Shown here: positions 1-46,136 of the stretch, one piece after another | Position numbering within the stretch: the stretch's first letter is position 1 | Layout of the letters: each line of letters opens with the position of its first letter | Origin: Clostridiales bacterium | GTDB lineage: Bacteria; Bacillota; Clostridia; Lachnospirales; Lachnospiraceae | Length of the DNA: 46,136 nucleotides | NCBI GenBank assembly: GCA_021203005.1 | Contig: JAJQCB010000254.1 | Coordinates: 1 to 46,136 of the forward strand | Direction: 5' to 3' | Translations under genes and position numbers: made by a program | Notes under the pieces: model-generated | What the model was told of the DNA's origin: nothing | Database searches by the model: none | Seen by the model: only the letters and a program-made list of their open reading frames with translations

Positions 1-44
1 ACATCGGTGTCTGGTATATGGAAAAATCAGGTCGCCGTGAATAA
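1..44 (+). CDS. possible C-terminal tail of an upstream gene
   Basis: Reading from base 3, the sequence gives a short open tail (IGVWYMEKSGRRE) ending at TAA 42-44. It may be the end of a gene that begins outside the window. Thirteen residues are too few to name a family, and the tail could be chance. No clear terminator follows, and I see nothing else in bases 45-264 apart from a short AT-rich palindrome near 121-138. Confidence 0.25.
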   Translation, partial: IGVWYMEKSGRRE

Positions 45-264
45 TTCAGGTTTAAGTTTGTATAGACTTTTGCTGAATCACACAGAAATTTTCGGTAAGT
101 AATTGTGTGTGACAGATATCATTACACTTTTTTGTAATAACATGAGAAATATCACTTGTCAAGAATAATAAGAGGGAAATCCCCAATGACTAGAGGTGGC
201 TTATAGGTGCGGAGTCAGTAATGTGAAATTATCATAGATTTTTGTGAAATATGGCGGAGACAGC

Positions 265-293
265 TTGACATTTTTCCCTGGCACGCCTAAGAT
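265..293 (+). promoter_or_regulatory. sigma-A-type promoter for the 4-hydroxybutyrate dehydrogenase gene
   Basis: TTGACA at 265-270 and TAAGAT at 288-293 are separated by 17 bases, a near-consensus vegetative promoter. It predicts a leader of roughly 180 bases before the start at 480. This is the best promoter match at the head of the catabolic island. Confidence 0.65.
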
Positions 294-479
294 AAAAATT
301 ACGATACGAAAACAGAAAACAAAACAAATCTGAATACATTTGCGGCACTATTGCAGCAGATGTATTTTTGGTATCCAAAAATAATGGATGACTGTGCGGA
401 AAACATCATTCATGGACTGGCGGGCAGGCGCGAAAAAGAATTTGCAAGTCAGACAGATTAGAAAAAAGGAGAGACGAAA

Positions 480-1592
480 ATGAAGCAGTTTATGGTAAAA
501 CCGGAAATATACCGTTACGACACCGCGCAAGCTTTTGCGGAGGAGTTTGGCATCGGTAAGGATGACCTGGTCATCACGAACGAGTACATTTATCAGCCTT
601 ATTTTGGCGCGCTGAATCTGGAATGCGAGGTGATCTACCAGGAAAAATACGGCGCAGGAGAGCCCTCCGACGATATGGCGGAGGCGATTTATAAGGATAT
701 CAAGGGAAATCCGAAGCGGATTATCGCCATCGGCGGCGGCACGGTCATCGACATCAGTAAGCTCTTCGCGCTGAAGAATGTGTCTCCGATTCTGGATCTC
801 TATGACGGAAAACTGGAGATTGTCAAGGATAAGGAACTGATCCTTGTGCCGACCACCTGCGGTACCGGATCTGAGGTGACCAACATCGCGATTCTGGCGC
901 TGAACAGCCGCGGCACGAAGAAAGGACTGGCGGTGGACGAGATGTACGCGGACAAAGCCGTTCTGATTCCGGAACTTTTAAAGGGGCTCCCGTTCCGCTT
1001 CTTTGCCACCAGTTCTATTGACGCGCTGATTCATGCGATCGAGTCCTCCCTTTCCCCGAAAGGAAACGGTTACACGCGGATGTTCGGTTACAAGGCGATT
1101 GAGATGATTTTAAACGGCTACAAGGAGATCCGGGACAATGGACCGGAGGCGAGAATTCCGCTGCTGGAGGACTTCCTCATCGCGTCGAACTACGCAGGAA
1201 TCGCATTCGGCAATGCCGGCTGCGCCGCAGTGCATGCGCTGAGCTACCCGCTGGGCGCCACCTACCATGTGGCTCACGGCGAGGCCAACTACGCGATGTT
1301 TACCGGCGTGATGAACAATTACATGGAGATAAAGACGGACGGTGAGATCGCAAAGCTGAATGCTTTTATCGCGGATATCCTGGGCTGCGAGGCCGGGCAG
1401 GTGTTTGAGGAGCTGGAGAAGCTGCTGAATGTCCTGATTCCGAAGAAGCCGCTGCATGAGTATGGCGTTACGGAGCAGGACCTGGTTGACTTTACCGAGT
1501 CTGTCATGGTGAACCAGGGGAGACTGATGGCGAATAACTTCGTGGAGCTGGATAAGGACAGAGTGTACAAGATTTATAAGGAGCTTTATTAA
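480..1592 (+). CDS. 4hbD: 4-hydroxybutyrate dehydrogenase, iron-dependent alcohol dehydrogenase family
   Basis: The 370-residue protein should reduce succinate semialdehyde to 4-hydroxybutyrate with NADH in the cytoplasm, the step that feeds GABA or succinate into clostridial butyrate formation. It has the nucleotide motif GGGTVID at residues 85-91, the stretch PTTCGTGSEVTN, and the metal ligands of the family: Asp181, His185, His252 and His266. From memory it closely resembles Clostridium kluyveri AbfH/4HbD along its length, including the QEKYGAGEPSD region and the YKELY-type C-terminus. The start follows an aaaggagag ribosome binding site. It is monocistronic, has its own promoter, and is followed by a terminator-like hairpin about 205 bases downstream. 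Its placement beside amine-catabolism genes suggests it disposes of the C4 semialdehyde. Another short-chain hydroxyacid substrate is possible. Confidence 0.85.
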   Translation: MKQFMVKPEIYRYDTAQAFAEEFGIGKDDLVITNEYIYQPYFGALNLECEVIYQEKYGAGEPSDDMAEAIYKDIKGNPKRIIAIGGGTVIDISKLFALKNVSPILDLYDGKLEIVKDKELILVPTTCGTGSEVTNIAILALNSRGTKKGLAVDEMYADKAVLIPELLKGLPFRFFATSSIDALIHAIESSLSPKGNGYTRMFGYKAIEMILNGYKEIRDNGPEARIPLLEDFLIASNYAGIAFGNAGCAAVHALSYPLGATYHVAHGEANYAMFTGVMNNYMEIKTDGEIAKLNAFIADILGCEAGQVFEELEKLLNVLIPKKPLHEYGVTEQDLVDFTESVMVNQGRLMANNFVELDKDRVYKIYKELY

Positions 1593-1796
1593 TTTCGAAA
1601 TTGGCCTGCTCATCTCTGTGAAAACAAATGAAAACAGATGTCAGTTTTGCGTGGAAAAAACGTTTTTCGTGTTTATTTACCGCAAAAATACATCTTTTTG
1701 GCACTTTTATTTTCCGGAAAATGGGTTTAAACTCATGGCATAAAGATTGAAGCATTTTCAGGGGATGAACAGAACAGGAAGATAAGATTTTATTCA

Positions 1797-1833
1797 GGGC
1801 AGAGAGGTCACATGTTGATTTCTCTGCTCTTTT
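1797..1833 (+). terminator. terminator-like hairpin before the AraC gene
   Basis: A 9-base-pair stem, 1797-1805 with 1821-1829 (one G-T pair), is followed by TTTT. It could end the 4hbD transcript or act as an attenuator in the leader of the AraC gene that starts at 1913. The loop carries GAGAGGTCAC directly before an ATG at 1812, which opens a 14-codon reading frame (MLISLLFYIPEEVL). The hairpin at 2986 has the same arrangement. The rest of the gap, 1593-1796, is AT-rich with nothing I can name. Confidence 0.6.
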
Positions 1834-1912
1834 ATATTCCAGAAGAAGTTTTATAGAATTTCCATTATTATGATGGTGTCGTGGTTTTCTTTCCGGCACG
1901 GAGGGATATGCT

Positions 1913-2932
1913 ATGCAGGAAATCAACTGGATTTCAGGAACTCCAATCGGATACAGTGTTTTTGATGCAGTGTCGCGTTTTACACTGCTCCCGGAAAATG
2001 TTCTGGAGATTATTCTCTGCCTGCGGGGCGAGATCAGTTTTTTCGATGGATATGAGGATACACGGCTGCAGGAGGGCGAGTTTATTTCCGTGGACAGCGA
2101 CGCATATTATCTGCATGGCGGGAAAAACAACCTGACTGTCTCCCTCTATCTGAATCTGGAACCTTTATATAAAAAATATCCATTATACCGGCAATGTGAG
2201 TTTATTCTGGAAGGGTATGCAGGGAGTAAAAAGACATATCCGACGCTGGCGCATATTAATGTACAGGGAATGATTTTAGGAATTCTGTCTTATCTTCTGG
2301 AATGGGAGAGGGACGATTTACAGCAGGGTTCTGTGCGGAACCGCCGGGATGAGAATGCTATAGCAGGGCAGGAAAACGAAGGGAAATTTACAGATTCCGG
2401 GGAGAAGAAAGATACGCTCTGTCATATGGCGGATACGCTTTTCCTCTTTATGGTAAATAAATTTGACGCCCTGTTTTACTGGTCGGATCACAGTGATTTC
2501 AGCGAGAATTACATTGCCCGCTATCATGAGATCAGCTCCTATATCCGGGAGCGGCCCACCGAACATGTTACGCTGTCTGATCTGAGCAGGGAGTTCCACC
2601 TGACGGAATCCTATCTTTCCGAGTTTTTGCGAAAATCCGGTCTGAGTTTTAAGGAAATTTTGTTTTATTATCGCTCCAATATCGCGGAGCGGCTGTTGCT
2701 GACATCGAATAAGACCATGGCGGAGATTGCCGACCTGTGCGGATTTTCCAATGTGAAAATTTTTACCAGATATTTTAAAAAATGGCATAACTGTACGCCG
2801 GGGGAGTTCAGAAAAATGTTTACGCAGGAAATAGATGACGATATCAGCTATAAGAATCTGGCGGAAATTGAGGGGGCACTGCAGCATGTATCCCTGATTA
2901 ACCAGCGGATGCGGCTCCTGAGCCGGTTGTAA
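1913..2932 (+). CDS. AraC-family transcriptional regulator
   Basis: The 339-residue protein has an N-terminal sensing region and a C-terminal pair of helix-turn-helix motifs typical of AraC/XylS proteins. The DNA-binding part covers roughly residues 205-305. The first helix-turn-helix is around VTLSDLSREFHLTESYLSEF and the second around MAEIADLCGFSNVKIFTRYF, followed by the family signature region ending in TPGEFRKM. ATG 1913 follows cggaggga. It lies between 4hbD and the first saccharopine-dehydrogenase-like gene in the same direction, with hairpins on both sides, so it is probably a local activator. The effector is unknown; a polyamine or a breakdown product is an inference from context. 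The N-terminal domain resembles the small beta-barrel sensor found in many AraC proteins but lacks a motif that identifies a ligand. Confidence 0.85.
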   Translation: MQEINWISGTPIGYSVFDAVSRFTLLPENVLEIILCLRGEISFFDGYEDTRLQEGEFISVDSDAYYLHGGKNNLTVSLYLNLEPLYKKYPLYRQCEFILEGYAGSKKTYPTLAHINVQGMILGILSYLLEWERDDLQQGSVRNRRDENAIAGQENEGKFTDSGEKKDTLCHMADTLFLFMVNKFDALFYWSDHSDFSENYIARYHEISSYIRERPTEHVTLSDLSREFHLTESYLSEFLRKSGLSFKEILFYYRSNIAERLLLTSNKTMAEIADLCGFSNVKIFTRYFKKWHNCTPGEFRKMFTQEIDDDISYKNLAEIEGALQHVSLINQRMRLLSRL

Positions 2933-2985
2933 GTTTCGGATTGTATTGATGTAAGAGGCAGGTAAAAAATCAGATAGATTGAATG

Positions 2986-3027
2986 CAGACAGAGAGGTCA
3001 CCATGTACTTTTTCTGTCTGTTTTGTT
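2986..3027 (+). terminator. terminator-like hairpin after the AraC gene
   Basis: Stem 2986-2993 with 3013-3020 (8 pairs) is followed by TTTTGTT. As in the hairpin at 1797, the loop contains GAGAGGTCAC(C) just before an ATG (3003), which opens a 16-codon frame (MYFFCLFCYHRFVEER) ending at 3053. It either terminates the AraC transcript or forms part of the leader of the gene starting at 3180. Confidence 0.6.
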
Positions 3028-3179
3028 ACCATAGATTTGTGGAAGAGAGGTGAAAGAATGGATGGCTCAGATCTACCCTTAAAACTGGTATTTTATATGA
3101 AAGTCTATCTCGAAGGTATCTAAAATCCTGACAGGAACCAATTACAGCGTCAACAGACAAAAAGTAAAAGGAGATTGTC

Positions 3180-4418
3180 ATGAATGAAGTGAAAAAGATT
3201 CTGGTTCTGGGAACCGGAGCACAGGGTACCACAGTAGCAGAGAGAATGGATGAGGAACCCGGGGTGACAGAGATCCGCTGTGCGGATACTGACCACCGGG
3301 CTGTAGATGAACTGGTGAAGATACTGAAAAAAGCGAAAGGCCTCTATGTGGACGCCAACGATGTGGACAGCATCATTGCGGCAGCAGAGGGCGTTGATCT
3401 GATTGTCAACGCGCTGCCAATCCGCTTTGCGCCGAATGTTCTGGAGGCTGCGCTGGCAGTGAAGTGCAACTATCAGGATTTCGCGGCAACCGATGTTCTG
3501 GATCCCTGGTGGCCAAAGTGCATACAGATGCTATATGACAATTACGGCAGCCGTTTTGAGGCGATCGGAAAGCTGGCGATCATCGGCACCGGCTCCGCGC
3601 CGGGCATGATGTGCGTGGCTGCGCGAAATTCCATGAGGTATCTGGATACCTGCGGCGACATCCTGATGATGGTATATGAGGGCGTGGAGGCGAAGCGGTT
3701 TCTCCCGTTCTGGTGGTCGCCGTTTACGGCGCTGTCGGATATGACAGATCCCACCTTTGCCCTTAAGGACGGCGTGATTGTAGAGACAAAGCCTCATTCC
3801 CTGCCGGTTTACCGGAAGTTCAAGGGATGTGCCAACGATGTGAAGCTGGTGGAGCACGCCCACGACGAGCCGGTCTATATGGGAATCAACAAGGACACGC
3901 ATTTTAAAGGAGCAAAAAATATCAACTTCAAGTATGGCGGCGTCGGCGTTGAGTTTGCGACCCCGCTGTATCGGGCCGGGTTGTTGTCCAGAGAGGAGGA
4001 AACCTACCACGGACATACGTTCGTTCCGTTTGATGTGGTTCTGGAACATCTGCCCCCGGCGCCAAAATATCGCGAAGAGATAAAAGAGATTCTCGACGAG
4101 GGGCTGGTGAAGGATGAGGGCGCCTTTGTGGTGGAATCCACGGGGACGAAAGATGGACAGCAGGTCATGGTGGAAACCTATGTGTATTCACCAGGCTGTC
4201 AGGAGTCCTTTGAGCGGGCCGGAATCACCGGAGAGATGTATCTGACCGGCCAGTGCGGAGCGTTGTTTACCAAAATGTTTGTTCGCGGTCATTATGACCA
4301 GGTGGGACTGCTGTCCTCCGATATGCTGACCTTCGATGAGGTCGACGAGTATCTGGCCATGGCAAAGGAGCTGGATATCCGGCTGGAGGTAGAGATAAAA
4401 ACGCATGTAAGTGTATAA
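3180..4418 (+). CDS. saccharopine-dehydrogenase-like oxidoreductase (first of two)
   Basis: A 412-residue cytoplasmic protein beginning with a Rossmann nucleotide-binding motif, VLGTGAQGTTVAERM, at about residues 9-23. After that come an ALPI segment and a GTGSAPGMMCVAARN segment, the layout of the saccharopine dehydrogenase/homospermidine synthase superfamily. These enzymes interconvert a secondary amine with a primary amine plus an aldehyde using NAD(P). The start follows aaaaggag. It shares fold class with the protein at 4571 but little obvious sequence, so the two are probably not recent duplicates. The neighbouring polyamine-type importer and aminoaldehyde enzymes suggest oxidative splitting of an imported secondary amine. 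I cannot assign the substrate; opine-like or carboxyalkyl amino acids are alternatives. Confidence 0.75.
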   Translation: MNEVKKILVLGTGAQGTTVAERMDEEPGVTEIRCADTDHRAVDELVKILKKAKGLYVDANDVDSIIAAAEGVDLIVNALPIRFAPNVLEAALAVKCNYQDFAATDVLDPWWPKCIQMLYDNYGSRFEAIGKLAIIGTGSAPGMMCVAARNSMRYLDTCGDILMMVYEGVEAKRFLPFWWSPFTALSDMTDPTFALKDGVIVETKPHSLPVYRKFKGCANDVKLVEHAHDEPVYMGINKDTHFKGAKNINFKYGGVGVEFATPLYRAGLLSREEETYHGHTFVPFDVVLEHLPPAPKYREEIKEILDEGLVKDEGAFVVESTGTKDGQQVMVETYVYSPGCQESFERAGITGEMYLTGQCGALFTKMFVRGHYDQVGLLSSDMLTFDEVDEYLAMAKELDIRLEVEIKTHVSV

Positions 4419-4491
4419 AACAGGTATACGGCGGAAGCGACTATGTTAAGCTCGCCCGGCGCCGTGACAGATTATCGTTATAAATTCAGTA

Positions 4492-4540
4492 AAAAGAGAG
4501 CAATGGCGTTCCCGATATAAGGAAAGCCCTGCTCTCTTTT
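4492..4540 (+). terminator. long terminator-like hairpin between the two oxidoreductase genes
   Basis: An 11-pair perfect stem, 4492-4502 with 4530-4540, has an internal secondary pairing (GGC/GCC and TTCC/GGAA) and its right arm ends in TTTT. It ends 30 bases before the next start codon. It therefore terminates the upstream gene or attenuates the downstream one. Confidence 0.65.
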
Positions 4541-4570
4541 CTATATTGAAATTTGAAAGGAAGGATATCA

Positions 4571-5845
4571 ATGAAACTTTTAATGATCGGAGCAGGCGGT
4601 GTAGGACAGTCAGCGGTGATGCTGATCAAATCAGAGCCAAACGGAGCAAAGTGGCTGGAGAAGATGGTCGTGGCGGATTATGATGCGGCACGGGCGAAGG
4701 AGGTCGTCGCCCTGGCGGACGATAAGCGGTTTATTGCGGAGCAGATTGACGCCGGCAACGGCGAAGCCATCATCGCCATGGTGAAAAAATATGACTGTGA
4801 CTTTATCCTGAATCTTGTAGCGCCGAATTTCAATGAAACTATCTTTGACGCAGCCTACGAGGCGGGCGTCGGCTATATGGACTGCGCGATGACATTGTCA
4901 AAGCGGCATCCGGAGAAGCCCTTTGAGCTGCCCTATATCAAGCTGGGTGATTATCAGTTTGAACGGTACGATAAGTGGAAAGAGAAGGGATTGCTGGCTC
5001 TGGTGGGTTCCGGCGTGGAGCCCGGTGTGGCGGATGTCTTTGCAAAATACGCCGCAACACATCTGTTTGATGAGATTGATGAAGTGAATGTCCGGGATGG
5101 CGATAATTACGAGGTGCCGGGCGTGGATGTGTCTTTCGGATTTTCTGTGTGGACCACCATCGAGGAGTGCTTAAACCCGCCGATTATCTGGGAAAAGAAA
5201 AGGGGCTGGTTTACCACGGAAAATTTCTCGGAGCCGGAGGTCTTCTGCTTCCCCGGCGGAATCGGCGATGTGGAAGTGATCAACGTGGAGCATGAGGAGG
5301 TATTGCTGGTTCCACGTGTGATCGATTGCAACCGTGTCACCTTCAAGTATGGCGTGACGCCGGAATTCAGGACAATGCTGAAAAATCTGGAAAGCCTCGG
5401 CATGGCGGAAGCCAGCAAAAAGATAAAAGTCGGAAACTCGGAAATCGCGCCGCGTGATTTTCTGGTAAAAGTGGCGCCGTCGCCGCTGGAGACCGCGAAG
5501 CTTATGGTAGGAAAGGGCTGTGCCGGCACCTGGGTTACCGGTAAGAAAGAAGGGCTGGACCGTTCGGTTTACCTGTATCAGGTGGCAGACAATCAGGAGT
5601 GTCTGGCAAAATACGGCACCAATTCTGTGGTAGCGCAGACCGCGGTAGGACCGGTGGTGATGCTGGATCTGATTGCCAACGGTATCTGGAAGGGCGCCGG
5701 CGTCTGCGGACCGGAGACCTTTGACCCGGATCCGTTTGTGGAGAAAATGGCAGTGTACGGGTTCCCCGCGGGCATCCAGGAAAAGGATTCGCCGTACGCG
5801 GAGAAACTGGCCGAGGAAGCAATCCTGGAAGTGATACCAGGATGA
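4571..5845 (+). CDS. saccharopine-dehydrogenase-like enzyme resembling carboxy(nor)spermidine dehydrogenase
   Basis: The 424-residue protein starts with MKLLMIGAGGVGQSAVM, a Rossmann GxGGxG at residues 7-12. ATG 4571 is chosen over an in-frame ATG at 4553 because it follows aaaggaagg. Several blocks recall bacterial carboxynorspermidine/carboxyspermidine dehydrogenase as I remember it: GSGVEPGVADVFAKYA with HLFDEID after it, CAGTWVTGKKEGLDRSVYLY, and a C-terminal FDPDPFVEKM. That family joins aspartate semialdehyde to a diamine using NADPH. No carboxynorspermidine decarboxylase gene is present here, and the neighbours are import and degradation genes, so I infer a catabolic role. It would run the amine-aldehyde reaction in reverse on a polyamine or a carboxylated polyamine. 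It lies 63 bases before potA and is probably cotranscribed with it. Confidence 0.7.
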   Translation: MKLLMIGAGGVGQSAVMLIKSEPNGAKWLEKMVVADYDAARAKEVVALADDKRFIAEQIDAGNGEAIIAMVKKYDCDFILNLVAPNFNETIFDAAYEAGVGYMDCAMTLSKRHPEKPFELPYIKLGDYQFERYDKWKEKGLLALVGSGVEPGVADVFAKYAATHLFDEIDEVNVRDGDNYEVPGVDVSFGFSVWTTIEECLNPPIIWEKKRGWFTTENFSEPEVFCFPGGIGDVEVINVEHEEVLLVPRVIDCNRVTFKYGVTPEFRTMLKNLESLGMAEASKKIKVGNSEIAPRDFLVKVAPSPLETAKLMVGKGCAGTWVTGKKEGLDRSVYLYQVADNQECLAKYGTNSVVAQTAVGPVVMLDLIANGIWKGAGVCGPETFDPDPFVEKMAVYGFPAGIQEKDSPYAEKLAEEAILEVIPG

Positions 5846-5908
5846 ATCAAATGCCTGGCAGGTAAGAAAAGAGGGAGATAATCCAATTAAATTTTGGGAG
5901 GAACGCAC

Positions 5909-7342
5909 ATGGAAAAAAAGGAAACCATGGTTGAATTGCAGCATGTCACCAAAGCGTTTGGAGAGTTTGTCGCAGTGGAAGATTTCAACCTGGAAGTAAA
6001 AAAAGGAGAGTTTGTCACATTCCTGGGACCGTCCGGGTGCGGCAAGACCACGACACTGCGCATGATCGCGGGATTTGAACTCCCGACAGAGGGGACGATC
6101 CTCCTGGACGGGAAGGATATCAGCATGCTCCCGCCCTACCAGAGACCGATCAATACGGTGTTTCAGCGCTATGCCCTGTTCACCCATCTGGATGTGTTCG
6201 AAAATATTTCTTTCGGTCTGAAACTGAAGAAGCTGCCGAAAGAGGAGATCATTAAAAAGGTGCGGCGGGTACTGGAAATGGTGGATCTGGCGGGATTTGA
6301 GAAGCGTAAGGTCGCAACACTTTCCGGCGGGCAGCAGCAGAGGATTGCGATTGCCCGCGCGCTGGTGAACGAGCCGGAGATCCTTCTGCTGGATGAGCCT
6401 TTGGGCGCGCTGGATCTAAAAATGCGAAAAGAGATGCAGCTGGAATTGAAAGAGATGCATCAGAAGCTGGGGATTACATTTATCTATGTCACCCATGATC
6501 AGGAGGAGGCTCTTACCATGTCGGATAAGATCGTGGTCATGTCCGACGGTGAGATTCAGCAGGTGGGTACGCCGGAGGAGATATACAACGAACCGTCGAA
6601 TGCCTTTGTGGCGGATTTTATCGGCGAGAGCAACCTCTACAGCGGCATCATGAACGGGGACAAAATCGTCCATTTCTGCGGTACGGATTTTGCCTGCCTG
6701 GACGATTACGAACTGGGCACGCCGGTGGACGTGGTGATCCGCCCGGAGGACGTGATGATTACGGAACCGACGAAAGGGCAGCTTAAGGGCGTTGTGGATT
6801 CGGTGATCTTTAAGGGAATCCATTATGAGATTACGGTGTTGTCCGGAAAAAATGAGGTGGTCATCCAGTCTACGAAAAATGTGAAAGCGGGAACCACGGT
6901 CGGCATCGGGGTGGAGCCGGACGGGATTCATGTCATGCCGGTGGATGTCATGCGAAACAGGTATGAGTGCCCGGTGAATGAGCGGTACCAGGTGGATTTC
7001 CTACGTATGCCGGTGGACTGTGATTTCACTGCATTGTATCCGGGATCTGTGATGAAAGACGGCAGGCTGCTTGACGCCCAGGGCGAGACGATCGCGCCGG
7101 AGAAGATTCGAGTCATGGTTTCCGTGGAACCCCAGGATGTCTATATGAGCGACGACCTGGAGATCGGCATTGCGGTAGGCAACATCATCCAGCTGATCTA
7201 TAAGGGAGACCATTATCAGTATATCGTCCGTTCGGACGAGGAGGATGACTTTGTGGTGGACGATCCGGATCTGTGGAATATGGACGACCGGGTCAGCATC
7301 AGCGTGGATCCGAAGCGGGTCCAGGTGGAACTCAAAAAATAG
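5909..7342 (+). CDS. potA: polyamine-type ABC transporter ATP-binding protein
   Basis: This is the 477-residue ATPase of a spermidine/putrescine-type importer. Walker A GPSGCGKTT lies at about residues 40-48, the signature LSGGQQQR at 138-145, Walker B EILLLDEP at 157-164 and the switch histidine in THDQEE at 196. ATG 5909 follows gggaggaac; an upstream in-frame TTG at 5894 is a poorer start. PotA proteins are usually about 350-380 residues. The extra length here is at the C-terminus, where a second TOBE-like segment (about residues 395-477, starting near IRVMVSVEPQDVY) repeats the pattern of the first (around VVIRPEDVM). That may add regulation or substrate sensing. potB follows after 18 bases. 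Confidence 0.9.
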   Translation: MEKKETMVELQHVTKAFGEFVAVEDFNLEVKKGEFVTFLGPSGCGKTTTLRMIAGFELPTEGTILLDGKDISMLPPYQRPINTVFQRYALFTHLDVFENISFGLKLKKLPKEEIIKKVRRVLEMVDLAGFEKRKVATLSGGQQQRIAIARALVNEPEILLLDEPLGALDLKMRKEMQLELKEMHQKLGITFIYVTHDQEEALTMSDKIVVMSDGEIQQVGTPEEIYNEPSNAFVADFIGESNLYSGIMNGDKIVHFCGTDFACLDDYELGTPVDVVIRPEDVMITEPTKGQLKGVVDSVIFKGIHYEITVLSGKNEVVIQSTKNVKAGTTVGIGVEPDGIHVMPVDVMRNRYECPVNERYQVDFLRMPVDCDFTALYPGSVMKDGRLLDAQGETIAPEKIRVMVSVEPQDVYMSDDLEIGIAVGNIIQLIYKGDHYQYIVRSDEEDDFVVDDPDLWNMDDRVSISVDPKRVQVELKK

Positions 7343-7360
7343 AAGGGAGGAACCGTAACC

Positions 7361-8161
7361 ATGAAAAAAGCCGGTTTTTCCAGAAAACAGCTGGGGATTC
7401 CCTACCTGATTTTTCTGCTTGCCTTTGTGGTGGCGCCTCTGCTGGTCATTGTGTATTACGCGTTTACCAACGGGAGCGGACAGTTCTCGCTGCAGAATCT
7501 CATTGACTTTTTTACCAACCGCAACACAATCGGGACGCTGGTGTACAGTGCGATTATTTCTGTGCTGACGACGCTGGTCTGCCTGCTGATCGCTTATCCC
7601 ACGGCATACATTCTCGCGCGGGGAAAGTGGAAGAAGAACACGTCGCTGATCATGATTTTTGTGATGCCCATGTGGATCAACTTTACACTGCGCATTACGG
7701 CGCTGAAGGAAGTATTGACGGCAATCGAGGGGAATATGGCATTTTTCCCTATGGTCAACACGATCATCGGTATGACCTATGATTTTCTGCCTTTTATGAT
7801 TCTGCCGATTTATAACCAGCTGGCGAAACTCGACGACGGTGTGATGGAGGCGGCCGCGGATCTGGGAGCCACCCCGCGGCAGTGTTTTTTCAAGGTGGCA
7901 TTGCCGCTGTCCGTGCCCGGAATTATCAGCGGTGTGATGATGGTGTTCCTGCCGGCCATGACCAACTATGTGGTCCTGGATATGCTGTACAACAGCACCT
8001 ATATCATGGGCAGCCTGATCGGCAGCTATTTCAGCGTGGAGAACTGGAACAACGGTTCCATGATCTCCCTGGTGCTTTTGGCAATCATCTTTATCGTGTC
8101 CGGATGCCTGAATAAATACGGGGATGCGGAGGCTTCTGAGAGAGGAGGCGCGGTCTTTTGA
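7361..8161 (+). CDS. potB: polyamine-type ABC transporter permease, PotB family
   Basis: A 266-residue inner-membrane permease with about six hydrophobic helices, beginning near residues 10-35. The conserved cytoplasmic EAA loop reads EAAADLGATPRQCFFKVALP (about residues 165-184), which docks with the ATPase. ATG 7361 follows gaagggagg. The gene ends in TTTTGA, where the last TTGA overlaps the start of potC, so the two permeases are translationally coupled. Family members import spermidine, putrescine or related cations; this subunit alone does not decide which. Confidence 0.9.
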   Translation: MKKAGFSRKQLGIPYLIFLLAFVVAPLLVIVYYAFTNGSGQFSLQNLIDFFTNRNTIGTLVYSAIISVLTTLVCLLIAYPTAYILARGKWKKNTSLIMIFVMPMWINFTLRITALKEVLTAIEGNMAFFPMVNTIIGMTYDFLPFMILPIYNQLAKLDDGVMEAAADLGATPRQCFFKVALPLSVPGIISGVMMVFLPAMTNYVVLDMLYNSTYIMGSLIGSYFSVENWNNGSMISLVLLAIIFIVSGCLNKYGDAEASERGGAVF

Positions 8162-8955
8162 AAAAGAGAAAATACGGACAGACGATTTTCCTGGCGCTGG
8201 TGCTTTGCTTTATCTACCTGCCGATCGTGATTCTGACGGTGTACAGCTTCACGGATTCGGCGCAGATCGGGAGAATTCACGCTTTCTCCATGCAAAATTA
8301 TATCACGCTGTTTACATCGGAGGAACTGCTGGTGATGATCCGGGGCACCGTGGTGCTGGCCGTGGTGACATCCGCAATTTCAACGGTGTTGGGGACGCTG
8401 GGAGCTATCGGTGCATACTACTCGAAAAAGGGGCCGGCGTCGGTTATCCGCACGATCAATCAGATCCCGGTGGTTAATGCTGAGGTAGTGACGGGTTTTT
8501 CCATCTGTATCCTGTTGATTGTGGTGCTTGGCATCAGCCGGGACACTTTTATCCCTATCGTGGTCGGCTATGTCGTGCTCTGCTCGCCCTTTGTGTATCT
8601 TTCGGTAATACCGAAGTTAAAACAGATGGACGATAATCTTTATGAGGCGGCGCTGGATCTGGGCGCACGGCCATTCTACGCGCTGCGCCGGGTGCTGATT
8701 CCGCAGATTATGCCGGGTATCGTCTCCGGGTTTATGCTGTCCATCACATTGGCGCTGGATGATTATTTCATTGCCACTTATACGAAACCGTCTACCTTTG
8801 ATACGATCAGCACCTATGTGGTCAATGCTACCAGGGGTGCGCAGACCAGCATCAAGACGGCGCTGTGGGCTCTGTCCACCATCATTTTTGTCATCGTGAT
8901 TCTGGTGGTCGTCGGTATGAACCGGTCCGCAGCAAAACAGGAAGAGGGGCGGTGA
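8158..8955 (+). CDS. potC: polyamine-type ABC transporter permease, PotC family, TTG start
   Basis: A 265-residue membrane permease with about six helices and an EAA loop, YEAALDLGARPFYALRRVLI (about residues 162-181), pairing with PotB. The start is TTG 8158, overlapping the potB stop by four bases (TTGA) and preceded by gagaggagg. The next good in-frame ATG would remove the first membrane helix. It ends at 8955, where the potD reading frame begins or almost begins, which indicates tight coupling of the whole importer. Confidence 0.9.
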   Translation: MKKRKYGQTIFLALVLCFIYLPIVILTVYSFTDSAQIGRIHAFSMQNYITLFTSEELLVMIRGTVVLAVVTSAISTVLGTLGAIGAYYSKKGPASVIRTINQIPVVNAEVVTGFSICILLIVVLGISRDTFIPIVVGYVVLCSPFVYLSVIPKLKQMDDNLYEAALDLGARPFYALRRVLIPQIMPGIVSGFMLSITLALDDYFIATYTKPSTFDTISTYVVNATRGAQTSIKTALWALSTIIFVIVILVVVGMNRSAAKQEEGR

Positions 8956-8957
8956 GG

Positions 8958-10754
8958 ATGATGGTGAGATTGGACAAAAAGAGCAGCGAGAGCAAAATAA
9001 GGCGAAGTTATGTAAAGAGACAGGAGAAGTGTGTGCGAACGTATCGGTTTGAGTGGGAAAAATCTGAAAAGACCGGTCTGTATCGGCTTACCCGTGGCTT
9101 CTTGATTTTATGCCTGGCAGGCTGTCTGGTATTTTTGTCGGCGGGGAACGAGGTGGCCGCGCTGGCTGCTTCTTTGGACTCTTCGGAGACAGGGGTGGTT
9201 ATTGAAGAGCCGGTTCGGGTGGCTTCTGTCGGGGAAGACGATACAGAGACAACTTCTGCGGAAACCGCGGAAGAGAAACCCACAGGAGAAGAACCATCTG
9301 CAGCGGAAGCAGAGGAGGAAACAGACACTTCCGACAGCTCGGAAACCATCGTACTTCGTATCTGCAACTGGGAAGAGTATATCGACGAGGGCGACTGGGA
9401 TGACGAGGAAATCATCGAGCTGGACAATGGTGTTTCGATTCTTGGTGAAAACAGCATGGTGGAGGATTTTGAGGAGTGGTATTATGAGACCTACGGTCAG
9501 AAGGTGGAGGTAGAGTATTCCTGCTTTGGTACCAATGAAGAACTCTACACACTGATGAGCCTTGGCAACGAATACGATCTCGTCTGCCCTTCCGATTATA
9601 TGTTTATGAAACTGATCGCGGAAGATAAGGTACTGGCTTATTCGGATGAATTTTTTGATACTTCTGTTGAGACAAACTATTATATCAATAACGTGTCACC
9701 GTATATTAAAAATATCTATGACACCAATGAGATTAACGGCGAGGCCTGGAGCAAATATGCGGCGGGTTATATGTGGGGGATCACCGGCATGGTGTACGAC
9801 CCGGAGGAAGTGACGGCGGAGGAGATGAGTTCTCTCTCCATTCTGCTTAGCGATGATTACAGCAAGCAGATCAGCATCAAGGACAGTTCCAGAGATTCCT
9901 ACTTTATGGCTCTCGCCATCTACAAACAGGAGCTGCTCTGCTCGGAAGAATTCCGGCAGTCGGAGGACTACAGCGAGCGCCTCCAGGAGGAGATGAACGA
10001 CGTCAGCTCCGAGACGATCGCCGGAGTGGAGGAGATTCTGACGCAGATCAGCCGGAACGCGTATTCCTTTGAGACGGACAGCGGAAAGGCAGATATCGTT
10101 GCCGGAAAAATTGTCGGCAACTACCAGTGGTCCGGTGATGCGGTTTACTCTATGGATCAGGCGGAAGAGGACGACGTCTATCTGGAGTTTGCGGTTCCGG
10201 AAGAGTGTACGAACATCTGGATGGACGGCTGGGTGATGTTAAAGGATGGGATTGGCGATGACGCGGCGAAGCAGCAGGCGGCGGAAGCCTTTGTCAACTT
10301 CATCTCCATGCCGGAAAATGCGGTGCGGAATATGTATTATATCGGATATACTTCCGTGATCGCCGGAAACGAAGATAACTCGACCATGTATGAGTACGCG
10401 AACTGGTGCTATGCTTCGGAGGATGAGGAGGATGTCGTGGAATATCCTCTGGGCTATTTCTTCAGCGGCGACAATGAGGACGAAAATTATGTTGTCCTGG
10501 TCGATGAGGAGGAAGCTTCCAGGCAGATTTTTGCCCAGTATCCCACGGAAGATGTGCTGGAACGGGCGACGATCATGGAGTACTACTCCACGGAAAAAAT
10601 GTCGGAGTTAAACCAGATGTGGATCAACATCCGCTGCTTTCATGTTTCGGATTATCCGATCGGGGTCTGGGTGGCAATCCTCGCGGCCGTGGCTGTGGTT
10701 GTGCTGCTCTGCCTGAGAAAGAGGTATGTGAGAATACATCAATATGAGCGATAA
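8958..10754 (+). CDS. potD: polyamine-type substrate-binding protein with an unusual C-terminal membrane anchor
   Basis: A 598-residue PotD-family binding protein. ATG 8958 sits about seven bases after gagggg; GTG 8952 (overlapping the potC stop) and ATG 8961 are alternatives. Layout: a basic N-terminal tail, a hydrophobic segment at about residues 46-66 ending in an AALAAS-like cleavage site, an acidic Ser/Glu/Thr-rich linker to about residue 125, and the binding domain starting at LRICNWEEYID. The domain continues through the PSDYMFMKLI and MWGITGMVYDP blocks. A final hydrophobic helix, PIGVWVAILAAVAVVVLLCL, is followed by a basic tail. Ordinary PotD is about 350 residues and is held by an N-terminal lipid. 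This one looks anchored by its C-terminus, with no convincing lipobox. Its stop codon lies inside a palindromic repeat. Confidence 0.85.
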   Translation: MMVRLDKKSSESKIRRSYVKRQEKCVRTYRFEWEKSEKTGLYRLTRGFLILCLAGCLVFLSAGNEVAALAASLDSSETGVVIEEPVRVASVGEDDTETTSAETAEEKPTGEEPSAAEAEEETDTSDSSETIVLRICNWEEYIDEGDWDDEEIIELDNGVSILGENSMVEDFEEWYYETYGQKVEVEYSCFGTNEELYTLMSLGNEYDLVCPSDYMFMKLIAEDKVLAYSDEFFDTSVETNYYINNVSPYIKNIYDTNEINGEAWSKYAAGYMWGITGMVYDPEEVTAEEMSSLSILLSDDYSKQISIKDSSRDSYFMALAIYKQELLCSEEFRQSEDYSERLQEEMNDVSSETIAGVEEILTQISRNAYSFETDSGKADIVAGKIVGNYQWSGDAVYSMDQAEEDDVYLEFAVPEECTNIWMDGWVMLKDGIGDDAAKQQAAEAFVNFISMPENAVRNMYYIGYTSVIAGNEDNSTMYEYANWCYASEDEEDVVEYPLGYFFSGDNEDENYVVLVDEEEASRQIFAQYPTEDVLERATIMEYYSTEKMSELNQMWINIRCFHVSDYPIGVWVAILAAVAVVVLLCLRKRYVRIHQYER

Positions 10755-11006
10755 GCGACGAGTATGCAGGTTGTCTTCGTGTTGTTGACTGCTGGCAGTC
10801 ATAAGACACGGAGGCGAGCTGCATAAGAGTGCAACGGACACCGAGAAACGCAGGGCGTTTCGAGGTGACTCGTCGCTTATCGCGGGGCAGAGGGAAACGA
10901 GTGCCGATCCCTGCTGGCAGGGAAAAGGTACTGTGCGGAGCCGGGTTGGAGTGCAACGGACACCGAGAAACGCAAGGCGTTTCGAGGTGCTCGTCGCTTA
11001 TCGCGG
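10748..11006 (+). repeat. palindromic repeat element with a 122-base period between potD and the aldehyde dehydrogenase gene
   Basis: Two direct copies, 10827-10885 and 10949-11006, differ by one substitution and one base gap. Each holds a hairpin with CACC/GGTG outer and GAAACGC/GCGTTTC inner pairing, and ends in CTCGTCGCTTATCGC. The reverse complement of that end, GCGATAAGCGACGAG, is at 10748-10762 and overlaps the potD stop. Each interval also has a small stem with the same CTGG loop but different pairing arms: GACTG/CAGTC in the first, CCCTG/CAGGG in the second. The element fills the 270-base gap and stops about 18 bases before the next start codon. It contains no reading frame I believe in. 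Confidence 0.8.
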
Positions 11007-11024
11007 AGTAAAGGAAGGATTAAG

Positions 11025-12506
11025 ATGGAGACAAAATTGAATTACATCGCCGGTGAGTGGACACCCTCCGCTTCCGGCAAGACAAAAGATGTCATCAACC
11101 CCGCCACAGGGGAAGTGATCTGCGTGATGACAGACAGTGCGCCAGAGGATACGGAGCGGGCGATCGCGGCGGCGAAGAAATCGTTTTATAAGACCAGAGA
11201 GTGGAGAGACGCGGACGTTCAGGAGCGCGCAGACAAAATCCTGGAGATTGCTGCTTTGATGGAGAAGTATAAGGACGAGCTGGCGCGTCTTGACACGATG
11301 GACAATGGAAAACCGCTGCGGGAGTCCGAGGCGGATGTGGATGATGCAATTCATTGTTTCCGCTATTATGCGGGGATGATCCAGGCTCCGTCCGGCGTGA
11401 CAATGGATGTGCCGGGTGGTTTTGGCCCTATGTACACGCACACAATCAAGGAGCCGGTGGGCGTCTGCGGATTGATTACACCGTGGAATTATCCGATTCT
11501 GATGGCGACCTGGAAGCTGGCGCCGGCGATTGCGGCGGGCAACAGTATCATTTTTAAGCCAAGCTCCGACTGTCCGCTCTCTGTGGTGAGATTGTTTGAA
11601 ATTTTTGAGGAGGCGGGTATGCCGGCGGGTTCGGTCAATCTGGTGCTGGGTTCAGGCGCGAATGTGGGGCATATTCTTGCGGCAAGCAAAGACGTGGACA
11701 TGGTGACCTTTACCGGTTCTACGGCGGTCGGACAGAGTATCATGGCAGACGCGGTGGCGAATGTTAAGAAAATCGGCCTGGAGCTGGGAGGGAAATCCCC
11801 CAATATCATTTTTGCGGATTGTGATCTGGAGGGCGCCGTGGAGTGGGCCATGGTGGGAACTTTCTTTAATCAGGGACAGGTGTGCTCCGCCTGTGCGCGG
11901 ATTTATGTGGAGGAGAGCATTCATGATAAATTCGTAGCGCGCCTGAAGGAGAAAGCGGAGGCGATGACTATCGGAAATGGGATGGATAATCCGGACATCG
12001 GACCGGTTGTCTCCGAGGCACAGATGCAAAAAGTATTGCGCTATATTGAGACCGGAAAAAACGAGGGAGCGACCCTTGTGACCGGCGGATATCGTTACAC
12101 AGAAGGAGATTGCGCGAAAGGGTACTTTATCAAGCCCACGATCTTTGATCACTGCACGCAGGATATGACGATCATGAGGGAAGAGATTTTCGGACCGGTC
12201 GCCTGCATCAGCACGTTCAAGACAGAGGAAGAGGCGATCGAACTGGCGAATGATACGAATTACGGTCTGGCGGGGACGGTCTGCTCCTTAAACATTGCCC
12301 GGGCAATCCGTGTCATGAAGGAAATCCGTGCCGGTATTATGTGGATTAACTGCAACCAGCCCACCTATACGGCGGCGCCGTGGGGCGGTTATAAGATGAG
12401 CGGTTTCGGCAGGGAGCTGGGCGTCAACGGTCTGGACGAGTATACGGAGACGAAACAGGTTAATATCGCTCTGGATTCGGGTCCGATCGGCTGGTATGAG
12501 AATTAA
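11025..12506 (+). CDS. aminoaldehyde/betaine-aldehyde-type NAD-dependent aldehyde dehydrogenase
   Basis: A 493-residue cytoplasmic enzyme of the classical aldehyde dehydrogenase family. The catalytic pieces are all present: Asn155 in TPWNYP, general base Glu253 in LELGGKSPN, and nucleophile Cys287 in NQGQVCSAC. This combination belongs to hydrolytic enzymes that release a free acid, not a CoA ester. The family includes 4-aminobutyraldehyde, 3-aminopropionaldehyde and betaine aldehyde dehydrogenases. Downstream of a polyamine-type importer, I infer that it oxidises 4-aminobutanal to GABA and/or 3-aminopropanal to beta-alanine. ATG 11025 follows aaggaagga. Palindromic repeats separate it from potD, so it may have its own expression level. 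Other aldehydes cannot be excluded. Confidence 0.85.
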   Translation: METKLNYIAGEWTPSASGKTKDVINPATGEVICVMTDSAPEDTERAIAAAKKSFYKTREWRDADVQERADKILEIAALMEKYKDELARLDTMDNGKPLRESEADVDDAIHCFRYYAGMIQAPSGVTMDVPGGFGPMYTHTIKEPVGVCGLITPWNYPILMATWKLAPAIAAGNSIIFKPSSDCPLSVVRLFEIFEEAGMPAGSVNLVLGSGANVGHILAASKDVDMVTFTGSTAVGQSIMADAVANVKKIGLELGGKSPNIIFADCDLEGAVEWAMVGTFFNQGQVCSACARIYVEESIHDKFVARLKEKAEAMTIGNGMDNPDIGPVVSEAQMQKVLRYIETGKNEGATLVTGGYRYTEGDCAKGYFIKPTIFDHCTQDMTIMREEIFGPVACISTFKTEEEAIELANDTNYGLAGTVCSLNIARAIRVMKEIRAGIMWINCNQPTYTAAPWGGYKMSGFGRELGVNGLDEYTETKQVNIALDSGPIGWYEN

Positions 12507-12625
12507 AGCGAACTCATGATGTGCCGCAGCACAAAAAAGAATGTGCCGGCGTTTCTTGCGGGTCTGAGAGTAATTGCATAAAATAAATCGTAGTATTATA
12601 TATGGAAAAGAGGGAGGCTTGTATC

Positions 12626-13957
12626 ATGGATGCAGCAAAAATTACAGAGACACAGAAAAACTATGTGCTTCAGTCCTGGAGCAAACAGGCGGGTATCAAT
12701 CCGCTGCCGGTAGAAAAGGCAGAGGGAATCTACTTTTATGATTATGACGGGAACCGTTATGCAGATATGTCTGCCCAGCTGGTCAACCTGAATCTGGGAT
12801 TTGGAAATAAAGCCATTGCGGATGCCATCAAAGAGCAGGCAGACCGCTATTGTTTTGTCGGACCTTCCTACGGTTCGGATGTCAGGGCACAGCTGGGCGA
12901 GAAAATCATTTCCATGATGCCGGAAGGTTTCGGCAAGGTGTTTTTTACGAATGCGGGTGCGGATGCGAATGAGAACGCGGTAAAAATCGCGCGGATGTAT
13001 ACCGGAAAGAATAAAATTTTCAGCCGCTACCGCAGCTATCATGGATCTTCTTTCGGAGCCGGCAATCTGACCGGCGAGCCGAGACGCTATGCTCTGGAAC
13101 CGGGCGTCCCCGGATTCATCAAATTTATGGATCCGTATATTTATCGTGAGGCAGTGGGTTTTACATCCGAGGAAGAAGCTGCCAGTTATTACCTGACTAA
13201 GCTGGAGGAACAGATTCAGTACGAGGGGCCTCAGACAATCGCTGCGATTGTGATGGAGACCATCACGGGTTCCAACGGCGTCATCATTCCGCCGAAAGGT
13301 TACCTGCCGGGTGTGCGGGCACTCTGCGATAAATATGATATCCTTATGGTTTGCGATGAGGTTATGGCGGGCTGGTATCGGACCGGAAAGGCGTTTGCCT
13401 TCATGAATTTCGATGTGGTGCCGGATATCGTCACTTTTGCAAAGGGCGTGACCTGCGGCTATGTGCCGCTGGGCGGTGTCATCGTTTCCTCAAAAATCGC
13501 GGCGTACTTTGACGACAATGTGCTCTCCTGCGGACTGACCTACAGCGGCCACCCCCTGGCCTGTGCGGCGGGTGTCGCCTGTGTCGGACAGTATGATGAG
13601 CTGGGAATCGGGGAAAACGTTGCAAAATCCGGTGCGGTTCTGGCAGAGATTCTTGACAGCTATGTGGATAAATACGCCTGTGTCGGTGAGGTGCGGCACA
13701 TCGGTCTGTTCTCCGCCATCGAACTTGTGAAAGACAAGGAGACAAAAGAACCCATGGTTCCTTACGGCAAAGACCCGGAAGGAGTGATGGGAAAAATCAT
13801 TGGTCTGCTGAAAGAGCGCCGCTTCATGACCTATTCTCATGAAAATATGATTCTGATCTGCCCACCGCTGATCATCACGGAGGAGCAGGTGAGAGAGGAA
13901 ATGGCAAAGATGGATGAGGTGCTGGCAATCGTAGATGATAAGATACTTGGAATTTAA
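12626..13957 (+). CDS. class III PLP-dependent aminotransferase, taurine/beta-alanine:pyruvate type
   Basis: A 443-residue cytoplasmic aminotransferase. ATG 12626 is chosen because gagggagg lies just upstream; an in-frame ATG at 12602 precedes that site. PLP-binding features are Asp244 in VCDEVMAGW and the Schiff-base lysine Lys273 in FAKGVTCGYVPLGG, plus FFTNAGADANENAVK for the cofactor phosphate. The sequence recalls clostridial proteins annotated as taurine-pyruvate or omega-amino acid aminotransferases. Beta-alanine is an attractive donor because the next gene encodes a CoA-acylating semialdehyde dehydrogenase that would take malonate semialdehyde to acetyl-CoA. GABA, taurine or putrescine are alternatives. 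It is followed by a 343-base gap with a large palindrome. Confidence 0.85.
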   Translation: MDAAKITETQKNYVLQSWSKQAGINPLPVEKAEGIYFYDYDGNRYADMSAQLVNLNLGFGNKAIADAIKEQADRYCFVGPSYGSDVRAQLGEKIISMMPEGFGKVFFTNAGADANENAVKIARMYTGKNKIFSRYRSYHGSSFGAGNLTGEPRRYALEPGVPGFIKFMDPYIYREAVGFTSEEEAASYYLTKLEEQIQYEGPQTIAAIVMETITGSNGVIIPPKGYLPGVRALCDKYDILMVCDEVMAGWYRTGKAFAFMNFDVVPDIVTFAKGVTCGYVPLGGVIVSSKIAAYFDDNVLSCGLTYSGHPLACAAGVACVGQYDELGIGENVAKSGAVLAEILDSYVDKYACVGEVRHIGLFSAIELVKDKETKEPMVPYGKDPEGVMGKIIGLLKERRFMTYSHENMILICPPLIITEEQVREEMAKMDEVLAIVDDKILGI

Positions 13958-14095
13958 AATACAAACTTAAAAATAATCGGATTGTATTATATTCCATTTT
14001 GATAACACAATTCAAAATATTTTGCGCAGACAATTTTTCACTGTGCACTGTGAGTTTTATAGAAAAATATGTTGTAGCAGTAACTTATAGCAGAA

Positions 14096-14274
14096 ATAAG
14101 AACATCGCTTCCATAAGCAGACGGTAGGCAGATTTTCGCAGCTTTCCGAGCATAGTGTTTGCTGTCGAAGCATGTTTGAGCACGGAACGTGCGAGTTTGC
14201 GGAGACAGCAAACGATAGGCGGCGTAGGAAAGCCAGAAAATCAACGTGTCTGCTTATGGAAGCGATGTCCTTAT
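14096..14274. repeat. nested imperfect palindrome of about 180 bases
   Basis: The outer arms 14096-14122 and 14248-14274 are reverse complements at 26 of 27 positions. Inside are GATTTTC/GAAAATC-type pairing with CTTTCC/GGAAAG, a perfect 10-base stem 14157-14166 with 14204-14213, and a terminal hairpin GCACG-GAA-CGTGC at 14180-14192. It lies 26 bases before the mmsA start and could fold as one long hairpin RNA or a cruciform. Short open frames on both strands inside it are by-products of the symmetry. The rest of the gap, 13958-14095, is AT-rich with nothing recognised. Confidence 0.8.
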
Positions 14275-14300
14275 TTTTTCAATAAACAGGAGGACAACTC

Positions 14301-15821
14301 ATGCAGATTTTAAAAGACTACATCGGCGGCGCCTGGGTGGAGAACACCGGCGGCCGCTATATGGACGTAACCAATCCCTCTACAGGGGAAGTCATCGCGC
14401 AGGTGCCGGTGACGACAGCAGGACACATGGAGAACGCGATTGCCTCGGCGAAAGAGGCATTTAAGACCTGGTCGCGGATTCCGATGACACAGAAAGTACA
14501 GTATCTGTTTACTTTCCGCAATGAGCTGGTGGCGAGAAAAGAGGAGTTTGCGAAGCTCATTGCCACAGACCAGGGCAAGCATTACACGGACGCTCTGGCC
14601 GAGATGGACCGGATCATCCAGTCCACCGAGACCTGCTGCGGATTTCCGCTGATCATGCGCGGCGACAAAATTATGGTGAGCACCCGGGTGGAGGCGGAAA
14701 TCCGCAGAGAACCCATCGGTGTGATCGGTGCGCTGGCGCCCTTTAACTTCCCAGCGCTGGTCTGCGGCTGGTTCGTTCCCTTTGCTCTGGTAACCGGCAA
14801 CACGATGGTTTTCAAGGCATCGGAGCAGAGCCCCATGTTTATGCAGGCTATTGCGGATGTCTTTGACCGGATGGGACTTCCGGCGGGAGTTTTCAACCTT
14901 GTCAACGGCGACGCACCGGTGGTGACGCAGATGCTGGAGAGCCCGGATATCGCGGCTATGGCGTTTGTGGGCTCCTCAAAAGTGGGGCAGATTATTGCTG
15001 AGGGCTGTGCAAAGACAAACAAAAAGTCCATGATCCTTGCCGGTGCGAAAAACACTGCTATCGTGGAGCAGTCGGTGAATATTTCCGGTTTTGTGAAAAA
15101 TTTTAAAAACGCCTGCTTCGGCGCGGCGGGACAACGGTGTATGGCAGCAGCAAATATTGTTGTGGAAGAGGCGGTCTATGACAGTGTAAGGGCAGCTATG
15201 ATTCGAGCGGCGGAGGAGACTGCGGTGGGAGACGCTAATGACTTAAATGTCTATATGGGGCCGGTGATTTCTGAGGCAGCCGTAAAGCGGATCCACGGGT
15301 TTATCGAGCGCGCGGAAGCGGAAGGCGGAAAGGTGATTGTAGACGGCAGGAATATCCGGGAGAAACTGCCGGAGGCAAACAAAAACGGCTTTTTCGTGGG
15401 ACCTACCATTATTGAGGGCGTGACGAAAGATTTTGAAATCGCAAAGGAGGAAGTTTTCGGTCCGGTGGTTGCCCTTATCAAAGTAAAGAGCTATAAAGAA
15501 GGAATTGACCTGATCAATGAGTCCGTATACGGAAACGGCGGCAGCATTTTCACGGAGTCCGGCATCGTAGCGCAGGATTTCCTGATCAACACAAATTCCG
15601 GTATGATCGGCGTCAATATCGGCGTTCCTGCATCTATGCCGTACCTTCCGTTTGGCGGTACCAAGGGTTCGCTGATGGGAGGTCAGTATAAAGCGCAGAT
15701 TTCCGACGCGCTGGAGTTCTTTACCAAACGGAAAGCCTGTACAATTCAGTATTTCGGACCGGAGGATGTAGACTGGACAAAAGACTTTATTTCGGAATTC
15801 AACGTAAATGAGACGAAGTGA
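14301..15821 (+). CDS. mmsA: CoA-acylating (methyl)malonate semialdehyde dehydrogenase
   Basis: A 506-residue enzyme of the MmsA branch of aldehyde dehydrogenases, which converts malonate or methylmalonate semialdehyde with CoA and NAD to acetyl- or propionyl-CoA plus CO2. Asn149 (APFNFP) and catalytic Cys280 (GAAGQRCMAA) are present. The usual ELGGK general base is replaced by LAGAK at about residues 246-250; loss of that glutamate is a hallmark of CoA-acylating members. ATG 14301 follows aacaggagg. With an omega-aminotransferase immediately upstream, the likely use is beta-alanine-derived malonate semialdehyde to acetyl-CoA, the C3 exit of polyamine breakdown. Valine or inositol catabolism is less likely, since no other genes for those routes are nearby. 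Confidence 0.85.
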   Translation: MQILKDYIGGAWVENTGGRYMDVTNPSTGEVIAQVPVTTAGHMENAIASAKEAFKTWSRIPMTQKVQYLFTFRNELVARKEEFAKLIATDQGKHYTDALAEMDRIIQSTETCCGFPLIMRGDKIMVSTRVEAEIRREPIGVIGALAPFNFPALVCGWFVPFALVTGNTMVFKASEQSPMFMQAIADVFDRMGLPAGVFNLVNGDAPVVTQMLESPDIAAMAFVGSSKVGQIIAEGCAKTNKKSMILAGAKNTAIVEQSVNISGFVKNFKNACFGAAGQRCMAAANIVVEEAVYDSVRAAMIRAAEETAVGDANDLNVYMGPVISEAAVKRIHGFIERAEAEGGKVIVDGRNIREKLPEANKNGFFVGPTIIEGVTKDFEIAKEEVFGPVVALIKVKSYKEGIDLINESVYGNGGSIFTESGIVAQDFLINTNSGMIGVNIGVPASMPYLPFGGTKGSLMGGQYKAQISDALEFFTKRKACTIQYFGPEDVDWTKDFISEFNVNETK

Positions 15822-15822
15822 T

Positions 15823-15916
15823 AGCCTGATTTTATAAGGATATCTGTCAGGCTGCAGAATTAATTGGGAGAGCAGGACGAATGGAGATTACACCCCGGCA
15901 GATTTGTCCTGCTTTT
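15823..15916 (+). terminator. tandem terminator hairpins after mmsA
   Basis: A first stem, AGCCTGA 15823-15829 with TCAGGCT 15847-15853, is followed by a second, AGCAGGAC 15871-15878 with GTCCTGCT 15906-15913, ending in a T run. The second overlaps the 3' end of the converging PucR gene (ends 15888). It therefore separates the two converging units. Confidence 0.65.
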
Positions 15917-17132
15917 CACTGAAAATAAGCAGAAAACTTCTGATCTGCAGCGCCAGTTGCAGCTGAAATATCTCATTCCCGTCATCAAAATCCAGATCGA
16001 GCAGTTCCCGGATTTTATTGATCCGGTAGTTGACCGTGTTCCGGTGACAGGACAGTGCGCCGGCGGCCTTTGCCAGATGGCGGTCGTATTTTAAATAGGC
16101 TTCCAGAGTCTCCAGATAATTTCCCCCGTGCGAGGCATCGTAGTCCTCCAGTGTGCCCAACCGTCTGCGGTAATATTCCCGCAGCGTGTCGCAATCCCGC
16201 GCCTCGAGCAGGACGGAAAAACAGCCCAGATCGTCAAAGCGGAGCAAACGGTTATTCCCGGATCTTCTTTCAAGCGCTGGGGATGCTCCTGCCGTGTTTT
16301 CAGCCTGGACGACAGTCAGTGCGGCGGAAGCCTGGCGGTAGATTTTTTTAAATTCCAGTCCGGTGCGTGTCTGGCTCAGGCCGATATGGATATCCGGCAG
16401 TGCAGGTATGGCTTTGCAGGAAGTAAGCAGCTCCGCGGCATGCGTTTCTACAGCTTCTGCCGCTGCATTGTGCCACACGATGATAAACTGGTTCTGATAT
16501 TCAAAGAGGACGAATTTCAGATTCCGCCCGGAAGGACAGAAGGCGGCGGTGCGGCGGAGCAGGCGTTCGCACTGATCGAGTGTCTCTGCCGGGCAGTCCG
16601 CAGAGATGATAGCCATGGCATAGGAATCGGATCCCGTGCAGGAATAGCTTTCCAGGAGCTTTGCTGCCCTCTGCGGCAGCTCATCCTCCCGCAGAATGGA
16701 TAGAAAAGCGTTTTCGATGTTATATTTCTGTTCCCGGTACGCAAAAATCCGGTTGCAGTAGGTCTGCGTCAGATTCGACAGGTGAATTTCCCAGGGAACG
16801 GTCAGCAGCGGGAAGCGGCACCGGTCGCACAGCGCCGTCACTTCGGCGGGAATGTCTTCTTCCATAATGTATTTTCCGGTATTCAGGATCAGTCCGCTGG
16901 TCTCTTTTTCAATCATCGCTTTCACGAAAGTGAGCAGCCAGTTTTCCTCCAGGGAGGAGGCGAAACCGGTGCTGATCACCAGCTCATCTTCTTCCAGAAA
17001 CGCGGTGTTGTTGATATCCTCCGCGATATAGAACCAGTTGACAATCCGGTCCATACCGTTTCCTCCGGCGATCAGTTTTATTTTATATTGCTGTCTGGTG
17101 TCCCAGTATAGGTCTCTCACGAAAACAGGCAT
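15888..17132 (-). CDS. PucR-family transcriptional regulator
   Basis: A 414-residue regulator. The start is set at the ATG read on the minus strand from 17132, preceded by aagggaggg; an upstream in-frame extension to 17204 lacks a site. The N-terminal part (about residues 1-130, beginning MPVFVRDLYWD) resembles the PucR sensing domain. The C-terminus holds the PucR/CdaR helix-turn-helix in LAKAAGALSCHRNTVNYRIN, then KIRELLDLDFDDG. PucR proteins usually activate purine or amino-acid catabolic genes in response to a pathway compound. The gene diverges from the aminotransferase at 17420 with only about 290 bases between starts, so that gene is a likely target along with the island to its left. 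The ligand is unknown. Confidence 0.85.
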   Translation of the reverse strand: MPVFVRDLYWDTRQQYKIKLIAGGNGMDRIVNWFYIAEDINNTAFLEEDELVISTGFASSLEENWLLTFVKAMIEKETSGLILNTGKYIMEEDIPAEVTALCDRCRFPLLTVPWEIHLSNLTQTYCNRIFAYREQKYNIENAFLSILREDELPQRAAKLLESYSCTGSDSYAMAIISADCPAETLDQCERLLRRTAAFCPSGRNLKFVLFEYQNQFIIVWHNAAAEAVETHAAELLTSCKAIPALPDIHIGLSQTRTGLEFKKIYRQASAALTVVQAENTAGASPALERRSGNNRLLRFDDLGCFSVLLEARDCDTLREYYRRRLGTLEDYDASHGGNYLETLEAYLKYDRHLAKAAGALSCHRNTVNYRINKIRELLDLDFDDGNEIFQLQLALQIRSFLLIFSEKQDKSAGV

Positions 17133-17172
17133 CTGCTGCACCCTCCCTTTTCCTTTTGGCTCTGGTATCATC

Positions 17173-17201
17173 AGAATAGCAGAAAAGTTTTGTGCTGGCA
17201 A
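17173..17201 (-). promoter_or_regulatory. promoter for the PucR gene
   Basis: On the minus strand, TTGCCA (complement of 17196-17201) and TATTCT (complement of 17173-17178) are 17 bases apart. They lie about 40 bases upstream of the chosen start codon. Confidence 0.55.
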
Positions 17202-17260
17202 CATAAAAATATTGGTAGAAATTGGTCTGAAATCCTATTTTATTGTGAAATTCATTGTAA

Positions 17261-17266
17261 TATAAT
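17261..17266 (+). promoter_or_regulatory. -10 box for the second aminotransferase gene
   Basis: A perfect TATAAT lies in the PucR-aminotransferase divergent region, with only a weak -35 element, as expected for an activator-dependent promoter. It predicts transcription starting about 17272-17274, just before the hairpin at 17276. Confidence 0.5.
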
Positions 17267-17275
17267 ACAGATATC

Positions 17276-17318
17276 GGCAAGGAAGTCGGAGACGTGATTT
17301 CTTTGCCCTTTTTGTTTT
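17276..17318 (+). terminator. terminator-like hairpin at the extreme 5' end of the aminotransferase leader
   Basis: A 9-pair stem with one G-T pair, 17276-17284 with 17299-17307, is followed by a T-rich tract. The only gene to its left reads away from it, so it cannot be the 3' terminator of a plus-strand gene. It begins within a few bases of the predicted transcription start, suggesting attenuation or a 5' stabilising hairpin. Confidence 0.55.
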
Positions 17319-17419
17319 CGTGTATCGTATCGTTGTAAAATGGAAAAATGCGGCGGCCGACGGAAAAGCGCATAGTGTATCGGCGGCGCAAATCGAATGA
17401 AAAACAGGAGGAGCAGACA

Positions 17420-18778
17420 ATGTTGAGAACTGATTTACCGAAGATCGTCACGGAGACTGTGCCGGGGCCGAAGGCGCAGGAGATGATCGCCAGAAGAAAG
17501 GCGGCGACCCCGTCCGCCATCGGATGCATGTATCCGGTCGTCATCGAGCGCGGCGAAGGCGCTATGATCGAAGATGTGGATGGCAACAAGTTCCTGGACT
17601 GGATCGGCGGCGTCGGCGTTTTGAATATCGGATTTTCCCAGCCGGAGGTTGTGGAAGCGGTGAAAGAGCAGGCGGACAAGTATTTCCACGGCATGTTTAA
17701 CATCGTGACTCATGAGGGGTATGTGGCTCTGGCGGAAAAACTGTCGTAGATTGCACCGGTAAAGGGCGATAAAAAGAAAGTATTTTTTGCCAACAGCGGT
17801 GCGGAAGCGGATGAGAACGCGGTGAAGGTGGCCAAAGCTTTCACAAAAAGAAACAACATTATTGTATTCTCCGGGGCATTCCACGGCCGTGCTCTTCTGA
17901 CCATGTCCATGACATCCAAGAAAGCTTACGCTGTCGGTATGGGACCGTTCCCGGATGGTATTTACCGTGCAACTTTCCCGTACTATTACCGCAATCCGGA
18001 AGGCATGCCTCAGGAAGCAGCCTGCGATTACTATATCAAATCGATTCAGGATGTGTTCGAGCAGTGCGCGCCGGCCAACACGATTGCGGCAATTGTGGTG
18101 GAGCCGCTGCAGGGCGAGGGCGGATTTATCCCGGCTCCGATTGAGTGGATTAAGGCAGCGCGTCAGATCTGTGATGAGAACGGCATCCTGCTGGTAGCCG
18201 ATGAAGTGCAGAGCGGTTTCTGCCGGACAGGCCGGATGTTTGCTTCCGGGTACTGGGCGGAGGCGGGCGTGCAGCCGGATATCATTGCAACGGCAAAATC
18301 CATTGCAGCGGGCGTACCGCTCTCCGCAATCATTGCCCGTGAGGAGATCATGGAAGCGCCTGCACCGGGAACCATCGGTGGTACATACTGCGGCAATGCG
18401 CTTGCCTGCGCGGCATCCTTAAAGACTATCGAGATTATGGAGCGGGATCATCTGGCAGACCGGTCTCTGGAGATCGGAGCCAAGGTTACCGCCCGTTACA
18501 ACGAATGGAAAGAAAAATATAATGTGATCGGCGATGTCCGCGGACTGGGCGGCATGATCGGTCTGGAACTGGTAAAAGATCAGGCGACCAAAGAGCCCGC
18601 GCCGGAGATGACGAAAGCGCTGGTTCTGGAGTGTGCGCAGAACGGCCTGATGATCGAGAGCGCCGGCACTTACAGCAACGTCATCCGTTTCCTGGCTCCT
18701 CTGGTGATGACGGACGAGCAGCTGGAGGCGGGACTTCAGATCATGGAGGCGGCTCTGGTCAGGGTGATGGCTCAGTAA
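17420..18778 (+). pseudogene. class III aminotransferase (GABA/putrescine type) interrupted by an in-frame TAG
   Basis: From ATG 17420 (site aggagg) the frame encodes 109 residues, meets TAG at 17747-17749, and continues open without a shift to 18778. Read through, it would be about 452 residues, the normal size for GABA or putrescine aminotransferases. Conserved parts lie on both sides. Before the stop is DVDGNKFLDWIGGVGVLNIG; after it come FANSGAEADENAV, Asp261 in VADEVQSGF, and the PLP lysine Lys293 in ATAKSIAAGVPLSA. A restart could begin at GTG 17822 but would lack the N-terminal substrate and dimer region. Several intact neighbours (potA at 7342, engB at 27082) end in TAG, so TAG is a normal stop here. 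A recent nonsense mutation or a sequencing error is the simplest reading. The gene would make succinate semialdehyde from GABA for 4HbD. Confidence 0.8.
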
Positions 18779-18872
18779 AAGATACAGAGCGGAGAAAACA
18801 GTTTTCATCGTATGCTTTTAAAGTCCGGCAGGTGATGATGTTATATTTTTAATTAAAACATGGTAGTGATAA

Positions 18873-18914
18873 GATCCCCGGAGATATCAGTTTTCCGGGG
18901 GTCATTGCTTTTTT
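18873..18914 (+). terminator. terminator after the aminotransferase
   Basis: A 10-pair stem with one G-T pair, 18873-18882 with 18894-18903, is followed within five bases by a six-T run. It closes the catabolic island. Confidence 0.7.
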
Positions 18915-18967
18915 CCCCTCTTTTGTGGTAGGATAAGAGTACGTGAGCAAGAGGGAGGTGCAGTGTG

Positions 18968-19561
18968 ATGTTTGAACTGGTTATTATCATTGTAGTGATC
19001 GCCGCATTTGTTTTATCCCGGTCATCGAAGCGAAAAGCCACGGGAAATGCACGGGGAAAAAGCAGTAATCCGGGAACGAATAAGTCCGCTGACGTATTTG
19101 GAGCGGGACCGGACAAACAGCCGCTTTACACAAAGCAGGCGAAGCCGAATGCGCCAAAACCGGGCACCCGGACAGCGAAGCCGAACAAGCCGAAACCGGG
19201 CACCCGGACAGCGAAACCGAATACGCCGAAGCCGGAGAAAATGAAAAGAAGGCCGGAACAGGCTATGGATAAGGATCAGAAGGTGCGTTACCAGGCATAT
19301 AAGGAGGCCAAACAGAGCGGCCAGAGCGCCTCGGCGTTTGCGCATCAGATGCATGTGGATGACATCCTGGAATCCGCGAGGGAGAACACCCGGGAAGTGC
19401 AGATCGACAATGACATGGATACCATAGAGATCGGCGATCTGTTGGAGAAGGTGCAGGAGAATATTGTCAAGGGACCGGACGATACTCTGAAATTCCAGAG
19501 GGATTTTCTGGCGGAGGGGATGGATTTCCTGAACCGCTGCACCGCGATGCCGGGACAGTGA
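18968..19561 (+). CDS. membrane-anchored protein with Lys/Pro-rich tandem repeats, unknown function
   Basis: I do not recognise the family. The 197-residue product starts with a hydrophobic helix (about residues 3-17, ELVIIIVVIAAFVLS) and then a basic segment, so it should sit in the membrane with the rest in the cytoplasm. Residues about 59-90 hold a 12-residue repeat, KPNxPKPGTRTA, present two and a half times with nearly identical DNA, a likely site of repeat-number change. The C-terminal half is charged and helical (DMDTIEIGDLLEKVQENIV). GTG 18965 is an alternative start; gggagg at 18953-18958 fits both. It is probably a free-standing gene behind the terminator at 18873. Confidence 0.65.
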   Translation: MFELVIIIVVIAAFVLSRSSKRKATGNARGKSSNPGTNKSADVFGAGPDKQPLYTKQAKPNAPKPGTRTAKPNKPKPGTRTAKPNTPKPEKMKRRPEQAMDKDQKVRYQAYKEAKQSGQSASAFAHQMHVDDILESARENTREVQIDNDMDTIEIGDLLEKVQENIVKGPDDTLKFQRDFLAEGMDFLNRCTAMPGQ

Positions 19562-19690
19562 TAATAGAGACGACAAATTTTATTTTGCCTAATCGAATTT
19601 ATGCAAAGCAGAGAGCCAGAGGTTCTCGTGCCGAGTAAGGCAATAAACCAGCTGCTGATATAGTCAGGCAGCAGAAAAGAGGGATTGAAA

Positions 19691-20482
19691 ATGGCGCAGG
19701 GAAATCCTATGCCGGGAGAGAAGTATCTCCACTTTAAGAATCGTATGTATCAGGTGATAGCGGTGGCGTATCACTCAGAGACAATGGAACCGTATGTGGT
19801 TTATCAGGCATTGTATGGAGACTTTAAAACGTATATCCGGCCATATGACATGTTTGTCAGTGAGGTGGATCATGAAAAATATCCGGATGTAAAGCAGAAG
19901 TATCGTTTTCAATATATGCCGGAAACGGGATGGGGACACTCATCGGAACATGGCGTTCCGGCAGCCGGAGCGAGGGCTGGGAAAATAAATGAGAAGGAAC
20001 GGTCCGATTCGGATGAACTGACGGGAATCGACATGAAGGAGCCGTCCGATTCGGACAAATCAATGGTAATCGATGCGAAAACACAGTCTGACGCCGGACA
20101 GCAAATGAATTCCGCAACAGAGAAACAGTTTCCGGCAGGAGTACAGGCGGAAAGCGCGGAGAAGCAGCGTCCGCAGCGTGTGTTGAAAGTTTTGAGAGCA
20201 GAGGGAAAAAGAAAGGCTGTGCCGGATATTTCGGTTTCTGCCGCAGAGGAGCCGGAGGAAAAAATGAACCCCTGGCTGGAAAAATTTCTTGATGCAAAAG
20301 GGTTCGAGGAAAAGTACAGGATTGTCTGCGATATGCAGAGAGATATCACAGACCGCCTGATTGACGATATTGCGGTGGTCATGGACCTGGCCATCCCGGA
20401 GGGAGATCTGATCGATCGCTATGGGCAGTTGAAATACTGTATGCGCACCAGGCAGAAGTATGAGATGGGGCGCCTGCGCTAG
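19691..20482 (+). CDS. DUF1653 domain protein with a long linker
   Basis: A 263-residue protein. Residues about 8-70 (GEKYLHFKNRMYQVIAVAYH, then VVYQALYGDFKTYIRPYDMF) match the small DUF1653 domain, whose function is not established. A polar, low-complexity linker of about 100 residues follows, with a repeated SDSD-containing motif. A helical C-terminal domain (about residues 190-263) begins NPWLEKFLDAKGFEEKYRIV. ATG 19691 follows gaggga; a TTG two codons upstream is less likely. The leader between 19562 and 19690 contains several short hairpins (GAGAGCC/GGTTCTC, CTGCTG/CAGCAG) but no riboswitch I can name. Confidence 0.65.
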   Translation: MAQGNPMPGEKYLHFKNRMYQVIAVAYHSETMEPYVVYQALYGDFKTYIRPYDMFVSEVDHEKYPDVKQKYRFQYMPETGWGHSSEHGVPAAGARAGKINEKERSDSDELTGIDMKEPSDSDKSMVIDAKTQSDAGQQMNSATEKQFPAGVQAESAEKQRPQRVLKVLRAEGKRKAVPDISVSAAEEPEEKMNPWLEKFLDAKGFEEKYRIVCDMQRDITDRLIDDIAVVMDLAIPEGDLIDRYGQLKYCMRTRQKYEMGRLR

Positions 20483-20513
20483 TGTGACACACTGGAAGAG
20501 GGGAGAAGCCATA

Positions 20514-20990
20514 ATGTTCAGAGACATGAGAAGATGTAAACAGTTGATTTCTGACAATGAGTGTCGGGAAATTTTAAGGTCTGAAAAAAGAGGCGTATTA
20601 TCCGTAATCGGTGATGATGGTTATCCGTATGGTGTCCCAATCAACTTTTTTTACGATGAAGATGAAAATGCTCTGTATTTTCACGGTGCAAGACAAGGGC
20701 ACAAAATAGATGCAATAAAAAACTGCGGTAAGGTAAGTTTTACAACGTGGAACCGCGGCTTACAAAAAGACGGTGACTGGGCATTCTATATTACAAGCGT
20801 TATTGTGATGGGAATCGCTGAGCTTGTAGATGATTATGATGTCGTTTATGAGAAAGCACATAAACTGGCAGATAAATATTACCCGTCAAAAGAGGAAATA
20901 GAAACGGAATGGAACAGAGATGGAAAGAATGTTCAGCTGATTGCTGTTCGCATCCAACATATGGCCGGAAAACTCGTGCATGAAAAATGA
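20514..20990 (+). CDS. flavin-binding split-barrel protein, NimA/pyridoxamine-phosphate-oxidase-like
   Basis: A 158-residue protein starting MFRDMRRCKQLISDNEC, the usual opening of the NimA-like subgroup of the FMN-binding split-barrel family. The blocks GVLSVIGDDGYPYGVPINFF, FHGARQGHKIDAI and KVSFTTWN match the flavin site pattern. Members reduce small substrates; some give nitroimidazole resistance, but most are uncharacterised. ATG 20514 follows aggggag. The coding sequence is visibly richer in A and T than its neighbours, which may mean later acquisition. A strong terminator follows directly. Confidence 0.8.
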   Translation: MFRDMRRCKQLISDNECREILRSEKRGVLSVIGDDGYPYGVPINFFYDEDENALYFHGARQGHKIDAIKNCGKVSFTTWNRGLQKDGDWAFYITSVIVMGIAELVDDYDVVYEKAHKLADKYYPSKEEIETEWNRDGKNVQLIAVRIQHMAGKLVHEK

Positions 20991-20997
20991 GCGCGCG

Positions 20998-21021
20998 AAG
21001 TGTCGCAGAGCGACACTTTTT
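20998..21021 (+). terminator. terminator after the flavin-binding protein gene
   Basis: A perfect 9-pair stem, AAGTGTCGC 20998-21006 with GCGACACTT 21010-21018 and loop AGA, runs into a T run. Confidence 0.8.
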
Positions 21022-21039
21022 AGAACAGATTCCGAAAAA

Positions 21040-21495
21040 TCAGGGGGCGTGATACCCATACCGGCTGATATAGCTGTTGTGGTAGATTTCACAGTAGGTG
21101 ACATCCTCTGCAAACCACACCGGAGGGACGAAATCATTTGCTTCCTCCACGGTGGGGAATTCTACCTCCGCAAGGATCAGCGGTGCGGCTTCCCCCTCAA
21201 AGATATCCAGTTCGATGGTGTACTTTCCGAACGGGATGCAGTATCTCTTTTTGGAAATGTAGATTCCGTCGGCCTTTGGCTTCAGGTGCTCGTAAGCTTC
21301 CGCTGTCAATGGGAGATTGTATTCCTCGCGGCTCAGCATGCCTTCGGATTTGTAAGTCAGGATATAATCGTCGTCCTGCCGCCGGATGCGGATGACCGGG
21401 TCGGTGCAGAGATACCCCTGCTCGATTTGATGGCAGGGGTAAGCGGACAGGTTTTCGGGCAGCTGGGATATTAAAAATTTGCGTTCGATTTCCAT
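21040..21495 (-). CDS. CYTH-domain protein (triphosphate tunnel metalloenzyme family)
   Basis: A 151-residue protein beginning MEIERKFLI, the ExExK signature at the N-terminus that defines CYTH proteins. Alternating charged beta strands follow (IRIRRQDDDYILTYKS, YTIELDIFEG, LILAEVEFPT) and form the eight-stranded tunnel. Members bind a triphosphate and divalent metal, acting as tripolyphosphatases, thiamine triphosphatases or adenylate cyclases. The short single-domain form here is most like bacterial tripolyphosphatases, but the substrate cannot be read from sequence. It diverges from the gene at 21575 with a 79-base spacer. Confidence 0.85.
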   Translation of the reverse strand: MEIERKFLISQLPENLSAYPCHQIEQGYLCTDPVIRIRRQDDDYILTYKSEGMLSREEYNLPLTAEAYEHLKPKADGIYISKKRYCIPFGKYTIELDIFEGEAAPLILAEVEFPTVEEANDFVPPVWFAEDVTYCEIYHNSYISRYGYHAP

Positions 21496-21574
21496 AGTTA
21501 GCCTCCGGTGCTTTTTATCATTACAACAACACTTTCATTGTAAATCAAAATAGAAGAAAGGAAAAGAGCAGAAT

Positions 21575-22117
21575 ATGAAAAAAATAGCAGTTCTCGTTGT
21601 GGATGGTGTGGAGGAAGTAGAGTGTCTGACCACAGTGGATTTTTGCCGGCGCGCCGGCATTGAGGTGACGACCGTGTCCGTGACCGGACAGAAGCAGGTG
21701 TTCGGCAGCCACAATATCACGTTTATGACAGATATACTTTATGCAGATGTTGATTTTTCTGATTTTGATGCTGTTGTCTATCCCGGCGGTCCGGGAACCG
21801 GGGCATTGGGCGCGGCGGAGGGAACGCGCGCACTGGCGGAGCAGTTTTTAAAGGAAGGAAAGCTGGTTGCGGCAATCTGTGCAGCGCCGGGTATGTTATC
21901 TGAGACCGGTCTCTTACAGGGCAGGACAGCGACCGGTTATCCTGGCTGCAAGCCGGAGGGCGGAGCGCTCTGGACTGAGAATACGACGGATACAGACGGC
22001 AACCTGATCACCGGAAAGGGACCCGGCGCGGCGCCGTATTTTGCACTGGCGATCATCCGGTATCTGCTGGGGGAGGAAGCGGAAAAACAGATTTACGTGT
22101 CTACGATGATGCCGTAA
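21575..22117 (+). CDS. DJ-1/PfpI (YajL-like) family protein
   Basis: A 180-residue cytoplasmic protein with the DJ-1 superfamily layout. A conserved glutamate sits near residue 14 (DGVEEVE), VVYPGGPGTG at about 68-76, and the nucleophile elbow AAICAAPG has Cys102. Bacterial relatives are proposed to act as deglycases, glyoxalases or redox-stress chaperones, and the exact activity remains debated. The start follows aaaggaaaag. It stands alone, with a bidirectional terminator downstream shared with the converging spore gene. Confidence 0.85.
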   Translation: MKKIAVLVVDGVEEVECLTTVDFCRRAGIEVTTVSVTGQKQVFGSHNITFMTDILYADVDFSDFDAVVYPGGPGTGALGAAEGTRALAEQFLKEGKLVAAICAAPGMLSETGLLQGRTATGYPGCKPEGGALWTENTTDTDGNLITGKGPGAAPYFALAIIRYLLGEEAEKQIYVSTMMP

Positions 22118-22180
22118 CTGTTTATGGATTTATGCCGCAACGCATAGGGTGAATTGCGTTTGAAATTCAATAAAGAGAGA

Positions 22181-22220
22181 GGCTGCGCCTGCGGATCATG
22201 CAGATCCGGCGCAGCCTTTT
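22181..22220. terminator. bidirectional terminator between the DJ-1 and spore protein genes
   Basis: GGCTGCGCC 22181-22189 pairs with GGCGCAGCC 22208-22216, with an inner GGATC/GATCC pairing. A T run follows on the plus side and an A-rich AAAGAGAGA precedes, so it can serve both converging genes. Confidence 0.8.
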
Positions 22221-22309
22221 CTTTTCTCCCGGAAAGTTTTTCGCTTTCACGGTGAATTTTCTCTTCCTGTGTGTGGAAAACCGGAAAATCGGATGTCCGA
22301 TGCGGGAGA

Positions 22310-22525
22310 TTACTCCTGAGAGGACATCTGCTCCTCCTGCTTTTTGATCATCTTTCTGACCATCTCTCCACCGATGGAACCGGCCTGACGGGATGTCAGA
22401 TCCCCGTTGTCGCCGTCTTTCAGCGGTACGCCGAGCTCAGAAGCAACCTCCTGCTTGAAACGGTTCATAGCGCCTTTTGCTTCCGGCACAGTCATTTTGC
22501 TTGCGTTTTTAGAAGAATCACTCAT
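22310..22525 (-). CDS. alpha/beta-type small acid-soluble spore protein
   Basis: A 71-residue protein with the two signatures of alpha/beta SASPs. One is the germination-protease region around FKQEVASELGV; the other is DLTSRQAGSIGGEMVRKMI. These proteins coat and protect DNA in the forespore and are degraded on germination. The start follows cggaggt on the minus strand. A sigma-G-like promoter lies upstream, fitting forespore-only expression. It is strong evidence that the host forms endospores. Confidence 0.92.
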   Translation of the reverse strand: MSDSSKNASKMTVPEAKGAMNRFKQEVASELGVPLKDGDNGDLTSRQAGSIGGEMVRKMIKKQEEQMSSQE

Positions 22526-22560
22526 GTTTTTGTACCTCCGTAAATTTCTTCTCTATAGTA

Positions 22561-22613
22561 AAGACAGATTACTGTCTTGATGCTAGTATGGTCTGCCGCG
22601 GGAAAAATATGAA
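22561..22613 (-). promoter_or_regulatory. sigma-G-like promoter and 5' hairpin for the spore protein gene
   Basis: On the minus strand, TTCATA (complement of 22608-22613) and CATACTA (complement of 22584-22590) are 17 bases apart, matching the forespore sigma-G pattern. Immediately downstream, 22561-22578 is a perfect 7-pair stem (AAGACAG/CTGTCTT) that would lie at the very 5' end of the transcript and could stabilise it. Confidence 0.6.
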
Positions 22614-22654
22614 TGGAAAATATTACAAAAAGGGCATCAGCAGAAATATTTGCC

Positions 22655-22683
22655 TTGCATTTGCCGCAGTGCTGTGCTATAAT
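22655..22683 (+). promoter_or_regulatory. promoter for the tig gene
   Basis: TTGCAT 22655-22660 and a perfect TATAAT 22678-22683 are 17 bases apart, predicting a leader of about 75 bases before ATG 22764. Confidence 0.75.
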
Positions 22684-22763
22684 GCCTAAATGATTTTGAG
22701 CGGAGAAACTATGCCCTTTTTTCGCCATATTTTGAATCAATGGAAGGAGAACATTTTTCAAAA

Positions 22764-24122
22764 ATGAGTGTACAGGTTACTAATTTAGAAGAGAAAAATA
22801 TGGTACAGCTTACCATTGAGGTGTCCGCGGAGGACTTTGATAAAGCGATTCGGGACGTCTACAATAGACAGAAGAAGGATTTCAGCATCCCCGGTTTCCG
22901 TAAGGGAAAAGTACCGCAGAATATGATCGAGAAGATGTACGGGGCGGCTATTTTTTATGAGGACGCGGCGAACGATCTGATTCCGCAGGCCTACAGCGAT
23001 GCGGTGACAGAGAGCGGACAGGATATCGTGTCCAGACCTTCGATTGATGTGGTGCAGATCGAGAAAGGCAAGCCGTTTATCTTTACCGCTGATGTGGCGG
23101 TTCGTCCGGAAGTAACTCTCGGCAAGTATGCGGGTGTGACTGTGACTAAGGTTGACACGCAGGCAACTGAAGAGGAAGTGATGGCCGAGATTGATAAGGA
23201 GAGAGAGAACAATGCCAGAATCGTCAGCGTGGAAGGCCGCGCGATTGAGAACGGCGATACGGCAGTGATTGACTACGAGGGATTCACAGACGGCGTTGCG
23301 TTTGAAGGAGGAAAGGGTGAGAACCATTCTCTGGAGATTGGTTCCGGCAGCTTTATCCCCGGTTTTGAGGAGCAGCTTATCGGGAAGAATGTCGGTGACG
23401 AGGTGGAGGTCAATGTTACTTTCCCCGAGCAGTATCATGCACCGGATCTGGCAGGCAAAGATGCTGTATTCCAGGTGAAAATTCATGAAGTGAAGACAAA
23501 GGAGATCCCGGAGCTGGATGATGAGTTTGCCCAGGATGTTTCCGAGTTTGATACCGTTGCGGAGTATAAGGACAGCGTAAAGGCTAAGGTTGAGGAGCGG
23601 AAAGCCGGCGATGCGAAGCGTGCGCAGCAGGAGGAAGCTCTGGAGAAGATTGTAGAAAAGTCTCAGATGGATATTCCGGATGCGATGATCGATACGCAGT
23701 GTGAGAATATGATTAACCAGTTTGCGCAGCAGATGGCGCAGCAGGGCCTTTCCATGGATCAGTATTTCCAGTTCTCCGGCAGCACGATGGATCAGCTGAA
23801 GGATCAGGTCCGCCCGGACGCGGAATCCCGCATCAAAAATGAGCTGGTGCTTGACGCGATCGCAAAGGCTGAGAATATCGAGATCACGGATGAGGATGTG
23901 GACGCCGAGATTGAGAAGATGGCTGCTATGTATCAGATGGAGGCCGATCAGCTGAAAGGCTATATGGGCGAGGAGGAGAAGGAGAATATGAAGCTGGATC
24001 TCGCTTCCCAGAAAGCGCTTGAGTTTGTGACGGAGAATATGAAGCCGCGCGCAAAGGCAAAGTCCAAGGCGGAGAAAGAGGCGGAAAAGGCAGCAGATCA
24101 GGAGAACGGTTCTGAGGAATAA
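22764..24122 (+). CDS. tig: trigger factor, ribosome-associated chaperone
   Basis: A 452-residue chaperone that binds the ribosome exit tunnel and helps nascent proteins fold. The ribosome-binding motif GFRKGKVP is at about residues 44-51. The FKBP-like prolyl isomerase domain is in the middle (AVIDYEGFTDGVAFEGG and GSGSFIPGFEEQLIG), and the helical C-terminal domain ends in a Lys/Ala/Glu-rich tail. ATG 22764 fits the family N-terminus (MSVQVTNLEEKNMVQLTIEV). The site ggaaggaga is 13 bases away, longer than usual, and an in-frame ATG at 22740 would add eight atypical residues. It heads the tig-clpP-clpX group. Confidence 0.93.
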   Translation: MSVQVTNLEEKNMVQLTIEVSAEDFDKAIRDVYNRQKKDFSIPGFRKGKVPQNMIEKMYGAAIFYEDAANDLIPQAYSDAVTESGQDIVSRPSIDVVQIEKGKPFIFTADVAVRPEVTLGKYAGVTVTKVDTQATEEEVMAEIDKERENNARIVSVEGRAIENGDTAVIDYEGFTDGVAFEGGKGENHSLEIGSGSFIPGFEEQLIGKNVGDEVEVNVTFPEQYHAPDLAGKDAVFQVKIHEVKTKEIPELDDEFAQDVSEFDTVAEYKDSVKAKVEERKAGDAKRAQQEEALEKIVEKSQMDIPDAMIDTQCENMINQFAQQMAQQGLSMDQYFQFSGSTMDQLKDQVRPDAESRIKNELVLDAIAKAENIEITDEDVDAEIEKMAAMYQMEADQLKGYMGEEEKENMKLDLASQKALEFVTENMKPRAKAKSKAEKEAEKAADQENGSEE

Positions 24123-24199
24123 GGATCTGAAATGACGGGTTCCGGGAGCGTTTGACTGGCTGTAGTAAATCAGAATATATTAAAGGAAAAGGCAGATCG

Positions 24200-24226
24200 A
24201 GCCGGCCGGGCCGGTCTACTTTTCTG
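24200..24226 (+). terminator. GC-rich hairpin after tig, possible terminator
   Basis: A CCGGC/GCCGG stem with a three-base loop near 24202-24214 is followed by a TCTACTTTTC tract. It is short but very GC-rich, and could be a partial terminator between tig and clpP. Confidence 0.4.
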
Positions 24227-24231
24227 TAATA

Positions 24232-24315
24232 TGCGCAGGGGCGCGTAAGGAAATTAACAGCTTACGCTGCACACGCCCCCGCGCAGCGAGTATGAGGCAA
24301 AGTTCGCTTTTTGCC
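24232..24315 (+). repeat. imperfect palindromes in the tig-clpP gap
   Basis: TGCGCAGGGGCG at 24232 is matched by CGCCCCCGCGCA ending at 24285, and CGTAAG/CTTACG pairing lies inside. A second small stem, GGCAAA with TTTGCC, follows at about 24296-24315. This may fold the clpP leader. It is smaller than the palindromes at 10748, 14096 and 26262. Confidence 0.5.
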
Positions 24316-24338
24316 AGGTTTAAATAAGGAGGCAGAAT

Positions 24339-24923
24339 ATGAGTTTAGTACCTTACGTTGTGGAACAGACCAGCAGGGGAGAGCGCAGTTACGATATTTA
24401 TTCCAGACTTTTGAAGGATCGGATTATTTTCCTCGGAGAGGAAGTCAACGAGACGACGGCGAGCCTGACTGTGGCACAGCTACTGTTCCTGGAGTCTGAG
24501 GATCCCGGAAAGGATATTCAGCTGTATATCAATTCCCCGGGCGGCGTGGTTTCTTCCGGACTGGCGATTTATGACACCATGCAGTATATCAAGTGTGATG
24601 TTTCTACCATATGTATCGGTATGGCAGCCAGCATGGGAGCGTTCCTTCTTGCCGGCGGAGCAAAGGGGAAGCGGTTTGCGCTTCCGAATTCGGAGATCAT
24701 GATTCATCAGCCCTCCGGCGGAGCAAAGGGGCAGGCCACTGATATTCAGATCGTGGCGGAGAATATCTTAAAGACCAAGGAGCGCTTAAACCGCATTCTC
24801 TCTGAGAATACCGGCAAGCCCTACGAGGTAATCGCCGCGGATACGGAGAGAGATAATTTCATGACCGCGCAGGAGGCCATGGAATACGGTCTGATCGATG
24901 CGGTGATTGAGAACAGGCAGTAA
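24339..24923 (+). CDS. clpP: ATP-dependent Clp protease proteolytic subunit
   Basis: A 194-residue serine protease subunit that forms the barrel-shaped core of ClpXP. The catalytic triad is Ser98 (AASMG), His123 (MIHQP) and Asp172, with the oxyanion region INSPGG at about residues 64-69. The start follows aaggaggc. The length is typical of the mature-type ClpP. It lies 19 bases before clpX and is probably cotranscribed, so protease and unfoldase are made together. Confidence 0.95.
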
Positions 24924-24942
24924 TACCATTTTTGGAGGTAAC

Positions 24943-26208
24943 ATGGCAGGAAGAATGAATCTGGAGGACAGGATACGCTGTTCCTTCTGTGGAAAATCGC
25001 AGGAACAGGTGAACAAACTGATTGCCGGCCCGAACGGGACGTATATCTGCGATGAATGCATTGAAATCTGCAATGAGATTCTGGAGGAGGATCTGATTCG
25101 CGGAGAGAGCGAGGAAAACTTTGAGGAAGAGCAGCCGGGGTGGGATATCAATCTCCTGAAACCGGAGGAGATGAAAGCTTTTCTGGATGAGTATGTGATT
25201 GGACAGGACGAGGCGAAAAAAGTGCTTTCTGTCGCTGTGTATAATCATTACAAGAGAATTCTGGCGGGACCGGATCTGGATGTGGAGCTTCAGAAGAGCA
25301 ATATTCTCATGCTGGGACCGACCGGATCCGGCAAGACACTGCTGGCACAGACTTTAGCGCGCATCCTCAATGTGCCGTTTGCCATTGCGGATGCCACAAC
25401 GCTGACGGAGGCCGGCTATGTGGGTGAGGATGTGGAAAATATCCTGCTGAAGATCATCCAGGCTGCAGATTATGACATAGAGCGCGCGGAGTACGGCATC
25501 ATTTATATTGATGAGATCGACAAGATTACGAAAAAATCGGAGAACGCATCCATCACAAGAGACGTTTCCGGCGAGGGTGTGCAGCAGGCGCTGCTGAAGA
25601 TCCTCGAGGGAACGATCGCGTCCGTTCCGCCGCAGGGCGGCAGGAAGCATCCGCAGCAGGAGCTGATTTCTATCGATACGACAAACATCCTCTTTATCTG
25701 CGGCGGTGCGTTTCAGGGGATTGACCGGATCATTGAGAACCGCCTGGACCGCGGCACCATAGGCTTTAATTCGGAACTGGCAATAAAAAATGATAAAAAA
25801 ATCGGGGAGCTGTTAAAAGAAGTGCTGCCTCAGGATTTCGTGAAGTTCGGCATGATCCCGGAGTTTATCGGCCGTGTACCGATCACGGTTTCCCTGGAGG
25901 CGCTGGAGCGGGAGGACCTGATCCGTATCTTGAAGGAGCCGCGGAATTCCCTGCTTCGCCAGTACACGAAGCTGCTGGAACTGGACGGCGTGGACCTGTA
26001 TTTTGAGGATGGCGCGCTGGAGGCGATCACTGACCGGTCTCTGGAGCGGAAGACCGGAGCCAGAGGGCTTCGGGCTATCATGGAAAATGTCATGATGGAT
26101 CTGATGTACCGCATTCCTTCGGATGAGCGTATCCGGAAGTGCACAATCACCAGGGATATGGTGGAGGGTAAAAGTACCGCGTTGCTGGAGTATAGTAAAT
26201 CGGCGTAA
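24943..26208 (+). CDS. clpX: ATP-dependent Clp protease ATP-binding subunit
   Basis: A 421-residue unfoldase that feeds tagged proteins to ClpP. The N-terminal zinc-binding domain has Cys13, Cys16, Cys36 and Cys39. The AAA+ domain has Walker A GPTGSGKT near residue 126, Walker [11 protein letters not shown], and sensor and arginine-finger regions ending in [16 protein letters not shown] 24943 follows ttggagg; the upstream in-frame extension overlaps clpP and is not needed. In many clostridia lon follows clpX, but here a 286-base non-coding palindrome lies between clpX and engB. Confidence 0.95.
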
Positions 26209-26261
26209 CTGTGAAGGCACTGAACAGTTACAAATCGGCTTAAAATGAATTTTATATGGAC

Positions 26262-26451
26262 GGATGCGGCAGAAGGCACCGATATATTTTCAGGCGACCG
26301 GGGCAACGCTTCGACAAACTAAGTGTTAACTGCGACTAAGACGCGAAGTATTGCCTTCGCGCCTGAGTCTTAGCAAACACTGGATTTCGTCTCAGCTAAA
26401 AACGCCCCTGCAAAGTCACCTTAAAATATATCGGTGCCTTCTGCCGCATCC
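26262..26451. repeat. palindromic element with perfect 29-base arms between clpX and engB
   Basis: The arms 26262-26290 and 26423-26451 are exact reverse complements over 29 bases. Inside, CTAAGAC/GTCTTAG pairing and a GCGAAG/CTTCGC terminal stem (26343-26360) continue the symmetry, giving one long nested hairpin of about 190 bases. No reading frame inside looks genuine. The layout resembles the element at 14096 without obvious sequence identity. Confidence 0.85.
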
Positions 26452-26494
26452 TGTGCTGACACCGCCTTTTGCTTATGTCATAGGAGGGAATGTT

Positions 26495-27082
26495 ATGGTT
26501 ATTAAGAATGTATCGTTGGAAACCGTTTGCGGCTATACCAGCAGGCTTCCGGAGAATACGAGACCGGAGGTTGCGTTTGCGGGGAAGTCCAATGTGGGGA
26601 AATCTTCGCTGATCAATGCGCTGATGAACCGCAAGTCGCTGGCGCGGACATCCGGTCAGCCGGGGAAGACGCAGACGATCAATTTTTATAATGTAAATGA
26701 TGAATTATATCTGACGGATCTGCCGGGGTATGGATTTGCGAGGGTGTCCCAGAACGAAAAGGAAAAGTGGGGGCAGATGATCGAGCGCTATCTGCATACG
26801 TCACAGCAACTGAAAGCAGTGTTCCTGCTTATCGATATCCGCCATGACCCGTCAGCGAATGATAAACAGATGTACGAGTGGATGGTGTATCAGGGATTTC
26901 ATCCGATTATCATTGCGACAAAACTGGATAAGATCAAGCGCAGCCAGATTGCGAAGCAGGTGAAGGCGGTAAAAACCGGCCTGGGTGTGACGCCGGATAC
27001 GGTGGTGGTCCCGTTCTCCGCACAGACAAAGCAGGGTAGGGATGAGATCTGGGAACTGATTGAGGAAGTGTGTGAATGTTAG
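26495..27082 (+). CDS. engB: ribosome biogenesis GTP-binding protein YsxC/EngB
   Basis: A 195-residue essential GTPase that helps assemble the large ribosomal subunit. The G1 motif GKSNVGKSS is at about residues 30-38, G3 reads TDLPG, and G4 reads TKLD, with the FSAQTKQG block near the end. ATG 26495 follows taggaggg; an in-frame upstream extension runs into the palindrome and is rejected. It ends in TAG. Confidence 0.93.
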   Translation: MVIKNVSLETVCGYTSRLPENTRPEVAFAGKSNVGKSSLINALMNRKSLARTSGQPGKTQTINFYNVNDELYLTDLPGYGFARVSQNEKEKWGQMIERYLHTSQQLKAVFLLIDIRHDPSANDKQMYEWMVYQGFHPIIIATKLDKIKRSQIAKQVKAVKTGLGVTPDTVVVPFSAQTKQGRDEIWELIEEVCEC

Positions 27083-27154
27083 TTGACGGATGCAACAGGT
27101 GCCCTGTGCTAAAGTTATGGCTGGATTGAGAGCCTGTAAGAGGAAGAATAGAAT

Positions 27155-28054
27155 ATGTTGAGAAATAAATATATATTTACATCACTTCTCCTGGCGTTGA
27201 TCCTCCTGGCCGGGGCAGGTTTTACTATATTATATGTGCATCAGCAGGATGCCGGGGAAGAGGATGCGGCGCTTACGGTGGTGACATCCTTTTACCCCAT
27301 GTATATCGCGGCGGAGAATGTGATCGGTGATTGTCCGGATGTGACACTGGAGAATCTGAGCGAACCCCAGACGGGCTGCCTTCACGATTATCAGCTCACC
27401 ACGGAGGATATGAAGCTTCTTTCTACGGCGGATGTGTTTGTGATCAACGGCGGCGGGATTGAGAATTTCCTGGCGGAGGTGGCAGAGCAGTATCCGGATC
27501 TGGTTATCGTCAATGCTTGTGAGGAGCTGGAGCTTCTGGAGGATAACGCCCACGCCTGGATGAGTTTAGAGAATTATATGGTACAGGTGGAGACCATCTG
27601 CGCGGGTCTTTCGGAGGCGGATCCGGATGCGGCGCACAGTGAATTATATGAACAGAACGCGGAAGATTATCTGGAAAAACTGGAGGCTCTCGAGACAGAG
27701 TATGCCGATGTGTTTTCTGGTCTGAATGGTCAGCCTGTGGTGCTTTTTCATGAAGCTTATGAATATCTGGCGGATGATCTGGGATTAACGGTGGCCGGTA
27801 TGATGGATCTGGATGAGGAGCGGCAGGTCAGTGCCGGGGAAGTGGCGGATATCCTGTCTGTCATTGAGGAACAGCAGGTATCAGTTATCTTTGCCGAGGA
27901 GCTTTACGGGAAGGATATGGGCGGCACGGTGGAAGCGGAGGCTGATGTCACTGTGATTTATCTGGATACGCTGACCAGAGGGGATTATGATCCGGACAGT
28001 TATCTGGACGGGATGCGGGAGAACCTGGAATTGATTCGGGAAGCGTTTTATTGA
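27155..28054 (+). CDS. znuA: zinc/metal ABC transporter substrate-binding protein
   Basis: A 299-residue protein of the cluster A-I metal-binding family. An N-terminal hydrophobic segment (about residues 7-28) has no lipobox cysteine, so it is probably membrane-anchored. Likely metal ligands are His77 (CLHDYQ), His133 (NAHAWM) and His199 (LFHEAY), plus an acidic residue near the end. Three histidines favour zinc over manganese. The His-rich loop of many ZnuA proteins is absent. The start follows aggaag. The ATPase gene follows after 81 bases containing an inverted repeat, while the permease gene is about 4 kb away. Confidence 0.82.
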   Translation: MLRNKYIFTSLLLALILLAGAGFTILYVHQQDAGEEDAALTVVTSFYPMYIAAENVIGDCPDVTLENLSEPQTGCLHDYQLTTEDMKLLSTADVFVINGGGIENFLAEVAEQYPDLVIVNACEELELLEDNAHAWMSLENYMVQVETICAGLSEADPDAAHSELYEQNAEDYLEKLEALETEYADVFSGLNGQPVVLFHEAYEYLADDLGLTVAGMMDLDEERQVSAGEVADILSVIEEQQVSVIFAEELYGKDMGGTVEAEADVTVIYLDTLTRGDYDPDSYLDGMRENLELIREAFY

Positions 28055-28069
28055 TATAATAAAGTGAAA

Positions 28070-28122
28070 TTACGATTCACGGCCCTCCAGCTCACATGCG
28101 CAAAAGTAACTGTGAATCGTAA
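28070..28122 (+). promoter_or_regulatory. inverted repeat before the metal transporter ATPase gene
   Basis: TTACGATTCAC near 28070-28080 and GTGAATCGTAA near 28112-28122 are exact 11-base reverse complements about 31 bases apart, ending a few bases before the ribosome binding site at 28125-28132. It could be a leader hairpin, or a regulator site given the metal context. There is no T run, so it is not a simple terminator. Confidence 0.5.
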
Positions 28123-28135
28123 CGTAGGAGGAATC

Positions 28136-29059
28136 ATGTTTCGAAAATTAATGGAGCCCTGCGGCCTGCATTGTATCCGGATCAATGATATCGGAGTGAC
28201 AGTGGGCGACCAGGAAATTTTAAAAAATGTCAGCCTTCATATCCACTGCGGAACCCTGGCCGCGGTCATCGGGAAAAACGGAGCGGGTAAGTCTACCCTG
28301 ATCCGCGCGATCCTGGGAGATATTCCCCATACAGGGAATATTGAGTTTTCGATGACGGCGCATGGCGGGATACATGGCTTGAATACGAATACAGCGCATG
28401 ACGGAATATACGGGACGGACGGCGCGAAAGCGAAATTATATAACACTGAGAAAACGCAGCGTGAAGGGAACAATCGTGAAAAGACGTACCCGGATGCGGC
28501 GGAGGAAGAGACGGTGCTGCCCCGCGGTAAGGGTATGGATTTAAAAATCGGCTATGTTCCTCAGAACCTGAACATTGAAAAGAAAACGCCGATCAGTGTC
28601 TATGACATGATTACCTGCTACCAGAGCTCCTATCCGGTCTTCTGGAAAAAGAGCAGGGCGCTGAATGAAAAAATCCGCGGGAATCTGGCTGTTTTTCAGG
28701 CGGAAGACCTTATCGATAAGCAGGTGTGCAACCTGTCGGGCGGTGAGCTGCAGAGAGTTCTGCTTGCCATGGCAATTATGGATAAGCCGGATCTTTTGCT
28801 TCTGGATGAGCCGGTTTCCGGTATTGACCAGAACGGTATGGCTGTGTTTTACCAGATCATATCTGAATTGAAAACGAATTATGACCTGGCTATTATTCTG
28901 ATTTCCCACGACCTTGATTATGTGGCACAGTATGCAGATCAGGTGATTCTGCTCGACGGACAGACAGTGGCCTGCCAGGGCAGCGTCCGTCAGGTTTATG
29001 AAAGCGAAGCGTTTGCGAGGGTGTTCGGGGTGCAGCAGGCCGGTGAGAAATTACTTTGA
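28136..29059 (+). CDS. znuC: zinc/metal ABC transporter ATP-binding protein with an inserted segment
   Basis: A 307-residue ATPase. Walker A GKNGAGKST is at about residues 46-54, the Q-loop VPQ at 141-143, signature LSGGELQR, Walker B LLLLDEPVSGID, and switch histidine in ISHDLD. Between Walker A and the Q-loop it carries about 60 extra polar residues (about 75-134), rich in Gly, His, Asn, Asp and Glu, where relatives have a short loop. This could be a flexible metal-sensing insert or a repeat-derived expansion. ATG 28136 follows taggagga. It pairs with the binding protein upstream and presumably with the permease at 32104. Confidence 0.85.
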   Translation: MFRKLMEPCGLHCIRINDIGVTVGDQEILKNVSLHIHCGTLAAVIGKNGAGKSTLIRAILGDIPHTGNIEFSMTAHGGIHGLNTNTAHDGIYGTDGAKAKLYNTEKTQREGNNREKTYPDAAEEETVLPRGKGMDLKIGYVPQNLNIEKKTPISVYDMITCYQSSYPVFWKKSRALNEKIRGNLAVFQAEDLIDKQVCNLSGGELQRVLLAMAIMDKPDLLLLDEPVSGIDQNGMAVFYQIISELKTNYDLAIILISHDLDYVAQYADQVILLDGQTVACQGSVRQVYESEAFARVFGVQQAGEKLL

Positions 29060-29110
29060 TGAGCATGCGGGCTGGTGAGTTTACCATGTGTAGCCGGGAG
29101 GAATTAACAC

Positions 29111-29143
29111 TTGCTTTTTTTATAAAAACGGCTATACTATAAT
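29111..29143 (+). promoter_or_regulatory. promoter inside the split metal-transporter locus
   Basis: TTGCTT 29111-29116 with TATACT 29133-29138 (16-base spacer) overlaps a perfect TATAAT at 29138-29143. It would drive the transporter gene at 29259, and possibly the following genes, independently of znuA-znuC. Confidence 0.5.
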
Positions 29144-29258
29144 ACAATAAGTACCATGACAGAGAAGAAATCCGTTCAAAGGCGCCGGTGCAGGATCACA
29201 GATTTTGCGATATACCGTGCGGCTTTTCTTTTGACGGAGGCAGGAAAGGAAGTATTCT

Positions 29259-30617
29259 ATGTTAGCAGCACAGATAGCGGCGGTCATCATTTTTATTGCA
29301 ATGTTTCTGATGATCGTCATGGATAAGATTGAGAGACAGTATGTCACACTCGGATGCGGGGCGGCGACAATTGTCGTTGTATTCGGAATCCTGATGCGGG
29401 ATGTCTCTGCGATATGGAACACAATTAATGTGCGTCAGATTTTTACAGTCGCATTCTGGTATTCCGCGGGCAGTGCGGAGGAGTCGACATCCGGAGTGAA
29501 CTGGTCGACGATTATTTTTATCGCGGGTATGATGGTAATGGTAGAGAGTATGGCGAAAGCGGGATTTTTCCGCTGGCTCTGCATGCTTCTGGCGAAAGTG
29601 GTTAAATATAAGCCGATTCGCCTGTTCCTGGCGTTTATGGTAATGTCTGCTTTGCTCGCGATGTTTATCGACAGTATCACTGTAATCCTGTTTCTTGCGG
29701 CGGTCACGCTCGAACTGGCGAAACTGCTGAAGTTTAACCCGGTGCCGATGATATTGTCTGAGATTTTCTGCGCCAACCTGGGCGGCTCTGCGACGATGTG
29801 CGGAGACCCGCCAAACATCATTATCGGAACGTCCCTGCACTACACGTTTATGGATTTCCTCACGAATACAGGTGTGATTGCGGGAATCTGTCTGATTTTT
29901 GTGGTGATTTACTTTTATTTTGTCTTCCGGAAAGAGTTTGCGGTTGATTCATCGGAGCCGGTGGATTACTCCAGCATTCCGACACCGGGGGAGGCGATCG
30001 TAAACCGCAGAGACTTTGCCATCAGCTGTGTGATTTTTATTGCGGCGATCGTGATGCTTGTGACCCATGCGCAGACTGGTCTGACGGTTGCATTTATCGG
30101 CACAGTGATCGCAGTGGTGACGCTTCTGGTCTCCGGAAAGAGCGCGCCGGGACTGTTGAAAAAGGTGGATTACAAGACACTGCTGTTTTTTGTCGGATTA
30201 TTCATTGTTGTGGGCGGTCTGGAGGAGACAGAAATCCTTCTCGCTATTGCAAACCTGATTGGACAGATCAGTCAGGGAAGTCTTATCCTGATGGTGGTAA
30301 TCGTAATCTGGATTTCCGGCATTGCCAGCGCGTTTGTGGATAATATCCCATTTGCGGCGACGATGATTCCGATTATCCAGAGCCTGGCGGAGACCCAGGG
30401 GGTACCGCTTTCTACTCTGGCGTGGACGCTGGCTATGGGTACAGATGTCGGCGGCAGTGCGACGCCGATCGGCGCATCCGCAAATGTTGTCGGTACATCG
30501 GTTGCGGCGAAGAACGGATATGCGATCGGCTGGGGGCGTTACTGTAAAGCGTCCGCTCCGGCTACCGTGATGGTGGTTGCGATTTCTATGATATTGATTT
30601 TTGTTCGTTATTGTTAG
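29259..30617 (+). CDS. SLC13/ArsB-NhaD-like ion transporter
   Basis: A 452-residue membrane protein with about 11-12 hydrophobic helices. It has the two inverted signature regions of the ion-transporter superfamily: CGDPPNIIIGTS in the first half and GGSATPIGASANVVGTS in the second. Family members exchange or cotransport anions (arsenite, dicarboxylates, sulfate) or sodium. The substrate cannot be called, and no arsenic genes are nearby. It has its own promoter and starts after aaaggaag. With the two genes after it, it separates znuA-znuC from znuB. Confidence 0.8.
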   Translation: MLAAQIAAVIIFIAMFLMIVMDKIERQYVTLGCGAATIVVVFGILMRDVSAIWNTINVRQIFTVAFWYSAGSAEESTSGVNWSTIIFIAGMMVMVESMAKAGFFRWLCMLLAKVVKYKPIRLFLAFMVMSALLAMFIDSITVILFLAAVTLELAKLLKFNPVPMILSEIFCANLGGSATMCGDPPNIIIGTSLHYTFMDFLTNTGVIAGICLIFVVIYFYFVFRKEFAVDSSEPVDYSSIPTPGEAIVNRRDFAISCVIFIAAIVMLVTHAQTGLTVAFIGTVIAVVTLLVSGKSAPGLLKKVDYKTLLFFVGLFIVVGGLEETEILLAIANLIGQISQGSLILMVVIVIWISGIASAFVDNIPFAATMIPIIQSLAETQGVPLSTLAWTLAMGTDVGGSATPIGASANVVGTSVAAKNGYAIGWGRYCKASAPATVMVVAISMILIFVRYC

Positions 30618-30632
30618 GAGGAGGGTGTTTGC

Positions 30633-31232
30633 ATGGAGAAACAGGTGATTATTTCGATCAGCCGCGAGTACGGCAGCGGCGGTCACGATGTTGCAATGCG
30701 CATTGCAAAAGAGCTTGGCGTGCCGATGTATGACCGCTCACTGCTTCAGGAGATTGCGGATCAGATGGATATGGATGTGAATGAGTTAAAACAGTATGAC
30801 GAGAAACCGCGCAACCGTCTGCTGACCCGTACCGTCGGGAAGTATACGAATTCTATGGAGGAAATTCTGATTGAGCGGCAGTTTAACTGGATTCGGGAAA
30901 AAGCAAAGTCGGGGGAAAGCTTTGTCATCGTAGGGCGCTGTGCGGAGACGGTGCTGCGGGAGTGCCCCAATCTTATTTCCATCTTTATTACCGGAGATGC
31001 GGATTATAAGGTGAAACGGATTATGGCGGACCGCTCACTGGATGAGGAGGAGGCCAGATCCGAGCAGGTGAGGATTGATCGGAAGAGAAGAGTGTATCAC
31101 AACCGTTATTCGGATCATAAGTGGGGCGACTCCAGATACTATGATCTGGTTATGAACGGTTCTCATCTGGGGGTTGAGGGTACCGCAGAGGAGATTATTC
31201 ATTATATCCGCGCCCGCATAGCAAATATGTAA
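30633..31232 (+). CDS. cytidylate kinase-like protein
   Basis: A 199-residue P-loop protein of the cytidylate-kinase-like family. The nucleotide-binding start is ISREYGSGGHDVAMRIAKEL (about residues 8-27), followed by a DRSLLQEIA helix, VIVGRCAETVL, and an arginine-rich lid region, RIDRKRRVYHNRYSDHKWGD. True cytidylate kinases have a CMP-binding insert that is not evident here, so the substrate is uncertain. It begins 15 bases after the preceding transporter, with aggagg before the start, and may be its regulatory partner. That link is inferred from position only. Confidence 0.75.
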   Translation: MEKQVIISISREYGSGGHDVAMRIAKELGVPMYDRSLLQEIADQMDMDVNELKQYDEKPRNRLLTRTVGKYTNSMEEILIERQFNWIREKAKSGESFVIVGRCAETVLRECPNLISIFITGDADYKVKRIMADRSLDEEEARSEQVRIDRKRRVYHNRYSDHKWGDSRYYDLVMNGSHLGVEGTAEEIIHYIRARIANM

Positions 31233-31306
31233 GCAAAAAGAAGAGAAGCAGCTCCTTTGGTGCATGTGGGGAGGTCCTGAAACAGCAACGATAGGAACAG
31301 TGAACT

Positions 31307-32086
31307 ATGAATACAGTATTGAAAACGATTCTGGTCTGCATTCTGGCCGGTGCCGGAGCGGGAATCGGAACGGGGTTTGCCGGTATGAGCGCGGCCACGG
31401 TGATCTCACCGATGCTGGCCACATTTCTGGGGATGCCTACCTATGAGGCGGTGGGGATTGCCCTGGCCAGCGATGTGCTCGCCAGCGGTATGTCGGCCTA
31501 TACATATGGAAAAAATAAGAATATCAATATCAAAGACAGCGTCCTGATGATGGTTTTTGTCCTTGGCTTTACCATTATCGGGAGCAAGGTTTCCAGTGTT
31601 GTGGATAATGGCACGATGAGCCTGTTTTCCATCTGTATGACGCTGTTTCTGGGTATTCAGTTTATTGTGAAGCCGAACAATGATACTACAAAGCTGCAGA
31701 AGCTGATACCGGAACAGAAAAAGAATCTGCAGATTATGGCGGCCGGCGGCATCGTCGGATTCATCTGCGGATTTTTAGGGGCCGGCGGCGGCATGATGAT
31801 GCTGTTTGTTTTGACAATTATTATGGGATATGAGCTAAAAGTGGCGGTGGGAACGAGTGTGTTTATCATGACATTCACCGCTCTTACCGGCGCGGTATCC
31901 CATTTTGCCATTGAGGCACCGGAGCATATTCTTGCACTTGTGCTTTGTATCATTGTTACCCTTTTCTTTGCTTATTACTCGTCGAAGATGGCGAATAAGC
32001 TGCCGGACGGAGCGTCGCACCGCGTTACGGGAATGATATTGCTGCTGATTGCGGTGATTATTATTCAGACAAAGTATCTGAAGTAA
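31307..32086 (+). CDS. TauE/SafE-family membrane permease
   Basis: A 259-residue protein with about eight hydrophobic helices and the family's repeated Gly-rich helix starts (GAGAGIGTGFAGMSAATVISP and GFLGAGGGMMML). These transporters move small anions such as sulfite, sulfoacetate or other organosulfur compounds. The ribosome binding site is weak (tagga about 11 bases upstream). The znuB gene begins 17 bases downstream, so the two may be cotranscribed. The substrate is unknown. Confidence 0.8.
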   Translation: MNTVLKTILVCILAGAGAGIGTGFAGMSAATVISPMLATFLGMPTYEAVGIALASDVLASGMSAYTYGKNKNINIKDSVLMMVFVLGFTIIGSKVSSVVDNGTMSLFSICMTLFLGIQFIVKPNNDTTKLQKLIPEQKKNLQIMAAGGIVGFICGFLGAGGGMMMLFVLTIIMGYELKVAVGTSVFIMTFTALTGAVSHFAIEAPEHILALVLCIIVTLFFAYYSSKMANKLPDGASHRVTGMILLLIAVIIIQTKYLK

Positions 32087-32103
32087 GGAGTTTACAAGCA
32101 TTC

Positions 32104-32901
32104 ATGACACTATTTCAATATGATTTTATGAAATATGCCTTTATCGCCATCTTGATTATTACCCCGCTTTTCGGCATATTGGGGACGATGATCGTGAATA
32201 ACAAGATGGCGTTTTTTTCGGATGCTCTGGGACATTCTGCCCTGACCGGTATTGCGGTGGGGGTAATCTGCGGGATCGGGGATACTACGCTGTCTATGGT
32301 GATTTTCGGAATTGCCTTTGCTCTCTTACTGAACTGGATCAAGAGTAAGAGCACGGCATCGACAGACACAATTATCTCCGTATTTTCGTCCTGCTGCATT
32401 GCGATCGGACTGGCGATTCTCTCCCGCGGCGGGAATTTCAGTAAGTATTCCAGCCTGTTGCTCGGTGATGTTTTAAGTATCACGAAGAGGGAAATTATTT
32501 ATCTGCTTTTGATTTTTTCTGCGACTATTGTGTTCTGGTTCTTCTGTTACAATCGTCTTCAGGCCATCAGCCTGCACAGGACACTGGCAAAAAGCAGGCA
32601 GTTTAAGATTGCCGGTATTGAAAATCTGTTTTCTGTATTTATTGCGCTGGTGGTTATGCTGTCTATCAAATGGGTCGGTATTCTGCTGATCAATGCGCTG
32701 CTGATTCTTCCGGCGGCGTCCTCGCGGAATATCTCGGAGAATGTCCGGGAGTATCATCTGTTCTCCGTTATTTTTTCTGTATTTTCGGGTATACTGGGAT
32801 TGGTGATTTCTTATTTTACGAATATGGCGACGGGACCGATGATCGTGGTGATTGCATCGGTAATCTTTTTTGCAACCTATTTTTATGGGAGAAACCGATG
32901 A
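32104..32901 (+). CDS. znuB: zinc/metal ABC transporter permease
   Basis: A 265-residue ABC-3 family permease with seven or eight helices. The conserved start region reads FFSDALGHSALTGIAVG, the central region GDVLSITKREI, and the later block VGILLINALLILPAASSRNIS. It is the natural partner of the binding protein at 27155 and ATPase at 28136, but three other genes lie between. The ribosome binding site aaggag is about 13 bases from ATG 32104. Its stop overlaps the start of the Nudix gene (ATGA), indicating translational coupling. Confidence 0.87.
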   Translation: MTLFQYDFMKYAFIAILIITPLFGILGTMIVNNKMAFFSDALGHSALTGIAVGVICGIGDTTLSMVIFGIAFALLLNWIKSKSTASTDTIISVFSSCCIAIGLAILSRGGNFSKYSSLLLGDVLSITKREIIYLLLIFSATIVFWFFCYNRLQAISLHRTLAKSRQFKIAGIENLFSVFIALVVMLSIKWVGILLINALLILPAASSRNISENVREYHLFSVIFSVFSGILGLVISYFTNMATGPMIVVIASVIFFATYFYGRNR

Positions 32902-33539
32902 AACATGACCTGAATTTTCTGAGACAACATAAAGCGACTGTGATTGGCCTGCCGGAGAGCAGGAAGGCGGCGGTCTGCATTCCACTGCTGGAGACGGCGG
33001 ATGGGTATGATATCCTGTTTGAGGTGCGCTCCGCGTCTGTCGCCAGCCAGCCGGGAGATATCTGCCTGCCCGGGGGTTCGGTGGAGGAAGGGGAGACCAC
33101 ACGGGAGGCTGCTTTGCGCGAGATGTGCGAGGAACTGCTGGTCCGCCCGGGACAGATGGAAGTGCTGGGACTTATGGATCTTTTCGGAGGCGGTACGGGC
33201 CGTCTGTATGTGTATCCGTATGCCGTCATTTTGAAGGAATATGAGGGGACATTCAGCACGGATGAGGTGGCACAGGTATTTTCCGTGCCTCTTGATTTTT
33301 TCCTGAATACAGAGCCGGAAATCTATCACACCTCGATGAAAGTGATTCCGGAGGCGGGATTTCCCTTTGAGCGCATTCACGGCGGCCGGGAGTACGGCTG
33401 GCGGGAACGGCGGGAGGAGATTCTGTTTTATCAGTATGGGGAGTATACGATCTGGGGGATGACGGCAAAGATTGTGCATGCGTTTTCGCGACTTTTTTAT
33501 GTGGAAAGCGTCGGGGCGGATGCGGAGTTTGTTTTATAG
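32898..33539 (+). CDS. Nudix hydrolase, CoA-pyrophosphatase-like
   Basis: A 213-residue protein with a Nudix box, GSVEEGETTREAALREMCEE (about residues 54-73), matching GX5EX7REUXEE, but with Leu where the usual Gly near the end of the motif stands. The preceding CLPGG and overall length resemble the NudL/CoA diphosphatase group that hydrolyses CoA or acyl-CoA; other nucleoside diphosphate derivatives are possible. It overlaps the znuB stop by four bases. A bidirectional terminator follows. Confidence 0.8.
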   Translation: MKHDLNFLRQHKATVIGLPESRKAAVCIPLLETADGYDILFEVRSASVASQPGDICLPGGSVEEGETTREAALREMCEELLVRPGQMEVLGLMDLFGGGTGRLYVYPYAVILKEYEGTFSTDEVAQVFSVPLDFFLNTEPEIYHTSMKVIPEAGFPFERIHGGREYGWRERREEILFYQYGEYTIWGMTAKIVHAFSRLFYVESVGADAEFVL

Positions 33540-33577
33540 ACAGCCCCATATAATAGAAAGTTCAGAACAGATTCCAT

Positions 33578-33612
33578 AAAAGAGGGAGGCTCGTATGAGT
33601 CTCCCTTTTAAA
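33578..33612. terminator. bidirectional terminator between the Nudix gene and the large ABC gene
   Basis: A GGGAG...CTCCC stem with inner CTC/GAG pairing (about 33584-33605) is flanked by AAAA on the left and TTTT on the right, so it works for both converging genes. Confidence 0.75.
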
Positions 33613-33658
33613 CCTGTTTGAGCAGGTGGTGTGTTAGATCATAGGAAAGCTGCGATCT

Positions 33659-36600
33659 TTATTCTGACCGCAATGCTGTCACCGGATCCATCTTCGATGC
33701 TTTCCTCGAAGGAATCAGGCCGCCGATCAGGGTCAGTACCACGCTCAGGACAACCAGCAAGACACAGTAGAGCGTGGGCAGATATGCTCTGGCATTGTCA
33801 TCCTGGACGAAGTTGTGGACCACCATGTTGATCGGGAACAGCAGCAGGAGTGCGATGCCCACACCGAGCAGGCCGGAGCACAGACCTACGATAAAGGTTT
33901 CCGAGTTGAAGATCGAGGCAATGTTGCGTTTGGACGCGCCGAGGGCTCTTAAAATACCGATCTCTCTGGTGCGTTCGAGTACGGAGATGTAGGTGATGAT
34001 GCCGATCATGATGGAGGATACGATCAGTGAAACCGATACAAACGCGATCAGCACGTAAGATACCAGATTAATGATCGTAGTCACCGTGGACATCATAGTG
34101 CCGACCAGGTCGGTGTAAGTGATCTGTTTTTCTTCTTCGCCGGCATCCTGCTTCTGCGTATTGTAATTATCAATGATAGCGACAACCTCATCTTTGCTCT
34201 CAAAATCTTTCGGATAGATATCGATCTCAGTGGGATTGTTAAAATCCACATAGCCAAGACTTGCCAGATTGTCCTCGTAGCTTGCGCTGGAAGCGGTGCT
34301 CATGGAGGTCATGAGTTCCAGTAATGCGTCCACATCCATGTTGGCAGTGAGGGATTCCATGATGGATTCCACATCGATGCTGTTTAAGGATTCCTCGAGT
34401 TCGTCTGAAATCTCACTCATCATGTCTTCCATGGAGGAGGAGATGGCTGCCGTCAGCTCTGTGGTCATCTCGCTCATCATTGTCGACATTTGGGACGAGA
34501 GGGATTCGCTGAGTGCGGCGGACATGTCTTCCATATAAGACGCCATGTAACTCTGGAGCGCCTCGCCAATGATCTGTTCTAAGGCGTCAGTATCCAGCAT
34601 GCCCATGATGCCGGCGGACAGTGTCTGAGTGGCTTCGTCCGTGGCAAGATATGCCGCGAAGTCGTCGCTGAGGCTCTGGGCGGAAGTCAGATTGTTGGAA
34701 GCGGCATAGGAGGTATAACCCGCGATCAGCTGGTTGGTGATCGATGATAGCTGGTCGGAGCTGACGGTGATGCCGCTCATTGTGCTGGTGAGCCAGGAAG
34801 TTAACGCAGTATTCGGATCATCTGCGCTCATCAATTCCTGTACTAAAGAAGTGACATCCTGATTGGAGATGGCATCGCTGATCGCCTCCTGTATGATCTC
34901 ATTCATAGCGGAAGAGAGGATGGACTGTGCCTCGCTGCTGTTTAAATAAGTGCTGAAATCGTCGGCCAGATCTGTGTAGGAAGCGGCTGCATTCGCTGCT
35001 GCGTAGGACTCATACCCCGCCAACAGGTCGTTGGCCAGTGCCGTCACATCTTCTGATGAGGCGTTGAAAACATCGCTTACACTGACGCCGGCCAACAGAG
35101 AGGAGAGATCCAGATCCGACAGGTCCATATCCATATCCAGATCCGACAGGTCCAGATTCAGGCTGTCGGTGTCAAGGAGGCTGGAGAGATCCATAGAACT
35201 TAAATCTAAGGAAGACGAAAGATCTGTGGATCCGGAAAACGCATCACTCAGCGCATCGGTATCAAAGAGATCGGCCAGAGCATCATCATCTACGGAAAAA
35301 ATGGATTCCAGATCGAAGTCTGCGTCTTCTCCGAATGCTTCCCCGGTAAACACATTGATGTCGGGGTTGGCGAGCTGGTCTTTTACAATCTCACTGTCGG
35401 CTGCCAGCTCCGCGACATATTCTATCAGTTCGGGTGTATAATTGATTCCCTCAGACAGCGCCGCCGCAGTCGCGTCTTCCAATGGCTGAACAACGCCGAC
35501 AATGGTAATGTCCTCGCCGTTTTCGACCAGCTGGCGCATGTAGTCTTCATTATCTGTTTTGTCCGTCCAGACTTCGTATTCGCTGTCATATTCGTAATAA
35601 TCTGCCGCGCTGACCAGTTTGTAGGACATGCCCAGAACATCCTCGTAGTCATAGACGTCCAGGTATTCTACCGCATCAATGCTTTCGCCATTTGAGGCTT
35701 CCTTGATCAGTTGTTCATATTCATCATAATCCCGCAGGCCGAGCGTATACACCATATAATCACTGACGCTGCCGTCAGAAGAAAGAACCAGAACACATTC
35801 GTCATAGCTCTCCGGCCAGCGCCCTGCCTTGATCTCATAGGAGTCTATATAGAGATCCTCGTCCGACGGCATCTCGTAAAAGACGTTGATGCTCATATAG
35901 GAGGACATCATGCTCATAAGAGAGGTGCTTAAGCCCATGCCGCTGGTCAGAGTAGACTCCGGGTTGACCTGATAAATGGTATCATCCTCTTCCAGATAAA
36001 TCTGCGGTTCCGCATCGTAGATATATTCGATGGCTTTGGAGTATTCATATATATCGCTCTCCCCGCTCTCTATATACTCCTTAAATGACACAAGATCGTT
36101 GGAATCCATCATGGAAAATACAGAGGAAATCATCTCGACCACGGAGATGCCCTCCTCCTCATCCGTGTCTGGAAGCGTGGAAGCTGTGAGGGAAGAAAAC
36201 ATGGAAGTGATGTCAATGCCGGAACTGGTCACCTGAATGGGATATTCCGACATGGTCTCTTCCTCCAGCGTATTAATATAATCGTTGACGCCTGCGGAAA
36301 CCGACAGGACCAGTCCGATGCCGATGATGCCGATGGAACCGGCAAATGCTGTGAGGAATGTCCGTCCTCTCTTGGTTCCGAGGTTGTTAAAAGAAAGACC
36401 CAGGGCTGTCAGGCGGGACATGGAAGAATGTCCCATATTTTGATGTGTAGGCGGCGCAAGAACCGTATCATCTACTACGAAAGGATCGGTATCGCTGATG
36501 ATATGGCCGTCTGTCAGACGGACGATTCGTGTAGCGTACTCTTCGGCCAGTTCCGGGTTATGCGTTACCATGATAACCATGCGGTTCTTAGCGACTTCCT

Positions 36601-37153
36601 TTAAGAGTTCCATAACCTGGACGCTGGTTTCCGAGTCCAGGGCTCCGGTCGGCTCGTCTGCCAGCAGGATGTCCGGGTTATTGATCAGGGCCCGGGCGAT
36701 GGCGACGCGCTGCATCTGCCCGCCGGACATCTGGTTCGGGCGCTTGTGGAGCTGGTCGCCGAGTCCGACTTCCTCCAGAGCTTTTTTGGCGCGCTCCCGC
36801 CGCTCCGCCTTGGAGATACCGGAAATCGTCAGCGCCAGTTCCACGTTGGAGAGGACGGTCTGATGCGGAATCAGGTTGTAGCTCTGAAAGACAAAGCCGA
36901 TGGTGTGGTTGCGGTAGGAATCCCAGTCCCGGTCGGAATATTTTTTGGTAGAGATTCCGTTGATGATCAGGTCGCCGTCGTCGTAGCGGTCCAGGCCGCC
37001 GATGATATTGAGCAGAGTGGTTTTACCGGAGCCGGATGGACCCAGGATAGCCACAAATTCGTTGTCGCGGAAATTCAGGCTGACATCGTCTAATGCGGTC
37101 TGTACCAGGTCGCCGGTGACGTATTCCTTTGAGATGTTCTTTAATTGCAGCAT
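33659..37153 (-). CDS. very large MacB-like ABC ATPase-permease with a giant extracellular domain
   Basis: A 1164-residue fusion. The N-terminal ATPase has Walker [10 protein letters not shown] at about residues 38-46, signature MSGGQMQR at 142-149 and Walker B DILLADEP at 161-168. A first membrane helix near residues 260-290 leads into an extracellular region of roughly 690 residues. Three FtsX-type helices then end in [17 protein letters not shown]. MacB proteins are usually about 650 residues. The extra part is acidic, Ser/Asp/Leu-rich and repetitive ([31 protein letters not shown]), with long amphipathic helices likely to form coiled coils. The start follows aaggagt. A MarR gene lies just upstream. 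Such exporters act in peptide or antimicrobial efflux or envelope work; no substrate can be named. Confidence 0.85.
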
Positions 37154-37193
37154 AGGTACTCCTTTTTTATTGCTTTTATAAACTGCGTTGCTT

Positions 37194-37649
37194 TCAGATA
37201 AGCCGTGCGGCTGGTTCATTTGTTATCTCATCGATGTTTTTACAGATGGTAACCATTACCCTGTCAAATACCTCCCGGTCTTCCGGGGAAACATCTTTAA
37301 AAATCCGGGTTCCGAGTGTATCCCAGATTTTCTGGTGCGCGTCGGTGATGTCATGCGTTTTATCCGTGACATTATAATGCATGTACCGACGGTCTTTTTC
37401 ATCAGCAGTTACCGTCAGGTAGCCTTTTTCACAAAGCCCTTTCACAATCTGGGAAACGTATCCTTTGTTGATATGCAGGCTTTTTTGAATGTCGCTGGCA
37501 GTGTTTTCTTCCGGATTATTCTTCAGGTAGAATAGCACTTCAATATCCGCCATGCGCAGATGGTATTTTTTGCAAAGGGAATCCATTTGCTGGCCAAGCA
37601 GATATTTGATCTGTCCGCCGCGGAGCAGAGCAATTTCGTTCTTTGTCAT
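37194..37649 (-). CDS. MarR-family regulator of the large ABC gene
   Basis: A 151-residue winged-helix regulator. The DNA-binding region includes ASDIQKSLHINKGYVSQIVK and the wing YLTVTADEKDRRYMHYNVT. The start is the minus-strand ATG ending at 37649, preceded by aaaggagg; an in-frame extension to 37676 is rejected. It is 40 bases upstream of the ABC gene in the same direction, so the two form an operon. A perfect palindrome at 37709-37732 overlaps its likely promoter, the typical arrangement for MarR autorepression relieved by a toxic ligand. Confidence 0.88.
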   Translation of the reverse strand: MTKNEIALLRGGQIKYLLGQQMDSLCKKYHLRMADIEVLFYLKNNPEENTASDIQKSLHINKGYVSQIVKGLCEKGYLTVTADEKDRRYMHYNVTDKTHDITDAHQKIWDTLGTRIFKDVSPEDREVFDRVMVTICKNIDEITNEPAARLI

Positions 37650-37708
37650 GGCTGCCTCCTTTCCTTTTGCCACCATACTTATAATAATACAGGGGACAAA
37701 GGTTGTTG

Positions 37709-37732
37709 TAATAGTTTAATATTAAACTATTA
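37709..37732. promoter_or_regulatory. 24-base perfect palindromic operator
   Basis: The two 12-base halves centred between 37720 and 37721 are exact reverse complements (TAATAGTTTAAT and ATTAAACTATTA). A minus-strand ATTACA/TATTAT promoter pair overlaps its edge at the -35 end, about 60 bases before the MarR start. It is the likely binding site of that regulator. Confidence 0.75.
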
Positions 37733-37806
37733 TAATGGAAAGAGATGAAAAGTCAAGTTTGGAAGAGGGTTCTGAATATTAAATGTATATAAAAAGAATA
37801 AAGAAT

Positions 37807-39180
37807 TTATGGAGTCGTTTTTTTCTTTTTTCCGGGAAAACAGACGGTAAATGACACCTGCCCATCCGCACAGGTTACCCGGATTTCGCCCCGGTGTTCT
37901 GCTGCTATATTTTTGGCGATGGTTAAACCAAGCCCGTAATGTCCTGTGTCGTTGCGGGTTGCGTCGCCTCTGTAAAAGCGGGAAAAAATTTCCGCCCTGT
38001 CCTGTTCAGGGATAAAGCCGGGGTTTGAGATTGTCAGAACGGTATCCGTCTTGTCCCGGTGAAGCATGACTGTTATATTCCCTGTTCCTGAGCTGTGAGA
38101 GAGGGCATTATCCATCAGAATGGATACCAGCTTGTTTAATTGGGAAGCGTTTCCGCGGATGGTAATATCGTCGGCAATCCGGCAATCCATCTCTCTTCCC
38201 GCGTCAAAGGCGATGCTCTCAAATGGGAGCACACCGCCCAGAACCAGGCGGCTGAAATTCAGTTCTTCCATCGGGGGCGTCTCGCGTTCTGTCCGCAGCA
38301 GCAGAAGAAGTTCGCTGACCAGGCCGGCCATCCGGCTGCTCTCGAAGCGGATATTGTCCAGCCATTTGTTGGAGCCGATTTCCCGTGCCAGCAGTTCCGC
38401 ATTGGCTTCGACTACGGAAACCGGTGTTTTCAGTTCATGCCCGGCGTCAGAGATAAACTGCCGCTGGCGGCGGTCGCTGTCCTCCAGCGGACGGATGATC
38501 CAGCGGGACAGGGCGATGGCGCACGCAAAGAGAATCGCCACCATGATTGCTCCGAGGAGAAGTGTGTTGCGAAAGAGTGTGGTAAAACTATCTGAAATCA
38601 ATGTATTGTCCATAAGCACGACCAGCGTGTAGGATTCCTCTGTATCAATACAATAGATAAAGTTGCCGTAGGTTCCCTCATCCTGCCCGGTATCGAGCAG
38701 TTCATTTGCTGTTTCCGAGAGTTGTTCTTCTGTATACAGGGTGCCGCTGCCGGTATCGACACTGAAAATCTGCCCGTCTTCATCAAATGCCACGGAATAA
38801 AACGAAGAAAGCAGATACCGTGCAGCATCGTGATCCGGGAAGTTATCCTGATCTGGCAGAGTGTTCTCCGTGGGTAGATTGTCCGGCTCTTCCGGACCGT
38901 CATCTGCGGGAGCCTCGTCCTGATCCGGCAGGGGGTTCTCCGCGGGTAAATTTTCCTGCCCGGATTCTGAATCCCGGATCTCGCTGGGGTTTCCGTTTTC
39001 CCGGTACTGATCCACATAACTTTCCAGCATATCCTGGTTTTCCCGGTACAGCTCCCGGTAGCTCAGAGTAAAGATCGTTGCCAGCGTCGCGATAAACAAA
39101 AGAAGAAATACCATCATGATTACGGCGATAATCTGCCGTCGGGAGTGTTGAAATACGCTGTTTTTCTGTCTGTTATTCAT
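37807..39180 (-). CDS. sensor histidine kinase
   Basis: A 457-residue membrane kinase. TM1 is at about residues 17-40, an extracellular sensor runs to about residue 205, and TM2 is at about 205-227. Phospho-acceptor His248 lies in DAGHELKTP, followed by the N box (LMDNALSHS) and G box (GHYGLGLTIAKN). The sensor domain contains a two-copy acidic, Pro-rich repeat (NLPAENPLPDQD, then NLPTENTLPDQD) that looks like an internal duplication. The start overlaps the response regulator stop by eight bases, so the pair is translationally coupled. The signal is unknown. Confidence 0.9.
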   Translation of the reverse strand: MNNRQKNSVFQHSRRQIIAVIMMVFLLLFIATLATIFTLSYRELYRENQDMLESYVDQYRENGNPSEIRDSESGQENLPAENPLPDQDEAPADDGPEEPDNLPTENTLPDQDNFPDHDAARYLLSSFYSVAFDEDGQIFSVDTGSGTLYTEEQLSETANELLDTGQDEGTYGNFIYCIDTEESYTLVVLMDNTLISDSFTTLFRNTLLLGAIMVAILFACAIALSRWIIRPLEDSDRRQRQFISDAGHELKTPVSVVEANAELLAREIGSNKWLDNIRFESSRMAGLVSELLLLLRTERETPPMEELNFSRLVLGGVLPFESIAFDAGREMDCRIADDITIRGNASQLNKLVSILMDNALSHSSGTGNITVMLHRDKTDTVLTISNPGFIPEQDRAEIFSRFYRGDATRNDTGHYGLGLTIAKNIAAEHRGEIRVTCADGQVSFTVCFPGKKKKTTP

Positions 39181-39856
39181 GGCTCCACCTCAATTTGTAT
39201 CCGGCACCGCGGACTGCCTTGATTTCCACACGGGATCCGACGAAAGCAATTTTTTTCCGGGTGAACGAGACGTAGACCTCTACTTTATTATATTCGGCTT
39301 CGTTTTCATAGCCCCATATTTTCATAGCCAGCTGTTCCTTGGATAAAATCCGGTTCTGGTTTGAGATCAGGTATTCTAACACATGACACTCTTTTTCACT
39401 CAGATGGACACTTTGCCCGGTGGGGATGCAGTGCAAGGTAAGAGTCCCGGTGTCCAGCGCCAGATCGCCGGCTTGCAATTTGTCATCTACAAGAGGCAGA
39501 CTCCGGCGGCAGAGGGCGCGCACGCGGGCCAGAAGTTCCCGGGGCTGGAAGGGTTTTGTCAGATAATCATCAGCTCCGGCATCCAGGCCCAGTACCTTGT
39601 CGTCCAGTTCGCTTTTTGCGGTGAGCATCAGAATCGGTGTGCGGATGCCGGCTTTTCTGCTCTGCGCCGCGACTGCCACCCCGGACAGACCGGGCAGCAT
39701 GACATCCAGGATAACGCCATCGTACTGGCCGCTGCAGATTGCCGTAAGGCCGTCGTCGCCGCGGAAAAAGCAGTCTACATCGTATCCCTCCTGTCGCAGC
39801 AGCTCTCTGAGTGCGTCCGCCATCCGGGGTTCATCTTCTATTAAAAGCAGTTTCAT
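39173..39856 (-). CDS. OmpR-family response regulator
   Basis: A 227-residue regulator. The receiver domain has an acidic pocket (IEDEP), phospho-acceptor Asp51 (ILDVMLPG) and Lys101 (LTKPF). The C-terminal winged helix includes LSKEQLAMKIWGYENEAEYN and ends in VRGAGYKLRW. The start follows aaggagac. It is transcribed away from the lipoprotein gene at 39983 with a 126-base gap containing a 9-base inverted repeat, making that gene the obvious target. Confidence 0.9.
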   Translation of the reverse strand: MKLLLIEDEPRMADALRELLRQEGYDVDCFFRGDDGLTAICSGQYDGVILDVMLPGLSGVAVAAQSRKAGIRTPILMLTAKSELDDKVLGLDAGADDYLTKPFQPRELLARVRALCRRSLPLVDDKLQAGDLALDTGTLTLHCIPTGQSVHLSEKECHVLEYLISNQNRILSKEQLAMKIWGYENEAEYNKVEVYVSFTRKKIAFVGSRVEIKAVRGAGYKLRWSHE

Positions 39857-39895
39857 GGATGTTGTCTCCTTTTTAAGGGTATGATAACACAGAAA

Positions 39896-39944
39896 CCTTG
39901 AAAATAGATGGAAAGCTTCAATCTTTTTTCAAGGAATGTATGAT
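39896..39944 (+). promoter_or_regulatory. inverted repeat and -10 box upstream of the lipoprotein gene
   Basis: CCTTGAAAA 39896-39904 and TTTTCAAGG 39926-39934 are exact reverse complements spaced by 21 bases. TATGAT at 39939-39944 is a candidate -10 box for the gene at 39983, with only a weak -35. The repeat would place a regulator, such as the neighbouring response regulator, over the -35 region. Confidence 0.45.
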
Positions 39945-39982
39945 ACTATCAACATCAAAAATAAGCAAGGAGGATTTTCCTT

Positions 39983-42484
39983 ATGAGAAACAGGAAAAAA
40001 TTCATAGCATGTACTTGTGTACTGGCCATGATGGTGAGCCTGGCAGCCTGCGGCAGCGCATCCTCGGATACGGAAACCTCGGTGTCTGCGGATGAATCGG
40101 CATCCTCGGAAACCCAGGCGACGGCATCTGACAAAGAGTATATCGAATCTGCCCTGAATCTGGCTAACAATACGGACTATACCTGGAGTTATGATTCCGG
40201 ATCAGACGCCTGGGTGATGTCCATCGTATCTGCGGTAGCCTACCCGGAGATCGAGGATGAGGAGGGCGTCTCTGTCTGCGTCCCCGGCGGCTATATTACC
40301 GGCATTGATACCGATGGAGACGGCGAGGCGGATGTGACGGCGGACAGCTATTCTGACGCTGTAAACGGCGCTCTGGTCATTGATTATGATGCACAGATTA
40401 CCAGCACCAACGGACAGGTGTACACGGCGGATTCTGCGCCGGTGATCCTGAATACCGGTGCGGCGGGTTACTCATCGTCCACCAACACACAGGCAGCCAC
40501 GACCTATGCGTCTGAAGGTTATATCAATGTGGCCTGCGGCAACCGCGGAAAGCAGGATACCGCCACGGATGAAGATGGGAATACGTATTACACCGGTGAC
40601 GCGCCCTCCTGTCTCTCTGACCAGAAGGCTGCCACCCGTTTTGTAAAATATAATATTCTGCTGGGCAACCTCCCGGGCAGCGTGGATTACTTCGTATCCA
40701 CCGGAGGCTCCGGCGGCGGAGCGCATGCAACGATGTTTGCAGCTACTTCAAATAATTCGGATTTCTATCCTTATCAGGCGGAAGTGGGAGCAGTTGGCTG
40801 TTACCTGAATGAGGACGGCAGTTATTCCACAACGGTGACTATTGACGGTGAGGAGGTTTCTCTGTCCGACGGAGCCTGGGGCTGCATTGCGTACAGTGCA
40901 ATCACTTCTCTTTACGAGGCGGATATGGCGCTGGCATTTGAGTATTATCTGGATACGGACTATGAATTTGGTTCTGACTTCCAGGCTCAGCTGGCCGGGT
41001 ACCTCTCGGAAGAATACATGGAATATATCAATGAACAGAATCTGACCGTGGAGGAGGCAGAGGTGGGCTTCGACCTGGACGGAGATGGCGAATTGAGCAG
41101 CAGCATCGCCCTGACCATTGAGTATGATGAGGATTTGTATGCCGATACCAACGGATACGGAGGCACTTACCTGGATCTGTATCTGGCGGAGTTTGTCTCC
41201 AATCTCCAGTGGTATCTGGATAATCTGGATTATGCGGATGGGTGGACCTGGTTTGATGCGGACGGAAACGCATTGTCTGACGAGGAAGTAGCTGCGATGA
41301 GCAGTGAGGACAAAGCGGCTGCTTTCCTGGAAGGTCGTTATACAAAAGGAAGTACCGGCGGGGCGACCGGAGATCTGCCCAGCGGGATGAATGGTGCGGC
41401 TGACTTTTCGGATGAAGACGGGGAAGTTGCCGGCGGCGGAATGCCAGGCGATTCTGAAGGTCTTGCCGACGGCGAGATGCCGGACGATATCGACACAGAC
41501 AGTCTGCCGGATATGGATGATGACAGCCAGTCGGGCGGCATGAGAGGCGGCGGTGCTGCGGATGGCGGGATGCCAGACGATATCGACACGGACAGCCTTG
41601 CGGATGGCGAGATGCCGGACGATATCGACACGGATAGCCTGCCGGATGGCGATGCTCCTGCTGATATGGGAAGTGTCTCTGATGCTGAGAGTGAAAGCGG
41701 CAGCACATCGGAGGATGCGGCAGATGCTTCTTCGGAAAATGAAAATGTAGACAGCAGCGGCGACACCATGGATGTGGGTACTCCCGATGCGGGGACGACC
41801 CAGGCTGCCGGCAGTTCCACGGATTCCGCCAATTACTCCACTTACGAGGAGATGGTGGAAGCCTATGCCTCTGACATCGCTGAAATCGAAGAGGGAGATG
41901 AGTACGGCAACAATATTGTTTCTCTCTACAATCCTCTGAACTATATCGGCGATGGGGAAACGGAGGACGCTGCCTGGACCCGCATTGTCATGGGTGCTTC
42001 CGAGGGCGACATGTCCATGTTTGCTTCTCTGAATCTGCAGATCGCCTGGCTGAACGCCGGAACAGACTGTGAGATTGAGTGGCAGTGGGATGGCGGTCAT
42101 GTACTCTCAGAGGTATTGAGCAGTTCCTTTGCACTGTATGTTGACCAGATGTATGCGGAGTACGCTGATGGCGTGGAGGTGGAAACCCCTGAGGCAGAGA
42201 CGCAGACCGCGAATGGGACGTCTACCGAGGCTTCGGGCACCGACCTGAGCAGCTGGGTGGACTATTCGGATATTACCAGCGTATCTTTCCCCCTGGCGGA
42301 CGCGGTTTCTTACCGGACAGCGGGAGCCAGCAAAGCGATGCCCGGTTTTGATGTGATTGATTACGGTCAGGAAGATTATGTGTTCGGGAGCGATTCACAG
42401 GATGCCCGGCATTGGAATACGTTCCTGCTGGAAATCTTTGAGGAACATGCGGATACCTTGTCAGAGTTGTTTAATGAAGGATAA
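39983..42484 (+). CDS. large tannase-like alpha/beta-hydrolase lipoprotein
   Basis: An 833-residue surface lipoprotein. The signal peptide ends in a lipobox, SLAAC, with Cys23. The block INVACGNRGKQ, then RFVKYNILLGNLPG, then a nucleophile motif with Ser243 (STGGSGGGAH) recalls bacterial subtype B tannase and related esterases. A possible catalytic histidine lies near the C-terminus in DARHWNTF. It carries Asp-rich calcium-loop-like segments (DTDGDGEADV at about 109-118 and DLDGDGELS). Residues about 460-620 form a low-complexity insert with several copies of MPDDIDTDSL. The start follows caaggagg. It may release acyl groups from plant polyphenols or polysaccharides. The substrate is not established, and the atypical GGSGG motif lowers certainty. 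Confidence 0.65.
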   Translation: MRNRKKFIACTCVLAMMVSLAACGSASSDTETSVSADESASSETQATASDKEYIESALNLANNTDYTWSYDSGSDAWVMSIVSAVAYPEIEDEEGVSVCVPGGYITGIDTDGDGEADVTADSYSDAVNGALVIDYDAQITSTNGQVYTADSAPVILNTGAAGYSSSTNTQAATTYASEGYINVACGNRGKQDTATDEDGNTYYTGDAPSCLSDQKAATRFVKYNILLGNLPGSVDYFVSTGGSGGGAHATMFAATSNNSDFYPYQAEVGAVGCYLNEDGSYSTTVTIDGEEVSLSDGAWGCIAYSAITSLYEADMALAFEYYLDTDYEFGSDFQAQLAGYLSEEYMEYINEQNLTVEEAEVGFDLDGDGELSSSIALTIEYDEDLYADTNGYGGTYLDLYLAEFVSNLQWYLDNLDYADGWTWFDADGNALSDEEVAAMSSEDKAAAFLEGRYTKGSTGGATGDLPSGMNGAADFSDEDGEVAGGGMPGDSEGLADGEMPDDIDTDSLPDMDDDSQSGGMRGGGAADGGMPDDIDTDSLADGEMPDDIDTDSLPDGDAPADMGSVSDAESESGSTSEDAADASSENENVDSSGDTMDVGTPDAGTTQAAGSSTDSANYSTYEEMVEAYASDIAEIEEGDEYGNNIVSLYNPLNYIGDGETEDAAWTRIVMGASEGDMSMFASLNLQIAWLNAGTDCEIEWQWDGGHVLSEVLSSSFALYVDQMYAEYADGVEVETPEAETQTANGTSTEASGTDLSSWVDYSDITSVSFPLADAVSYRTAGASKAMPGFDVIDYGQEDYVFGSDSQDARHWNTFLLEIFEEHADTLSELFNEG

Positions 42485-42496
42485 ACAAAAGATTAT

Positions 42497-42526
42497 AAAA
42501 ACAGCAGCGGTTTCGCTGCTGTTTTT
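42497..42526 (+). terminator. terminator after the lipoprotein gene
   Basis: A perfect 13-pair stem, 42497-42509 with 42514-42526, has a four-base loop and its right arm ends in five Ts. Confidence 0.9.
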
Positions 42527-42788
42527 ACATAGGGAGATTTGAGTTATGAAAATGTACATCCTTTGAATGCTATGCACTCAACAGGAAGTGTCAAAAAAGG
42601 TATATTGCTTTTTACGTACTTTATCTTACAGGAGAAATATGAGCAAATTATGACAAAACCATAAAAGATAGAAAAATCAAATCTAAAAAGAAAATAGTAT
42701 AGTTATAAATAAAATCTAAACACTGCAGCACAGAGATTTTGGAGAAATGTACAAAAAACAGGAGAGAGATAAAAGAAGTTTGTGCACA
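42527..42788. other. AT-rich non-coding stretch
   Basis: These 262 bases are much richer in A and T than the surroundings and contain no convincing reading frame, repeat or RNA signature. Short ATG frames close after a few codons. It may supply upstream promoter elements to the candidate RNA that follows. Confidence 0.5.
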
Positions 42789-42920
42789 CTTACATGGAAA
42801 ACTTTGTTAATATAATAACGTAAAAACCCCCAATACATTACATCTTTTTGCTACCCCATAGCAAAAATACCTTCTCTTTAGAAAAGAACAGCCTGGTACC
42901 CCCATCGGCTGTTTTTTTCG
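42789..42920 (+). ncRNA. candidate C-rich small RNA of about 100 nucleotides
   Basis: A promoter-like CTTACA 42789-42794 and perfect TATAAT 42811-42816 (16-base spacer) predict a start near 42823. The transcript would have a single-stranded ACCCCCA near its 5' end and a perfect 9-pair hairpin 42845-42867 with loop CCCCA. It would end with a terminator stem 42887-42893/42907-42913 whose loop holds ACCCCCA, followed by seven Ts. No reading frame fits. Exposed C runs in loops are the mark of Gram-positive small RNAs that pair with Shine-Dalgarno sequences. Family identity is unknown. Confidence 0.5.
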
Positions 42921-43002
42921 TTTCATAGGAAAGACCTTTTTAGCAGATGCTTTTTCGATTTTCCGGCTTTTGCGCAAAGTATCCTGCACGGCACTTTATT
43001 TA

Positions 43003-43031
43003 TTGCAATTTTTGCGGGAATCATATATAGT
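43003..43031 (+). promoter_or_regulatory. promoter for trkA-trkH
   Basis: TTGCAA 43003-43008 and TATAGT 43026-43031 are 17 bases apart, giving a leader of about 75 bases before ATG 43114. Confidence 0.65.
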
Positions 43032-43113
43032 ATATCCGAATGGAACTGGATTCCGATAAACGGTACTTTCCATGCGGGCAGAAGGCTTCGCATTGACAGA
43101 ATGGAGAGAAACT

Positions 43114-44511
43114 ATGGGTATTTATAACAGGAAAAAACAGCGTAAGGCCAGAAGTCTTCACATTATCATTGTCGGCTGCGGCAAGGTAGGAAGTACGCTG
43201 GTGGAGCGGCTGATCGCGGATGAGCACGAGATCACGGTGATTGATCAGAGCGCGGAGCGGATCCAGCAGATCACGGACCGCTTTGACATTTCCGGCGTGG
43301 TCGGAAATGGCGCCAGTTTTGCGGTGCAGAGCGAGGCCGGTGTGGATGCAGCGGATATTCTGATTGCGGTTACGGATTCCGACGAACTGAATCTGCTTTG
43401 CTGTGTGGTGGCTAAACGGGCGGCGAAATGTGATGTGATCGCCCGGGTGCGCACACCGGAATATGTGCAGGAGGCGGACTACCTGAAAGAAAAACTCGGC
43501 CTGGCAATGATCATCAATCCGGATCTGCAGACGGCGGGTGCGATTGCCCGGGTTTTATATATGCCGACAGCTTTGTCTGTGAATGTCTTTGCCGGCGGAC
43601 AGGCGGATATGGTCCGCATTAAGCTCCAGGAGGGCAATGCGCTGACCGGGAAAAAGATTATGGATCTGGGCAGTGACCGGCTCAGCGATGTGCTGATCTG
43701 CGCGGTGGAGCGCGGCGGGGAGGTTGTGATCCCGGATGGATCCTTTATTCTGCAGACAGGCGATGTGATTGTTTTTATTGCACAGTTCCGAAAAGGAAGA
43801 AGCTTTTTAAATAATATCGGCTTTCAGACGCACCGAGTGCGGGACGCGCTGCTGCTGGGCGGCGGACGCTGTGCTTACTATCTGGCAAAGTTCCTGCTGG
43901 AGGCGGGAATTGAGGTGACGATTATAGAGAGAGACCGGAACCGGTGCGAGGTGCTCAGCAACGAACTTCCGCAGGCGGTTGTGATCAACGGAGATGCTGC
44001 CAATGAGGAGCTGCTGGCGGAGGCAGGTATTGAGACTGTGCAGGCGGTGGTGGCGCTGACCGGGTTTGACGAGGGTAATGTATTTCTGACGCTGCACGCC
44101 CGGGAGGTGTCCAATGCGAAGCTGGTTACGAAAGTAAGCCGCATTTCTTTTCAACGGGTGATTGACCACCTGGATCTCGGCAGTGTGGTCTATCCTCAGT
44201 ATATCACATCGGAAGCTATTGTAGCATATGTGCGGACGAAGACGGCGCAGATGCACGGTGATATAGAGACGCTGGTGCAGCTTTTTACGGACCGTGTGGA
44301 GGCGATTGAGTTTCTGGTGCCGGAGGATTCCAAGGTGACAGGGGTACCGCTGTCGGAGCTGCGGCTGAAAGATCAGATGCTGATCACCTGTATCAACCGC
44401 AAGGGGAGAATCATTATTCCGCGCGGCCATGACATGATCTGTCCGGGCGATACGGTGATTCTGGTAACGACGCACAAAGGTATCGATTGCATTGACGACG
44501 CGTTGTATTAG
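43114..44511 (+). CDS. trkA: Trk-type potassium transport regulatory NAD-binding protein
   Basis: A 465-residue cytoplasmic protein made of two RCK halves. The first Rossmann motif is IIIVGCGKVGSTLVERL (about residues 17-33) and the second ALLLGGGRCAYYLAKFL (about 247-263), each followed by a TrkA-C ligand-binding domain. It gates the membrane subunit encoded next door in response to NAD(H) or ATP. ATG 43114 follows tggagagaa; the in-frame ATG at 43072 is rejected as it lacks a site and adds atypical residues. It is 11 bases before trkH, forming an operon. Confidence 0.92.
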   Translation: MGIYNRKKQRKARSLHIIIVGCGKVGSTLVERLIADEHEITVIDQSAERIQQITDRFDISGVVGNGASFAVQSEAGVDAADILIAVTDSDELNLLCCVVAKRAAKCDVIARVRTPEYVQEADYLKEKLGLAMIINPDLQTAGAIARVLYMPTALSVNVFAGGQADMVRIKLQEGNALTGKKIMDLGSDRLSDVLICAVERGGEVVIPDGSFILQTGDVIVFIAQFRKGRSFLNNIGFQTHRVRDALLLGGGRCAYYLAKFLLEAGIEVTIIERDRNRCEVLSNELPQAVVINGDAANEELLAEAGIETVQAVVALTGFDEGNVFLTLHAREVSNAKLVTKVSRISFQRVIDHLDLGSVVYPQYITSEAIVAYVRTKTAQMHGDIETLVQLFTDRVEAIEFLVPEDSKVTGVPLSELRLKDQMLITCINRKGRIIIPRGHDMICPGDTVILVTTHKGIDCIDDALY

Positions 44512-44522
44512 GCGGTGGTATC

Positions 44523-45980
44523 ATGAATAAAGCGATGATTCGATATATCCTTGGCTGGATATTGACAATAGAAGGATTTTTTATGCTGCTGCCCTGGCTG
44601 GTGGGGCTGATTTACCGGGAGCCCTGTACCTGGATTTTTCTGATTGTCGGTCTCTGCAGTATGGGGGCGGGATTTCTGATTGTCCGGAAAAAACCGAAGC
44701 GGACTGTTTTTTATATGAGAGAGGGCTGTGTCGCGACAGCTCTGAGCTGGATCCTGATCAGTCTGGTGGGGTGCCTTCCGTTCCGGATCAGCGGGGAAAT
44801 TCCCTCTTTTACCGATGCATTTTTCGAGACAGTCTCCGGTTTTACTACGACGGGAGCGACGATTCTGGGCGATGTGGAGGCGTTGTCCCACTGTATGCTG
44901 TTCTGGAGAAGTCTGACGCACTGGATGGGCGGCATGGGCGTGCTGGTGCTGCTGCTTGCGGTAATCCGGATGGGCGGCGGCTCCAACATGAATCTGATGC
45001 GGGCGGAGAGCACGGGTCCTGCTGTCTCAAAACTGGTTCCCAAAGTGATGCATTCCGCCAGAATCGTCTATATGATTTATATCGCGCTGACGGGTGTCAT
45101 GGTGGTTTTTCTGCTGGCGGGGAAAATGCCGCTGTTCGACGCGCTGACGACAGCGCTCGGCACGGCCGGTACCGGCGGTTTCGGGATTAAGGCGGACAGT
45201 ATGGCGAGCTACTCCCCGTATCTTCAGTGGGTGGTCACCGTATTTATGCTGGCGTTCGGTGTAAATTTTAACGCGTACTATCTGATTTTGTTTAAAAAAT
45301 GGCGGCAGGCACTTCGTATGGAAGAAGTGCGGTATTATCTGCTGGTTGTCGTGGCGGCGAGTGCTATGATCACGGCGAATATCTACAACACGGCGGTTTC
45401 CTTTGAGGAAAATCTGCGCACGGCCACGTTCCAGGTGGCCTCGATTATCACGACCACCGGTTTTGCGACGGCGGACTTTAATCTCTGGCCGGAAACATCC
45501 CGTTTTCTCCTGGTGCTGCTCATGTTTTTCGGCGCCTGCGCGGGAAGCACCGGCGGCGGACTGAAGATTTCCCGGATTCTCATTACGGTGAAAACAATTG
45601 GCCGGGAGTTTGCGTCCTACCTCTTCCCGAAGAGTGTGAAAAAGATTAAAGTGGACGGAAAAACCGTGGAGGATGATGTGGTCCGCGGCGTGCATGTGTA
45701 TCTGACTGCGTTTGCCGTACTGTTTGTGATTTCCATGTTCTGCCTGTCGTTTGAAAATATTGATCTGATTTCCAGCTTTACGGCTGTGGCAGCTACAATC
45801 AATAATATCGGTCCCGGCCTGAATCTTGTGGGGCCGGTGGAGAGTTTTGCCTTTTTCAGTAATTTCAGTAAATATGTGCTGATCTTTGATATGCTGGCCG
45901 GGCGGCTGGAACTGTTTCCGATGTTGATTCTGGTTTATCCGCTGACATGGAAGGGTGTGTTTAAGAAAGGAAAGAAGTAA
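44523..45980 (+). CDS. trkH: Trk-type potassium uptake membrane subunit
   Basis: A 485-residue membrane protein with four helix-pore-helix repeats. Selectivity-filter regions are visible at FTTTGATIL, GTAGTGGFG, TTGFATADF and NNIGPGLN. Conserved WMGGMGVLVL follows the first pore. It forms the potassium-conducting dimer controlled by TrkA. The ribosome binding site is poor (ggcggtgg), consistent with translational coupling to trkA. The stop directly abuts the next start (TAAATG). Confidence 0.93.
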   Translation: MNKAMIRYILGWILTIEGFFMLLPWLVGLIYREPCTWIFLIVGLCSMGAGFLIVRKKPKRTVFYMREGCVATALSWILISLVGCLPFRISGEIPSFTDAFFETVSGFTTTGATILGDVEALSHCMLFWRSLTHWMGGMGVLVLLLAVIRMGGGSNMNLMRAESTGPAVSKLVPKVMHSARIVYMIYIALTGVMVVFLLAGKMPLFDALTTALGTAGTGGFGIKADSMASYSPYLQWVVTVFMLAFGVNFNAYYLILFKKWRQALRMEEVRYYLLVVVAASAMITANIYNTAVSFEENLRTATFQVASIITTTGFATADFNLWPETSRFLLVLLMFFGACAGSTGGGLKISRILITVKTIGREFASYLFPKSVKKIKVDGKTVEDDVVRGVHVYLTAFAVLFVISMFCLSFENIDLISSFTAVAATINNIGPGLNLVGPVESFAFFSNFSKYVLIFDMLAGRLELFPMLILVYPLTWKGVFKKGKK

Positions 45981-46136
45981 ATGGAGTCTCACAATAACCA
46001 GAAAAAAATAGCGGTGGTCAATGATTTTTCGGGGTTTGGCCGGTGCTCCATCGCGGTGGCGCTGCCGATTATTTCTGTGATGAGGATTCAGTGCTGCCCG
46101 CTGCCGACGACACAATAATAGAACCACACCGTATTA
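45981..46136 (+). pseudogene. pdxK: 5' end of a pyridoxamine kinase gene, broken or cut at the window edge
   Basis: From ATG 45981 (site aaaggaaag) the frame reads KKIAVVNDFSGFGRCSIAVA, then LPIISVMRIQCCPLPTT. This is the typical N-terminus of clostridial pyridoxamine kinase, which makes PLP precursors. Family members then continue with a serine/asparagine/histidine stretch, but here TAA occurs at 46116-46118 after 45 residues, and the last 28 or so bases do not resemble the family. The gene may be truncated by an insertion, a rearrangement or an assembly end. PLP supply would serve the aminotransferases in this window. The start directly follows the trkH stop. Confidence 0.6.

Follow-up and report, generated by a model that had tools for sequence, protein, structure and literature searches.

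A movable gene island in a Lachnospiraceae genome with a probable role in oxygen-independent polyamine utilization

The spermidine-cleaving enzymes known to us use oxygen or other acceptors. Anaerobic diamine use is exemplified by the putrescine fermentation of Anaerovorax odorimutans, and the putrescine transaminase pathway (PatA and aminobutyraldehyde dehydrogenase) enters at putrescine with, to our knowledge, neither a spermidine step nor a C3 exit. In carboxyspermidine dehydrogenase (CASDH; PDB 8deb, 8h4z), Ser34 and Thr36 are reported to lie at the 2'-phosphate of NADP, and L-lysine 6-dehydrogenase (PDB 3abi) is described as being without the His-Glu-Glu sequence of CASDH (PMC10413350). 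Bacterial homospermidine synthase (PDB 4plp, 6y87), which uses NAD, is reported to carry Glu237-His296-x-Glu298 plus Trp229 (PMC4725965). Searches of the open-access literature listed no paper on a pathway of the kind proposed below. If correct, the proposal would show how microbes could live on a major polyamine without oxygen, and an NAD-linked enzyme would provide a route by which anaerobes could convert spermidine, a host-active compound, to acetate and butyrate.

The whole stretch of DNA analysed here (the window) is 46,136 nt long, contig JAJQCB010000254.1 of a gut-type Clostridiales bacterium of the Lachnospiraceae (GCA_021203005.1), and the region studied lies at 480..18778. All named genes are long open reading frames, and profile matches confirmed the gene families given in the first-pass annotation. 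The core, at 1.9-15.8 kb, encodes on the forward strand an AraC-family regulator (1913..2932; PF12833), the oxidoreductases SDH1 and SDH2, a PotABCD-type importer, a hydrolytic aldehyde dehydrogenase (ALDH), an omega-aminotransferase and MmsA. It is a movable unit, with the AraC gene at its left end and mmsA at its right, and occupies other sites in two related genomes. The AraC-to-MmsA order is repeated in two other MAGs, at L040/L179 and L041/L180, whose matching blocks are 92-97% and 74-86% identical to the window, respectively; the gene order is therefore not an assembly accident.

The genus's own separate locus lies outside the movable unit. It comprises 4-hydroxybutyrate dehydrogenase (4HBD), an Fe-ADH to the left of the island (480..1592, forward strand; PF00465/PF25137), and, to the right, a PucR-type regulator (15888..17204, reverse strand; PF07905, PF13556) and a GABA aminotransferase (GABA-AT; 17420..18778, forward strand). 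The 4HBD gene directly adjoins PucR in L182, where the island is not at that place, and PucR adjoins GABA-AT in L181, L182 and L184. The earlier view, in which every gene had a place in the scheme, does not stand as given: these three are not part of the unit. GABA-AT is one gene split by an in-frame TAG at 17747-17749, with uninterrupted copies in G674, G675 and contig C38 of the window's own genome, so that only the first of the two class III aminotransferases originally listed is whole.

SDH1 (3180..4418) and SDH2 (4571..5845) are NAD-type amine oxidoreductases of the saccharopine-dehydrogenase fold, SDH1 belonging to an uncharacterised family with WW and HxH(D/E)E motifs and SDH2, the proposed polyamine-cleaving enzyme, having WTTIEE and VEHEE motifs. 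Both exceeded the cut-off for Pfam Sacchrp_dh_NADP; for the C-terminal domain, SDH2 scored 60 against a cut-off of 31 and SDH1 29.1, just under it. They resemble CASDH in fold over almost the whole length and in the H-E-E or H-D-E residues, and may share its amine-plus-aldehyde chemistry. Nevertheless, their motifs mark them as families apart from CASDH, as compared in 48 CASDH, 30 SDH2, 8 SDH2-like and 57 SDH1 sequences. The NADP motif Ser34-Arg35-Thr36, present in 48/48 CASDH, was found in 0/30 SDH2 and 0/57 SDH1, and the Ser34 position holds an NAD-type Asp in SDH2 (30/30), SDH2-like (8/8) and SDH1 (57/57) sequences. Arg187 of CASDH (48/48) is replaced by Glu in SDH2 (30/30) and is lost in all SDH1 as well. 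His228-Glu229-Glu230 was kept in 30/30 SDH2, while SDH1 reads H-D-E (55/57) or H-E-E (2/57).

In the alignment, (E/D)-H-x-E is retained in SDH1 and SDH2, and both have gained a Trp missing from CASDH. The likeness to homospermidine synthase consists of predicted NAD use, the Glu-His-x-Glu and Trp as placed by alignment order, and a presumed polyamine substrate class. The two differ from it in length (412-424 aa versus 454-475 in the solved chains), in identity (9-17%) and in often standing beside enzymes that consume free aldehydes. An NAD preference is predicted for SDH1 and SDH2; the direction of reaction cannot be read from sequence.

The importer genes follow SDH2. The PotA-type ATPase (5909..7342) exceeded the cut-off of the polyamine subfamily model TIGR01187 (373.9 vs 355.6). 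For the PotB-type permease (7361..8161; spermidine/putrescine permease models), the PotC-type permease (8158..8955; PotC model) and the PotD-type binding protein (8958..10754, start codon uncertain; PotD model), polyamine models ranked best at scores below the strict equivalog cut-offs. The solved chains nearest to PotD are polyamine binding proteins, the best being the spermidine/putrescine binding protein 4eqb (64 bits). From family membership, PotABCD probably imports polyamines.

The ALDH (11025..12506), of betaine/amino-aldehyde type (TIGR01804, 584 bits vs cut-off 669), carries the hydrolytic ELGGK glutamate, and a 65% identical copy comes after SDH2 in L126. The omega-aminotransferase (12602..13957; PRK06062 group) matched NF004718 with 539 bits (cut-off 472) and directly precedes MmsA in three genomes; its best solved match is the taurine:2-oxoglutarate aminotransferase 6jix (532 bits; next solved, 273). 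Because this nearest solved relative is a taurine enzyme, the proposed beta-alanine substrate is deduced from the adjoining MmsA. CoA-acylating (methyl)malonate semialdehyde dehydrogenases are marked by absence of the general-base Glu and an Arg before the catalytic Cys. MmsA (14301..15821) is of this type: as in 1t90 (408 bits), the ELGGK glutamate is absent (LAGAKN) and an R precedes the catalytic C, although its TIGR01722 score (414 bits) fell short of the cut-off of 448.5. The 4HBD matched the solved chain 30sm over its full length (550 bits), the name of which, Cvir-Hbd2, we take to mean 4-hydroxybutyrate dehydrogenase; NF058672 gave 96 of 500 bits.

SDH1 and SDH2 were found in several anaerobe groups and a spirochaete-labelled genome, and SDH2 also in actinobacteria. 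An aldehyde-oxidising gene lies in the same-strand cluster of 13/30 SDH2 sequences, L158 included. Among the other 17, seven have an AraC-type regulator only, two lie beside SDH1, four are near an APC permease and four have none of these; L156, L157, L159, L199 and L201 end at a contig edge within 2.3 kb. In another Bacillota-type family within this phylum, 11/43 genomes have SDH2, with aldehyde:ferredoxin oxidoreductase (AOR) in the cluster at 7/11 loci and a PatA-like gene at 5/11; three of these five PatA-like proteins exceed the putrescine aminotransferase cut-off of 612 (693, 678, 682) and two are below it (427, 368). In L126 the order is PotD-PII-PotABC-SDH2-ALDH, and all four importer proteins best match spermidine/putrescine models. 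An aminobutyraldehyde dehydrogenase lies near SDH2 in L135 (731 vs cut-off 615), and SDH2 adjoins SDH1 in three lineages (L158, L201, L203). Since SDH2 is accompanied by putrescine aminotransferase and AOR, PotABCD and ALDH, aminobutyraldehyde dehydrogenase, or SDH1, its neighbours favour polyamine catabolism with aldehyde release, as the first-pass annotation had supposed, with NAD(P)-linked saccharopine-dehydrogenase relatives and C3 and C4 exits. The presence of PatA next to SDH2 is no proof of spermidine cleavage by SDH2.

G468 has the importer, SDH2 and ALDH, and SDH1 is not in that cluster; no close MmsA was found by genome search in G468 or G616, both with SDH2 operons. The C3 exit is therefore not a general feature. 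In the genome of L042, SDH1 and PotABCD are present, with no SDH2 match and no MmsA found. SDH1 lies mostly outside Pot operons and often follows an APC-type permease, a protein type whose weak matches to amino acid and basic amino acid/polyamine models did not reach the cut-offs; its place in the scheme is accordingly tentative. A strain named Anaerovorax odorimutans has SDH1 at two places plus SDH2, with no Pot-type importer beside them within the stretches examined.

The window's genome also encodes PatA (681 vs the putrescine aminotransferase cut-off of 612), 4-hydroxybutyryl-CoA dehydratase (1u8v, 815 bits) and a CoA-transferase of a related family scoring below its cut-off. By these matches it already holds enzymes leading from putrescine to 4-hydroxybutyryl-CoA, which lends weight to the oxygen-free catabolism first suggested. 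The downstream enzymes are those of the putrescine transaminase pathway, and the dehydrogenase and dehydratase those of 4-aminobutyrate fermentation, here with a polyamine module as feed.

The island is thus probably a movable, oxygen-independent polyamine utilization unit. Because it adds a C3 exit to a genome already equipped for putrescine, spermidine is the best guess at its substrate. For substrates, cut bond and direction of flux we infer the following. The polyamine would enter through PotABCD, and SDH2 with NAD+ would oxidise a C-N bond, as homospermidine synthase begins, and release the aldehyde, giving amine and aminoaldehyde; the preferred cut would yield putrescine and 3-aminopropanal. 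ALDH would convert the latter to beta-alanine, and likewise 4-aminobutanal to GABA. The omega-aminotransferase would turn beta-alanine into malonate semialdehyde and MmsA this into acetyl-CoA, while putrescine would pass through PatA, ALDH, GABA aminotransferase (the whole C38 copy), 4HBD, CoA-transferase and 4-hydroxybutyryl-CoA dehydratase. The probable role of SDH1 is that of a further amine oxidoreductase with a related substrate, another polyamine or the other bond. There is an even chance that SDH2 with SDH1 forms a new enzyme class, dehydrogenases that cleave polyamines with NAD and without oxygen and are paired with ALDH or AOR, with the island serving spermidine fermentation in the genus through branches to acetyl-CoA and towards butyrate. 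Likely substrates would then be at hand for two protein families whose present annotation goes no further than saccharopine dehydrogenase-like.

Other readings of these enzymes were weighed. SDH2, SDH1 or both might use NAD to remove a primary amino group from a diamine (putrescine, 1,3-diaminopropane or cadaverine), yielding ammonia and aminoaldehyde and leaving spermidine uncut; the spermidine of the earlier claim is accordingly taken as the likelier substrate, a diamine as the less likely. The diamine route is rather unlikely, as the PatA-like genes in five SDH2 clusters and PatA in the window's genome would make a second putrescine entry redundant, and the island itself carries a C3 exit. 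Improbable, too, is remodelling of imported polyamines by one or both enzymes in the manner of homospermidine synthase, in which case NAD would serve as a prosthetic group without net oxidation. The Trp, E/D-H-x-E and NAD-type motifs, the many SDH1 copies behind APC-type permeases and an aminopropyltransferase (272 vs cut-off 260) adjoining the SDH2 operon in L200 agree with it; the aldehyde-oxidising enzymes beside SDH2 and the low identity to solved homospermidine synthases do not.

Lysine or ornithine dehydrogenases supplying ALDH with an aminoadipate-type aldehyde would fit the structural closeness to lysine 6-dehydrogenase, the APC-type permeases, the Lrp regulator in L135 and the LysE/ArgO transporter and ArgP in L134. 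Against so doubtful an assignment stand the Pot importers, encoded both in the window and at L126, and the contexts with PatA and aminobutyraldehyde dehydrogenase; the neighbours here are polyamine genes. It is very unlikely that the aminotransferase and the Fe-ADH belong to taurine or sulfonate metabolism and lie here by chance: 6jix and a sulfoacetaldehyde reductase model, the best NCBIfam match of 480..1592 (134 of 700 bits), point that way, but Hbd2 is far closer to the latter protein and the aminotransferase keeps its place ahead of MmsA. Hardly credible is a biosynthetic carboxyspermidine pathway with SDH1 and SDH2 as CASDH paralogues, given the loss of the NADP motif and Arg187. NCBIfam NF043000 gave 165 and 47 bits against a cut-off of 800, the sole control genome with a match also falling below. 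Genome search found no other CASDH-like gene in the window's genome, where the CASDH partner decarboxylase nspC reached 19 bits (cut-off 409; at 95% genome completeness it may have been missed), and in G468 a CASDH with nspC (511 vs 409; L133) coexists with SDH2 (L126). The preferred polyamine-cleaving role would also stop both families being named carboxynorspermidine synthase.

A palindromic element of about 190 bases (14073..14265) between the aminotransferase gene and mmsA is missing at the same place in the near relative L040/L179. Across 303-341 residues, the island's AraC regulator shares 22-25% identity with the regulators that adjoin SDH1 in L047 and SDH2 in L150 and L159.

The window is contig C33 of its MAG (G000; 3.83 Mb in 312 contigs, 95.2% complete and 6.4% contaminated). 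The genes run from a 4-hydroxybutyrate dehydrogenase (4HBD; 480-1592) through AraC (1913-2932), two putative saccharopine-dehydrogenase-fold amine oxidoreductases, SDH1 (3180-4418) and SDH2 (4571-5845), the importer genes PotA, PotB, PotC and PotD in that order (5909-10754), an aldehyde dehydrogenase (ALDH; 11025-12506), a class III aminotransferase (12602-13957) and MmsA (14301-15821) to PucR, on the strand opposite to the other genes (15888-17204), and the broken gene for a GABA aminotransferase (GABA-AT; 17420-18778). The genes listed by the first-pass annotation were all correct, except that GABA-AT was counted as whole and is in fact interrupted by an in-frame TAG at 17747-17749. At this position the gene is uninterrupted in four other copies (L181, L182, L184 and, in the window's own genome, L183), which speaks against a recoded codon; the TAG is therefore taken as a nonsense codon or an assembly error. 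The own-genome copy, on contig C38 (L183 7190-9838), comprises a whole GABA-AT 96% identical and an adjoining 4HBD 95% identical to those of the window, and the pair would be either paralogous or derived from a contaminating sister strain.

Comparison with relatives delimited the island. In locus L182 (genome G675), 4HBD, PucR and GABA-AT are adjacent, and 25 bases separate the blocks matching the window. In L184 (G667), PucR, GABA-AT and both ends of the 4HBD gene, the middle of which is missing, are arranged likewise with about 150 bases between them. The window holds 14.3 kb at this place. The unit from AraC to MmsA was in turn found at other sites, with different genes 3' of MmsA, in G546 (L040, L179) and G547 (L041, L180), which places the movable unit at roughly 1.9-15.8 kb; the same gene order thus recurs in other genomes, and a search for the gene set elsewhere was a check that the earlier reading had proposed. 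Its claim that every gene fits one scheme did not hold as stated: 4HBD, PucR and GABA-AT, adjacent without the island in L182 and L184, are excluded from the movable unit and are the genus's own GABA locus. A 4HBD gene lies 5' of AraC in L040 and none does in L041. Shared contig numbers and consistent places indicate that G546 and G674 are probably one genome, as probably are G547 and G675. Within the genus, 5 of the 20 genomes carry SDH1, counting the window's, and a shorter version (L042) consists of SDH1 and PotABCD.

Carboxyspermidine dehydrogenase (CASDH), acting in biosynthesis with the decarboxylase CASDC (nspC), was considered as an alternative for these enzymes. The B. fragilis CASDH surrounds the NADP 2'-phosphate with Ser34, Thr36, Lys39 and Arg45 and shows no turnover with NADH (PMC10413350). 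In our alignment, the position of Ser34 is serine in CASDH (48/48) and aspartate in SDH2 (30/30), SDH2-like proteins (8/8) and SDH1 (57/57). The residue named Arg187 here by alignment is arginine in all 48 CASDH sequences and glutamate in all 30 of SDH2, while His228 is conserved in all aligned groups. SDH2 has a tryptophan (WTTIEE in the window; 30/30) where CASDH has glutamate (48/48), and slightly further towards the start of the alignment, by a few columns, all SDH1 sequences share a WW of their own (57/57). With both CASDH signatures, Ser34 and Arg187, replaced and no CASDC partner over the cut-off in the window's genome (95.2% complete), CASDH/CASDC biosynthesis was rejected as an explanation. 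Homospermidine synthase (HSS) uses Glu237, His296, Glu298 and Trp229 beside NAD in a reaction that starts with oxidative deamination of putrescine (PMC4725965); the tryptophans of SDH1 and SDH2 were matched to that of HSS by sequence order, not superposition. In Foldseek, HSS was outside the 50 matches listed at first and was present in a further look. On the basis of the motif switches between CASDH and the SDH proteins and the likeness to HSS, SDH1 and SDH2 are expected to be NAD-dependent, with cationic amines as substrates. The NCBIfam model NF043000 (carboxynorspermidine synthase) has a cut-off of 800 bits that even the only control genome with a match did not reach, and which may be too high to name real members.

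Searching 250 genomes of the same family for SDH2 (E<=1e-20) gave matches in 101: the window's own, one in G468 (74% identity to the window's protein), six at 36-41% and the remainder at about 27-34%. A decarboxylase relative adjoined all 22 loci of the last group that were inspected (L104-L125). SDH2 is rare in the phylum, being found in 2 of 398 genomes at E<=1e-70. In G468, of a different genus, the cluster (L126) comprises PotD, a P-II protein, PotA, PotB, PotC, SDH2 (73%) and ALDH (65%), with no SDH1. Spermidine/putrescine models were best for all four importer proteins, and PotA passes the TIGR01187 cut-off (388 vs 356). The P-II nitrogen regulatory protein gene, at 11374-11739, lies between PotD and PotA. 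At another locus of G468 (L133), CASDH occurs together with spermidine synthase and a decarboxylase.

In a second family of the phylum, SDH2 was found in 11 of 43 genomes. An aldehyde:ferredoxin oxidoreductase (AOR) is in the SDH2 cluster at seven of these loci (L167, L200, L202, L204-L207), its domains checked in L167 and the other six assigned by BLAST to L167's (76-83%). Five of the seven (L167, L200, L202, L204, L205) also have an aminotransferase like putrescine aminotransferase (PatA); three pass the PatA cut-off of 612 (693, 678, 682) and two fail (427, 368). The remaining loci hold SDH2-SDH1 (L201, L203), neither AOR nor SDH1 (L199), or, in L208, a more divergent copy (46%) with a symporter next to it. 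That AOR takes the place of ALDH in this second family is the strongest independent indication that SDH2 would release an aldehyde. A polyamine aminopropyltransferase gene (L200 16650-17558; 272 vs cut-off 260) was seen beside a sigma-54 activator adjoining the SDH2 operon, and likewise, as assigned by BLAST, in L167, L202, L205 and L206.

Elsewhere, SDH2 (51%) lies beside an aminobutyraldehyde dehydrogenase (731 vs cut-off 615) in L135, where the opposite strand carries an aminotransferase, and adjoins SDH1 in L158, from a Spirochaetales-labelled genome. After SDH2-SDH1 come, in the latter (8794-16171), what looks by eye like a permease gene, a relative of CoA-acylating aldehyde dehydrogenase and methylmalonyl-CoA mutase genes. 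An annotated ornithine decarboxylase gene is about 4.5 kb from SDH2 in L134. No telling neighbours were found at six SDH2-like loci of 35-40% identity (L127-L132) or at actinobacterial L136 and L137; an apparent type I-C CRISPR locus, repeat array included, was noted by eye near the SDH2-like gene of L128 (1-6285). Plasmid records name SDH2 relatives by domain only.

Thirty SDH2 sequences were tallied, excluding fragments (L161, L162 and others). Thirteen have a same-strand aldehyde-oxidising gene in the cluster: the window, L040, L041, L126, L135, L158 (the CoA-acylating relative, two genes past SDH1) and the seven with AOR. SDH1 is the sole telling neighbour in two (L201, L203). An APC permease is nearby in four, directly downstream in L151, L153 and L139 and on the other strand in L138; L151 also has an AOR on the opposite strand, 2 kb off. 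In seven, the only neighbour of note is an AraC-type regulator (L150, L152, L154-L157, L159), and four have none of these types (L134, L136, L137, L199). Five of the 17 lacking an aldehyde gene (L156, L157, L159, L199, L201) run into a contig end within 2.3 kb. An AlaX-like alanyl-tRNA editing-type gene was seen by eye near SDH2 and the regulator in L150 (13193-14419), L152 and L154-L157.

SDH1 matches occurred in 57 of 299 genomes sampled across the phylum; the own genome's is the one strong match, with weak, CASDH-like or partial ones in the remaining 56. A further SDH1 scan found 56 loci, 19 with a permease of a single cluster nearby (directly upstream in 15) and 13 with an AraC-type regulator, likewise of a single cluster. 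The one permease of the cluster scanned (L089) matched a basic amino acid/polyamine antiporter model best (99 vs cut-off 409). Permeases by SDH1 (L043, L089) are 51-52% identical to that near an SDH2-like gene in L160, and 22-25% identity over 274-341 residues links the window's regulator with those by SDH1 (L047) and by SDH2 (L150, L159). A search of 19 genomes that carry SDH1 gave SDH2 matches in 12, and in ten of these the match lay apart from the SDH1 locus retrieved. Anaerovorax odorimutans SL.3.17 has both genes; the genome of Clostridium sp. ASF356, which has SDH1, yielded no match to SDH2. The like permeases and regulators and this co-occurrence speak for related substrates of SDH1 and SDH2 rather than for a single fixed pathway.

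The leading proposal is anaerobic catabolism of a polyamine, likely spermidine. The polyamine would be imported by the Pot importer and cleaved by SDH2 with NAD+; ALDH would yield beta-alanine, to be converted by the aminotransferase and then MmsA to acetyl-CoA. Putrescine left over would pass through PatA, ALDH, GABA-AT, 4HBD, a CoA-transferase and a dehydratase. Contig C147 of the same genome carries a putrescine aminotransferase (681 vs cut-off 612), a second ALDH of the island's type, a CoA-transferase (best model butyryl-CoA:acetate, 350, under the cut-off of 675), a 4-hydroxybutyryl-CoA dehydratase (PDB 1u8v, 815 bits) and an agmatine deiminase (378 and 373 bits vs cut-offs 483 and 382, scanned as a partial protein). 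These enzymes make a C4 branch to crotonyl-CoA plausible without the island, which we infer to contribute the importer, the enzymes that would cleave the amine, and a C3 branch made up of the aminotransferase and MmsA. Spermidine rather than putrescine is proposed mainly because the island adds a C3 branch to a genome with a C4 branch. No close MmsA was found in G468 or G616, which counts against the C3 branch as a general rule.

The downstream enzyme families are already known, as are the fold and chemistry of the SDH proteins; we know of no precedent for this fold and chemistry in such a role. Among the matches listed from the open-access literature, none concerned NAD-dependent spermidine cleavage by this superfamily or a pathway combining these genes, in agreement with the initial claim.

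A scan of the window with 4227 Rfam families gave no RNA element above its gathering score. A palindromic element (14073-14265) lies between the aminotransferase gene and mmsA, with a predicted RNA fold of about -91 kcal/mol over 206 bases (14067-14272). It is not at the corresponding place in L040/L179, and a 75% copy is found at L164 (3618-3778).
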